DNA from: Lachnospiraceae bacterium
GTDB lineage: Bacteria; Bacillota; Clostridia; Lachnospirales; Lachnospiraceae
Reading direction: 5' to 3'
Assembly (NCBI GenBank): GCA_017558145.1
Contig: JAFYWF010000106.1
Location: forward strand, 1 to 42,261
Length of the DNA: 42,261 bases
The notes below the pieces were generated by a model that was not told the origin of the DNA, ran no database searches, and worked only from the letters and a program-made list of their open reading frames with translations. Of this stretch, positions 1 to 42,261 are shown one piece after another; the stretch's first letter is position 1, and each line of letters begins with the position of its first letter. A program made the position numbers and the translations under genes.

Positions 1-531
1 TGATTCGGCCAACATATTCTTATTGACCATTCGATTAGGACGATTCATGAAATAATGAAGAATATCATATTCTTTCCGACTCAATTCCAATGGATTACCT
101 TCAACAAGAACACGGAAATTATCTGGATACAAAGAAACATTTCCCAAAGTAATGCAATTCTCTCCATCCCTATGTTTGCGACGCAAAACACTTTTTACGC
201 GAGCTGTCAATTCTGCCAAATGAAAAGGTTTGGGTAAATAATCATCAGCTCCTAAATCAAGTCCAAGAATTTTATCTTCCAAAGAATCTTTCGCGGATAT
301 GATAATGACATTTTCCTTTTTTCGAAGCGTTTTCAAAGACTGAAGGATTTCAAGTCCACTTCCATCAGGCAACATGATATCCAACAGAATACAATCATAA
401 TCATACAATTCAACCTTTTCCATTGCTGACTCCAAATCAGATGCAGTTTCAACTACATATCGTTCATTTTCCAACGAACGACTGACCAACTCACGCAAAG
501 AAGGTTCGTCCTCTATTATCAGAATTTTCAT
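1..531 (-). CDS. OmpR-family response regulator (5' part; runs off the window)
   Basis: Two-component response regulator. The first 177 residues are present and the gene continues past position 1. It opens MKILIIEDEPSLRELVSRSL, a receiver start with the acidic pocket EDE, followed by the phosphoacceptor in LLDIMLPDG (about residue 51), the conserved switch region IIISA and Lys in LPKPFH. After residue 125 the winged-helix DNA-binding domain begins (LSRKEYDILHYFMNRPNRMV), typical of OmpR/PhoB and of Bacteroidetes RprY/CusR-like regulators. The start at 531 gives the full receiver beginning. A cognate kinase would be expected outside the window. It faces away from the RiPP and defence genes and is probably core chromosome. 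The target is not visible. Confidence 0.93.
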   Translation of the reverse strand, partial: MKILIIEDEPSLRELVSRSLENERYVVETASDLESAMEKVELYDYDCILLDIMLPDGSGLEILQSLKTLRKKENVIIISAKDSLEDKILGLDLGADDYLPKPFHLAELTARVKSVLRRKHRDGENCITLGNVSLYPDNFRVLVEGNPLELSRKEYDILHYFMNRPNRMVNKNMLAES

Positions 532-851
532 TGCATTTCTTCATTTTTTACAAAGAAAGCACTTAATTCTGAAATAATATTGAATTTATCTATTTTTCTT
601 GCTTACAGCAATTGCATACCGATAACAAATATCAAAATAATAACCAACATTATAGCTATTACTTCCCATTTAACCTTCCATTCCTTACTATTCATAAACA
701 TTCTATTTTTCATAAAAACAATGAAATTAAAAAAATGTTCATCACTCCCCACGTTCGCCTAAATGGTTTCATTTGAAACTATTTTTGCACATTTCTTTGA
801 AATTTGAGCAATAAATTATATCTTTGCACCCGAATTTAAAACAATAAAGAC
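532..851. other. Intergenic region between divergent genes
   Basis: This 320-base AT-rich stretch separates the divergent response regulator and DUF2147 genes. Apart from the promoter at 796-826 I see no coding region or RNA gene. Short frames here have no plausible start context. Confidence 0.6.
796..826 (+). promoter_or_regulatory. Bacteroidetes sigma-ABfr type promoter of the DUF2147 gene
   Basis: TATCTTTG (819-826) matches the -7 consensus TAnnTTTG exactly. A TTTG -33 box at 796-799 lies 19 bases upstream. The start codon at 852 leaves a leader of about 19 bases. Confidence 0.8.
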
Positions 852-1307
852 ATGAAACAAATTCTAATGACCATCCTTTGCGCTTTATTCGTGGCAATGC
901 CTACTTTCGCACAAGGTATCAATGACAAGGCAGACAACATCATCGGTGAATATTTGACAGACCGTGGCGGAAGTAAAAGTAAAGTACGCGTAACAAAAAA
1001 TGCTAATGGTACTTATGACGCCCAACTTTTTTGGGTAGAAAAACCAAACGATGAGAAAGGAAACAAAAGAAAAGACACCAAAAATCCGGACAAGAATCTT
1101 CGTAATGTGGACATTGATAAAGTAGTGATTGTACAAGGATTGAAATACAACGCAGTAGACAAGACTTGGGGAGAAGCCAAAATTTACGATCCATCAAAAG
1201 GTATCCGTGTCAATGTAACAGCAGAGTTCGTAGATGCAAACAAATTAAAATTGCGTGGTACAATTTTTGGAATTGGAACTACCATCTACTGGAATAGAAT
1301 TAAATAA
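852..1307 (+). CDS. DUF2147 family secreted protein
   Basis: A 151-residue exported protein. Residues 1-20 form a Sec signal peptide (MKQILMTILCALFVAMPTFA, cut before Q). The mature part matches the DUF2147 pattern: an opening 'IIGEYLTDRGGSKSKVRV', then 'LFWVEKPND', a polar run 'KNPDKNLRN', 'GLKYN', 'IYDPSKGI' and a final 'YWNRIK'. DUF2147 members are small periplasmic or outer-membrane beta proteins of unknown biochemical function. It is monocistronic, with its own promoter and a strong terminator. The function is unknown; the family assignment is from memory of the fold pattern. Confidence 0.85.
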   Translation: MKQILMTILCALFVAMPTFAQGINDKADNIIGEYLTDRGGSKSKVRVTKNANGTYDAQLFWVEKPNDEKGNKRKDTKNPDKNLRNVDIDKVVIVQGLKYNAVDKTWGEAKIYDPSKGIRVNVTAEFVDANKLKLRGTIFGIGTTIYWNRIK

Positions 1308-1333
1308 TGGAAAAATCATCATTATTATTTATC

Positions 1334-1364
1334 AAAACAGAGGATGCATGCATCCTCTGTTTTT
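1334..1364 (+). terminator. Rho-independent terminator after the DUF2147 gene
   Basis: A perfect palindrome, AAAACAGAGGATGCA and its complement, is followed by a T run. It lies 27 bases after the DUF2147 stop codon. Confidence 0.85.
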
Positions 1365-1381
1365 CATTATTATACAAACAA

Positions 1382-1440
1382 AAAAGGTTCAAATCTTGAT
1401 TTGAACCTTTTAGCGGAGAGAGAGGATTTCGAACTCTTCC
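1382..1440 (-). other. tRNA-3'-end-like fragment followed by a hairpin; possible old attachment site
   Basis: Read on the minus strand, 1440-1412 looks like a tRNA 3' end of the serine/leucine class: a T-loop-like GTTCGAAAT followed by CCTCTCTCTCCGC. A perfect 14-bp inverted repeat (1382-1395 with 1398-1411) comes directly after it, as after real tRNA genes. The 5' part of a tRNA is missing, so this is only a fragment. Integrating elements often leave such fragments at one end. I found no second copy in the window. Confidence 0.4.
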
Positions 1441-1636
1441 CTATAAAGCTTTATTTTCAATCAGTTAATGTTCAAAATTTCATTTTCTGTAGCATTTCTG
1501 TAGCAATCTTATGATTTTCTAATGAAATGCTATTGACAGCCCTTTGCCATCATGTTTACGGGTTCAAAGATAGATATTTTCCAACTTATATCCAAATAAT
1601 TTATAATAAACATGTTACATATTTTTTGCTACACTT

Positions 1637-1690
1637 TTAGTGCAAGGTGCAAGCCCCTTAATATATAAGGAGGCTTGCACCTTGCACTAA
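1637..1690. repeat. Long perfect inverted repeat (19+5 bp stem)
   Basis: Arms 1637-1655 and 1672-1690 are perfectly complementary over 19 bp (TTAGTGCAAGGTGCAAGCC). An inner CCTTA/TAAGG stem continues it with a 5-base loop and one bulge. It lies about 45 bases upstream of the promoter of the AAA-ATPase gene and has no T tract. It could be a REP-like or MITE-like element, or an extruding cruciform. Its role is unknown. Confidence 0.75.
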
Positions 1691-1735
1691 GGACACCATG
1701 ACTCATTTCAATCAAAGCAAATATTCCATGGATAA

Positions 1736-1767
1736 TTTGTGAATAGAGAAAGTTTTTCGTTATTTTG
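1736..1767 (+). promoter_or_regulatory. Promoter of the first AAA-ATPase/PDDEXK gene
   Basis: TTTG (1736-1739), 20 bases, then TTATTTTG (1760-1767), one mismatch from TAnnTTTG. The same layout with near-identical sequence is found before the second copy (13711-13742). It places transcription start near 1774, so the upstream ATG-like triplet at 1765 cannot be used and translation starts at 1798. Confidence 0.7.
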
Positions 1768-1797
1768 CTACATAAACTAAAGCAAACGGAAAAACAT

Positions 1798-3384
1798 ATG
1801 AAATACCCGATTGGAATACAAAGTTTTGACCAAATTATCAACGATGATTACGTATATGTAGATAAAACTGAGTTGATTTATCGATTAGTAACTGAAGGAA
1901 AAATCTATTTTCTCAGCCGTCCACGTCGTTTTGGAAAAAGTTTATTGGTTTCTACTCTCAAGAATTATTTCTCTGGTAAAAAGGATTTGTTCAAGGGGCT
2001 TGCCATTGAGGCTTTGGAAAAGGACTGGTTAGAATATCCGGTCTTTCATATAGACTTTAACGGAAATGATTTCACCAAATCAGGTACATTGGAAGACATG
2101 ATAGAAGGCACAGTTGCTTCATGGGAAACGGTTTATGGAAAAGATCCAAATTTTAACAACATAGGCAAGAGATTTTCATATGTATTGGCACAAGCTCATA
2201 AAAGATATGGCCGTAGAGCAGTAGTACTTATTGATGAATACGACAAACCTATTCTTGATGTACTCGATACAGGTATGTCATCAACAATCAATGGTGAAAA
2301 GCGATTGTTGGAAGAGCACCATCGTGAAGTTTTGAAAGGATTTTATTCAACCTTCAAGGCTGCGGACGAACATTTGCAATTTGTACTTCTCACCGGTGTC
2401 ACCAAGTTCTCACAAGTGAGCGTATTCAGTGGTTTCAACCAGCCGGCAGACATCAGCATGGACCCCCGTTATGAAGCGCTATGTGGTATCACGACAGAAG
2501 AACTTTATCATTATTTCAATGACCCCATACAGACATTGGCCATAAAATTTGGATTTACAGAAGGCGAAATGAAGGATTTCTTAAAGCAGAAGTACGACGG
2601 TTACCATTTTGGTGAGAATTTGGTTGACATATACAATCCATTCAGCCTTTTAAATGCTTTTGCATCACAACGTATCGACGACTATTGGTTCCGTAGTGGA
2701 ACACCCACCTATTTGGTTCGCCTACTGAAGCACAACAAAGAGAATTTGAATGAATTGACCGGAAAGTATTACGACCCAAGCCAATTCATCGATTACAAAG
2801 CAGACGTAGGAATGCCACTTCCTATGATATACCAAAGCGGGTATCTCACTATAAAGGGATACAACATGCGTCAGAACACATTCTTGCTAGATTTTCCGAA
2901 CAACGAAGTAAAAAAAGGCTTTGTCACTATCGTTGCCAATGATTATTTAGATACAAAAACAGATACAGGAAGTTGGGCACGCGATGTGGTCAATGCTTTG
3001 GAAGCCGGAGATACAGAACTGTTTCGCAAGTTATTAACCTCCTTCTTGGCTGACATTCCTTATACCATGCGCCGTAAGGATAACGAACGGGAAAAAGAAC
3101 GTTATTTCCACTACACATTCTACTTGCTTATGCGCATGATTAGTTGCTACACCGTTTACACAGAGAAACAGCAGAGTGAAGGTAGGGTGGATTGCATTAT
3201 CGAAACGCCTGATTACATCTATATTTTCGAATTCAAGCTTGATGGTACGGCTGATGAAGCCTTGCAGCAAATAGAAGAAAAGGGTTATGCCCTTCCTTAT
3301 CAATCAGACAGTCGGAAATTACATAAAATTGGAGTTAGCTTTTCTTCTGTAACAGGTACCGTCGATGATTGGGAAGTTATGTAA
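1798..3384 (+). CDS. AAA-ATPase-like / PD-(D/E)XK nuclease protein (copy 1)
   Basis: A 528-residue protein of the AAA-ATPase-like (PF09820) plus PDDEXK_9/DUF1703 (PF08011) family, which is expanded in Bacteroidales. Residues about 1-290 hold the ATPase: opening MKYPIGIQSFDQIINDDYVY, Walker A variant RPRRFGKS (41-48) and Walker B VVLIDEYDKP (about 141-150). The C-terminal domain carries GRVDCI...YIFEFKLDG, the Asp and Glu-x-Lys of a PD-(D/E)XK site. Cellular function is not established; mobile-element or defence roles are proposed for related proteins. The start at 1798 follows from the promoter and from the paralogue at 13775. The large deaminase gene begins 31 bases after its stop on the same strand, so the two may be cotranscribed. 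Confidence 0.85.
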   Translation: MKYPIGIQSFDQIINDDYVYVDKTELIYRLVTEGKIYFLSRPRRFGKSLLVSTLKNYFSGKKDLFKGLAIEALEKDWLEYPVFHIDFNGNDFTKSGTLEDMIEGTVASWETVYGKDPNFNNIGKRFSYVLAQAHKRYGRRAVVLIDEYDKPILDVLDTGMSSTINGEKRLLEEHHREVLKGFYSTFKAADEHLQFVLLTGVTKFSQVSVFSGFNQPADISMDPRYEALCGITTEELYHYFNDPIQTLAIKFGFTEGEMKDFLKQKYDGYHFGENLVDIYNPFSLLNAFASQRIDDYWFRSGTPTYLVRLLKHNKENLNELTGKYYDPSQFIDYKADVGMPLPMIYQSGYLTIKGYNMRQNTFLLDFPNNEVKKGFVTIVANDYLDTKTDTGSWARDVVNALEAGDTELFRKLLTSFLADIPYTMRRKDNEREKERYFHYTFYLLMRMISCYTVYTEKQQSEGRVDCIIETPDYIYIFEFKLDGTADEALQQIEEKGYALPYQSDSRKLHKIGVSFSSVTGTVDDWEVM

Positions 3385-3415
3385 GATATACATATTTTTA
3401 CTAAGGATTTAAGAA

Positions 3416-6139
3416 ATGGAAAATCTAAGTTCTGTAATACGTGCCATTTTTGTTAAAATGGACGGTGATGAAGTTCTAAAAGAATTAGGATTTTGGAATA
3501 TTGAAGAGAAGGACACTAGCATCCCTTCCCATTTGGACTCCGACATTATGGAGTCCAACATTGTGAATAGATTACTAGAAGTCAATAGCAAAAGTACAAT
3601 AGACCAACTTTCTATGTTAGGTCAAATAGTTCAACATAAATGGATGGAAAAAGATAAGGCCTGTATATCGTTACAGTTTCAACAAGATTCATCTGTTTTT
3701 AATATCTTATTACATTTTGCATCCAAATGCCTAATCATAAAAGACCGGGAACCATTATGTCAATACCATTATTTACTAAGATGGCATATGCTTACAACGA
3801 TGGTTGGTGAAGATCTCTTTACAACATCTTTTTTAGCATCAAGGGATATAAAGTTGAAATATGAACGACAGAGTTTTGACTGGAGTGCGTTTATAGGACA
3901 TAATTGTAAAGAATTAAACAATCTATTTGAAAAGCCAATTTCCGAGCTACACATGCATTTAAATGGTTCGTCCTATAATTTTGACCTAAGCTGGCAATGT
4001 TTGATGAACAATATATGCAGAATGCAAAAGCACTTTGAGAATGAACATCCATATAATAAATATAAGGAATCAGCTAAAGATATGTACGAAAAGATGAAAA
4101 GGGCAGCATTCATCAGATATTATTTAGCTGGTGCAGTTGGTTGTATTCCACAAAAAATTACAACCAAGCAACTTTATGACGCATTATTTCCTGACAAGGA
4201 ATTTATCGAAAAGTGCAAACAGGATATTAAAACAACAACAGATAATGAAAGAATTATATTTATAAAAGAATTTTTAAAAAACAAGATAGATATACAGGAG
4301 TGTATAGATCAGAATCGTAATTCAAATCAGAAAAAATCAATTGATGAGTTCTACTCATTGAAACAAAAGCAAAATTTTGATAATGATTTGCAAACTGACG
4401 ATGTGTTAGACTATATTTATGTCAGCCATTATTCACCTGAACCTATAGAAAACAAGATTTTAGCATCTGAACGTAAGTTCATGTATATGGTATTTAAGGC
4501 CATTTACAAAGACGATAAGAAAGAACACAGTGAAATTGCAACCTTGTTTTATGCGTACTTGCTATATAAGAGTTATTTTAGATACGATATTTTACAACTG
4601 AATGAAAGGGTAGGCTTTGCAAATTTTGCCAGTTACGAAGAAAAGAAGACGGACTATATTTTAGACGAATACAAACATTTGTTGTATAAGGCAGCTATTG
4701 AAGGATTTCTTGAAAAAGGACGTGACAACAACAGATTCCTTGAAGCACGTATTGCGCCCAAAGAGAGTGAAGATGAAATAGTGAAATACCTGAATAAAAT
4801 CTGTAATGAGATAAATCCTAAATATAAAGGGAATTACGATTTTATTTTCCATTTCATTAAACAAAGAGACGAACGATTAGAGAAAAGTTACCGACACTTC
4901 AACTTACGTGAAAGAATCAAACGTCAGTCTTATGCAATTTATAATTTTCGCAACAATAAAAGCAATTGGGAAAGTGGAGACTTTTTAGTCGGAAAGGTTG
5001 TTGGGCTTGATGCTGCAAACTCCGAAATCTTTTGTCGTCCTGAAGTTTATGCACAAGCATTCCGTTTTTTAAGAGGACATGAATTATCAATAAGTGAAGA
5101 TGTCGACTCGTACCCTGATGATTTGAATGTTACCTATCACATTGGTGAAGATTTTATGGATATTGCAGACGGTTTAAGAGCCGTAGAAGAAGCCTTGATT
5201 TTTCTTAATCTAAGAAATGGGGACAGGTTAGGCCATGCATTAGTATTGGGAACAGATGTCAGACGTTATTACGAGAAAAGATGCTATACAATATGTGCTA
5301 CCAAACAAGTTATATTAGATAATTTGGCATGGCTTCACCACAAATGTATTCGGTTATCTGGTTACACCCAATTGTGTGGATGGTTAGAAATCATGTTCTT
5401 GAAATATTTCACGGAAATATATGGATCAGAACAACATAAGGATGGAAATATCATTGAATCACTTTTTGCGGAAAACAAGAATGAAGAAAAAGAAAAACTT
5501 TCAGACAACATACAGGACTATTATTTATCTTGGTTACTTAGAGGACATTCTCCAATTATTGGGTTAGAATTGGATCCCAAACAATTGAATGAAGAATCCA
5601 GTGAAATAGATAAACAATGGGCATTTGCCGGTATCAACCAACACGAATGGGCTATTATTGCTTTGAAAAACGAAAGAGCCAAAGAACTTTTCGATGCCTA
5701 TCATTCACATAAATATGCATCTATAGGCGACCAAGGTGATACCTTAACAATACCCTATATATACTTGGATGAATGGTATCGATTACTGGAAAACATTCAA
5801 GAACAATTGTTGGAAAAAATAGAAAGAAAGCATATAGCCATAGAATGTAATCCTTCATCCAATTATAAGATTGGAGAATTTGAAACGTATGAAGAGCACC
5901 CTATTCTTAAATTTTTCAACTATGGCCTATCAACGCCTTATGCTAATCACGATATAGCCGTTTCGATAAATACGGATGACCAAGGTATATTCGCCACTTC
6001 GTTAGAGAGAGAATATTCTCTTATGTCATTAGCCATTGAACGAAGCCAAACTGAAGATTTCAAAAATTCGCCGAGGGCAATTGTAGAATGGTTGAATAGA
6101 GTAAGGGAAATGTCAATGGAACAAAGATTTAAACATTAA
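3416..6139 (+). CDS. Very large adenosine deaminase-family protein (RdrB-like size)
   Basis: A 907-residue metal-dependent deaminase of the adenosine/AMP deaminase superfamily. All active-site motifs are visible: ELHMHLNG (metal ligands H179, H181), TYHIGED (H575, catalytic E578), DRLGHA (H607), ECNPSSN (near 811) and NTDDQG (D854, D855). Ordinary adenosine deaminases are about 350 residues. The extra length lies before the first motif and as a roughly 390-residue insertion between the first two motifs. That size fits RdrB, the deaminase of the RADAR anti-phage system, but no RdrA-type ATPase, SLATT or Csx27 gene is adjacent. The upstream gene encodes an AAA-ATPase/nuclease of another family, and a 126-residue protein follows 14 bases downstream. 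Expected chemistry is adenosine or deoxyadenosine (nucleotide) to inosine. Substrate and immune role are inference. Confidence 0.8.
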   Translation: MENLSSVIRAIFVKMDGDEVLKELGFWNIEEKDTSIPSHLDSDIMESNIVNRLLEVNSKSTIDQLSMLGQIVQHKWMEKDKACISLQFQQDSSVFNILLHFASKCLIIKDREPLCQYHYLLRWHMLTTMVGEDLFTTSFLASRDIKLKYERQSFDWSAFIGHNCKELNNLFEKPISELHMHLNGSSYNFDLSWQCLMNNICRMQKHFENEHPYNKYKESAKDMYEKMKRAAFIRYYLAGAVGCIPQKITTKQLYDALFPDKEFIEKCKQDIKTTTDNERIIFIKEFLKNKIDIQECIDQNRNSNQKKSIDEFYSLKQKQNFDNDLQTDDVLDYIYVSHYSPEPIENKILASERKFMYMVFKAIYKDDKKEHSEIATLFYAYLLYKSYFRYDILQLNERVGFANFASYEEKKTDYILDEYKHLLYKAAIEGFLEKGRDNNRFLEARIAPKESEDEIVKYLNKICNEINPKYKGNYDFIFHFIKQRDERLEKSYRHFNLRERIKRQSYAIYNFRNNKSNWESGDFLVGKVVGLDAANSEIFCRPEVYAQAFRFLRGHELSISEDVDSYPDDLNVTYHIGEDFMDIADGLRAVEEALIFLNLRNGDRLGHALVLGTDVRRYYEKRCYTICATKQVILDNLAWLHHKCIRLSGYTQLCGWLEIMFLKYFTEIYGSEQHKDGNIIESLFAENKNEEKEKLSDNIQDYYLSWLLRGHSPIIGLELDPKQLNEESSEIDKQWAFAGINQHEWAIIALKNERAKELFDAYHSHKYASIGDQGDTLTIPYIYLDEWYRLLENIQEQLLEKIERKHIAIECNPSSNYKIGEFETYEEHPILKFFNYGLSTPYANHDIAVSINTDDQGIFATSLEREYSLMSLAIERSQTEDFKNSPRAIVEWLNRVREMSMEQRFKH

Positions 6140-6153
6140 TATTATTATAAATT

Positions 6154-6534
6154 ATGGAAGCAAAACACTTTTTTCTCAAAGAATGCTATTTACAAAAGAC
6201 CAATCATTATGATGCATTAGAACTTCTAGCTAATGATACATATAAAAAGTATATAGAACTTTGGAAAGACATAAAACTCAAATATGGTAAGATTGAAGAA
6301 GACGACAAAGAATTTGTTTATGCATATGTAAATGTCAAAGGAAATGATAATGAGAAAAAGATAGGTATATTATTAGAGGAAGATGCCAACCTTTTAAAGC
6401 CTTACCTACAAATGGATTGGGGAGATCTATTTGAATGTAAAATATGCAAATATGATGAAAATGCCGATGAAAATAAAAGATTTGGCGTAGCAATATATGT
6501 AAAACGTAAAAAAACTAACCTAATAATAGTCTGA
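6154..6534 (+). CDS. Small unknown protein downstream of the large deaminase
   Basis: A 126-residue charged, soluble protein with no signal peptide or membrane segment. Visible features are a helical N-terminal half (ELLANDTYKKYIELWKDIK) and a beta-rich second half (FVYAYVNVKG, KIGILLEEDA, FGVAIYVKRKKT). I do not recognise a family. It starts 14 bases after the deaminase stop and is probably cotranscribed, suggesting a partner or regulator. Its last 20 bases overlap the end of the convergent SNF2 gene. Confidence 0.7.
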   Translation: MEAKHFFLKECYLQKTNHYDALELLANDTYKKYIELWKDIKLKYGKIEEDDKEFVYAYVNVKGNDNEKKIGILLEEDANLLKPYLQMDWGDLFECKICKYDENADENKRFGVAIYVKRKKTNLIIV

Positions 6535-8785
6535 TGTCTTCTATCGTTAATTTATCATTTGACGAATTAAACATAGAAATAGTTTGACGCTTTTTATTTT
6601 GTAATTGAAGAATTTTTTCTTCAACAGTATCTTTACATACCAAGCGTAAAACCAGGACATTATTCTTTTGACCAATGCGATGGGAACGTGCCATCGCTTG
6701 GTCTTCTACAGCAGGATTCCACCAATCATCAAGCATAATGACTCTATCTGCAGAAGTTAAATTCAATCCAACCCCTCCAGCTTTAAGACTAATGAGAAAT
6801 ACCGTTATTGATTTATCATTCTGAAATTTTTTAACCTGCACATCCCTATTACGTGTATCTCCATAAAGTACCACATATTGTATGTTGGATTTATCCAACA
6901 GTTTCTCCATTTCATTTAATGCACTTACAAATTGTGAAAAGACTAGTACTTTCCGACCTTCTGATTTAAATTTGAGGATATAATTAACAGCAATTTTAAG
7001 TTTTGAACTCTCAGGCAAAGAATTAGTATTGAGATCTTGTGGAAGTAAATTAGCAGAAACACAAGCTTGTCTTAATCTCAACAAGCCTTCAATAGCAATA
7101 CTACTGACACGCCCACTCACACCTGTAACCAAAGCCTGCAATATTGCATGATGAATCCTTTGATATATAGCTCGTTCAGAATCGGACAATTCTATATATA
7201 TTGTCTTTTCTGTCTTTTCCGGAAGGTCAGACAAAACTTGTTCCTTGTTTCTTCTAAGAATAAAAGGTTTCAGCAGTTTACTTGTCAAACCAATATAAAC
7301 CTCTTTTGAAGTCGGTATACCCATTGATCGTAAACTATCATATAGAACTTTCATTTCAGGTATAAGAACTATAAAATGAGACCACAATTCATCAATAGTA
7401 TTTTCAATTGGAGTACCTGTTAATATAATCTTGTGTTTACACTTAAGTTTTCTAATAGCTTGGTATTTCTGCGTTTGACGATTCTTTATAATTTGAGCTT
7501 CATCAATAATGATTGTATCATATTCATGATTTATATAATCATTTATATGAATTCTCAACATATCATAACTGACAAAAGTCAATTGCTTCATTAGCTGAGG
7601 AGCAAAAGTTTGCACCTCATTTTGCCAATTGTAAACCAATGATGTTGGAAGTATAATCAAATGCTTGTTGGTGGCAGCATCAACACAACAAAGATGGGCA
7701 ATGATTTGAACAGTCTTTCCAAGCCCCATTTCATCTGCCAACAAACAACCTTGATGATTTTTGCGACGTTCTTGGAGCCATAATACACCATCCTTTTGGT
7801 AATCTCGTAATGATGCTTTAAAACTTAGTTTTAATAATTTGTCTATTTTCCTTTTTTCTTCTTCCGACAAAGATACATTATTAAGGTAAAGCGAATTTAC
7901 ATCAGAAGGAGATTTTACAATATTCTCAACGATTGTTTCATCATCTACTTTTTCGACATCATTCTTTCTAAAAAGTAATATATTACCATTAAACACATGA
8001 TAGTTTCTACTATGTAAGAAACCATCCAACAATTGTTGTGAGAAATTAGATTCTGGAGTTTCTTCTGTAGAGAACCACACAATTCCAGATGGTTCAGAAT
8101 GTACATAAACAGCAGTATGAGACCTACTCTGATTGGTCACATATACTTTCCAACCCCTTTCCACCAATTGCTTTATAAAATCTGTATCATAATCACTCAA
8201 TGTCAAGGTCGCGGTCTTCCAATCATATCCATCACCCAACATTTCAAGTAGAGTCTTTTCCTTATCGTTATCCCTCTCAAATAAACTGTTTGCATGAGTA
8301 AGATATGGAATTGAAGAATATACTGGAAAAAAGCTACTTAAAGCATCAGCATATCGAACCCTGACATCTATCTTATGTTTCCAATCGTTTAGATTATTGA
8401 TATACAACTCACCACAAAGCAATGTACCAACAGAAATCATATCATTTGTTGGTAAATTCTTTAAAGGACAAGCTATTTTTTTTGCACTTCCTTTTCCTTG
8501 AAATTGAAAATAATTTCTGGAATGCTTTTTCAATATCATCCTCACGGAAGATATAGTTAAAAGTTTCGGATTAATCCTGAAAGGTTGATGTTGAAAACCA
8601 GCATGATTCAAGAGGTACAAGATATTTTCATTCTCTGTCACACCTTCTTTATACAGATCGTCCAAACTAACTTTCCTTAAAAATGGTGCTAGAGAAGCAG
8701 TTCTTCCCTCCAAATTGACCTCTACCCTTATCTTAGGAGTCAAGCTATCACGGGTCTCGTAAACACAAGTCAACCTATATGCCAT
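6515..8785 (-). CDS. SNF2-family DEAD/DEAH-type helicase/translocase
   Basis: A 756-residue superfamily-2 ATPase. The N-terminal 310 residues match no domain I know and have no obvious zinc ligands. The SNF2 motor follows: Walker A LLADEMGLGKTVQ (about 346-358), DEAQ box IIIDEAQIIKN (about 425), motif III ILTGTPIEN, and the C-terminal helicase lobe with LVFSQFVSAL, LISLKAGGVGLNLTSADRVI, DDWWNPAVEDQA and SHRIGQKN (arginine finger). SNF2 proteins move on double-stranded DNA and are frequent in phage-defence loci. The start overlaps the stop of the upstream radical SAM gene by one base (TAATG on the minus strand), so translation is coupled. It is the last gene of the M42-peptide-rSAM-SNF2 operon. 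Confidence 0.9.
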   Translation of the reverse strand: MAYRLTCVYETRDSLTPKIRVEVNLEGRTASLAPFLRKVSLDDLYKEGVTENENILYLLNHAGFQHQPFRINPKLLTISSVRMILKKHSRNYFQFQGKGSAKKIACPLKNLPTNDMISVGTLLCGELYINNLNDWKHKIDVRVRYADALSSFFPVYSSIPYLTHANSLFERDNDKEKTLLEMLGDGYDWKTATLTLSDYDTDFIKQLVERGWKVYVTNQSRSHTAVYVHSEPSGIVWFSTEETPESNFSQQLLDGFLHSRNYHVFNGNILLFRKNDVEKVDDETIVENIVKSPSDVNSLYLNNVSLSEEEKRKIDKLLKLSFKASLRDYQKDGVLWLQERRKNHQGCLLADEMGLGKTVQIIAHLCCVDAATNKHLIILPTSLVYNWQNEVQTFAPQLMKQLTFVSYDMLRIHINDYINHEYDTIIIDEAQIIKNRQTQKYQAIRKLKCKHKIILTGTPIENTIDELWSHFIVLIPEMKVLYDSLRSMGIPTSKEVYIGLTSKLLKPFILRRNKEQVLSDLPEKTEKTIYIELSDSERAIYQRIHHAILQALVTGVSGRVSSIAIEGLLRLRQACVSANLLPQDLNTNSLPESSKLKIAVNYILKFKSEGRKVLVFSQFVSALNEMEKLLDKSNIQYVVLYGDTRNRDVQVKKFQNDKSITVFLISLKAGGVGLNLTSADRVIMLDDWWNPAVEDQAMARSHRIGQKNNVLVLRLVCKDTVEEKILQLQNKKRQTISMFNSSNDKLTIEDIRLLLG

Positions 8786-10128
8786 TATATATCAAATTTA
8801 TAATAGAAATTAAAACTATCTATCATTTTACGTTCAATACGTTGTCTATTTTCTAAGCTACAGTTTATTTGCTTCAATTCCCCCTCATGACCAATCAATC
8901 GCCCTTGAAAATTACAATCATCTATTCTACATCCTCCAGAACAGATGTAACGTAAATGACAATCTTTACATGGAGTTAACATATCAACAGAAGTTTTTTG
9001 ATGTAGTTCACGCCCCATATTCATAAATTTCTTTAATGGCATATCTTTAACATTTCCATAAGAATCCACCTCAGATATTCTATTACAGAAATATACTTCA
9101 CCATCCGCTCCAACAGAAATGCCACCAAAACCACAATTCTTTTCTACAAGATTTTCAGTGTGCCCTTCCATGAAGTTATTATATTTAGCATGTGGGTCCA
9201 AATTATTTTCTATTTCAACTATTCGATTGAAATATTCCTTGTTCTCTATTTCAGTATAATCTGTTTGTCTTCCCCTTAAAATTTTCTTACTTAATTTAAA
9301 GAATACAGGATTATTACATCGTTCCTTAATCCGATTAACCATCTGTCGATAAAGTTCTTTAGTATTTTCCTGAAGATTCTGAAAAGTAAAAGTTGTAGCA
9401 ACTGATGTTCGTACTCCTTGATTGGCAAACAAGATTACAGAATCAAGCGTTTTATTAAAATAGCCATTACCTCGTACCATTGCATTTGATTGTTCATCAA
9501 CGCCATCCAAACTAATTTGTATTTCCTTTATATAAGGAGCCAATAACTCTATTTTATCTTTAGTCCAAAGAATACCATTGGACAGTATCGTAACAGAAAG
9601 CCCTAATTGTGCAGAATACTTAACAATTTCATCAAAATCTGTCCGCATCAACGGTTCTCCTCCTGAAAATGTAACACATTCCCCTCCTTCATCATGAAAT
9701 TCTTTCAATACTTTCTTCCATTCATTGGTTGTAAGTTCGCCTTGTAATTTTCGACCTGCATGCATAAAACAATGTTCACATCTCAAATTACATGCATTAG
9801 TAAGATAACAATTAAGCATCTTATAACCTTCTAAATAATGAATTTCAGGAACTTCTGTTGTACTGGCAAATTGACGGGCAAAAATTGCACCTAATAAGGC
9901 CTTCAACTGATTCATTTCATCAGCATTTGTAATTAATGGAATTATCTCTCCTACAGTGTGCCCTTCTATAAATTTCTCGAGTATTCTTTTCTGCAATTCG
10001 GTTCGTATAACTATCCAATTCCCAGAGTGGACAGATATCACCAACCACCCCTCTTCACAAGAAGAAAATTTTACTTCACCAGCAAAATAAAATCGGTCAT
10101 TACCATTAACATTACCACTTTGTTTCAT
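8785..10128 (-). CDS. Radical SAM/SPASM peptide maturase with N-terminal PqqD-like (RRE) region
   Basis: A 447-residue peptide-modifying radical SAM enzyme. Residues about 25-95 look like a PqqD-type recognition element (FSSCEEGWLVISVHSGNWIV...EKFIEGHTVGEII). The 4Fe-4S site is CNLRCEHC (C113, C117, C120), followed by SGGEPLMR and QISLDGVDE. The SPASM domain has a CGFGG start, VGADGEVYFCNR, then CKDCHLRYICSGGCRIDDC near the C terminus, giving auxiliary-cluster cysteines. The likely substrate is the 36-residue peptide encoded just upstream (10229-10339). A hairpin attenuator lies between the two genes, which would lower maturase expression relative to peptide. The modification is not predictable from sequence. 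Confidence 0.9.
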   Translation of the reverse strand: MKQSGNVNGNDRFYFAGEVKFSSCEEGWLVISVHSGNWIVIRTELQKRILEKFIEGHTVGEIIPLITNADEMNQLKALLGAIFARQFASTTEVPEIHYLEGYKMLNCYLTNACNLRCEHCFMHAGRKLQGELTTNEWKKVLKEFHDEGGECVTFSGGEPLMRTDFDEIVKYSAQLGLSVTILSNGILWTKDKIELLAPYIKEIQISLDGVDEQSNAMVRGNGYFNKTLDSVILFANQGVRTSVATTFTFQNLQENTKELYRQMVNRIKERCNNPVFFKLSKKILRGRQTDYTEIENKEYFNRIVEIENNLDPHAKYNNFMEGHTENLVEKNCGFGGISVGADGEVYFCNRISEVDSYGNVKDMPLKKFMNMGRELHQKTSVDMLTPCKDCHLRYICSGGCRIDDCNFQGRLIGHEGELKQINCSLENRQRIERKMIDSFNFYYKFDI

Positions 10129-10155
10129 ATCCGATGTTCTATCTATTAAAAAATT

Positions 10156-10182
10156 GTGTTCTAAAATCTAATTTTAGAACAC
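10156..10182 (-). terminator. Hairpin with T tract (attenuator) between peptide and maturase genes
   Basis: A perfect 12-bp inverted repeat (GTGTTCTAAAAT, loop CTA, complement). On the minus strand it is followed by AATTTTTTAA, the form of an intrinsic terminator. It lies after the 36-residue peptide gene and 28 bases before the maturase start. Partial read-through would give much peptide mRNA and little maturase mRNA. A second inverted repeat at 10207-10235 overlaps the peptide stop codon. Confidence 0.75.
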
Positions 10183-10228
10183 AACCCAATTGGGATTTGC
10201 TGTATGAAACTAATCCTTGATCAGAAGA

Positions 10229-10339
10229 TTAGTTTTGATTCACATCACAACGCTTAAAACAATACATTGCGCCTACGCGTTCTGTATCTTCAGCAGTTTT
10301 TGCTTCCCAATTGAAAGAAATTACAAAATTTTCTTTCAT
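10229..10339 (-). CDS. Putative 36-residue radical SAM RiPP precursor peptide
   Basis: A short gene between the M42 peptidase and the maturase, on the same strand. The product starts MKENFVISFNWEAKTAEDTE and ends GAMYCFKRCDVNQN, with two cysteines (C27 and C31, a CX3C pair) near the C terminus. The ATG at 10339 is 31 bases after the M42 stop. The frame is open further upstream, but only through M42-coding DNA. Position, size, the downstream attenuator and the adjacent RRE-containing maturase support a substrate role. There is no GG motif, unlike the other precursors in this window. I know no named family for it, and an unprocessed signalling or cofactor-type peptide is also possible. Confidence 0.6.
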   Translation of the reverse strand: MKENFVISFNWEAKTAEDTERVGAMYCFKRCDVNQN

Positions 10340-10370
10340 AACTGAAATACAATTTAAGTTTAACATAAAT

Positions 10371-11408
10371 TTAATTAACACTATTCTGCAAATACTTCGT
10401 AAGAAGAATAATTGCATTATCTGTATCTTCTAATGACACCATTTCATTCGGAGTATGCATATAACGACATGGAATACTTATCAATCCGACCTTTACCCCA
10501 CTGCCTGCAACCTGGACCATGCGAGCATCTGTTCCTGTTGGATGGGCTATAATTTCCATTTGATGTTTGATATTATTAGAAGTTGCTATATTTAACAAAT
10601 TATGAGTAACTTCTTTATTCATATTAGGTCCAAAGGCAATTACTACACCATCTCCTAACTTTATATCTCCATCTTTAATTATAGACATTGTTGGATAATC
10701 GGTTGCATGTGTTACATCTAGAACGATACCTATTTCAGGCATTATACGTTCTGTTATCGTTTGGGCACCTCGTGCTCCTAATTCTTCCTGTACTGAAGCG
10801 ACAAAATAAATATCGTAATCGCTATTTGATTCATACAAACAATGTGCTACTCCAATAAGAATTAAAAGACCTATTTTGTCATCCAAAGACCTTGACGACA
10901 CTAAAGAATTTGACATCAAGACCGGATCCGAAATCACTGTAGCAATAGAACCTAACTGAACATCTTCCATTGCCTCTTTCTTATTATTTACAGCAATGTC
11001 AATCCACAAATCCTCAGATTTGAAATCCTTGGTGTTGTCTGATTGTTCCTGTAAGTGTACTGGTTTTTTCCCAACAACACCAACAATCCTTTTATTTTTT
11101 CCGTTTATCAAGACCCTTTGTCCTGGTAAAACATTAGTATCAAGACCACCAATTTCTTTAAAGTACAAGAATCCTTTTTCATCAATATGACTAATTATCA
11201 ATCCTATTTCATCAGCATGCGCCATCAAAAGGATTTTTTTTCCATTACCTTTTTTGTGTGCTATGCAATTCCCCATAACATCCGTATATATTTCATCAAC
11301 ATACGGAGCTATAGACTTTGCAAATAAATCTATCGTTTGTTCTTCATACCCAGAGGGACTAGAAGTTCGTAAAAGGTCATATAGTATTTCTTTATATTCA
11401 GCAGTCAT
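10371..11408 (-). CDS. M42-family metalloaminopeptidase
   Basis: A 345-residue dinuclear metallopeptidase of the M42 family (glutamyl aminopeptidase/FrvX-like). Ligands are visible: AHADEIG (H64, D66), SRSLDDKIG (bridging Asp), QEELGARGAQ (catalytic Glu-Glu), VLDVTH (Asp) and YMHTPNE (His). The enzymes form large cytosolic TET-like particles and remove N-terminal residues from short peptides. The start at 11408 (MTAEYKEILY) is chosen because the -7 box at 11430-11437 overlaps an in-frame TTG just upstream. As first gene of the peptide-maturase-SNF2 operon, it may trim the modified peptide. A housekeeping role is also possible. Confidence 0.88.
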   Translation of the reverse strand: MTAEYKEILYDLLRTSSPSGYEEQTIDLFAKSIAPYVDEIYTDVMGNCIAHKKGNGKKILLMAHADEIGLIISHIDEKGFLYFKEIGGLDTNVLPGQRVLINGKNKRIVGVVGKKPVHLQEQSDNTKDFKSEDLWIDIAVNNKKEAMEDVQLGSIATVISDPVLMSNSLVSSRSLDDKIGLLILIGVAHCLYESNSDYDIYFVASVQEELGARGAQTITERIMPEIGIVLDVTHATDYPTMSIIKDGDIKLGDGVVIAFGPNMNKEVTHNLLNIATSNNIKHQMEIIAHPTGTDARMVQVAGSGVKVGLISIPCRYMHTPNEMVSLEDTDNAIILLTKYLQNSVN

Positions 11409-11429
11409 ATAATATATTGATTTGAATTG

Positions 11430-11437
11430 CAAAATTA
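11430..11437 (-). promoter_or_regulatory. Promoter -7 box of the M42-peptide-rSAM-SNF2 operon
   Basis: On the minus strand TAATTTTG matches TAnnTTTG exactly, 21 bases before the M42 start codon. A clear TTTG -33 box is not seen (GTTG at about the right place). Confidence 0.6.
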
Positions 11438-11722
11438 GTATTTTCTTTTTAAACCAACAACCTTTTGGAAATATTCCACATTTGAGAGTTCCAAATAATC
11501 ACATTTATATAAAACGGCCTTATTATTTCTATTTAAATGCTCTTATGATAATATGAACAATCTATAAAACGGAACCGATCTTAAACAAAAACCAAGCAAT
11601 CTATATCAAACATCAATCTAGGCAACAAAAAATATTTTTAATAAGCATAAACAATTTTAGTTCAATCTATGTTAATAAGACAGATAATCATTATATTATT
11701 AACACTTAAAACTGGAATATTT
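11438..11722. other. Intergenic region before the GH16 gene
   Basis: AT-rich and non-coding. It carries the upstream part of the minus-strand operon promoter. I could not pick a convincing -7 box for the GH16 gene. No RNA gene or repeat is visible. Confidence 0.5.
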
Positions 11723-12583
11723 ATGAAAAAGAATTTAATTTATTACACTTTGAGTACATTCATTGCTGGATTTCTATTTAGTTGTACAAATGAATCAGAC
11801 AATCTTGCCTCAAACATGATTTCATCTGAAACAACAAATGTTTTGGAACGTAACTCGCGAACAACTAGTCGTGTTATTTTTGAAGACAACTTTGATCAAA
11901 CAGGAACAGTTCCTGATACATCCAAATGGGTATTGTGTACAGCAGGAACATCCGCATGGAATAAATATATGTCCGCCAGCTATGATCAGGCATATCTGAG
12001 TAACGGAAAACTCGTATTAACAGGAGAACTGGTTGATGGAGTATACAAAGCCGGAGGTGTAAGAACTACAGGTAAAGTAGATTTCAAATATGGGAAAGTG
12101 GAAGTCAATGCCAGATTTACCCAAACTGCTCAGGGTGCATGGGCAGCCATTTGGATGATGCCAACCTCTCCAATTTATTCAGGTTGGCCTTCGTGTGGTG
12201 AAATTGACATCATGGAACAACTTAATCATGACAGTTACGTATATCAGACAATTCATAGTTATTATAAAAACACTTTAGGTATAACCACCCCCACACCAAC
12301 AGTTACAGCATCCTACAATGTCGGTGAATTTAACACTTATGCAGTGGACTGGACTCATGATAGACTCGTATTTTCAGTTAATGGTGTAACTACACTTACT
12401 TATCCAAATCTTTATTTAGAAAATGAAAGCACTCAAAAACAATGGCCATTTGACGGAACGTTCCATATCATTCTGAATCAAGCATTAGGTGGTGCTGGAA
12501 CTTGGCCTGGTGCCATTACAAACAGCCAACTACCAGCAGTAATGGAAGTTGATTGGGTTAAAGTTACACAATATGATGAATAA
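11723..12583 (+). CDS. GH16 family glycoside hydrolase (beta-glucanase-like) lipoprotein
   Basis: A 286-residue lipoprotein. The lipobox FLFSC puts the lipidated Cys at residue 21, and the following TNESDN is acidic, as in Bacteroidetes surface-export signals. The catalytic domain spans about 50-286: FEDNFDQ, SKWV, the GH16 signature GEIDIMEQ (nucleophile E160, D162, acid/base E165), AAIWMMP before it, HIILNQALGG and the ending MEVDWVKV. It cleaves beta-1,3 or beta-1,3-1,4 glucans, or related galactans; the exact substrate cannot be read. Translation from an upstream TTA-rich start would spoil the signal peptide, so 11723 is preferred. No SusC/SusD neighbours are present, so this is not a standard polysaccharide locus. 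Confidence 0.92.
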   Translation: MKKNLIYYTLSTFIAGFLFSCTNESDNLASNMISSETTNVLERNSRTTSRVIFEDNFDQTGTVPDTSKWVLCTAGTSAWNKYMSASYDQAYLSNGKLVLTGELVDGVYKAGGVRTTGKVDFKYGKVEVNARFTQTAQGAWAAIWMMPTSPIYSGWPSCGEIDIMEQLNHDSYVYQTIHSYYKNTLGITTPTPTVTASYNVGEFNTYAVDWTHDRLVFSVNGVTTLTYPNLYLENESTQKQWPFDGTFHIILNQALGGAGTWPGAITNSQLPAVMEVDWVKVTQYDE

Positions 12584-12602
12584 TAAGTAGGTACCTGTAT
12601 TT

Positions 12603-12638
12603 ATGTCTCTCCGATCATTTATTGTCTCGGGGAGACAT
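12603..12638 (+). terminator. Terminator after the GH16 gene
   Basis: ATGTCTCtCCGA pairs with TCGGGGAGACAT around a short loop and is followed by CATTTTAATT. It lies 20 bases after the GH16 stop. Confidence 0.7.
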
Positions 12639-12704
12639 CATTTTAATTAGAACTGATAATTTGAGAATATCTCTAATTAGACATTATATTTAATTATCAC
12701 AATA

Positions 12705-12740
12705 TAAAATTACATATTTACAGTCCGATATATTCAGGCT
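12705..12740 (-). promoter_or_regulatory. RiPP-type operator-promoter, copy a (orphan, decayed)
   Basis: On the minus strand AGCCTGAATATATCGGACT (12740-12722) is followed after 9 bases by TAATTTTA (12712-12705), then TATT and GTGATAATTA. This is the arrangement of the other RiPP promoters, with one half-site mismatch and one -7 mismatch. No gene follows on that strand: the convergent GH16 gene ends at 12583. It is probably a leftover from a lost unit. The rest of the 12584-12912 gap holds only the GH16 terminator. Confidence 0.65.
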
Positions 12741-12912
12741 TGATTATCCGAGATTTAATATTTGACATTTATTTACATTATGACACGATTTATCAAAAAC
12801 AGGAATAATGATTAGGTGTTGATCTAAGCCAATCATTATTCCTGTTTGAAATAAATTCTGAGGTAGGTTCAAAGAACTGATAAACATCTTTAAATCTCCT
12901 TAATATTAAAGG

Positions 12913-13518
12913 TTAATTTATTCGTTGAATAATATCAGAGTTTTCTCGTTTTGTTTTGACTTTAAGATCTTTAGAATAGATAGAATATGATATATTAACC
13001 ATAATTCCCCTCAAATCATTGGTGCCATATGTGCCTGATTTTACACATCCATATCGATTAACAAGGTTATTGTAATTAGCACCTTTTAAGATGTCTGAAA
13101 CTAACACATTTAGAGACAGACGGTTCTTCAAAAATGAACCGGCAAGACCGATACTCCAATTATTGGCAGGTTTCTGGCTCATCAATAGGCGAGTTTTATA
13201 TTCCTGGTAACTGAATGATGTAAATATACCAAAATTTGGACTGATTTTATAACTGATATTCAGATTACCATTAAATGATATTTTATCAGCATTATAATAT
13301 TGGTTTAAATAACTATATTTTCCCGATGGGAATACAGCCTCTCCCTCTAAATGTAAGTTCAACTTCGAGAAAGTATTAGTACAACCTATGTTTACACGAA
13401 AATCCTGTTGCGATTTTAGATTAACTGCATTTGTCACTATTATATTACTTTCTGATGAAATTGGGTACTCAATAGTTACGATGGGATCCTTCTCATAGTT
13501 GTATTTATCAAAACACAT
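12913..13518 (-). pseudogene. C-terminal fragment of an outer-membrane beta-barrel gene
   Basis: A 201-residue open frame matching only the last roughly 200 residues of the two full barrels in this window. It begins with YNYEKDPIV, which aligns with YNHRENPIM near residue 570 of the barrel at 17605-19908. It has alternating barrel strands and ends with a charged tail of the same style. No signal peptide, CarboxypepD_reg-like domain or plug is present. Upstream lies an intact RiPP-type promoter (13602-13637) rather than the rest of the gene, so a deletion joined a promoter to a barrel 3' end. An in-frame ATG exists, so a fragment could still be translated, but it would not be exported. Confidence 0.75.
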
Positions 13519-13601
13519 TATTTATAAGTTTTTTAAATTGTTTGAAATGAATAAACTTCATATCACAACAATTGTTAAACATATGGCTAATTATCACGTT
13601 A

Positions 13602-13637
13602 CAAACGTACTGCTATTCAATCCGACCATTTAGGACT
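13602..13637 (-). promoter_or_regulatory. RiPP-type operator-promoter, copy b
   Basis: On the minus strand AGTCCTAAATGGTCGGATT (13637-13619), 9 bases, then TACGTTTG (13609-13602), an exact TAnnTTTG. TAAC and GTGATAATTA follow, as in copies a and f. It now drives only the truncated barrel fragment. Confidence 0.8.
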
Positions 13638-13710
13638 ACTCATTTAATTTTTAAACAGCTTCTAATTATCTATGGTCAACTCGCAAAATAGGTAAATATC
13701 TAACGGATAA

Positions 13711-13742
13711 TTTGTGATTGAAAAAAGTTTTTTGTTATTTTG
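13711..13742 (+). promoter_or_regulatory. Promoter of the second AAA-ATPase/PDDEXK gene
   Basis: TTTG (13711-13714), 20 bases, TTATTTTG (13735-13742). The block from GGATAATTTGTG through GTTATTTTG is almost the same as before the first copy (1730-1767). Confidence 0.7.
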
Positions 13743-13774
13743 TTGGTCAATAAAGAATATAAGCGAAATAAGTC

Positions 13775-15367
13775 ATGAAGTACCCTATTGGAATACAAAG
13801 TTTTGACCGAATTATCGATGAAGGTTATGTTTATGTAGATAAAACTGCACTAATCCATAAGCTCGTAACCGAAGGAAGCATCTATTTCCTTAGTCGCCCA
13901 CGTCGCTTTGGGAAAAGTCTGTTGGTCTCTACCCTCAAAAATTATTTTCTGGGAAAAAAGGAATTGTTCAAGGGGCTTGCCATTGATGCTTTGGAGAAAG
14001 ACTGGCTGGAGTATCCGGTATTTCATGTCGACTTTAACGGAAACGACTTTACCCGCCCCGAAACATTGGTACAAAAGATTGAAAGTGCTGTAGCCACATG
14101 GGAAACGGCATACGGGAAAGACCCGTTAATGACAACATTGGGCGACAGGTTTACTTATGTATTGGCACAAGTTCATAAAAAAACAGGGAAACGTGTCGTT
14201 GTGCTGATTGACGAATACGACAAGCCTATTTTAGATGTGCTTGATACCGGACTTTCTTCAATAATAGCCGGAGAAAAACGCTTGTTGGAAGATCAACATC
14301 GTGAAATCCTAAAAGGTTTCTATTCAACTTTCAAGGCAGCAGACGAGCATCTGAAATTCGTGCTTCTTACAGGTGTAACCAAGTTCTCGCAAGTGAGTGT
14401 GTTCAGCGGTTTTAACCAACCGGCAGACATCAGTATGGATCCCCGCTACGAAGCGCTTTGCGGTATCACCAGTGAGGAACTTTACCATTACTTTGACAAA
14501 CCAATACAGACATTGGCTGTTAAGTTCGGATTCACAATCGAAGAAATGAAGAATTTCTTAAAACAAAAGTATGACGGTTATCATTTTGGTGAAAATTTGA
14601 TTGATATCTACAATCCATTCAGCTTGTTGAATGCTTTTGCTTCGCAACGAATAGACGACTATTGGTTTCGTAGTGGAACACCCACTTATCTGGTACGACT
14701 GCTTAAACACAATAAGGAAAATCTGAATGAATTGACAGGAAAGTATTATGATCCAAGCCAGTTTGTCGATTACAAGGCAGATGTAGAAATGCCGCTTCCT
14801 ATGATATACCAAAGCGGGTATCTCACAATTAAGGGATATAATATGAAACAGAATACTTTTTTGCTCGATTTCCCGAATAACGAAGTGAAAAAAGGATTTG
14901 TTACCATTGTAGCCAATGACTATTTAGGTACAAAAACAGATACCGGTAGTTGGGCACGCGATGTGGTCAATGCTTTGGAAGCCGGAGATACGGAAAAGTT
15001 CCGCAAATTGCTCACATCATTTTTAGCAGACATTCCTTATTCCATGCGTCGTAAAGAAGATGAACGGGAAAAGGAACGCTATTTCCATTACACTTTCTAT
15101 CTGCTTATGCGTATGATAAGTTGCTACACGGTTTATACCGAAAAGGAACAAAGTGAAGGACGAGTGGATTGCATTGTGGCAACTCCCGATTACATCTATA
15201 TTTTCGAGTTTAAACTGGACGGTACAGCCGATGAAGCTTTACAGCAGATAGAGGAAAAAGGCTATGCCCGTTCTTATGAAACAGATAAACGTAAACTATT
15301 CAAGATTGGTGTTAGCTTCTCTTCTAAAACAGGAACTGTGAATGACTGGAAAACAGTTGACCAATAA
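13775..15367 (+). CDS. AAA-ATPase-like / PD-(D/E)XK nuclease protein (copy 2)
   Basis: A 530-residue paralogue of the protein at 1798-3384, highly similar along its whole length. It keeps the Walker A variant RPRRFGKS, Walker B VVLIDEYDKP and the nuclease motif GRVDCI...YIFEFKLDG. Because the promoter block is shared too, the gene seems to have spread together with its promoter. Here it sits on the plus strand between the minus-strand maturase gene (15705-17168) and the truncated barrel gene, and so interrupts a RiPP unit. No transposase or terminal repeats are seen. Function is not established. Confidence 0.85.
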   Translation: MKYPIGIQSFDRIIDEGYVYVDKTALIHKLVTEGSIYFLSRPRRFGKSLLVSTLKNYFLGKKELFKGLAIDALEKDWLEYPVFHVDFNGNDFTRPETLVQKIESAVATWETAYGKDPLMTTLGDRFTYVLAQVHKKTGKRVVVLIDEYDKPILDVLDTGLSSIIAGEKRLLEDQHREILKGFYSTFKAADEHLKFVLLTGVTKFSQVSVFSGFNQPADISMDPRYEALCGITSEELYHYFDKPIQTLAVKFGFTIEEMKNFLKQKYDGYHFGENLIDIYNPFSLLNAFASQRIDDYWFRSGTPTYLVRLLKHNKENLNELTGKYYDPSQFVDYKADVEMPLPMIYQSGYLTIKGYNMKQNTFLLDFPNNEVKKGFVTIVANDYLGTKTDTGSWARDVVNALEAGDTEKFRKLLTSFLADIPYSMRRKEDEREKERYFHYTFYLLMRMISCYTVYTEKEQSEGRVDCIVATPDYIYIFEFKLDGTADEALQQIEEKGYARSYETDKRKLFKIGVSFSSKTGTVNDWKTVDQ

Positions 15368-15704
15368 AACAGTAAAGTTTGGGTACATTATCCGAACTTT
15401 GCATATACAAGGAATATTGTAATAGAAGCGACAGTGATATTTATATTTGAACGATAAATTATCTGATCTCCAACTTTCAGCTATTCGATAAAAAGTATTA
15501 TAAAATATGATAATTCTTTTTATCGAGCGGCTGAAATATAAGAGGGATGTAATAAAAATTACAATGTCAATCGAATTAATTTAAAGTTTTACTCTATCTA
15601 TAGAACGAAATAACAATTCTATTCTTCTGCTTTGCACAGTACTTCAATATTGCTACAGTGTTACTATTGGGGGATAATCTCACTACTATTAATGAGTGTA
15701 TACA
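15368..15704. other. Intergenic region with a long imperfect hairpin (15475-15536)
   Basis: A 337-base non-coding gap between convergent genes. The main structure is an inverted repeat, TTTCAGC..CGATAAAAAG (15475-15494) against CTTTTTATCG..GCTGAAA (15516-15536), which could end transcription from either side. Nothing else is visible. Confidence 0.55.
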
Positions 15705-17168
15705 TTATAAAATGAGATTGGTATCAGTAGCTTTAGGACATCTGGGATCCGGATATTCAAATTTACCTTCACCATATATTTTAGAAATATCTACATAACA
15801 AATTTTTTTGGCTATTTTATTCTTGCAAATATCATATACTTTACAATCTATACATGGAGTTGAATTGTCGGTAATTAAAGACTGATGTTTAGAATACAAC
15901 ATTAAGGCTTTCTCAGAGTTCCAAATATTTTCTATATTTTGATCATGAACGTCACCTAAAACATAATCGCGATTGTCATACAACATTTCACATATAGTAC
16001 ATTTCCCTGATGACAATATAGACATAGAGTAGCTATTAGCATAGCAAGTCTGATTATATTTTATAAAATCATTTTCTGATTTATACTTGCTCATGGAGTA
16101 TCCGGATTTGCCTATTTTATTATACAAGATAGGAAAATCCGTTTTTATATTTTGAGTATAATTAAAAATTAAACTCAGTCTTTCATTACTAACCATATAC
16201 TTATTATAATCCTTTTGATGTTCTGAATAAAAGGCAGGGGTTAATACCCATTTTTCTATACAAGTAAAACGACTAAGGTATTGATATAATTCCTGAATCT
16301 CTTCTTTTGTCGAATTTAAGTTTGTTAAAACACTACGTATTGAAACCTTAACACCAAATTTCTCACATAATTTAAACATTACATCAACTTTTTCAAAGTA
16401 TAACGAAGATACTCCGAGTAGTTTATGGAGTGTTTCGGTGTTAACTGAATCAAGAGAAAATTGTATGGAACCTACACCTAACCCAACAAGAATTTCAAAG
16501 TCATTAACCGATAAAGGTGTCTTTGTTGATATAAATGGAGAGTATTTTTTCTCCACTGCTTTTCTTAAAATATCAGGCCATCCTTTATGAACGAAAATAT
16601 CACCTCCTGTAAGAATTAGGTTTATGACACCTAAAGTATGAGCTTCATCAATTAAAGATATAATTTTTTGTGTATTCAATTCGTTTTTTTCAATTCTTTT
16701 GGCGTAACAATATATACAATTGGTTGTACATTGGGTTGTTACCATCAAATTCATATTTATGGGAGTCAATGGTCTGTGTGGCTCGAATGAATCCATCGGT
16801 AGCACTCCTTTTGTTGTCTTGAATACTCGATTGTCTGGAGTATCTGCATAAAGCAATAACCTTTTAGGCAAAATTACCTCCTGACCTGATACATCCAGTT
16901 TTTTAGCCGAATCATTTTCTATTAACTTTTCTATAAAGATCCGTAATTTATCCGTTCCTATGGATAATTCTTCAGAGATGGATTTTAATGATTCTTCATA
17001 TACTTTTTTCCCAATGTTAGTTAATATAAAACCTAAAAAGGGAGGGATTATTTCAACAGAAGCTGTTACAAAATCATTTTTTTGATCAATAACTTCAGAC
17101 CTTCTTATAATATATGAACAATTAGGTTCATTCCTAATCTCATACTGTGGATTTAATACAATATACAT
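15705..17168 (-). CDS. Radical SAM/SPASM RiPP maturase 1
   Basis: A 487-residue maturase. Its N-terminal 120 residues open with MYIVLNPQYEIRNE, which resembles the openings of the other two island maturases and may form a peptide-recognition domain. The cluster motif is CTTNCIYC (C147, C151, C154), followed by LTGGDIFVHKGW and IQFSLDSVN. The SPASM-like end has a Cys pair around KCTICEMLYD, then CIDCKVYDIC and the shared ending YPDPRCPKA. It belongs with the radical SAM maturases of GG-leader peptides in Bacteroidales. The precursor gene lies 60 bases upstream on the same strand, and a hairpin (17185-17208) separates them. Confidence 0.9.
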   Translation of the reverse strand: MYIVLNPQYEIRNEPNCSYIIRRSEVIDQKNDFVTASVEIIPPFLGFILTNIGKKVYEESLKSISEELSIGTDKLRIFIEKLIENDSAKKLDVSGQEVILPKRLLLYADTPDNRVFKTTKGVLPMDSFEPHRPLTPINMNLMVTTQCTTNCIYCYAKRIEKNELNTQKIISLIDEAHTLGVINLILTGGDIFVHKGWPDILRKAVEKKYSPFISTKTPLSVNDFEILVGLGVGSIQFSLDSVNTETLHKLLGVSSLYFEKVDVMFKLCEKFGVKVSIRSVLTNLNSTKEEIQELYQYLSRFTCIEKWVLTPAFYSEHQKDYNKYMVSNERLSLIFNYTQNIKTDFPILYNKIGKSGYSMSKYKSENDFIKYNQTCYANSYSMSILSSGKCTICEMLYDNRDYVLGDVHDQNIENIWNSEKALMLYSKHQSLITDNSTPCIDCKVYDICKNKIAKKICYVDISKIYGEGKFEYPDPRCPKATDTNLIL

Positions 17169-17184
17169 ACGCTTTCATAATTTA

Positions 17185-17208
17185 TCTCCATCCCAGTTGG
17201 GATGGAGA
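17185..17208 (-). terminator. Strong hairpin between precursor 1 and maturase 1
   Basis: TCTCCATCCCA (17185-17195) and its complement (17198-17208) form an 11-bp perfect stem with almost no loop. There is no T tract, so it may stabilise the precursor mRNA 3' end or act as a processing site rather than a full terminator. Confidence 0.5.
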
Positions 17209-17227
17209 ATTTAAGAGTGTAAAATAA

Positions 17228-17386
17228 TTAAACCAACTTAGTTGGGTCGTCTTCTGGAACAGGTGGTACCTCAATTATTACCGTTTCACCAGCACCACCA
17301 TTTTCACAGATACAAGTTCCTGCTGAACCTCCATTAACATTCTCAAGTTCTGATGTCAATAGGTTTTCTACAACTTTTTTGTTCAT
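17228..17386 (-). CDS. RiPP precursor peptide 1 (GG leader)
   Basis: A 52-residue peptide. The leader MNKKVVENLLTSELENVNGG ends in a double glycine (19-20) preceded by hydrophobic/acidic LENVN, the classical C39-peptidase cleavage site. The 32-residue core starts SAGTCICENGGAGET (C25, C27) and continues with a Pro- and acid-rich tail (VPPVPEDDPTK). It resembles the GG-Bacteroidales natural-product precursor type. Promoter c (17478-17513) and the maturase gene directly downstream make this a self-contained unit. Cleavage and export must come from the C39 exporter at 31995 or one outside the window. Confidence 0.88.
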   Translation of the reverse strand: MNKKVVENLLTSELENVNGGSAGTCICENGGAGETVIIEVPPVPEDDPTKLV

Positions 17387-17477
17387 AATAATAAAATTTT
17401 AAATTTACCTACTCTATTAGCTTTTCGGTTTCCGCTGAAAGTAATAACACGATATAAATTATATCCTCACTTTAATA

Positions 17478-17513
17478 CAAAATTACAGCCTGACAATCCG
17501 AAATATACGGACT
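17478..17513 (-). promoter_or_regulatory. RiPP-type operator-promoter, copy c (precursor 1)
   Basis: On the minus strand AGTCCGTATATTTCGGATT (17513-17495), 9 bases, then TAATTTTG (17485-17478), an exact -7 box. There is no -33 TTTG; the operator occupies its place, as expected for activator-dependent promoters. The precursor start codon is about 92 bases downstream. Confidence 0.82.
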
Positions 17514-17604
17514 CGCAATTTTTATTTTATGCTGGTTCTCAAAATGTCTAATCCAATAATAGTATTGATTATAGAAGCTATTAATTCAAATAAGAGCATT
17601 TTTA

Positions 17605-19908
17605 TCATATTATTCCACTATCAAAATCTTTATTGTTTATTCGTTTGCTCTCACTTTTGTACTTTCTTCCCAAAGAGAGGTTCCAAGAAAGAGTTGCCCA
17701 AATCATACGCGCCGTATCATCTATATTGTACTGATAGGTGTTTCCTGCATATTTATTTAAGAAATCATTATTACGCTTATATTGACCTGAGAAAGGATTT
17801 AGCCACATCAAACCAAGATTAATTCTCTTTATACGATATTGCCCACTAAAGTATAATAATTTTTCACCGGTATTTAACGTCTCCCCGAAAAAGCTATCAC
17901 TCTGCTGATGATAGGAAGCGGTAAAAACAAAGTTCTTATAGAATAATGAAGAGTTTAATGAAAAGCCAAGACTATTATGTCTGTGGTAGTAATCAACGCC
18001 TCTACTCCATTGCATATCATTGGTTATACTCCCACTCAACTGTAAGATATTCCATAACAGTCCTATACGAACATTCATTCCTACACCCAAATATTGATAT
18101 CTATCATGATTAGCAAAGCTATGGATGAATTTATCGTTCTCTCGATAGACATGTGTCATGATCGGATTTTCACGATGATTATATATTCCAAAAAGACCAA
18201 TGTTAACTTTTTCTTTCTGGTAATTTAAACGGAAATTTAAACGATAATAATCGTATGGTTTCAAGCTTGGATTACCTCTTTTGATTTGAAGTGAATCTAT
18301 CAACTGATCAGCTGAACTAAGTTGAGACAACGACGGTGTCATTGTACTAAGACTTCCTGTCAATGAAGCAGAAATTTGTTCAGTGAAAGTATAATTTAAA
18401 TTAAACTGTGGATTTATAGACCAAATATCATAATCATCTTTGTCTTTTTGCTTGAACCAAGTACGGTTGGTACCCACACCAAGACGATAATTCAATTTAC
18501 CTATTCTACCTTTATATTGGAGGTAAGCATATGTATTGGCTTGATTCATCTGTGTATTATATTTTAATGTGCCACTATAAACATTATCAGTATAACTTTG
18601 AGTATGTTTAATACCAATTGTTAACCGTGTTCCGTTATTGAACCCTTTTTCATAGATTCCTTCGGTTATAAGTGAAAATTTCTCACCATTAACTGCCGAA
18701 TAATAGTTAACGATTGTTTCCTTATTTTGAAATTCTTCGTATTCATTCCGATTAGACGTATTAATATATGTTCCAACTGCATTGAAAGCCAAAAATTGAT
18801 TGTTCTTCATCTTTTTCTGATAATAAATATCCAAATAAGGAGTTGTGCTCCGATTGTGTGACCAATTCCTACGATTGGTCATAGAGTTTGAAAATTCTTC
18901 AGTTAAAAGATTTCCTTCTTCTAAATAGTTAGGCACATTGTGGTTCTCAAAACCGACAATAATATTAAGCATATAATCATTGTCATTTTGAAAATTATAG
19001 GTGATTGCACCCCGATGATGAATTCCTTTCTGTCCATGAGGAACAGTCGTTACCGAACGATGGTATGTCCTTCCATCTTCAAATGCAAACACTTCATTTC
19101 GTTTTGACCACATTTTTTCAAAAATAAGATGCTCTGTATTATAAAAGAAACCAAATTCAGATTTCCCAAAATTAAGTTTTCCATTAATGTTGTGACGGCC
19201 AAAAAGCGATTTAACACTTTGTTGACCGTTATAGCCCACTGAACCACCTACATCAAACCGGCGCACCACATAGTTGATAACTACTGAAATATTTCCATAG
19301 CGGATACCGGGATCTTCTTGTAATTCCACCCGGACAATTTCAGAAGGTTGAAGGGCACTCACTTCATCTTGGGAGGCTTTTCGTCCATTTATACATAGTT
19401 GCACACCTCCTCCGTCATTAGTATTTATAGTATTACCTATCGGATTGACATGAATTCTTGGCAACATCAGATTTCTCAACAAATCTATACCATTAGCTGA
19501 TGCATTTACTTGCTTTTGATTAGGATATACCATTATTTTATCCGCAGTTAAGCTCATATTCGTGGCAGTTACTGTCACTTCACTCAATTGTTGAGAATCT
19601 TCCTCCATTAACAATGTCCCTAAATTAACCGAATGTTTGAAACCATGCAGTTCGATATACAATGTTTTATATCCCATACAAGAAATAATCAATCGATAGT
19701 CTCCTTCCGATACTTTTGGAAAATGTAAAATCCCTTTTCCATCAGATATTTGCCCTGCAACAAAAGTAGAATCTGATTTTTCCAAAACGACATTAGCATA
19801 TGTAAGAGCTTTTTGATGCTCATCAACCAATTTGCCCTTTATTGATTGTGCCTTTGCAAATACTGATACCATCAGTATACTAAATAAAACTAATACATTT
19901 CTTTTCAT
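17605..19908 (-). CDS. Outer-membrane beta-barrel protein with CarboxypepD_reg-like domain (barrel 1)
   Basis: A 767-residue outer-membrane protein. Signal peptide about 1-20 (ending AKAQ), CarboxypepD_reg-like Ig domain about 22-105 (GKLVDEHQKALTYANVVLEK, SEGDYRLIISCMGYKT), a plug-like region about 110-215 with LLRNLMLPRIHVNPIGN and VQLCINGRKAS, then an OMP_b-brl_3 barrel (PF14905) to the end. Members resemble TonB-dependent receptors, but I see no clear TonB box. It lies directly upstream of precursor 1 on the same strand and is closely related to the barrel at 23750. It could export, import or resist the modified peptide; sequence alone does not decide. Promoter d lies about 620 bases upstream, with an IS4 remnant between. 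Confidence 0.88.
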   Translation of the reverse strand: MKRNVLVLFSILMVSVFAKAQSIKGKLVDEHQKALTYANVVLEKSDSTFVAGQISDGKGILHFPKVSEGDYRLIISCMGYKTLYIELHGFKHSVNLGTLLMEEDSQQLSEVTVTATNMSLTADKIMVYPNQKQVNASANGIDLLRNLMLPRIHVNPIGNTINTNDGGGVQLCINGRKASQDEVSALQPSEIVRVELQEDPGIRYGNISVVINYVVRRFDVGGSVGYNGQQSVKSLFGRHNINGKLNFGKSEFGFFYNTEHLIFEKMWSKRNEVFAFEDGRTYHRSVTTVPHGQKGIHHRGAITYNFQNDNDYMLNIIVGFENHNVPNYLEEGNLLTEEFSNSMTNRRNWSHNRSTTPYLDIYYQKKMKNNQFLAFNAVGTYINTSNRNEYEEFQNKETIVNYYSAVNGEKFSLITEGIYEKGFNNGTRLTIGIKHTQSYTDNVYSGTLKYNTQMNQANTYAYLQYKGRIGKLNYRLGVGTNRTWFKQKDKDDYDIWSINPQFNLNYTFTEQISASLTGSLSTMTPSLSQLSSADQLIDSLQIKRGNPSLKPYDYYRLNFRLNYQKEKVNIGLFGIYNHRENPIMTHVYRENDKFIHSFANHDRYQYLGVGMNVRIGLLWNILQLSGSITNDMQWSRGVDYYHRHNSLGFSLNSSLFYKNFVFTASYHQQSDSFFGETLNTGEKLLYFSGQYRIKRINLGLMWLNPFSGQYKRNNDFLNKYAGNTYQYNIDDTARMIWATLSWNLSLGRKYKSESKRINNKDFDSGII

Positions 19909-20055
19909 ATGAATCTTAATTTAATAAATTTAATACTTCTATTCCAAAAGCAGGTTAATCATTCTTTTAAGCAGTTGAATTATAATTAGCTAAGTAGGTT
20001 CTTGAAATGAGGCAAACTTGAATAGTAACTTTGTAGGAATTATTGTTTGACTGCT

Positions 20056-20492
20056 ATGTTTCAAGATAGATACGTTTTTGTTCAACTCACAACTTTCCTG
20101 AATAGGATTCAGTTCAACAACTAGATTCGCAAGTATGACGGCAATCGTTATGTAAAGCAATTCACTTTTGGAAATCAGATGCTTGCAATGATGTTTAGCC
20201 AACTGAGTCACCGAGAGAGTTTGCGTAACTTGATTGTTGCTTTTGAAGCACACCATGCTAAAAGTACAACAGAAAATGACGTTCGCATACAAATCAGTGT
20301 GGCTATTATCACTTATCCTTGTAGTTATCATCCAACTGATATACAACTGAAACGCTCAACTTATGAAGTCTTGCAGATTCTAAGCATCTCTCATTGATGA
20401 ACAAAACTCATTTGCGAGACCTATTTGATAAGACTAATTTCAACGATGTGAAAGAACTTGATTATCCTTATTTTGAAGGACTATTTGATTAA
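20056..20492 (+). pseudogene. IS4-family transposase remnant
   Basis: Plus-strand remains of a transposase with a DUF4372-type N terminus: RYVFVQLTTFLNRIQFNN, an in-frame TAG at 20122-20124, then RKYDGNRYVKQFTFGNQMLA and FSQLSHRESLRNLIVAFEAH. The whole catalytic middle is missing, and the frame jumps near 20270 to the C-terminal part (IQISVAIITY, YEVLQILSIS). After a stop, a shifted frame continues THLRDLFDKTNFNDVKELDY to a final stop at 20490-20492. It is non-functional. It lies between barrel gene 1 and promoter d and probably disturbed their link. Confidence 0.75.
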
Positions 20493-20531
20493 TTATACTC
20501 GCCTAATTTTTATTGGGCTTTAATTACATTG

Positions 20532-20567
20532 CAAAATAAAATGGTAGCAATCCGATATATTCGGACT
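20532..20567 (-). promoter_or_regulatory. RiPP-type operator-promoter, copy d (towards barrel 1)
   Basis: On the minus strand AGTCCGAATATATCGGATT (20567-20549), 9 bases, TTATTTTG (20539-20532; one mismatch to TAnnTTTG). It points at barrel gene 1 through the IS4 remnant. It is divergent from copy e, 95 bases away. Confidence 0.78.
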
Positions 20568-20662
20568 GTCTCGTTTTTTATATTAGATTTACATTTTTTT
20601 TGTGATTAGTATTGAATTTAACATATAATTGTTGCGCGACAAAAAGATAATATTTGGTATGT

Positions 20663-20698
20663 AATCCGATAAATCTGGACTACATACATTTAAATTTG
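20663..20698 (+). promoter_or_regulatory. RiPP-type operator-promoter, copy e (plus strand)
   Basis: AATCCGATAAATCTGGACT (20663-20681), 9 bases, TAAATTTG (20691-20698), an exact -7 box. It is the only copy pointing right. Its original target seems to be missing; only a 28-codon frame (20736-20822) and the XRE cassette follow. Confidence 0.72.
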
Positions 20699-20735
20699 CA
20701 TCAATTAATTAGAAATCTTGACCATATACACCTAT

Positions 20736-20822
20736 ATGGATTCATCTAAAATTCATCATAGCATAGAATTTATGTATTATATAACCAATAGAAAATTACC
20801 TGGCTTTAACTTTCAAGCTTAA
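20736..20822 (+). other. Short open frame behind promoter e, doubtful
   Basis: Twenty-eight codons opening MDSSKIHHSIEF and ending LPGFNFQA, 38 bases after the -7 box of promoter e. It has no GG motif, no Cys and no recognised family. It may be the truncated start of a lost gene or chance. The rest of the 20493-20937 gap holds promoters d and e and the palindrome at 20876-20891. Confidence 0.25.
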
Positions 20823-20875
20823 CAGGTATTTTTCAATATAATCGCGTGCACCTGACGAAAAGATTGATGCACACC

Positions 20876-20891
20876 ATGCAAATATTTGCAT
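20876..20891. promoter_or_regulatory. Palindromic operator candidate before the XRE gene
   Basis: ATGCAAATATTTGCAT is a perfect 16-bp palindrome, 46 bases before the XRE start codon. Further TGCA-containing half-sites stand around it (GATGCACACC, CTCATGCA, TTTGCAGG). This is a likely autoregulation site of the XRE repressor. Confidence 0.55.
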
Positions 20892-20937
20892 CTCATGCAA
20901 TACAATAATTTGCAGGTGCTATCTAACTTTACATTGT

Positions 20938-21252
20938 ATGAAGAAAATAGGTGCAAAACTGAAAAAGATCAGAGAATTGAAAGGTTACTCACAGGAATAT
21001 GTTGCTGAATGTCTGCATGTTTCGTCATCAACCATTTCCAGAATGGAAACAAATTTCGAAGCAGTTAAATTTGGACAAATAGTAAGCTATTGTAGTATTT
21101 TAGACATAACTATTGAAGATTTGTTTGCACAGGATGCAAAAATAAAAGATGTTCCAATTAGGTTGTGCCTAAATGTAGAAACAAAAGACATACACTGCTT
21201 ATTAGAAATTCATGATGCCCTATCTGAAATCATCAAAAAGTGGAATTTATAA
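20938..21252 (+). CDS. XRE-family transcriptional regulator
   Basis: A 104-residue protein with an HTH_3 domain over about residues 5-62: LKKIRELKGYSQEYVAECLH, then the recognition helix SSSTISRMETN. The C-terminal 40 residues are helical and may mediate dimerisation. It is the first gene of a three-gene cassette (XRE, HTH, primase-helicase) on the plus strand. Its frame overlaps the upstream-most ATG of the next gene (21240), suggesting coupling. Similar regulators control small mobile elements in Bacteroidales. Confidence 0.85.
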   Translation: MKKIGAKLKKIRELKGYSQEYVAECLHVSSSTISRMETNFEAVKFGQIVSYCSILDITIEDLFAQDAKIKDVPIRLCLNVETKDIHCLLEIHDALSEIIKKWNL

Positions 21253-21263
21253 ATGATTTAGTT

Positions 21264-21632
21264 ATGGAAGTGATTACCATGGAAAGTGCAGTTTTCCTCA
21301 GTTTGAAAGAACAGCTTAACAGAATTGAAAGTTTTATTGAAAGAGCATCTGAAGTTTATCAGGAAGTTGATGACAATTTAGAGATGAGTACCAAAGAAGT
21401 CATGGAAACTTTGACAATTTCAGAATCCACTCTATACAGATGGAGAAAGAAGAATTTGATTCGTTATCGTTACTTATCTTCTGGTGATGTGCGTTATATG
21501 TACAATTCTCTGTTTTTGGCTATAAAATGTTCACATATCCGCATCTCAGCCATGCCAAAAGAAGAGGCTATGCGAAGGATGAATGAATATAAAGATAATA
21601 TTATTCTAAAAAGTTATGTAAGTAAGAAATAA
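21264..21632 (+). CDS. Helix-turn-helix (excisionase/MerR-like) protein of a mobile cassette
   Basis: A 122-residue protein from the ATG at 21264 (MEVITMESAVF), the usual opening in this family; 21240 and 21279 are alternative starts. A coiled N-terminal segment is followed by a winged HTH: MSTKEVMETLTISESTLYRW then RKKNLIRYRYLSSGDVRYMY, the HTH_17 layout of excisionase-like DNA-binding proteins carried by Bacteroides mobilizable elements. The primase-helicase gene begins 3 bases after its stop. No integrase is present in the window to pair with it. Confidence 0.75.
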   Translation: MEVITMESAVFLSLKEQLNRIESFIERASEVYQEVDDNLEMSTKEVMETLTISESTLYRWRKKNLIRYRYLSSGDVRYMYNSLFLAIKCSHIRISAMPKEEAMRRMNEYKDNIILKSYVSKK

Positions 21633-21635
21633 ATT

Positions 21636-23666
21636 ATGATAAATAAGGAAGATATATTAGAAAGGACCAATAGAGGTCTTGACGTATTCAAGCATTATTT
21701 GGGTTTCTCATTCAAACCGGGTAAAAATTTTAGAAATCCATTATATAATGATAAAAATGCATCTTGCAACATTTATTTTGACAAGCGTTCTCGCTGTTTC
21801 AAGATGAAGGATTTCGGAGATGAAAGTTATTCGGGAGATTGCTTTTGGTTTGTTGCGACAATCAAAGGCTGGAGTCTGAAAGATGATTTTGCTGCTGTTA
21901 TAGATTTGATTGTAATGGATTTGAGCCTTACGGTATCAGATGACTGTCGTAAAAGCCCAGCGTCCAACATTAATGAGGTTGATAAAAACGAAGTTGATGT
22001 TGTATCATTCAACAAGTCAAGTTATAAGATTGAAACAAAACCATTTTCAATAACCGAATTGACCTATTGGTTACAATATGGAATAAAGGAGGTTACTCTG
22101 AAAAAATTCCATGTGGCTTCAGTAAAATCCTATGAAAGCATCAACCGGAACAATGAGAAATATACGATTCAGTCAAGTGACATAGAACCGATATTTGCCT
22201 ATTGTGGAAACGGATATGTCAAACTATACAGGCCATTCAATCGTAAAACTCGTTTCTTGTATGGCGGAGAAATATCCGATACCTACTGCTTTGGGTTGGA
22301 ACAACTGCCGAACAAAGGAGACCTTGTTTTCATTACCGGTGGAGAGAAGGATGTGATGTCCCTCCATGCAAAAGGATTTCATGCCATCTGTTTCAATAGT
22401 GAGACCGCCTCCATTCCTACCTCCATCATTGAAATGTTGGAACGTAAATTCAAGCATATTATAATTTTATACGATACCGATGAAACCGGGAAACGGGAAT
22501 CGTTGCGGCAATGCAATATATTGTCTGAATACAATGTGTTCCGTATCGAACTTCCTTTATCTGGTGACAAGAAGCAAAAGGACATTTCCGATTATTTCGC
22601 TTTAGGGAATACAGTCACTGACTTTCGGAACATTATCAACCTCTCATTGGAAAAGCTCTATGCACAAACCTTGATGTTGCTCAAATCCTGTGAGATGGAT
22701 TATGACAATCCTCCCCAAATCTCAAAGACTGTTGTTTCCGTCAATGAAGTTCCGTTAGGAACCTATGACAACCTGTTGTGTGTGACGGGAGGAGAAGGCT
22801 CCGGTAAAAGTAACTTTGTATCAGCCATCATATCCGGGACTTTGGTTGAAAAAGAATCTCCCAATGTTGATACTCTCGGTTTGGATATATCCCCTAACTA
22901 TCACCATAAGTCCATACTCCACTATGATACAGAACAATCCGAGTACCAGTTATATAAGAATTTAAGCAAAACTCTGAGACGGAGCGGTCTTGACAAAATA
23001 CCTCCGACTTATCACACGTTCTATTTGGCAGCCATGTCGCGTAAGGAACGCCTACGAATTATCCGGGACAGTATGGATTTATATTATCATAAGCACGGTG
23101 GCATACATTTAGTTGTCATTGACGGTATTGCCGATTTAATCCGTTCTGCGAATGATGAGACGGAAAGTGTAGCTATCGTGGATGAACTGTACAGATTGGC
23201 GGGAATTTACAAGACCTGCATCATCTGTGTGCTTCATTTTGTACCTAATGGAATAAAACTTCGCGGGCATATCGGTTCTGAATTACAACGTAAAGCTGCC
23301 GCTATCATATCTATTGAAAAGGATGAAAATCCCATACTATCGGTTGTAAAGGCTATCAAAGTCAGAGACGGAAGTCCTTTGGATGTCCCGTTATTGCTAT
23401 TCACATGGGACAAGACTAAAGAGATGCACATATACGCCGGTGAAAAATCCGTTGAAGACAAGGAAAAACGTAAAAAGCAGGATTTGATAAATATTGCAAA
23501 GGAAATTTTCAGAGATAAGAATAAATTCAGCTACAGTGAATTGGTCGATTTGCTGATGGCGACTATGGATATAAAAGAACGGACAGCTAAGAATTATATT
23601 AAATATATGAAGGAGTATAAAATCATCAAGCAAGATTATTCATATTCTTACTTGTTAAACATTTAG
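21636..23666 (+). CDS. Primase-helicase of a mobile element (Toprim + RecA-like ATPase)
   Basis: A 676-residue replication protein. The N terminus (about 1-90) looks like a primase-type substrate-binding region without zinc cysteines (FRNPLYNDKNASCNIYF). A Toprim domain follows: VFITGGEKDVMSLHAKGF, then IILYDTDETGKRES. A RecA-like motor begins with Walker A VTGGEGSGKSNF, with LVVIDGIADLI as Walker B. The last 60 residues are a wing-like helical tail. Such proteins copy mobilizable elements such as the NBU type. It forms one operon with the XRE and HTH genes. The cassette lacks integrase, relaxase and visible ends, so it is probably a remnant or moves in trans. Confidence 0.82.
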   Translation: MINKEDILERTNRGLDVFKHYLGFSFKPGKNFRNPLYNDKNASCNIYFDKRSRCFKMKDFGDESYSGDCFWFVATIKGWSLKDDFAAVIDLIVMDLSLTVSDDCRKSPASNINEVDKNEVDVVSFNKSSYKIETKPFSITELTYWLQYGIKEVTLKKFHVASVKSYESINRNNEKYTIQSSDIEPIFAYCGNGYVKLYRPFNRKTRFLYGGEISDTYCFGLEQLPNKGDLVFITGGEKDVMSLHAKGFHAICFNSETASIPTSIIEMLERKFKHIIILYDTDETGKRESLRQCNILSEYNVFRIELPLSGDKKQKDISDYFALGNTVTDFRNIINLSLEKLYAQTLMLLKSCEMDYDNPPQISKTVVSVNEVPLGTYDNLLCVTGGEGSGKSNFVSAIISGTLVEKESPNVDTLGLDISPNYHHKSILHYDTEQSEYQLYKNLSKTLRRSGLDKIPPTYHTFYLAAMSRKERLRIIRDSMDLYYHKHGGIHLVVIDGIADLIRSANDETESVAIVDELYRLAGIYKTCIICVLHFVPNGIKLRGHIGSELQRKAAAIISIEKDENPILSVVKAIKVRDGSPLDVPLLLFTWDKTKEMHIYAGEKSVEDKEKRKKQDLINIAKEIFRDKNKFSYSELVDLLMATMDIKERTAKNYIKYMKEYKIIKQDYSYSYLLNI

Positions 23667-23680
23667 AATTAACCAAACAT

Positions 23681-23732
23681 CCTTCCTCAGAAAAGACATC
23701 TATCGATAGTATTTATGCCTTTTTGAGGAAGG
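23681..23732. terminator. Bidirectional terminator between the primase-helicase and barrel 2
   Basis: CCTTCCTCA (23681-23689) pairs with TGAGGAAGG (23724-23732) between convergent genes. An inner run of T (plus strand) and A gives T tracts in both directions. Confidence 0.6.
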
Positions 23733-23749
23733 TTATTCACTTGAATTTT

Positions 23750-26059
23750 TTACATTGCTCCATTGTCCAAGTCAACATTATTCATCCGTTTGTTTTGGTT
23801 TTTATAATTACGACCGAAAGTGACATTCCACGAAAGCGTTGCCCAAATGGCGCAAGCCGTATCGTCTATGTTGTAACGGTACTTATTTCCAGCATATTGG
23901 TTTAAGTAGTTTTCATCACGTTTGTACTCTCTTGAGAACGGATTAATAAGCATCAAGCCGAAATTGACTTTTTTAATCCGGTATTGGGCACTAAAATAAT
24001 GCATTTCTTCACCTGTCATCAAGAGTTCACCAAAGAAATTGTCAGCATTTTTGTGATAAAGAGCAGACAAGGTCAAGTTCTTGTACATAAAAGCGGCTTG
24101 AATTTCTCCACCGAAGCTGTTCATGCGATGATAGAAATCTACTCCATGGCTCCAATAGTAATTGTTGTTGATGCTTCCGCTCAGTTGCAGCATATCCCAA
24201 AGCATACCTATACGAGCCGTTAGTCCCACAGTCAGTTTCTGGAACTTTTCGTGATTGGCATAACTATGGATAAACTTGTCGTTTTCACGATAGATATGCT
24301 CCATAATAGCATTATCCCAGTGATTGTAATTGGCATACAGACCTACATTTACCTTTCCTTTTTTGTAATTCAGACGAAAACTGGAATAATAGTTGTCGTA
24401 TGGTCTCAAATCAGGATTTCCCCGACTGATTTGTAAAGAGTCGGTAAGCTGATCAACCGCGCTGAGTTGGGAAAGTGAGGGACTTATGGTGCGGATTCGT
24501 CCCACGAATGAAATACTCCACCGATTGTTAAACCGATAGCTAAGATTTACTTGTGGATTGATAGACCATGTCTCATAATCTTCTTCTCCTGCTTGTTTGA
24601 ACCATGAACGGGTGACACCCATGCCAAGTATATAGTTAAGACCACCCTTTTTCCCCTTGTATTGGGCATAACCGTAGGTGTTTGCTTGACGCATCCGTGT
24701 GTTATACTGTAAGGTACCGATGTAGTGATTGTCCGTATATCCTTGGCTGTGTTTTACTCCAACGGTCATCCGCCCGCCATTATTGAACCCTTTCTCGTAA
24801 ATTCCTTCTCCGATAAAGGAATACTTCTCGCCTTTGACGGTAGAAGAATAATCAACAATGGATTCATTATTCTGGTATTCCTGATAGCAGCTTCGGTTAT
24901 AGGTGTTTATGTAGGTTCCTACCATATTGAATGCTAAAAACTGTTTGTTCTTCATATTTTTCTGAAAATAAACATCCATATAGGGAGTGGTGTTGCGGTT
25001 GTGTGACCAGTTCTTGCGCTCAGTCACCGAGTTTGAAAATTCTTCGGTCATGAGTTTTCCCTCTTCAATATTGTTGGGAGTATTGACATTTCTGAAACCG
25101 GCACTAATGTTCAACATATATTTGTCATCGTCCTGCAAATTGTAGGTGACACTTCCGTTATGGTGTATCTTTTTTGCACCATGAGGATTGGTTGTCACAG
25201 AACGGTGATAAACACTTCCATCCTCAAAAGTAAAGGTCTCGTTTCTTTCCGACCACATATCTTCAAATATCAGATGCTCGGTATTATAATAGAAGCCAAT
25301 TTCTGACTTACCGAAATTCACTTTACCATTGATGTTATGCCGTCCGAAAAGAGACTTGATGCTTTGCTGGCCATTATATCCAAAAGAGCCGCCCATGTCA
25401 TAACGGCGAACTACATAATTAATCACTACCGACACATCATCATAACGCACACTTGAATCTTCCAATACCTCAATACGTATGACTTCGGAAGGTTGTAAAG
25501 CGGTTACTTCATTTTGACTGACTTTTCGTCCATTAATGCAAAGTTGTACGCTTCCACCATCATCTGTACCAATGGTATTGCCTATCGGATTGACGTATAT
25601 TCGTGGAATCATCAGGTTGCGTAAAAGATCCGTTCCGTTTGCTGAAGCGTTCACTTGCTTCTGATTTGGGAAAACCAATTTCCTATCAGCTGTACCAGTC
25701 ATGTTGTCGGCTGTCACGGTCACTTCTCCCAATTGTTGCGAAGCATCTTCCAAAATTAAGACACCTAAGTTCGTGGTACGGCTAAAGCCCTGTAAATCGA
25801 CATAGAGCGTTTGATAACCCATGCTGGAAATTATCAATCGATAGTCACCTGGGGATACCTTTGAAAAGCGAAAATCACCTTTTTCATTGGATATTTGTCC
25901 GTTCACGAAAGTTGAATCAATTTGTTGCAACACTATATTAGCATATGCTAGCGGGTCATTCTTTCCATCTATTAATCTACCGCTAATCGTTTGTCCCTTT
26001 AATGACAGGCTTACCATCATAAAAACGTAAGATATAAGAATAAAATTTCTTTTTATCAT
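23750..26059 (-). CDS. Outer-membrane beta-barrel protein with CarboxypepD_reg-like domain (barrel 2)
   Basis: A 769-residue paralogue of barrel 1, similar over the full length. Start MIKRNFILISYVFMMVSLSL with signal cleavage near residue 23 (LKGQ); an ATG 12 bases upstream is possible. Ig-like domain (GRLIDGKNDPLAYANIVLQQ, GDYRLIISSMGYQT), plug-like part (LLRNLMIPRIYVNPIGN, VQLCINGRKVS) and a barrel with the conserved strand 'SINPQVNLSYRF' and a 'WATLSWNVTFGRNYK' ending. It is last in the precursor 2-maturase 2-barrel unit, 60 bases after the maturase stop, so a link to peptide 2 is direct. Role (export pore, receptor or self-protection) is unknown. Confidence 0.88.
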   Translation of the reverse strand: MIKRNFILISYVFMMVSLSLKGQTISGRLIDGKNDPLAYANIVLQQIDSTFVNGQISNEKGDFRFSKVSPGDYRLIISSMGYQTLYVDLQGFSRTTNLGVLILEDASQQLGEVTVTADNMTGTADRKLVFPNQKQVNASANGTDLLRNLMIPRIYVNPIGNTIGTDDGGSVQLCINGRKVSQNEVTALQPSEVIRIEVLEDSSVRYDDVSVVINYVVRRYDMGGSFGYNGQQSIKSLFGRHNINGKVNFGKSEIGFYYNTEHLIFEDMWSERNETFTFEDGSVYHRSVTTNPHGAKKIHHNGSVTYNLQDDDKYMLNISAGFRNVNTPNNIEEGKLMTEEFSNSVTERKNWSHNRNTTPYMDVYFQKNMKNKQFLAFNMVGTYINTYNRSCYQEYQNNESIVDYSSTVKGEKYSFIGEGIYEKGFNNGGRMTVGVKHSQGYTDNHYIGTLQYNTRMRQANTYGYAQYKGKKGGLNYILGMGVTRSWFKQAGEEDYETWSINPQVNLSYRFNNRWSISFVGRIRTISPSLSQLSAVDQLTDSLQISRGNPDLRPYDNYYSSFRLNYKKGKVNVGLYANYNHWDNAIMEHIYRENDKFIHSYANHEKFQKLTVGLTARIGMLWDMLQLSGSINNNYYWSHGVDFYHRMNSFGGEIQAAFMYKNLTLSALYHKNADNFFGELLMTGEEMHYFSAQYRIKKVNFGLMLINPFSREYKRDENYLNQYAGNKYRYNIDDTACAIWATLSWNVTFGRNYKNQNKRMNNVDLDNGAM

Positions 26060-26119
26060 AGATATATTCAATTATGTTATACAATAAATTTATGTATTTT
26101 GCATCCATTCAATACCATC

Positions 26120-27592
26120 TCATTTATATAGTCCATTATTAATCATGGGAGATTTAGGACAACGAGGATCCGGCATATAAATATTTTCTTTTCCATATCC
26201 TAACATAATATATTTCCAACATACCCCTCTTACGCTATGGCACTCATCAAATTCGTTACATTTTCCACATACTGTATTTTTGTAATTTGATTGGTCAAAT
26301 AAATGTGAGACATCGCCATTTTTCCAAACATCACTGAATTTCTGATTTCGTATATTTCCTATTACTAATTCTTTTTGTGACATTGTTCCTTCACAAAATG
26401 TAACATCTCCGTTAGGCATAATATAGGCTTGATGTAGATTTCCCGAGCACATAGATCGTTTAGAGAAATAATTACATTTTTCCGTATAAGAGTTCATAAT
26501 GTATTTTTTAGGTAATCCATGAGTTACGCGTATCGGAAAGTTAAGTTGTTTCTTGATTTGGCTTATCCGATTTTCTATAATCTCAATAGATTCTTCTGAT
26601 GGCATATATTCCGCAGATTTATACAATGAAAATCCGGCAGGTATTATCGAAACATTGTCAATATTGTCATATTGTGATAAAAAAGCAATCAATCGTTCCA
26701 CTTCCTCAATACAACAATTGTATTTTGTTATAACAGAGTTTATTTTCACCTTTATATCGGATTGCTTCAACTGGTCAAAAGTATTTTTCATATCGGATAA
26801 ATACTTTTCGCCCTTCACTTTAAGCAATGTCTCAATGATGGATGGATTAACACTATCCAATGATATTTGGATATTCTCAATACCTATTTCTTTCATTCTT
26901 TGTATTATTTGAAGTGAAATAGGAATCTTTGTAGAAATTGTTGGTGTCAATCCTAATTCTTTAAGTCTAAGTAAAATAGTGTCCCAATCATTATCTAAAA
27001 AGAACTCGCCTCCCATTATTGTAAAATCCAAAATGGGATGTTGGGCAATCTCATCCAACAATTCCATTATTTTAGACAAGGGAAGTTGTCTTTGTTTTCG
27101 TGTCCTACAATCTGCATAGCAATAGATACAATCCGTATAGCAGGATGTATTTATCATATATGTAATAAATAGAGGAAAATTCAACCTCTTTGTTTTAAAA
27201 TCTAGTGTGTCAAAAGAGAAATCAACCATAGAATTTCCATATTGATAATTTTCCGGTTTCTCTTTTAATAAAAGGTTAATTGGGAAAAACGATTCGTTTT
27301 CTGCATAACCAACAGAAAAAGGCTTAAGATTCCCTGTTATCTTTTCAATAAATTTCAAAGTTGACAATCCAAATAATTTTCCCAAGCAACTTTTTTTTAC
27401 AACATCTTCAATCGTATTGTTTCCATTAAAAAGAGATAAGAACTCCGCATGGTACGGATGAATAAAAGAATGAAAAGATACAGAATATCTATCTTCTGAG
27501 ACTTTAAAATCACGTGCCCATAACAAACTTCTTGTTTCGTCATGGCGGATAAAATAATTAGGATTTAGATATAATACATTTGACAATTCCAT
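26120..27592 (-). CDS. Radical SAM/SPASM RiPP maturase 2
   Basis: A 490-residue homologue of the maturases at 15705 and 35602. The N-terminal region (MELSNVLYLNPNYFIRHDET...) carries the same LNPxYxIRHD opening. Cluster motif CYTDCIYC (C151, C155, C158), then IMGGEFFLDNDW and IQISLDSVN. The C-terminal domain has NYFSKRSMCSGN, GDVTFCEGTM, CGKCNEFDECHSVRGVCW and the shared ending YMPDPRCPKSP. The precursor 2 gene is 178 bases upstream across a hairpin (27658-27705). Barrel 2 follows 60 bases downstream. Confidence 0.9.
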   Translation of the reverse strand: MELSNVLYLNPNYFIRHDETRSLLWARDFKVSEDRYSVSFHSFIHPYHAEFLSLFNGNNTIEDVVKKSCLGKLFGLSTLKFIEKITGNLKPFSVGYAENESFFPINLLLKEKPENYQYGNSMVDFSFDTLDFKTKRLNFPLFITYMINTSCYTDCIYCYADCRTRKQRQLPLSKIMELLDEIAQHPILDFTIMGGEFFLDNDWDTILLRLKELGLTPTISTKIPISLQIIQRMKEIGIENIQISLDSVNPSIIETLLKVKGEKYLSDMKNTFDQLKQSDIKVKINSVITKYNCCIEEVERLIAFLSQYDNIDNVSIIPAGFSLYKSAEYMPSEESIEIIENRISQIKKQLNFPIRVTHGLPKKYIMNSYTEKCNYFSKRSMCSGNLHQAYIMPNGDVTFCEGTMSQKELVIGNIRNQKFSDVWKNGDVSHLFDQSNYKNTVCGKCNEFDECHSVRGVCWKYIMLGYGKENIYMPDPRCPKSPMINNGLYK

Positions 27593-27657
27593 AATATCAA
27601 AATTATATAACGTATAACCAAAAAGTAAATTTGTTTGAACGCGCAGTTTTTTTATAT

Positions 27658-27705
27658 GGAAGAACCTCTCTTTTTCCGTACTTCAGATAAGGAGATGGTT
27701 CTTCC
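27658..27705 (-). terminator. Hairpin between precursor 2 and maturase 2
   Basis: GGAAGAACC (27658-27666) pairs with GGTTCTTCC (27697-27705), extended by TCTC/GAGA. No T tract on the minus strand. It could protect the precursor mRNA or lower read-through into the maturase gene. Confidence 0.5.
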
Positions 27706-27770
27706 TTAATTTAAAGAGTCAACGACAATAAATTATAGTCCACTCTCATGTCAAATAAAAGAAGGAAACA

Positions 27771-27959
27771 TTAGTTTTCCGGGGTTTCAGGCTGTTCCAA
27801 ATCAACAGCCTTCAGATCGCTTAACAGACAACCTGGTACACAACCCAAAGCGCATGCACCACCTTCAACATTTTCCATCTCTTCTAATCTAAGAAATCCT
27901 TCTTCTGAAAGGTTTTTCTTAATAACATCCTGAACATCTTGTTTGAGATTCTTTTTCAT
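27771..27959 (-). CDS. RiPP precursor peptide 2 (GG leader, CX3CX3C core)
   Basis: A 62-residue peptide. The leader (1-34) opens MKKNLKQDVQDVIKKNLSEE and ends LEEMENVEGG, a double-glycine cleavage site. The 28-residue core begins ACALGCVPGC, with C36, C40 and C44 at even CX3CX3C spacing, and ends in an acidic tail (DLEQPETPEN). It is first in a unit with maturase 2 and barrel 2 and is driven by promoter f. The GG leader and small, Cys-rich core mark it as a substrate of the adjacent maturase and of a C39 exporter. Confidence 0.92.
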   Translation of the reverse strand: MKKNLKQDVQDVIKKNLSEEGFLRLEEMENVEGGACALGCVPGCLLSDLKAVDLEQPETPEN

Positions 27960-28001
27960 AAGAAATGTTTTTTAGTTATACTTTAATTAATTATCACATT
28001 G

Positions 28002-28037
28002 CAAATGTAGAATCGTAGAGTCCGAGAATTATGGACT
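28002..28037 (-). promoter_or_regulatory. RiPP-type operator-promoter, copy f (precursor 2)
   Basis: On the minus strand AGTCCATAATTCTCGGACT (28037-28019, perfect half-sites), 9 bases, TACATTTG (28009-28002, exact -7 box), CAAT, GTGATAATTA. No -33 box. The precursor start codon is about 43 bases downstream of the -7 box. Confidence 0.85.
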
Positions 28038-28368
28038 ATATATTGGAACTTTAAGAATTAATACATATTGTGGCTAAATCTCAGAAATATGGTATTCTTT
28101 TCATATATTATAAATATTACCCGGTATCTGGAAATAACAATTGGTATGTACTTTATCCTTATTATATAAGGGTAGTAAATTATAAATCTTGTAGTGATTA
28201 AAATAGAAAAGGCTTGATACGCTTAATTATGTGACAAAACATAATGGGGGAATTGGAGAAAATCGGGTTAAAAGCGTTAAAATTTACCTTTTGTAGCATT
28301 TTATTAGATAACAATTGTTATCTTTGCCTAATCATTAATTTTCAAACCACTAATCATTAGGACTGAAT
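28038..28368. other. Divergent intergenic region before the TPR/HTH regulator
   Basis: Non-coding, 331 bases. TATCTTTG (28319-28326) is an exact -7 box on the plus strand for the regulator gene, 43 bases before its start codon. A -33 TTTG at normal spacing is not seen. No copy of the 19-bp operator faces the regulator gene. Nothing else is visible. Confidence 0.6.
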
Positions 28369-30243
28369 ATGAAGAAGGTACAATATGTTTTAGGAATGAT
28401 TGTCTGCTGCATCATTATGCTCTTATCTTGTTCAAAGAGTAATGATGTTAGTTCTTCTGCATTGTTGCCGGAATTGGTACAAGCTGAAGAAATTATGTAT
28501 GAATCACCTGATAGTGCTTTGCATATCCTTCAAACTATGCCCATTCCTCAACCTTCTGACAAATTACAATATGCAACTTGGGCATTGTTCGTGACTCAGG
28601 CCAAATACAAACTCAGTTTAAACCAATCGGACTCATTGCTCAATGTCGCTGCATCTTATTTCAACAAAAGCAAAATGTCCCAACGCCGTGCGTTGGTCTT
28701 GTATCATCAAGCGGGTCTCAAGAAGGAAAAGAAAGAATATGAGAAAGCTCAAAACTTGCTGTTGGAAGCAACTACCGAGGTAGAAAAGACCGACGATTAT
28801 CAGTTGGCTCATTTGGTTTACGCAAGTTTGGGCGGTATATATGTCTATCGGAGCTTGTTGGAGTATTCTTTATCCGCTTATAACAAAGCGTATGATTATG
28901 CGTTGAAATCTGCTGACCAAAAACACGTGATTGCATCGCTCGTTTATTTAGGAAGAACGTACGGAGTGTTGCGGGACGTTCCCAAGTCGATAGACTATTA
29001 CAAACAGGCTGCAAATTTGGCGAAAGAAACTCCGTATCACGAGATAGAAATCAGTACGCTGAACGAATTGGCAAGTATATATAATAAAGGTAAAGATTTT
29101 CAGTCGGCACTTATGTATATGAATGAAGTTCTTGAACTATGCAGCAAGTATTCGATTGAAGTAAGTCCGCAAGATTATGTGGTTTTGGGTGAGATCTATA
29201 AATCTTTAAATAAAACCGACTCTGCCGAGTTCTATTTAAAGAAAGCCTTATCGACTTCTAATATATATACTCGGCGTGGAGCTTGTTTGGATTTGTTTTA
29301 TCTCTATAAGAAGAATGGAAATTTTAAGGATGCGGCTTTATTCTTGGAACAGTCTTGGAAACTTCACGACTCCATTCAAAAATTAGATAAAAGTAAAGTT
29401 TTAATTGAAATGCAAGAAAAGTATAATCAACAAAAAATTATAAATGAAAAAAATGAAATAGAGCTTGAAAAAAATAACGTAATTTGTCGGGTATTGATAT
29501 GTTTGATAATTTCTTTAGTTGCAATAGTTGTTCTTTCTTATTTTTATCAGAAAAAGTTATTGGAAAAAGAGCGCAAAATACAAGATGCAGAGGAAATGAT
29601 TCGTAATAAAACTATCCAAATACAAGAAAATGAGCAAATAATAAACAAAAATCAAAAAAGAATTAATGATTTATATGATTTAATAAATAAAAACAAGGAT
29701 GTCCATGAGCAAATGGAAGAACAGTCTAAGTTATTGTTGCAAATTCAAAATTATAACATAGTATTAAAAAATGAGAATCAAGTTCTTCTGAAAGACATCA
29801 ATAAAATATCTTCCACTTTGAAGGAGAAATCAAAAGAATTGACAAAATTGGAAATTCTTTCAGAAGAAAATATGCAGTTACATGACAGAGAACGTTTTTT
29901 ATCAGCCCAATTGGTTATGAAAAACAATCTATTTAATTCATTAAAGGATAAGCCTAAATATATTGAATTATACCAATGGCGTGAAATTATAGAAAATATA
30001 GATATGATATATGATAGTTATACAAAACGTTTGTCTAAACTCATTCCAACTTTAACAGAAAGTGATATACAGGTTTGTTGTTTAATCAAACTCAAACTAT
30101 CTAATCCAACTATTGGAACTTTATTAGCTATATCACCAGCATCTGTGTCCAAACGTAAAATGCGTTTGAAGGAACGTATAATTCAGGTTATAGGGGCTTT
30201 TAATGATTGTCAAACATTGGATTTGTGGCTATGGGAATTTTGA
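28369..30243 (+). CDS. Membrane-anchored TPR protein with C-terminal HTH (probable RiPP regulator)
   Basis: A 624-residue one-component regulator. The N terminus has a lipoprotein-like signal (MLLSCSKSND). Helical tetratricopeptide repeats fill about residues 30-330 (e.g. SAYNKAYDYALKSADQ, SIDYYKQAANLAKE). A single membrane helix lies near 370-392 (VLICLIISLVAIVVLSYFY). A long coiled coil follows (about 395-520). The cytoplasmic end carries a LuxR-like HTH, LTESDIQVCCLIKLKLSNPT then LLAISPASVSKRKMRLKERI. This class of Bacteroidetes protein senses a periplasmic signal and binds DNA at the membrane. Its place between the minus-strand RiPP units and the plus-strand export operon makes it the best candidate for binding the repeated 19-bp operator. 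That link is inference. Confidence 0.8.
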   Translation: MKKVQYVLGMIVCCIIMLLSCSKSNDVSSSALLPELVQAEEIMYESPDSALHILQTMPIPQPSDKLQYATWALFVTQAKYKLSLNQSDSLLNVAASYFNKSKMSQRRALVLYHQAGLKKEKKEYEKAQNLLLEATTEVEKTDDYQLAHLVYASLGGIYVYRSLLEYSLSAYNKAYDYALKSADQKHVIASLVYLGRTYGVLRDVPKSIDYYKQAANLAKETPYHEIEISTLNELASIYNKGKDFQSALMYMNEVLELCSKYSIEVSPQDYVVLGEIYKSLNKTDSAEFYLKKALSTSNIYTRRGACLDLFYLYKKNGNFKDAALFLEQSWKLHDSIQKLDKSKVLIEMQEKYNQQKIINEKNEIELEKNNVICRVLICLIISLVAIVVLSYFYQKKLLEKERKIQDAEEMIRNKTIQIQENEQIINKNQKRINDLYDLINKNKDVHEQMEEQSKLLLQIQNYNIVLKNENQVLLKDINKISSTLKEKSKELTKLEILSEENMQLHDRERFLSAQLVMKNNLFNSLKDKPKYIELYQWREIIENIDMIYDSYTKRLSKLIPTLTESDIQVCCLIKLKLSNPTIGTLLAISPASVSKRKMRLKERIIQVIGAFNDCQTLDLWLWEF

Positions 30244-30275
30244 AAGTATCCGTTGTCCTTTTTGATAATATGTAT

Positions 30276-30319
30276 AAAAACGTAATTTGCTTATAAATAG
30301 CAAGTTGCGTTTTTTATTT
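30276..30319 (+). terminator. Terminator after the TPR/HTH gene
   Basis: AAAAACGTAATTTGC (30276-30290) pairs with GCAAGTTGCGTTTTT (30300-30314) with two G-U pairs, and a T run follows. Confidence 0.75.
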
Positions 30320-30343
30320 GTCCTTATTCGGTCTATTTTATGT

Positions 30344-30376
30344 CTTGTCTTTTCTCTGTGAAATACTATATTTTTG
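30344..30376 (+). promoter_or_regulatory. Promoter of the export/modification operon
   Basis: TATTTTTG (30369-30376) is an exact -7 box. CTTG at 30344-30347 is a near -33 box with 21-base spacing. The 19-bp RiPP operator is absent here, so this operon is probably controlled differently from the minus-strand units. Confidence 0.6.
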
Positions 30377-30408
30377 CACCATAATTAGTAACAAAAAAAA
30401 ATAATGGT

Positions 30409-30825
30409 ATGAGAAAAGAAACTATTTTTTGCAATTTGCAAATCGTGCTATTAAGCTTAAGTTTAAGTTTTGCATCGGTATTAAACGTATATTCTTCTTT
30501 TAGTGCAGAAGAATATGATATTGAATTAAACAGTAACAATTGGAGAGGAGATATGTTGACTTGGACATTGGCTGCTTATCCTTTTAGTGCTACTATCTCA
30601 AACAGTAATCTAATTATTAAAAACCAGACTCCTTATTATGAACTTACGGTGTCTATTTCCAATATTCAAACTGATGAAAAAGTGTGTGAAATGAATATAG
30701 CTAAAGAAAATAGCAATTATATTATTATTCCTATTTTAAATTTAGAGGAAGGACAATATCTCTTAGAAATTAAAGATTCTGAAAGAAACGACAGTTGGGT
30801 CTTTGGTTGTTTTGATATTATATAG
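30409..30825 (+). CDS. DUF3244-type secreted protein
   Basis: A 138-residue protein with a signal peptide (about 1-32: IVLLSLSLSFASVLNVYSS) and one Ig-like beta sandwich. Strand pattern 'YDIELNSNNW', 'FSATISNSNLIIKN', 'YELTVSISNIQ', 'NYIIIPILNLEEGQYLLEIK' and the end 'WVFGCFDII' fit DUF3244, a family of small Bacteroidales exported proteins of unknown function. It is first in the 30.4-37.7 kb operon, eight bases before the HTH gene. It could be an envelope chaperone or immunity-type protein, but nothing in the sequence proves that. Confidence 0.65.
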   Translation: MRKETIFCNLQIVLLSLSLSFASVLNVYSSFSAEEYDIELNSNNWRGDMLTWTLAAYPFSATISNSNLIIKNQTPYYELTVSISNIQTDEKVCEMNIAKENSNYIIIPILNLEEGQYLLEIKDSERNDSWVFGCFDII

Positions 30826-30833
30826 ATTGTCCT

Positions 30834-31076
30834 ATGAAACGCATAGATTTAAGAGTAATTCTCCGAATGGATTTTATGATTCAGCATCGGTGTACGGGAA
30901 CTCCAGAGGAGTTTGCCAATAAGTTGGATATGTCACGTTCGACGTTCTTTGAGCATCTCGCATATATGCGGTACGACTTGGATATATCTATTCCTTATGA
31001 TAGATACCAAAGAACATACTATTACGAGGACAAAGGTCTATACGCTTCATTAGGGTTTAAGACCGCCAATGTCTAA
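30834..31076 (+). CDS. Small HTH DNA-binding protein
   Basis: An 80-residue protein with one helix-turn-helix at about residues 22-50: GTPEEFANKLDMSRSTFFEH then LAYMRYDLDISI, a DeoR/HTH_11-like wing that ends in YYYEDKGLY. Such small HTH proteins are found near RiPP and bacteriocin genes in Bacteroidales. It is second in the export operon, 8 bases after the DUF3244 stop and 19 bases before the glycosyltransferase. It may tune this operon. The DNA target is unknown. Confidence 0.7.
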   Translation: MKRIDLRVILRMDFMIQHRCTGTPEEFANKLDMSRSTFFEHLAYMRYDLDISIPYDRYQRTYYYEDKGLYASLGFKTANV

Positions 31077-31095
31077 ATAATAACAAGCGACCGCC

Positions 31096-31995
31096 ATGTA
31101 TGAACTGTTGTTTGACATAAAGCCTCAAACAAGCCAGATTAGAGTCACCATTCGGCTTGCTACGCTATTAAGCAGGAAAGGGAATCAAGTATATTACACC
31201 CATACTTCCGATTCCATCTTCACTATGGACTTGCTTAAGAAGGGGATTGGCAGGGTTCTCTACCCTGATGACTTGCAATGGTTCACTCCCAATCTTGCAT
31301 TGCTTGACTGTCTGTTGAAGGAGAAAGGTTCCGTTTACACCCGTTACGGTATCCGATATATGTATGTCGCCGCCCGAAAGAGTATGGATGAAACCATGAT
31401 AGAGCAAATGAATGGTATTCCATTGCTCTATCTTCCTCCTTCCCCCTATCTGGCATTGTCGCAAAGTGCAAGAGAAACAGATTTCATCGATAAAATCGAA
31501 GAAATCAAAGAGGATCATTCCCGTAGTGTCATCATCGGTGTATTGGAAGAAGAAGGATATTCACTTGCGGAGATAGAGCAGGTTTATAAAGCCATCAAGT
31601 ATTGTGGCATCAATAATCCGGGTTATCAATTCATCATATTGACGAATCAGGGAGTAATCGAAGAAAAACTCTTTGTTTTGCCGGAAAATATTAGCGTATA
31701 TCGTCCCCACGATTTGCAATCGCTACTTCCGCTTTGCGATATGGCTTTGGTCAGAGGAGACGGGAATGCCAATATTGAATGTGTGTTCGCACATATACCG
31801 GCACTGGAGTTTTCTTCCCGTAATCTGAATCGGATAACTCCGCTTAAATTAGAGAAACAAATCAAAGAGACGATTGGCAATCGAGATTATCTTATCAACC
31901 AACAAAAGCAATTGTGCCATTTCTATCAGCAGGAGAATTTGCAGATAGACAGTTTGGTCAATTGGATTATAGAACAATTAAAAGAGAACAAGTGA
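31096..31995 (+). CDS. GT-B-fold glycosyltransferase-like protein
   Basis: A 299-residue protein with two Rossmann-like halves. The first has RVTIRLATLLSRKGNQVYYT, like the opening of MurG/UGT enzymes. The second has IILTNQGVIEEKLFVLPENI, followed by VYRPHDLQSLLPLCDMALVR, then GDGNANIECVFAHIPALEFS, which matches the donor-sugar region of GT1-type transferases (LPxxDLxVTHGGxNTxxEAxxxxxP). The usual His of HGG is replaced by Gly (GDGNAN). Its stop overlaps the exporter start (TGATG). In this operon it might glycosylate the peptide or a carrier lipid. A non-catalytic relative is possible. Confidence 0.6.
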   Translation: MYELLFDIKPQTSQIRVTIRLATLLSRKGNQVYYTHTSDSIFTMDLLKKGIGRVLYPDDLQWFTPNLALLDCLLKEKGSVYTRYGIRYMYVAARKSMDETMIEQMNGIPLLYLPPSPYLALSQSARETDFIDKIEEIKEDHSRSVIIGVLEEEGYSLAEIEQVYKAIKYCGINNPGYQFIILTNQGVIEEKLFVLPENISVYRPHDLQSLLPLCDMALVRGDGNANIECVFAHIPALEFSSRNLNRITPLKLEKQIKETIGNRDYLINQQKQLCHFYQQENLQIDSLVNWIIEQLKENK

Positions 31996-34196
31996 TGAAA
32001 AAATTCCCTTTTTACAAACAACTTGACGCAATGGACTGTGGTCCTACTTGCTTGCGCATGATTGCGGCATATTACGGAAAACGGTTTTCCGTACAGCAAT
32101 TGCGCGAGCAGTCCTTCATCCAGCGTACCGGAGTGAACCTTTTAGGTATTAGTGAGGCTGCTGCCAGCATCGGACTCCGTGCGACCGGACAACGGACAAC
32201 CATTGAGAAACTACGTCAACAATCCAAACTACCCTGCATCCTTCATTGGAAACAGAAACACTTTGTCGTACTCTATCGTGTAGAGAGGAAAGAAGACAAG
32301 GCTTTCTACTATATCGCAGATCCTGCCTATGGACTTCTGAAATATGAAGAAAGCGAGTTCAGGAAATGCTGGATCAGTACCCAACAAATGGGGGCTGAAA
32401 AGGGAATTGTACTGTTGCTGGAAGTTACTCCACAATTCTATGAGACAGAACCTATCAAATATGAAAAACTCTCTTTGTGGTATCTGTTCCATTATGTACG
32501 TCCTTATCGTAAAGCCATGTACCAATTGGTATTGGGACTGCTCGCAGGAAGTGTGTTGCAATTGGTCTTTCCTTTTCTGACCCAGACAATCGTCGATCAG
32601 GGCATCGGTCATCGGAACCTGAGTTTTATACAGCTTGTACTTATCGCACAGCTGATGCTTGTGTTCAGTCGTACCTTGATTGAGGTTATCCGACGGTGTA
32701 TCCTATTGCATATCGGTACAAGGGTCAATGTTTCTCTAATCTCGGATTTTCTTACCAAACTAATGAAACTTCCGATGAGGTTCTTTGACAGCAAATTGGC
32801 AGGTGACTTGATCCGTCGTATAGAAGACCATAACCGCATAGAAAGTTTCCTGACACAATCGGTTTTGCAGATACTGTTTGCCACACTGACCATTCTCATA
32901 TTCGGCAGCGTACTCGCGGTTTATGATTGGCAGATATTTCTTATCTTCCTGTTCTTCAGTGCGCTCTATATCGGATGGGTCAAACTGTTCATGCGCAAGC
33001 GTGCCGACCTGAACAAGAAGAATTTTGAGCAGATGGCAGTCAATCAAAACAATCTGATGCAGCTGATTTATGGTATGCAGGATATCAAACTGTTGGGATG
33101 TGAACAGCAGAAACGTTGGGAATGGGAGAATATACAAGCCTCTTTGTTCCATATCAATATGAGCTCGTTGAATTTGGGACAATGGCAACAAGTCGGAGCG
33201 GTATTGATTAATGAAGTGAAGAATATTCTGATAACCGTACTTTCCGCAACGGCGGTTCTCCACGGGAACATCACTTTAGGTGTCATGCTGTCCATCCAAT
33301 ATATCATCGGTCAGATGCAGGGACCCATCAGCCAGTTCGTGAGTTTTATGCAGGCTACTCAAGATGCCAAACTTAGTTTGGAGCGTCTTGGAGAAATACA
33401 CGGAAAACCGGACGAAGAAATAGAGGGGCAGCACATCGAAACAAACCTCTCCGGTAAAGACGGTATCTATTTAAGGAACATCGAGTTCACTTATGGTTCA
33501 GAGAAATCCAAAAGAATCATCAGGAACCTTTCGTTGGATATTCCGGCAGGAAAGACTACGGCTATCGTAGGATTGAGCGGAAGCGGAAAAACGACACTCA
33601 TCAAATTGATGTTGGGTTTCTATCCACCTACGGACGGAGAGGTCTGTATCGGGGAGCGTTCTCTGCAGAAAATCAGTTTCAAGGAATGGCGCAAGCATTG
33701 CGGAGTAGTCATGCAGGAAGGATTTATCTTCGGTGATACCATTGCGAACAACATAGCACCGGATGGGGAAATCATTGACAAAGAACGTATGGCTTACGCT
33801 GTGGAAATGGCTAACATACGGGATTTCATTGAATCCTTGCCCTTGAAATATAATACCAAAATCGGTAATACAGGACAAGGATTGAGCCAGGGTCAGAAAC
33901 AGCGTATCCTGATAGCCCGTGCCATTTACAGGAATCCTGATTATCTGTTCTTTGATGAAGCGACCAATGCCTTGGATACGGACAATGAAAAAGCCATCCA
34001 GCATAATCTGGACCAGTTCTTCAAAGACAAAACTGTTGTTATTGTCGCCCATCGATTGAGTACAGTCCGAAATGCCGACCAAATTGTGGTACTGAAAGAA
34101 GGAGAAATAAAAGAAAAGGGAACACATGAAGAATTGATAGCCAGTCGCGGCGATTATTATAGACTTGTGAAAAACCAGTTGGAACTTAATGCTTGA
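31995..34196 (+). CDS. Peptidase-containing ABC exporter (C39 peptidase, bacteriocin-type)
   Basis: A 733-residue PCAT that cuts the GG leader and exports the core. C39 peptidase over about 1-135, with catalytic C15 (MDCGPTC), H89 (KQKHFVVLY) and D109 (IADPAYG) all intact. Six membrane helices over about 160-440 (e.g. MYQLVLGLLAGSVLQLVFPF). ABC ATPase: Walker A VGLSGSGKTT, signature GLSQGQKQR, Walker B YLFFDEATNALD, switch VAHRLST. The start at 31995 overlaps the previous stop and gives a proper C39 opening; an earlier in-frame start would add 27 residues unlike C39. The HlyD-like gene begins 8 bases after its stop. It could serve all three GG precursors. Confidence 0.95.
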   Translation: MKKFPFYKQLDAMDCGPTCLRMIAAYYGKRFSVQQLREQSFIQRTGVNLLGISEAAASIGLRATGQRTTIEKLRQQSKLPCILHWKQKHFVVLYRVERKEDKAFYYIADPAYGLLKYEESEFRKCWISTQQMGAEKGIVLLLEVTPQFYETEPIKYEKLSLWYLFHYVRPYRKAMYQLVLGLLAGSVLQLVFPFLTQTIVDQGIGHRNLSFIQLVLIAQLMLVFSRTLIEVIRRCILLHIGTRVNVSLISDFLTKLMKLPMRFFDSKLAGDLIRRIEDHNRIESFLTQSVLQILFATLTILIFGSVLAVYDWQIFLIFLFFSALYIGWVKLFMRKRADLNKKNFEQMAVNQNNLMQLIYGMQDIKLLGCEQQKRWEWENIQASLFHINMSSLNLGQWQQVGAVLINEVKNILITVLSATAVLHGNITLGVMLSIQYIIGQMQGPISQFVSFMQATQDAKLSLERLGEIHGKPDEEIEGQHIETNLSGKDGIYLRNIEFTYGSEKSKRIIRNLSLDIPAGKTTAIVGLSGSGKTTLIKLMLGFYPPTDGEVCIGERSLQKISFKEWRKHCGVVMQEGFIFGDTIANNIAPDGEIIDKERMAYAVEMANIRDFIESLPLKYNTKIGNTGQGLSQGQKQRILIARAIYRNPDYLFFDEATNALDTDNEKAIQHNLDQFFKDKTVVIVAHRLSTVRNADQIVVLKEGEIKEKGTHEELIASRGDYYRLVKNQLELNA

Positions 34197-34204
34197 TTGA
34201 ACTT

Positions 34205-35347
34205 ATGGAAGAAATTTACAGACCTTCGCAAGAGGCTATGGATAAGATTGAAATCTATAACCACGAAAGTAACGATATGTTAGGCGACATGCCTAACTGG
34301 TTAATCTATACCGGAAGCTATATCGTGTACGGGCTTATTGTTCTGTTGATTATTGGGAGTGCCTTGTTTAATTACCCGGATATTGTGAAACAGAATATAC
34401 GCATCGATGATACAGGAAACGTGGAATGGATTACATCCAATAGTACCGGAATGATAGACCGTTTCTTTGTAGATGACCAGTCGGAGGTAAAGGCGAATGA
34501 TACATTGGCGATATTGAAAAACACAGCCTCTTTAAAGGACGTGAAGAAATTCTGTCGTGTCCTTACCAACGTGGAGTATTATTATAGGACCAATGATGTC
34601 AAATACTTGCAAAATTATCCGTTTGATTTGATTATGGGGGAAATGACACCTGCTTATGAGCAATTCACCCAAGCTGTAAGGAGTTGCATTATGTACCATG
34701 AATTTGATGTCTATCCCCAAAAGAAGAAATTCTTGGATGAAGAACTGAGAATGTTGAATATGACTGAGAACGTGGATGAAATCAGCAAACTGAAGATAAA
34801 GCAGGAAATCTTTGACTTGGAAATCAATCATCAGGTGGAGTTCGGCAAAAACCGAAGAATGTTGGAACTGGCATACGAGAAGATGGTAAACAGCCTTCGT
34901 ACCTGGGAAAATAAGTACCTTGTCGTTTGCAATAATGACGGAACCGTTTCTTGGGGAAAAAGTTGGGGAATGGGCAAGAAAATCAACGAAGGAGATACCT
35001 TATGTACCGTATTGTCCCAAAGAGAAGGAAAACCTGCCGGACACATCAGGTTGCCGGAAAGTAATATTTCTGGAATCAGCGTCGGTGATATTGTCAATAT
35101 AGAATTGAACAAATATCCGTCCCATTCATACGGGAAATTGGCGGGAAGTATCGCTTCAATATCCTTTGTACCCTATAACAAGAATTATGCGATAGAGGTT
35201 GAATTTCCGAACGGACTTGTCACCTCTAACGGTAAAAAAATAAAGTACGAAATAGGTATGTCCGGGCAGGCTGAAATAGTGACATCCAGCAGGAGTATCC
35301 TAAGCCGTATCTTTTCCCCCATCATGCAACTTTTCAATAAAGAATAA
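34205..35347 (+). CDS. HlyD-family adaptor subunit of the peptide exporter
   Basis: A 380-residue membrane-fusion protein. One N-terminal membrane helix (about 40-62, IYTGSYIVYGLIVLLIIGSA), a split lipoyl-like domain (GMIDRFFVDDQSEVKANDTL and DGTVSWGK...INEGDTLCTVL), a helical hairpin in between (about 120-240), then a beta-barrel domain (GHIRLPESNISGISVGDIVN, GMSGQAEIV). This is the periplasmic partner of type I ABC exporters such as the one at 31995-34196. The ATG at 34205 is chosen over a TTG at 34193 that overlaps the exporter stop. An outer-membrane TolC-like partner is not in the window, unless one of the barrels serves. Confidence 0.88.
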   Translation: MEEIYRPSQEAMDKIEIYNHESNDMLGDMPNWLIYTGSYIVYGLIVLLIIGSALFNYPDIVKQNIRIDDTGNVEWITSNSTGMIDRFFVDDQSEVKANDTLAILKNTASLKDVKKFCRVLTNVEYYYRTNDVKYLQNYPFDLIMGEMTPAYEQFTQAVRSCIMYHEFDVYPQKKKFLDEELRMLNMTENVDEISKLKIKQEIFDLEINHQVEFGKNRRMLELAYEKMVNSLRTWENKYLVVCNNDGTVSWGKSWGMGKKINEGDTLCTVLSQREGKPAGHIRLPESNISGISVGDIVNIELNKYPSHSYGKLAGSIASISFVPYNKNYAIEVEFPNGLVTSNGKKIKYEIGMSGQAEIVTSSRSILSRIFSPIMQLFNKE

Positions 35348-35372
35348 TTAGTAACATTAAAAAGACGTGTTT

Positions 35373-35621
35373 ATGAAAAAAGAGAAAAAAAAGAAAGAGC
35401 AGATTGCTAAAAAGAAGAAAGATGAGTTGAAAAAGAAAAAGACATTCCCGGAACGTCTTCAAGATTGTGAAGACGAGGATCTTGATCTGGACGACCTTAT
35501 GGACATTGCTGGTGGTGAAGAACCGGACTCCGCGAAAACATGTGGGTTGGGTTGTTTTCTTAATGGAATGAATGAAACACCTGAAAGCCAAAATAGTCAA
35601 AATGGACAAATTGAACCTTAA
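35373..35621 (+). CDS. RiPP precursor peptide 3 (GG leader, CX3C core, Lys-rich start)
   Basis: An 82-residue peptide. The first 23 residues hold 14 lysines (MKKEKKKKEQIAKKKKDELK...), followed by a strongly acidic stretch (DCEDEDLDLDDLMDIAGG) ending in the double glycine at 47-48. The 34-residue core has TCGLGCFLNG, with C57 and C61 as a CX3C pair matching the CALGC of precursor 2, and a hydrophilic Asn/Gln/Ser tail. It sits between the exporter genes and maturase 3, overlapping the latter by 20 bases. The start at 35373 is preferred over GTG at 35367. Confidence 0.9.
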   Translation: MKKEKKKKEQIAKKKKDELKKKKTFPERLQDCEDEDLDLDDLMDIAGGEEPDSAKTCGLGCFLNGMNETPESQNSQNGQIEP

Positions 35622-37116
35622 CAAAGTCTATGTACTTAATCCATTTTATCATTTGAGACATGATGTTCATCGAGTGATATTATTCTCCAGAGGCGGGACA
35701 GATAATCTCTGTTCCCGTAACTGGTGTACCTTCATCCATCCTTTACAAGCCGCATTATTAAGTTTTTTCACTTATGAACGACCGTTAAAGGAAACGATTG
35801 GTTTATTGTGCGATTTTTTTTGTAGGGCAGAAGAGGATATAGTAAAATGGGTGACTGAATACATAAACAATCCGTATCCCATACATAACAACTCAAAATA
35901 CGGAAAAATATATTTTCCCAAACGTGTTCTCATAAAAGTAGAAGAAGCAGGAGATAAGTTCAAGTACCTTCAATTGAATGCCAATTTGTTTCTTTGGAAA
36001 AAACTTGATTTGACGACCCGCAGATTATATACGGGACCGCTAATTGTAACATTGATGTTAAACAATCAATGTGTTACGCGATGTAAGTATTGCTATGCGG
36101 ATACCTCTACTATCGTTAGAAATCCATTATCAACCGAACGTTTGTTGGAATTGATAAGAGAGTCCTCCAACCTGAATGTCGAACGGGTCAATCTTATGGG
36201 AGGGGAAGTTTTCTTGCATAAGGAGTGGCATATTCTATTGAAAGAACTGGTGCTATTGAATATTGCCCCAGAATTTTTATCTACTAAGATGCCTCCTAAT
36301 GAAGAAGTTATCTCCAAGCTAAAAGAATGTGGCTACAAGGGTATTCTTCAAATCTCGCTGGATGCGTGCGATGATGAAGTCTTACATAAGAGTATCGGTA
36401 CTAAATACGGATATGCGAAACAAATGTTGAATGGTATACATTTGTTGGATAAACATGGTATCAAATATCAGATAGCAACGGTCTTGACCAATTATAACTG
36501 CCATATTGATATTCTTAAAGAAATGTATCTGAAGTTAAGTACATTGAAAGAAATCCATGATTGGCGGATAGTTCCTGTCAACAACTCCATTACAAAGGAA
36601 TATAAGGAGTTCAGCCGGTTAAAGCCTACTAAACGGCAAATGTTGGATGTCTTCAATCAGCTGCAGGAATTTATAGATGGTCATAAGGGATTTCCCATAA
36701 TTTTAGGTCGAGATGTCATTTACAAACGTTACAGACAAACAGATGGCGGAAGCTGCAATTTTGCCGGAAGCGAATGTTCTGCCCTTACTACACATTTGTT
36801 TGTGTTGCCGGACGGGAAAGTGACAATTTGTGAACAATTATATTGGAATCCTTTATTCATCATAGGCGATGCCCGATTGGCTACATTGAAAGAAATTTGG
36901 GACTCTCCTAAGGCGCTTGAATTGTATTCTCTGAGGCAAGAGAAGATTAATCCTCTCAGCCAATGTAGCCAATGCTACCTTTTTGAGAAGTGCTTCAGTT
37001 ATCATAACCGCTGCTGGAGTGACATCATCAAAGCATACGGAAATGATTGTTGGGATTATCCGGATCCCCGTTGCAAGTTTGCGCCAGAAATGAAAAATAA
37101 TTTGGGTTATGATTGA
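35602..37116 (+). CDS. Radical SAM/SPASM RiPP maturase 3
   Basis: A 504-residue homologue of maturases 1 and 2. The start at 35602 (MDKLNLNKVYVLNPFYHLRH) matches the openings of the others; an ATG 30 bases earlier would add ten unrelated residues. Cluster motif CVTRCKYC (C157, C161, C164), then LMGGEVFLHKEW and LQISLDACD. The C-terminal domain has GGSCNFAGSEC, GKVTICEQLYW, CSQCYLFEKCFSYHNRCW and the shared YPDPRCKFAP ending. The gene overlaps precursor 3 by 20 bases and the downstream C39-like gene by 8 bases, so all three are translated from one message. Confidence 0.92.
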   Translation: MDKLNLNKVYVLNPFYHLRHDVHRVILFSRGGTDNLCSRNWCTFIHPLQAALLSFFTYERPLKETIGLLCDFFCRAEEDIVKWVTEYINNPYPIHNNSKYGKIYFPKRVLIKVEEAGDKFKYLQLNANLFLWKKLDLTTRRLYTGPLIVTLMLNNQCVTRCKYCYADTSTIVRNPLSTERLLELIRESSNLNVERVNLMGGEVFLHKEWHILLKELVLLNIAPEFLSTKMPPNEEVISKLKECGYKGILQISLDACDDEVLHKSIGTKYGYAKQMLNGIHLLDKHGIKYQIATVLTNYNCHIDILKEMYLKLSTLKEIHDWRIVPVNNSITKEYKEFSRLKPTKRQMLDVFNQLQEFIDGHKGFPIILGRDVIYKRYRQTDGGSCNFAGSECSALTTHLFVLPDGKVTICEQLYWNPLFIIGDARLATLKEIWDSPKALELYSLRQEKINPLSQCSQCYLFEKCFSYHNRCWSDIIKAYGNDCWDYPDPRCKFAPEMKNNLGYD

Positions 37117-37660
37117 GCATGAACTGGAGAAAATAAAGAAATCTTTTGTGCGTGCAGAGGGATGCAACACAGAAATTGCTTGTCTTTTAACCATTATTAA
37201 ATACTATGGTGGAAATGAGACGGTTGAAAGTTTATCCCGATGGTATATACCGGAGGACAACCAAACGCTTACGGCATTGAAACAGGTGGCAGAACGAATT
37301 GGTATGAAGGCAAGTCTATACCAACTTGATATGGAACAGTTGTCACAAAGAAGATTACCTCTTATCATTTTTGCGAAAAATGATTTTGGAGAACCTGATT
37401 TTGCTGTGTGTTACGGTTTGCATGAAGGACGGTTTATCGTGTGGGAGCCCCAGTTCGGTCCTATGCAATATTGGCCTGAAGAAATGAAACGATTATGGAT
37501 ATTAGGAATATGTATGGCTGTTTACCCCTCTGTCGGATTTAAAACTAGTTCTCATCTGAAGTGGTGGGAACTTTATTCCTGGAGTTGGAAGATCAAAAAG
37601 AAATTGGAGCATATAAAAGAATACATTTCATTGGAGATTCTTCCCCGGTTCCGATGGTAA
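37109..37660 (+). CDS. Degenerate C39-peptidase-like protein
   Basis: A 183-residue cytoplasmic protein with a C39-like fold but altered active site. The helix motif EIACLLTIIKYYGG (about 22-35) matches CLRMIAAYYG of the exporter at 31995. However, the residue at the catalytic Cys position is Thr in an ungapped alignment (the nearest Cys, C19, is two residues off). The catalytic His (HFVV) becomes D97 (DFAV) and the Asp (ADPAYG) becomes E113 (WEPQFG). The C-terminal 60 residues are basic and aromatic (HLKWWELYSWSWKIKKKLEH). It probably binds the GG leader rather than cutting it. It overlaps maturase 3 by 8 bases and closes the operon. Confidence 0.7.
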   Translation: MIEHELEKIKKSFVRAEGCNTEIACLLTIIKYYGGNETVESLSRWYIPEDNQTLTALKQVAERIGMKASLYQLDMEQLSQRRLPLIIFAKNDFGEPDFAVCYGLHEGRFIVWEPQFGPMQYWPEEMKRLWILGICMAVYPSVGFKTSSHLKWWELYSWSWKIKKKLEHIKEYISLEILPRFRW

Positions 37661-37669
37661 ATCGGAACC
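37647..37669 (+). terminator. Hairpin at the end of the export operon
   Basis: GGTTCCGAT (37647-37655) pairs with ATCGGAACC (37661-37669) across the stop codon of the C39-like gene. No T tract follows, so termination strength is uncertain. Confidence 0.5.
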
Positions 37670-37719
37670 CTCCTTCATAAAATATATTGTAAGTTGGATT
37701 ACTTGATACAAAATTATGA

Positions 37720-38205
37720 TTATCCCTTTGAGGAAAATTCGTATGCGCTTAAAAAGAAAGTTCCGATTTTTTGAGTCCAAGTATATTCGATTATTTCGCT
37801 CAATTGGGGGTTGGTTGTTATCAGGCATTCTTTTTCATAGATTAACTTTGAGTTTAAAATCGAAGAGAAGTTGGGATAAAATTTGTCGGATTGAACCAAT
37901 ATATTAATTATTGCTTTTGCCGGATTGACCGAACTGTCATAGGATTGAACGGATTCCATCAGTCTGTCAAAAGGGAATTTGTATTTATTATTAAAACAAA
38001 AGGTATCGATGACTGGAAAAAACAAACCGTCTATAACAGCTTTGAATAATGCCGTTTTATCTTTATAGAAATAATAAATACTTCCGCGTGTACGTTTAAG
38101 TTTCTTTTCCAATTCCACCATCGTTATCCCTTCGATGTTGTATTGAAACATTAAACGATAAGTACTTTCCAAAACAGCTGACTGAGTGTTTATTTTTTTA
38201 TACAT
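37720..38205 (-). CDS. TetR/AcrR-family transcriptional regulator
   Basis: A 161-residue protein with a TetR-type HTH: VLESTYRLMFQYNIEGITMV, ELEKKLKRTRGSIYYFYKDK, then TALFKAVIDGLF. It is shorter than usual for TetR proteins (180-200), and the C-terminal ligand domain ends abruptly (AYEFSSKG), so it may be trimmed. It converges with the export operon across about 60 bases. Its upstream region contains hairpins A and B of the conserved-loop family. Target genes are not evident. Confidence 0.8.
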   Translation of the reverse strand: MYKKINTQSAVLESTYRLMFQYNIEGITMVELEKKLKRTRGSIYYFYKDKTALFKAVIDGLFFPVIDTFCFNNKYKFPFDRLMESVQSYDSSVNPAKAIINILVQSDKFYPNFSSILNSKLIYEKECLITTNPQLSEIIEYTWTQKIGTFFLSAYEFSSKG

Positions 38206-38214
38206 ATTAAAAAA

Positions 38215-38287
38215 GTGTGGTTTCCTCTACCTTTTCAGTGAAGGAGTATGTGGAAAAACCTAAAAGAAAGAGGTAAAAGAACCACAC
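38215..38287 (+). ncRNA. Conserved-loop hairpin A
   Basis: Stem: GTGTGGTT (38215-38222) with AACCACAC (38280-38287), then TACCT (38228-38232) with AGGTA (38271-38275). The 38-base loop (38233-38270) opens TTTCAGTGAAGGAG and ends CTAAAAGAAAG. The loop matches those of hairpins B and C while the stems differ, suggesting a structured RNA or a protein-recognised DNA hairpin. Confidence 0.55.
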
Positions 38288-38320
38288 TATAAATCATAAC
38301 GACATAGCATAGCCTTTTCC

Positions 38321-38374
38321 TATCTATCTCTTTCTTTTTAGAAACTTTCCACTTTTTCACTGAAAAGATAAATA
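38321..38374 (-). ncRNA. Conserved-loop hairpin B
   Basis: On the minus strand, TATTTATCT (38374-38366) pairs with AGATAGATA (38329-38321) with one G-U pair. The 36-base loop opens TTTCAGTGAAAAAGTGGAAA and ends TAAAAAGAAAG. It is inverted relative to A and C. Confidence 0.55.
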
Positions 38375-38594
38375 CGAAATCTATTTATGAATACAAAGAT
38401 AGTCAAAGAAAGGATTCAATTGCATAAAACGGCTAATTAAAATCTGTTAAATTTGTATTTGCTGATATTTTTAACACTATAGTAAGGGAAAGTACTCATT
38501 TAAAATTATAATTACCATATAATAATGTTTCCATATTCTTTATGCTTAAAATCTTAAAAAAACACATCATTCATTATTAAAGAAAAATAATGTG

Positions 38595-38689
38595 TAATTT
38601 TGTGGCTAACCTTATATCAGGTAAATAGCGTAAGGAACTGTTCAGTGAGAAAGTGGAAATTCAAACAAAAGAAATAGTATCCTTACGCT
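38595..38689 (+). ncRNA. Conserved-loop hairpin C with its own -7 box
   Basis: An exact -7 box TAATTTTG at 38595-38602 precedes the hairpin. Stem AGCGTAAGGA (38627-38636) with TCCTTACGCT (38680-38689), extended by ACT/AGT. The 36-base loop opens GTTCAGTGAGAAAGTGGAAA and ends ACAAAAGAAAT, the same pattern as A and B. Confidence 0.5.
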
Positions 38690-38913
38690 TCCTTTTAGGA
38701 AATCGAACGAAACAATCATATGCAAATGCAACAACAATATACAAATTCAAAAAATAAATGTTAGTTCCAAATGATATAACGATTTTAATAATTTACTTTG
38801 ATTGATGTATAGATGCGAATTTGAATGTATATTGAAGTATATCTTGATTTGCTGAGAAATTTAACATTCTATTCAATATATGTAACTTTGTATTCGTTTA
38901 TAAAAGTCATATT

Positions 38914-39801
38914 ATGAATATTGAACAAGCAAAAGAGATTAATCTGAAGGACTTTCTTGAACAACTCGGATACAAGCCTGTGCGTACCAAGCACAACAGT
39001 GCTTGGTATCTCTCGCCTTTCAGGGATGAAAACATCGCATCATTCAAGCTCAATATCAAGAGGAACGAATGGTTTGACTATGGGAGCAACGAAGGAGGTG
39101 GCATCATCAAATTAGGCAAACTGCTCTACCACACCAACAATATCTCAGAAGTTCTTCACCGTATTGCAGACAAGACTCCAGCATGTACAAAAGTTACGCT
39201 TACCGACCGGTCATCGCAAAGAGAAACCGTTCCATACAACAGAGTCGAGATAATCCCTTTGTCAAGCAATGTCCTGTTGTCCTACCTCATTTCACGGAGC
39301 ATTGATTTCCATATTGCTCGGAGTGAGTGTGTAGAAATCCATTATGTACTCTACAACAAGCCTTATTATTCCATCGGTTTCGCCAATATCTCAGGTGGCT
39401 ATGAAATACGCAACCCATACTTCAAAGGATGTATGGGTGAAAAGAACATATCAAGAATTGCCGGAGGTATTGACAGTTGGCTGAAAGTCTGTTGCATCTT
39501 CGAGGGATTCATGGACTATCTTTCCTACCTTACCCTGTTGAAGAGAAACAACTTCCATGTCTGCATCCGTTACCCTACAGACTATATCATCCTCAACTCT
39601 GTGAACAACATCAAGAAGGTACAGCCCATCCTTGACGAATATGACCATATCCATTGCTACCTCGACAATGACCGTGCCGGAAAAGTGGCCACAGAATACA
39701 TCGTTGGCATCCAACAGACAAAAGTTGTGGATGAATCATACCGCTATGAGGATTACCAGGACTTGAATGATTATTTAAGGGGAAAACAGTTGCTGAAATA
39801 G
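38914..39801 (+). CDS. Toprim primase-like protein of a conjugative element
   Basis: A 295-residue protein like the small primases (TraP-type) of Bacteroides conjugative transposons. The N-terminal CHC2-type fold is recognisable (LSPFRDENIASFKLNIKRNE, WFDYGSNEGGGIIKLGKLLY) but lacks the zinc cysteines. A Toprim domain follows, with VCCIFEGFMDYLSYLTLL and HIHCYLDNDRAGKVATEYI (Asp-x-Asp). The window's tra genes lie downstream. Codon use is more GC-rich than the RiPP genes, in line with a separate origin. Confidence 0.82.
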   Translation: MNIEQAKEINLKDFLEQLGYKPVRTKHNSAWYLSPFRDENIASFKLNIKRNEWFDYGSNEGGGIIKLGKLLYHTNNISEVLHRIADKTPACTKVTLTDRSSQRETVPYNRVEIIPLSSNVLLSYLISRSIDFHIARSECVEIHYVLYNKPYYSIGFANISGGYEIRNPYFKGCMGEKNISRIAGGIDSWLKVCCIFEGFMDYLSYLTLLKRNNFHVCIRYPTDYIILNSVNNIKKVQPILDEYDHIHCYLDNDRAGKVATEYIVGIQQTKVVDESYRYEDYQDLNDYLRGKQLLK

Positions 39802-39839
39802 TATTATTGAAAAAAATGCCATGCAGTTTCAAACAAAAT

Positions 39840-39952
39840 AGCGCAGAAATACTACAATTAGAAATAGCTGTAGTACCTCCGCGCTATATAATACAGAAAA
39901 AATACGGGTTTCATCCCAAAAGGACAAAACCCGATTTAATTTCTTTTTTAGA
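39840..39952 (+). terminator. Two tandem hairpins after the primase gene
   Basis: First hairpin 39840-39885: AGCGC...TACTACA pairs with TGTAGTA...GCGCT. Second: CGGGTTT (39905-39911) with AAACCCG (39927-39933), followed by a T-rich run (to 39952), the form of an intrinsic terminator. Confidence 0.55.
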
Positions 39953-40011
39953 GTGCAGATCGGAGCGACGGGGGCTACCGTGTACACTATTTGTATTTCT
40001 ACGCTACAAAG

Positions 40012-41013
40012 TTAGGCATTTTTATTGGCCTTGACAAGCATACGAGTGAGTTTTTTATGAATTTTTCTGATTTTACGCTGTATTTTATCTGGGATCTCAG
40101 TTTGTTTGACAATTTTCGGGACTTTAATACCCGTTTTTGCTTCTATAAGCGGCTCTAATGACGGACACTTTTTATAAAGTGTTTGTGCGGCCTTAATTAG
40201 GTCATGTTCCAATTCATCACATCTATTGGACGATACTGTTTTCAACAAAAATTTAATGACTTCAAGTGCTACACCCAAATTGTGACGCATCGCCCCAGTG
40301 AATCGTCCAGCAGGGCCATTACTAACTGATGTGTACAGATTAAAATCGAAAAGAACATTCCCATGAGCACAAACATTACGCACTAATCTTACCGCTTCAA
40401 TATAATCAAAAAAAACGTTTGTTTGTGTAACACCATAACGTTGGCTCACCAGCCGTTTATCATCATTCAACAAAAGACTATTATATAATGTGGTGAGATT
40501 TCCAAATACCATAAACTCCATCGTTTTCCATGCAGGTGCATAAGCCTCTGTTGGATAACATCTATGATGACGTTTGATAACATCCTTATCTTTGATAGTC
40601 TTATATACTTTGTTGGGAAAATCTGTAATGAAAGAATCTTTAACCACTGTTGGATCTACAAACCATACAGGATTATTGTTGTATTTATTTGATAGTTCAT
40701 ATATCATTGTAGTCCTAATGGCAACTTCAATACGAGATAAGTAGCGGTTTAAAATATTTCTCAGGTCAAAGTCGAAATAATAAAGAGCAACAGCATCCTC
40801 TATACGTGTATTTGAATTTACTCGATGGCGTCGCTTATTCCCGAGTTCGGGATATGTAGTTTCAAAAGGGTATAAATAAAATCCCAATCGATAATAGCCT
40901 ATGTCAAGGAGGTATTCCTCGGCTTTCTTTGTATCAGCAATGACTACTCCTCTGCTAATCATCTTATTTATTTGATCTGCCACTGTTGTGGCTTTCTTCG
41001 TTTTCTTTGTCAT
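40012..41013 (-). CDS. Abi_2/AbiD-F family abortive-infection protein (HEPN-like)
   Basis: A 333-residue protein of the Abi_2 family (AbiD/AbiF type). Typical parts are VADQINKMISRGVVIADTKK, EEYLLDIGYYRLGFYLYPFE, YYFDFDLRNILNRYLSRIEV, WKTMEFMVFGNLTTLY and the HEPN ribonuclease-like motif R-NVCA-H (R212, H217) in LVRNVCAHGN. Family members stop phage growth, probably by cutting RNA after infection. It sits on the minus strand between the plus-strand primase and tra genes, a cargo position in a conjugative element. It has its own -7 box at 41041-41048. Confidence 0.88.
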   Translation of the reverse strand: MTKKTKKATTVADQINKMISRGVVIADTKKAEEYLLDIGYYRLGFYLYPFETTYPELGNKRRHRVNSNTRIEDAVALYYFDFDLRNILNRYLSRIEVAIRTTMIYELSNKYNNNPVWFVDPTVVKDSFITDFPNKVYKTIKDKDVIKRHHRCYPTEAYAPAWKTMEFMVFGNLTTLYNSLLLNDDKRLVSQRYGVTQTNVFFDYIEAVRLVRNVCAHGNVLFDFNLYTSVSNGPAGRFTGAMRHNLGVALEVIKFLLKTVSSNRCDELEHDLIKAAQTLYKKCPSLEPLIEAKTGIKVPKIVKQTEIPDKIQRKIRKIHKKLTRMLVKANKNA

Positions 41014-41400
41014 TGATTTTAGACTTTATCATAACGCATGCAAAATTACAACTTTTTATCGGTAATTCACTATTTCTTAGTAAAAGAGTTGATAGGCTTA
41101 ATATTAATAGCACCATTTATTTCTATGACGCAAATGACATATATGTAACAATTATCTCGTATAGCAAAAGCAACATACCATAGTCTTCATTTTTTTGAAT
41201 AGAATTATTTAAGGATAATTTTTCGTATCATAAACATTAAATGATTCTTTTCGAGTATGAAATAAGAGTATGATTTATAGTCTATTTATAAATGCGGTTA
41301 AATTCATACCAATTTATTAAAGATTATTTTTTCATGCACGTTTTTCATTATTCCTTTGCTGCGAAATCAAAATCAATCAACACCAAAAACTGATTAAATT
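41014..41400. other. Divergent promoter region between the Abi gene and tra genes
   Basis: A 387-base non-coding gap. On the minus strand TAATTTTG (41048-41041) is an exact -7 box for the Abi gene. On the plus strand TTCCTTTG (41351-41358), one mismatch, may serve the tra operon. Nothing else is visible. Confidence 0.55.
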
Positions 41401-41865
41401 ATGAGTCCATTCGCAATTTTCGCCATCGTGCTTACAATAGGCTATGTCTTCTATTTTGGCATTGTCATAGCCCACGACCTCTATGGAAAGAAAGGTCAGG
41501 AAAACACCAATGAGGAACACTTTGATGTCTCCTCGATGCAGGACACAGAGGAATCCACTCAGGTAGATGAAGACGGTGACAGTTTCCGCATAGGCAATGA
41601 AAACACGTCTGATGACAGTCCAAAAACAAAGATAAATCAGACTGATAATAATCAGACTACAACAGACAATCCGCCAGAGGAAGAACCGCAAGAGTCCATA
41701 GTGGTAAAGAAGATTGCTCATCTGGAAGAAAACATGGAAGAGACAATGCCCGGCAGTTCATACGCCATGGGCCAGTCCGAACTCCACAAGGCTCTCCTCA
41801 GCGGTGAGGTGTCCAGAGCAAACGGTATAGTAATCAAGAAAGTGATTGTAAAAGACAAAATGTAG
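41401..41865 (+). CDS. Conjugative-transposon protein, TraD-like position
   Basis: A 154-residue protein with one N-terminal membrane helix (about 4-25, FAIFAIVLTIGYVFYFGIVI), then a long acidic, Asn/Thr/Glu-rich linker and a conserved-looking C terminus (MGQSELHKALLSGEVSRANG, IVIKKVIVKDKM). The gene precedes traE (DUF4134), as traD does in CTnDOT-type elements. The name is based on position and size only. It probably belongs to the mating-pair machinery at the inner membrane. Confidence 0.65.
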   Translation: MSPFAIFAIVLTIGYVFYFGIVIAHDLYGKKGQENTNEEHFDVSSMQDTEESTQVDEDGDSFRIGNENTSDDSPKTKINQTDNNQTTTDNPPEEEPQESIVVKKIAHLEENMEETMPGSSYAMGQSELHKALLSGEVSRANGIVIKKVIVKDKM

Positions 41866-41878
41866 GGTGATTTCATAT

Positions 41879-42202
41879 ATGGTAAAAAGATTGTGTCTAT
41901 TCGGTTTGTATTCTCTTGCCTGTATGTCCGCATCAGCCAAATGTGGCGGTGTGGACTACAGCTGGGGAGCCGATGCCCTTGCCCTCATGCACGACTATGT
42001 GGTGACCCTCATGCTCTATGTGCTCTACCTCATTTACGCCATAGCCGCCATCGTGGTCATCTACGCCAGTCTGCAAATCTACATCAAGATGAACCTCCGT
42101 GAGGAAGGTATCATCAAGGAACTCATGATGCTGGTCGGTGCCATCCTTTTCATCATCGGTGCCTCCATCGTCTTCCCGGCCTTCTTCGGCTATCAGACAT
42201 AG
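41879..42202 (+). CDS. traE: TraE-type conjugal transfer protein (DUF4134)
   Basis: A 107-residue DUF4134 protein, called TraE in CTnDOT-type elements. A signal-like N terminus (LFGLYSLACMSASAKCGG) is followed by DYSWGADALALMHDYVVTLM and two membrane helices (VLYLIYAIAAIVVIYASLQI; LMMLVGAILFIIGASIVFPA). It is a small inner-membrane part of the mating apparatus, and traF (DUF4133) normally follows just downstream, beyond the window. ATG at 41879 is preferred to GTG at 41867. The gene is markedly more GC-rich than the rest of the window. Confidence 0.85.
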   Translation: MVKRLCLFGLYSLACMSASAKCGGVDYSWGADALALMHDYVVTLMLYVLYLIYAIAAIVVIYASLQIYIKMNLREEGIIKELMMLVGAILFIIGASIVFPAFFGYQT

Positions 42203-42261
42203 CAACATAAAGACTCAACTGCAGAAGAGTACCATTTGACTAACTAAAAAATTCATTGAAA

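Follow-up and report, generated by a model that had tools for sequence, protein, structure and literature searches.

The window, by which we mean the whole 42,261-nucleotide stretch of DNA analysed here, carries a predicted RiPP locus in which precursor peptide and radical SAM/SPASM maturase genes lie together with outer-membrane barrels, a C39-peptidase exporter and its adaptor, and a TPR protein that is our candidate regulator; among them lie six copies of a putative operator (Table 1). The predicted leader of precursor 1 contains a match to the DUF805b cis-regulatory RNA; the literature searched held nothing on DUF805b or DUF805. Rfam matches to MIR1523 (on a hairpin) and snoR35 were weak and were taken as chance. 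A search of 397 genomes of the family with maturase 2 gave a match in 2, and a search with a maturase alignment gave matches in 3 of the 397 and in 1 of 7 genomes of the genus; maturase relatives were not found in the viral, phage and plasmid collections searched.

Table 1. Operators, RiPP genes and candidate regulator in the window
Feature	Position	Strand	Remarks
Operator a	12722..12740	-	AGCCTGAATATATCGGACT, 2 mismatches; -7 box TAATTTTA 12705-12712; GTGATAATTA 12691-12700; no gene behind
Operator b	13619..13637	-	AGTCCTAAATGGTCGGATT; -7 box TACGTTTG 13602-13609; GTGATAATTA 13588-13597; same 19-mer on contigs C30 and C71
Operator c	17495..17513	-	AGTCCGTATATTTCGGATT; -7 box TAATTTTG 17478-17485; faces precursor 1 and maturase 1
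Operator d	20549..20567	-	AGTCCGAATATATCGGATT; -7 box TTATTTTG 20532-20539; faces barrel 1
Operator e	20663..20681	+	AATCCGATAAATCTGGACT; -7 box TAAATTTG 20691-20698; box makes e divergent from d; no clear gene behind
Operator f	28019..28037	-	AGTCCATAATTCTCGGACT, perfect 5-bp arms; -7 box TACATTTG 28002-28009; GTGATAATTA 27988-27997; faces precursor 2, maturase 2 and barrel 2
Barrel fragment behind operator b	12913..13518	-	200 aa; matches C-terminal part of OMP_b-brl_3
Radical SAM/SPASM maturase 1	15705..17168	-	
Precursor peptide 1	17228..17386	-	52 aa; leader of the GG type, by inspection; without a family match
DUF805b cis-regulatory RNA (RF02914)	17406..17438	-	41.7 bits, gathering 35.6
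Outer-membrane barrel 1 (OMP_b-brl_3)	17605..19908	-	
Outer-membrane barrel 2 (OMP_b-brl_3)	23750..26071	-	
Radical SAM/SPASM maturase 2	26120..27592	-	
Precursor peptide 2	27771..27959	-	62 aa; Bacteriocin_IIc match below cut-off
Candidate regulator	28369..30243	+	TPR repeats and a long helix; helix-turn-helix-like domain at the C-terminus; by eye, also a signal/lipoprotein-like start and a membrane helix
C39-peptidase ABC exporter	31914..34196	+	Start codon uncertain
HlyD-type adaptor	34193..35347	+	Below curated cut-off
Putative precursor 3	35367..35621	+	No family match; no operator found
Radical SAM/SPASM maturase 3	35572..37116	+	No operator found

A reading made from the sequence alone had described six copies of AGTCC-N9-GGAYT at this locus, and that observation is partly confirmed: it holds with corrections. 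The pattern is exact at b to f, where dinucleotide shuffles of the window lead one to expect 0.09 matches (the scan returned six rows for these five sites, as the palindrome of f was counted on both strands). The operator of e, read on the plus strand with its -7 box, is AATCC-N9-GGACT. Site a has AGCCT as its left arm, with two mismatches to the pattern. With two mismatches allowed, the palindrome alone gave 55 matches against 43.5 expected, a number reached in 4 of 100 shuffles, which barely exceeds chance. Site a is identified by its -7 box and by GTGATAATTA, which it shares with b and f and which in all three lies four bases past the box, as the sequence-only reading had said. That no further copy exists in the window is correct for the full arrangement of operator and box. 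The genes assigned to the sites stand for b, c, d and f, and a and e lack a convincing gene; from the box of d to the start of barrel 1 there are about 620 bp, which include a DUF4372-type ORF.

At all six sites, exactly 9 bp separate the operator from a TAnnTTTG box. Four of the boxes (those of b, c, e and f) are exact and the other two, of a and d, deviate at one position, just as first described. We scanned the window with the operator written as ARTCC-N9-GGAYT and spacings of 0 to 29. An exact operator with an exact box was found at spacing 9 only (4 sites); with up to one mismatch in the box, spacing 9 gave 5 sites and no other spacing more than one. In 300 shuffles this latter combination at spacing 9 occurred 0.0033 times on average, with a maximum of 1; spacing 9 alone is enriched. 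Relaxing the operator to two mismatches gave 8 matches at spacing 9, compared to a shuffle mean of 1.15 and a maximum of 5; the two not among the six sites, at 4689 and 34434, sit within other genes.

Could the regularity be chance, or simply inherited from duplicated promoters? Among c, d, e and f, mean pairwise identity is 0.85 for the operator ends and 0.79 for the box; it falls to 0.28 in the 9-bp spacer and 0.32 in the 80 bases upstream. Given this difference, c to f do not seem to be recent copies of one another, and since they otherwise have little in common, the 9-bp spacing itself appears to be constrained. The operator centres differ among the sites (identity 0.45), and the four bases past the box are 58% identical. 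The flanks are not wholly unrelated, with weak similarities: short local alignments pair up those of a, b, c, d and f, with E values from 4e-04 to 0.06, and the alignments c-d, a-c and a-d run across the operator. Such similarities, the shared GTGATAATTA of a, b and f, the near-chance palindrome of a and the copies of b on C71 and C30 speak for chance or duplication. Against this, spacer and upstream identity among c to f is at background, shuffles rarely produce the arrangement, and 396 other genomes yielded only five single matches; we regard chance or mere inheritance as extremely improbable.

The sequence-only reading had pointed to a genome-wide search for the arrangement in related Bacteroidales. 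In the genome to which the window belongs, the accepted copies lie on contigs with RiPP-type genes or pieces of them; in the 396 other genomes of the family, the five single operator-promoter matches look like chance. The 19-mer pattern by itself is present at six other places in the genome, on C13, C30, C51, C60, C71 and C77; an exact box at spacing 9 accompanies it only on C30 and C71. Both are additional copies of the b promoter and keep the 9-bp spacing. C83 also has a full match to the relaxed pattern, which was judged to be chance. Because b and its two relatives form one lineage, there are at most six independent sites. All eight accepted operator-promoters fall on C66, C71 and C30, that is, on 3 of 120 contigs and 2.3% of the assembly, and each of these three contigs holds RiPP-type genes or gene pieces: C71 carries a gene of the radical SAM/SPASM type, an ORF for a small peptide, and genes for two proteins, one barrel-like and one similar to the regulator, and on C30 pieces of a C39-ABC gene and an HlyD gene lie directly behind the promoter. 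Upstream of the regulator gene, the exporter, precursor 3 and the C71 precursor we found no operator, nor did we find one in the clusters of Hallella (L033), Segatella (L034) and G177 (L039) that are homologous to this one. The 19-mer and promoter of b were absent from the viral, phage and plasmid collections searched; a 36-bp pattern matched 11 viral contigs, which we take as chance.

The surroundings of the b copies led us to consider whether promoters might be moved or inverted here by a tyrosine recombinase with the palindromes as its core sites, as happens in Bacteroides phase variation, since integrases adjoin these copies. A tyrosine integrase gene directly precedes the C71 copy (a search of 120 genomes with this integrase gave a match in 1), and the last part of a similar gene directly precedes the C30 copy; both in the window and on C30, b-type promoters stand before truncated genes, and a weak, A+T-rich inverted repeat (30 nt, 77% complementary) surrounds the C71 promoter. 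However, recombining sites need matching centres, and those of the present sites are unlike. Homology between b and its C71 copy ends about 20 bp upstream of the site rather than within it, nowhere does a promoter have another 19-mer in inverted orientation beside it, and no inverted repeat is seen around b in the window. Recombination would also leave the fixed spacing unexplained. With the homology break, the unlike centres and the missing inverted pair against it, we set this explanation aside as very unlikely.

An operator shared across the RiPP locus is thus well supported by the spacing, the scant similarity of the flanks and the restriction to contigs with RiPP-type genes, and the sites probably make up a new, locus-specific regulon. 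To that extent the proposal of a RiPP regulon switch stands; what does not is the argument from a missing -33 box that the switch is an activator. Promoters of the Bacteroides sigma factor sigma-ABfr have TAnnTTTG at -7 and TTTG at -33; in Flavobacterium johnsoniae, a -33 motif is reported not to have been identified (PMC7366714 for both). TTTG or TTG near -33 is indeed absent at all six operator sites. As a control, we collected promoter-like boxes from 38 stretches of the same genome (171 kb in total, some overlapping); of the 27 found, 2 with an operator were set aside. TTG was missing from the -33 position at 20 of the remaining 25, and the 5 with TTG at N17-22 compare to 3 and 2 of 25 in two control windows. 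Such absence being common in these stretches, we dropped it as evidence of activation. What speaks the other way is that, in B. thetaiotaomicron, a promoter motif likened to the B. fragilis one is reported for 81% of the primary starts (PMC7366714).

Palindromes that overlap the core promoter are typical of repressors. The same sites could therefore be operators of a dimeric repressor that blocks RNA polymerase at the -33 region, possibly the TetR-type protein encoded at 37720-38205 (TetR-N match, E 4.1e-06), and most of the boxes that we examined lack the -33 TTG anyway. A protein that merely blocks would tolerate variable spacing, yet at every site the distance is exactly 9 bp; no operator was found at the TetR gene itself, and its site-like sequences (1-2 mismatches) all lie inside the gene. 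The invariant spacing leads us to favour an activator that contacts RNA polymerase over a simple repressor, which we consider unlikely, if still with an appreciable chance of being right.

We therefore lean towards the six sites being operators of one dimeric activator for TAnnTTTG promoters, which would co-activate the precursor/maturase units and a barrel; we put this just on the probable side of even. Bound across the -33 region, the activator would assist RNA polymerase at predicted promoters whose TAnnTTTG box follows after exactly 9 bp; in this way two precursor/maturase units and one outer-membrane barrel are probably turned on jointly. If transcription starts about 4 bases past the box, the operator would span about -40 to -22, with its centre near -31; we infer from the constant spacing that the bound protein would touch RNA polymerase, and hence activate.

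What might bind? By its position, and by the apparent sharing of contigs between its relatives and those of precursor 2, the TPR-HTH protein encoded at 28369-30243 is the best candidate and a plausible one. Its gene is divergent from operon f, and the longest contigs of the precursor-2 relatives P0123 and P0124 (29113 and 13318 bases) are equal in length to those of the regulator relatives P0005 and P0052. The C-terminal domain comprises about residues 440-624. C-terminal helices are predicted, and a C-terminal motif is kept in all 14 aligned relatives, chosen from 120 of 3299 listed; P0014 was left out because its C-terminus differs. Pfam gave no HTH match in the window protein, GerE included; P0014 carries a GerE match, but its C-terminus is a different domain. 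A stand-alone model of the HTH was poor (pLDDT 51) and was set aside. The score against the BT3442 family (NF053779), 125.5 bits, is below the curated cut-off of 940 bits. In sequence and fold, the TPR part is similar to TPR proteins that include the Rap peptide receptors; the top structural matches are the eukaryotic LGN, and the Rap likeness is therefore one of TPR proteins in general. Searches with the regulator found a match in 1 of 397 genomes of the family, 0 of 2 of one genus and 1 of 266 of the order, each match being its own genome; this absence elsewhere weighs little, given strict E-value limits and the few candidates scored per genome in the 397- and 266-genome searches. No relatives of the regulator itself were found in the viral, phage and plasmid collections searched, and 11 plasmids match a relative of the regulator (ten are listed at about 23-33% identity).

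Alternative binders encoded nearby are the TetR-type protein and further HTH proteins, among them one at 30834-31076. An activator other than the TPR-HTH protein, with its gene at another place in the genome, might also act at the same operators: the operator is missing from the related Hallella and G177 clusters, and the genome is 88% complete with its regulators scanned in part. The divergent position of the TPR-HTH gene and the contigs that its relatives appear to share speak against this, and we find it distinctly unlikely. For the TPR-HTH protein, a peptide present in the cell envelope may be the signal to which the TPR part responds, and the C-terminal HTH would bind the operator. Taken to its end, this would be a one-protein autoinduction circuit for Bacteroidales RiPPs, in which a membrane-spanning TPR-HTH protein senses the exported, radical-SAM-modified peptide and directly activates promoters with a palindrome in place of the -33 box; as a whole, this remains a speculative and rather unlikely proposal.

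The defined 36-bp arrangement of operator and promoter enables a direct reporter test and comes with a named candidate regulator, and it would show how RiPP peptide genes could be turned on. If the activator stands in for the -33 element, this would be an additional promoter architecture for the phylum. In the literature searched, as far as the available texts go, no operator is described for a Bacteroidales RiPP cluster. The gene set is similar to that of Bacteroidales RiPP clusters with a radical SAM enzyme, a C39 exporter, an outer-membrane protein and a TPR gene; in two such clusters the TPR genes were named as possible regulators, and in the main text of that paper the word "operator" does not occur and "promoter" occurs once, in a reference (PMC10352776).

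Like LuxR/GerE-type and TPR-fused one-component regulators, the candidate has a predicted helical, C-terminal HTH on a TPR sensor; unlike the LuxR/GerE type, it is without the Pfam match, and its GerE-matching relative ends differently. With Rap and other RRNPP receptors it shares the TPR domain, and it differs from them by its signal-like start, its membrane helix (by eye) and an HTH-like domain of its own. The promoters resemble those of sigma-ABfr in their -7 box, present at all six sites within one mismatch, and differ in having the operator at the -33 spacing and no TTG, which most of the other boxes examined lack too. In E. coli, the winged-helix response regulator PhoB recognises direct repeats that replace the -35 element. 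A PhoB site has 19 bp, made up of two 8-bp repeats and the 3-bp linker between them, and lies a fixed 10 bp before the -10 box (PMC1906773). The sites described here are inverted repeats at a spacing of 9, serve another sigma factor and are not true Pho boxes; what the two have in common is a fixed distance from operator to core box, 9 bp here and 10 bp for PhoB.

The operator-promoter arrangement in the window is real, statistically strong, and locus specific. The sequence-only reading had claimed six copies of a 19-bp operator, AGTCC-N9-GGAYT (sites a to f); five places carry it exactly, but site a is a two-mismatch copy. With one palindrome counted twice, the five exact places give six rows, where shuffling of the window expects 0.09. 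What was said to follow each operator held up: a TAnnTTTG-type -7 promoter box comes after exactly 9 bases at all six sites (with one mismatch at a and d and none at the other four), and GTGATAATTA, four bases after the box, is common to a, b, and f. When all spacings from 0 to 29 were scanned in the window with the operator written as ARTCC-N9-GGAYT, exact operator plus exact box gave four matches at spacing 9 and none elsewhere; tolerating one mismatch in the box raised this to five at spacing 9, against at most one at any other. Spacing 9, for which 300 dinucleotide-preserving shuffles gave a mean of 0.0033, was the only one to stand out.

Features of the window and related loci (operators by first base, strand in promoter direction; L012 and L013, stretches of contigs C30 and C71 of the same genome; L033, Hallella cluster; L039, cluster of genome G177)
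Feature	Position	Strand	Remarks
Operator a	12722	-	no gene ahead of convergent GH16 gene
Operator b	13619	-	barrel fragment, 200 aa
Operator c	17495	-	precursor 1, maturase 1; DUF805b RNA element in predicted leader
Operator d	20549	-	barrel 1, ~620 bp off; DUF4372-type ORF in between
Operator e	20663	+	no clear gene before HTH/primase element (20938-23666)
Operator f	28019	-	precursor 2, maturase 2, barrel 2
DUF805b (RF02914)	window 17406-17438	-
DUF805b	L013 6431-6463	-
DUF805b	L033 2601-2633	+
DUF805b	L039 3237-3271	-
b cassette (~150 bp)	window 13505-13657		precedes barrel fragment
b cassette	L013 10103-10255		precedes DUF4760-like gene
b cassette	L012 10070-10188		precedes truncated exporter
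Tyrosine integrase	L013 10328-11539
Tyrosine integrase	L012 513-1622 and 9870-9995		78% identical to that of L013
Lipoprotein-like ORF	L012 10635-11225		behind operator-promoter
Palindrome, perfect, 18 bp	window 28306-28323		AGATAACAATTGTTATCT
Regulator (TPR-HTH)	window 28369-30243	+	candidate binder
HTH-like ORF, 80 aa	window 30834-31076		alternative binder, by eye
TetR-type gene	window 37720-38205		alternative binder

Averaged over all pairs of sites c, d, e, and f, identity reaches 0.85 for the operator ends, 0.79 for the box, and 0.58 for the four bases that follow it, but only 0.28 for the spacer, 0.32 for 80 bases upstream, and 0.34 farther downstream. When the 289-bp surroundings were aligned locally, only short and weak similarities appeared, the strongest being c-d (38 bp, E 4e-04), a-c (33 bp, 0.001), and b-f (22 bp, 0.005); the c-d, a-c, and a-d alignments span the operator. 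Given such low flank similarity, recent duplication does not look like the origin of c, d, e, and f, and selection seems to have maintained the 9-bp spacing. The promoter at b has close relatives on C71 (153 bp at 98% identity) and C30 (119 bp at 86%), and this group therefore counts once. Operators d and e, 114 bp apart, are divergent by their -7 boxes and, as sequences, direct repeats (84%); because e comes closer to the consensus when read the way d is, it might be an additional upstream site for d.

The window's own genome assembly (2.88 Mb in 120 contigs; 88% complete) has six exact matches to the 36-bp pattern, four on the window contig and one each on C30 and C71. Among 396 other genomes of the family, five had a single match each, four of these with an AATCC left arm, versus one match for a reversed control pattern. 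A relaxed form of the pattern, with up to two mismatches, gave 71 matches in the own genome versus 60 for the control; its zero-mismatch rows were seven of the eight accepted sites, operator d having one mismatch, and one on C83 (left arm AATCT), which was taken as chance. All eight accepted sites lie on the window contig, C71, and C30, which make up 2.3% of the assembly (67.4 kb).

Judged by their predicted genes, these three contigs appear to be RiPP-type loci. The window encodes three radical SAM/SPASM enzymes (maturases), each with a small peptide ORF ahead (precursors 1, 2, and 3), two OMP_b-brl_3 outer-membrane barrels, a C39-peptidase ABC exporter, and an HlyD-type adaptor. Besides a small peptide ORF and a radical SAM/SPASM enzyme, C71 encodes a large protein resembling the window barrel fragment (25% over 152 residues) and another that aligns to the regulator (22% identity); no exporter was found there. 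Directly behind the C30 promoter come the C-terminal 46 residues of a C39-type ABC exporter (67% identity to a Segatella one), then the start of an HlyD-like adaptor (40%) and a lipoprotein-like ORF, whose C terminus is by eye glycine/alanine rich and bacteriocin-like and which has no match in Pfam or NCBIfam. As first proposed, precursors 1 and 2, barrel 1, and the barrel fragment were found behind c, f, d, and b; no such operator stands at the exporter, precursor 3, the regulator gene, or the C71 precursor. The Rfam cis-regulatory element DUF805b lies about 20 bases ahead of RiPP precursor start codons in four clusters from three genomes, which hints at another layer of control over these peptides, at the RNA level; no such element was found at window precursors 2 and 3 or in the Segatella cluster.

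The b-type promoter lies directly downstream of an integrase gene on C71 and, on C30, of the tail end of a similar gene, and a weak 30-nt inverted repeat (77%) flanks the C71 copy, so one can envision the operators as recombination sites. For the whole set this is unlikely: operator centres differ among sites, no second 19-mer in inverted orientation was found, the b/C71 homology stops about 20 bp outside the site, and the surroundings of window b showed no inverted repeat. The b cassette itself was clearly copied from locus to locus. The C30 integrase is apparently split by inserted DNA, its tail end adjoining the promoter.

Transcription starting about four bases after the box would place the operator at -40 to -22. 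The missing -33 box had been taken to indicate an activator; since TTG is rare at other promoter-like boxes too (at N17-22 in 5 of 25 without the operator, versus 3 and 2 in control windows, in 171 kb of own-genome sequence), we withdraw that argument for this genome. PMC7366714 likewise reports that -33 was not identified in Flavobacterium johnsoniae, though in Bacteroides thetaiotaomicron it gives a motif compared with that of B. fragilis promoters for 81% of primary starts. The invariant 9-bp spacing is a better argument, because contact with RNA polymerase needs a fixed geometry and blocking does not. It is likely, then, that the operators form an activator regulon, its binder being a candidate only.

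That candidate, the regulator, is encoded divergently from operon f. By eye, it begins like a signal or lipoprotein sequence and contains a single membrane helix; it also has TPR repeats. Pfam finds no HTH in it; its model has long helices, with C-terminal helices at 564-574, 579-586, and 590-608 (pLDDT averaging over 80 in each block). All 14 relatives that were aligned (45 to 62% identity), picked from at least 120, retain the C-terminal motif SVSKRKxRLKERI or one close to it; a fifteenth, P0014, was omitted for its differing C terminus. Relatives of precursor 2 (90% and 83% identical) and two regulator relatives have longest contigs of 29,113 and 13,318 bases alike, and from these equal lengths they appear to share contigs. 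The TPR part resembles Rap peptide receptors and also eukaryotic LGN, a likeness that allows peptide sensing, no more than that. The family (P0003-P0005, P0008, and P0014, for example) looks mosaic: several relatives have nearly identical first 75 residues and a divergent TPR middle, and P0014 has a TPR part 86% identical with a different HTH. The 18-bp palindrome overlaps what is probably the -7 box of the regulator gene, and AACAATTGTT recurs downstream of b-type promoters also.

Titles and abstract openings, in a search mostly outside the subscription literature, describe no such operator for Bacteroides RiPP clusters. In the closest report, PMC10352776, TPR genes in two clusters are named as possible regulators, and the word "operator" is absent from the main text. 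A precedent for the geometry is E. coli PhoB, for which PMC1906773 places a PhoB site 10 bp before the -10 box, whereas the window operators lie 9 bp before a -7-type box.
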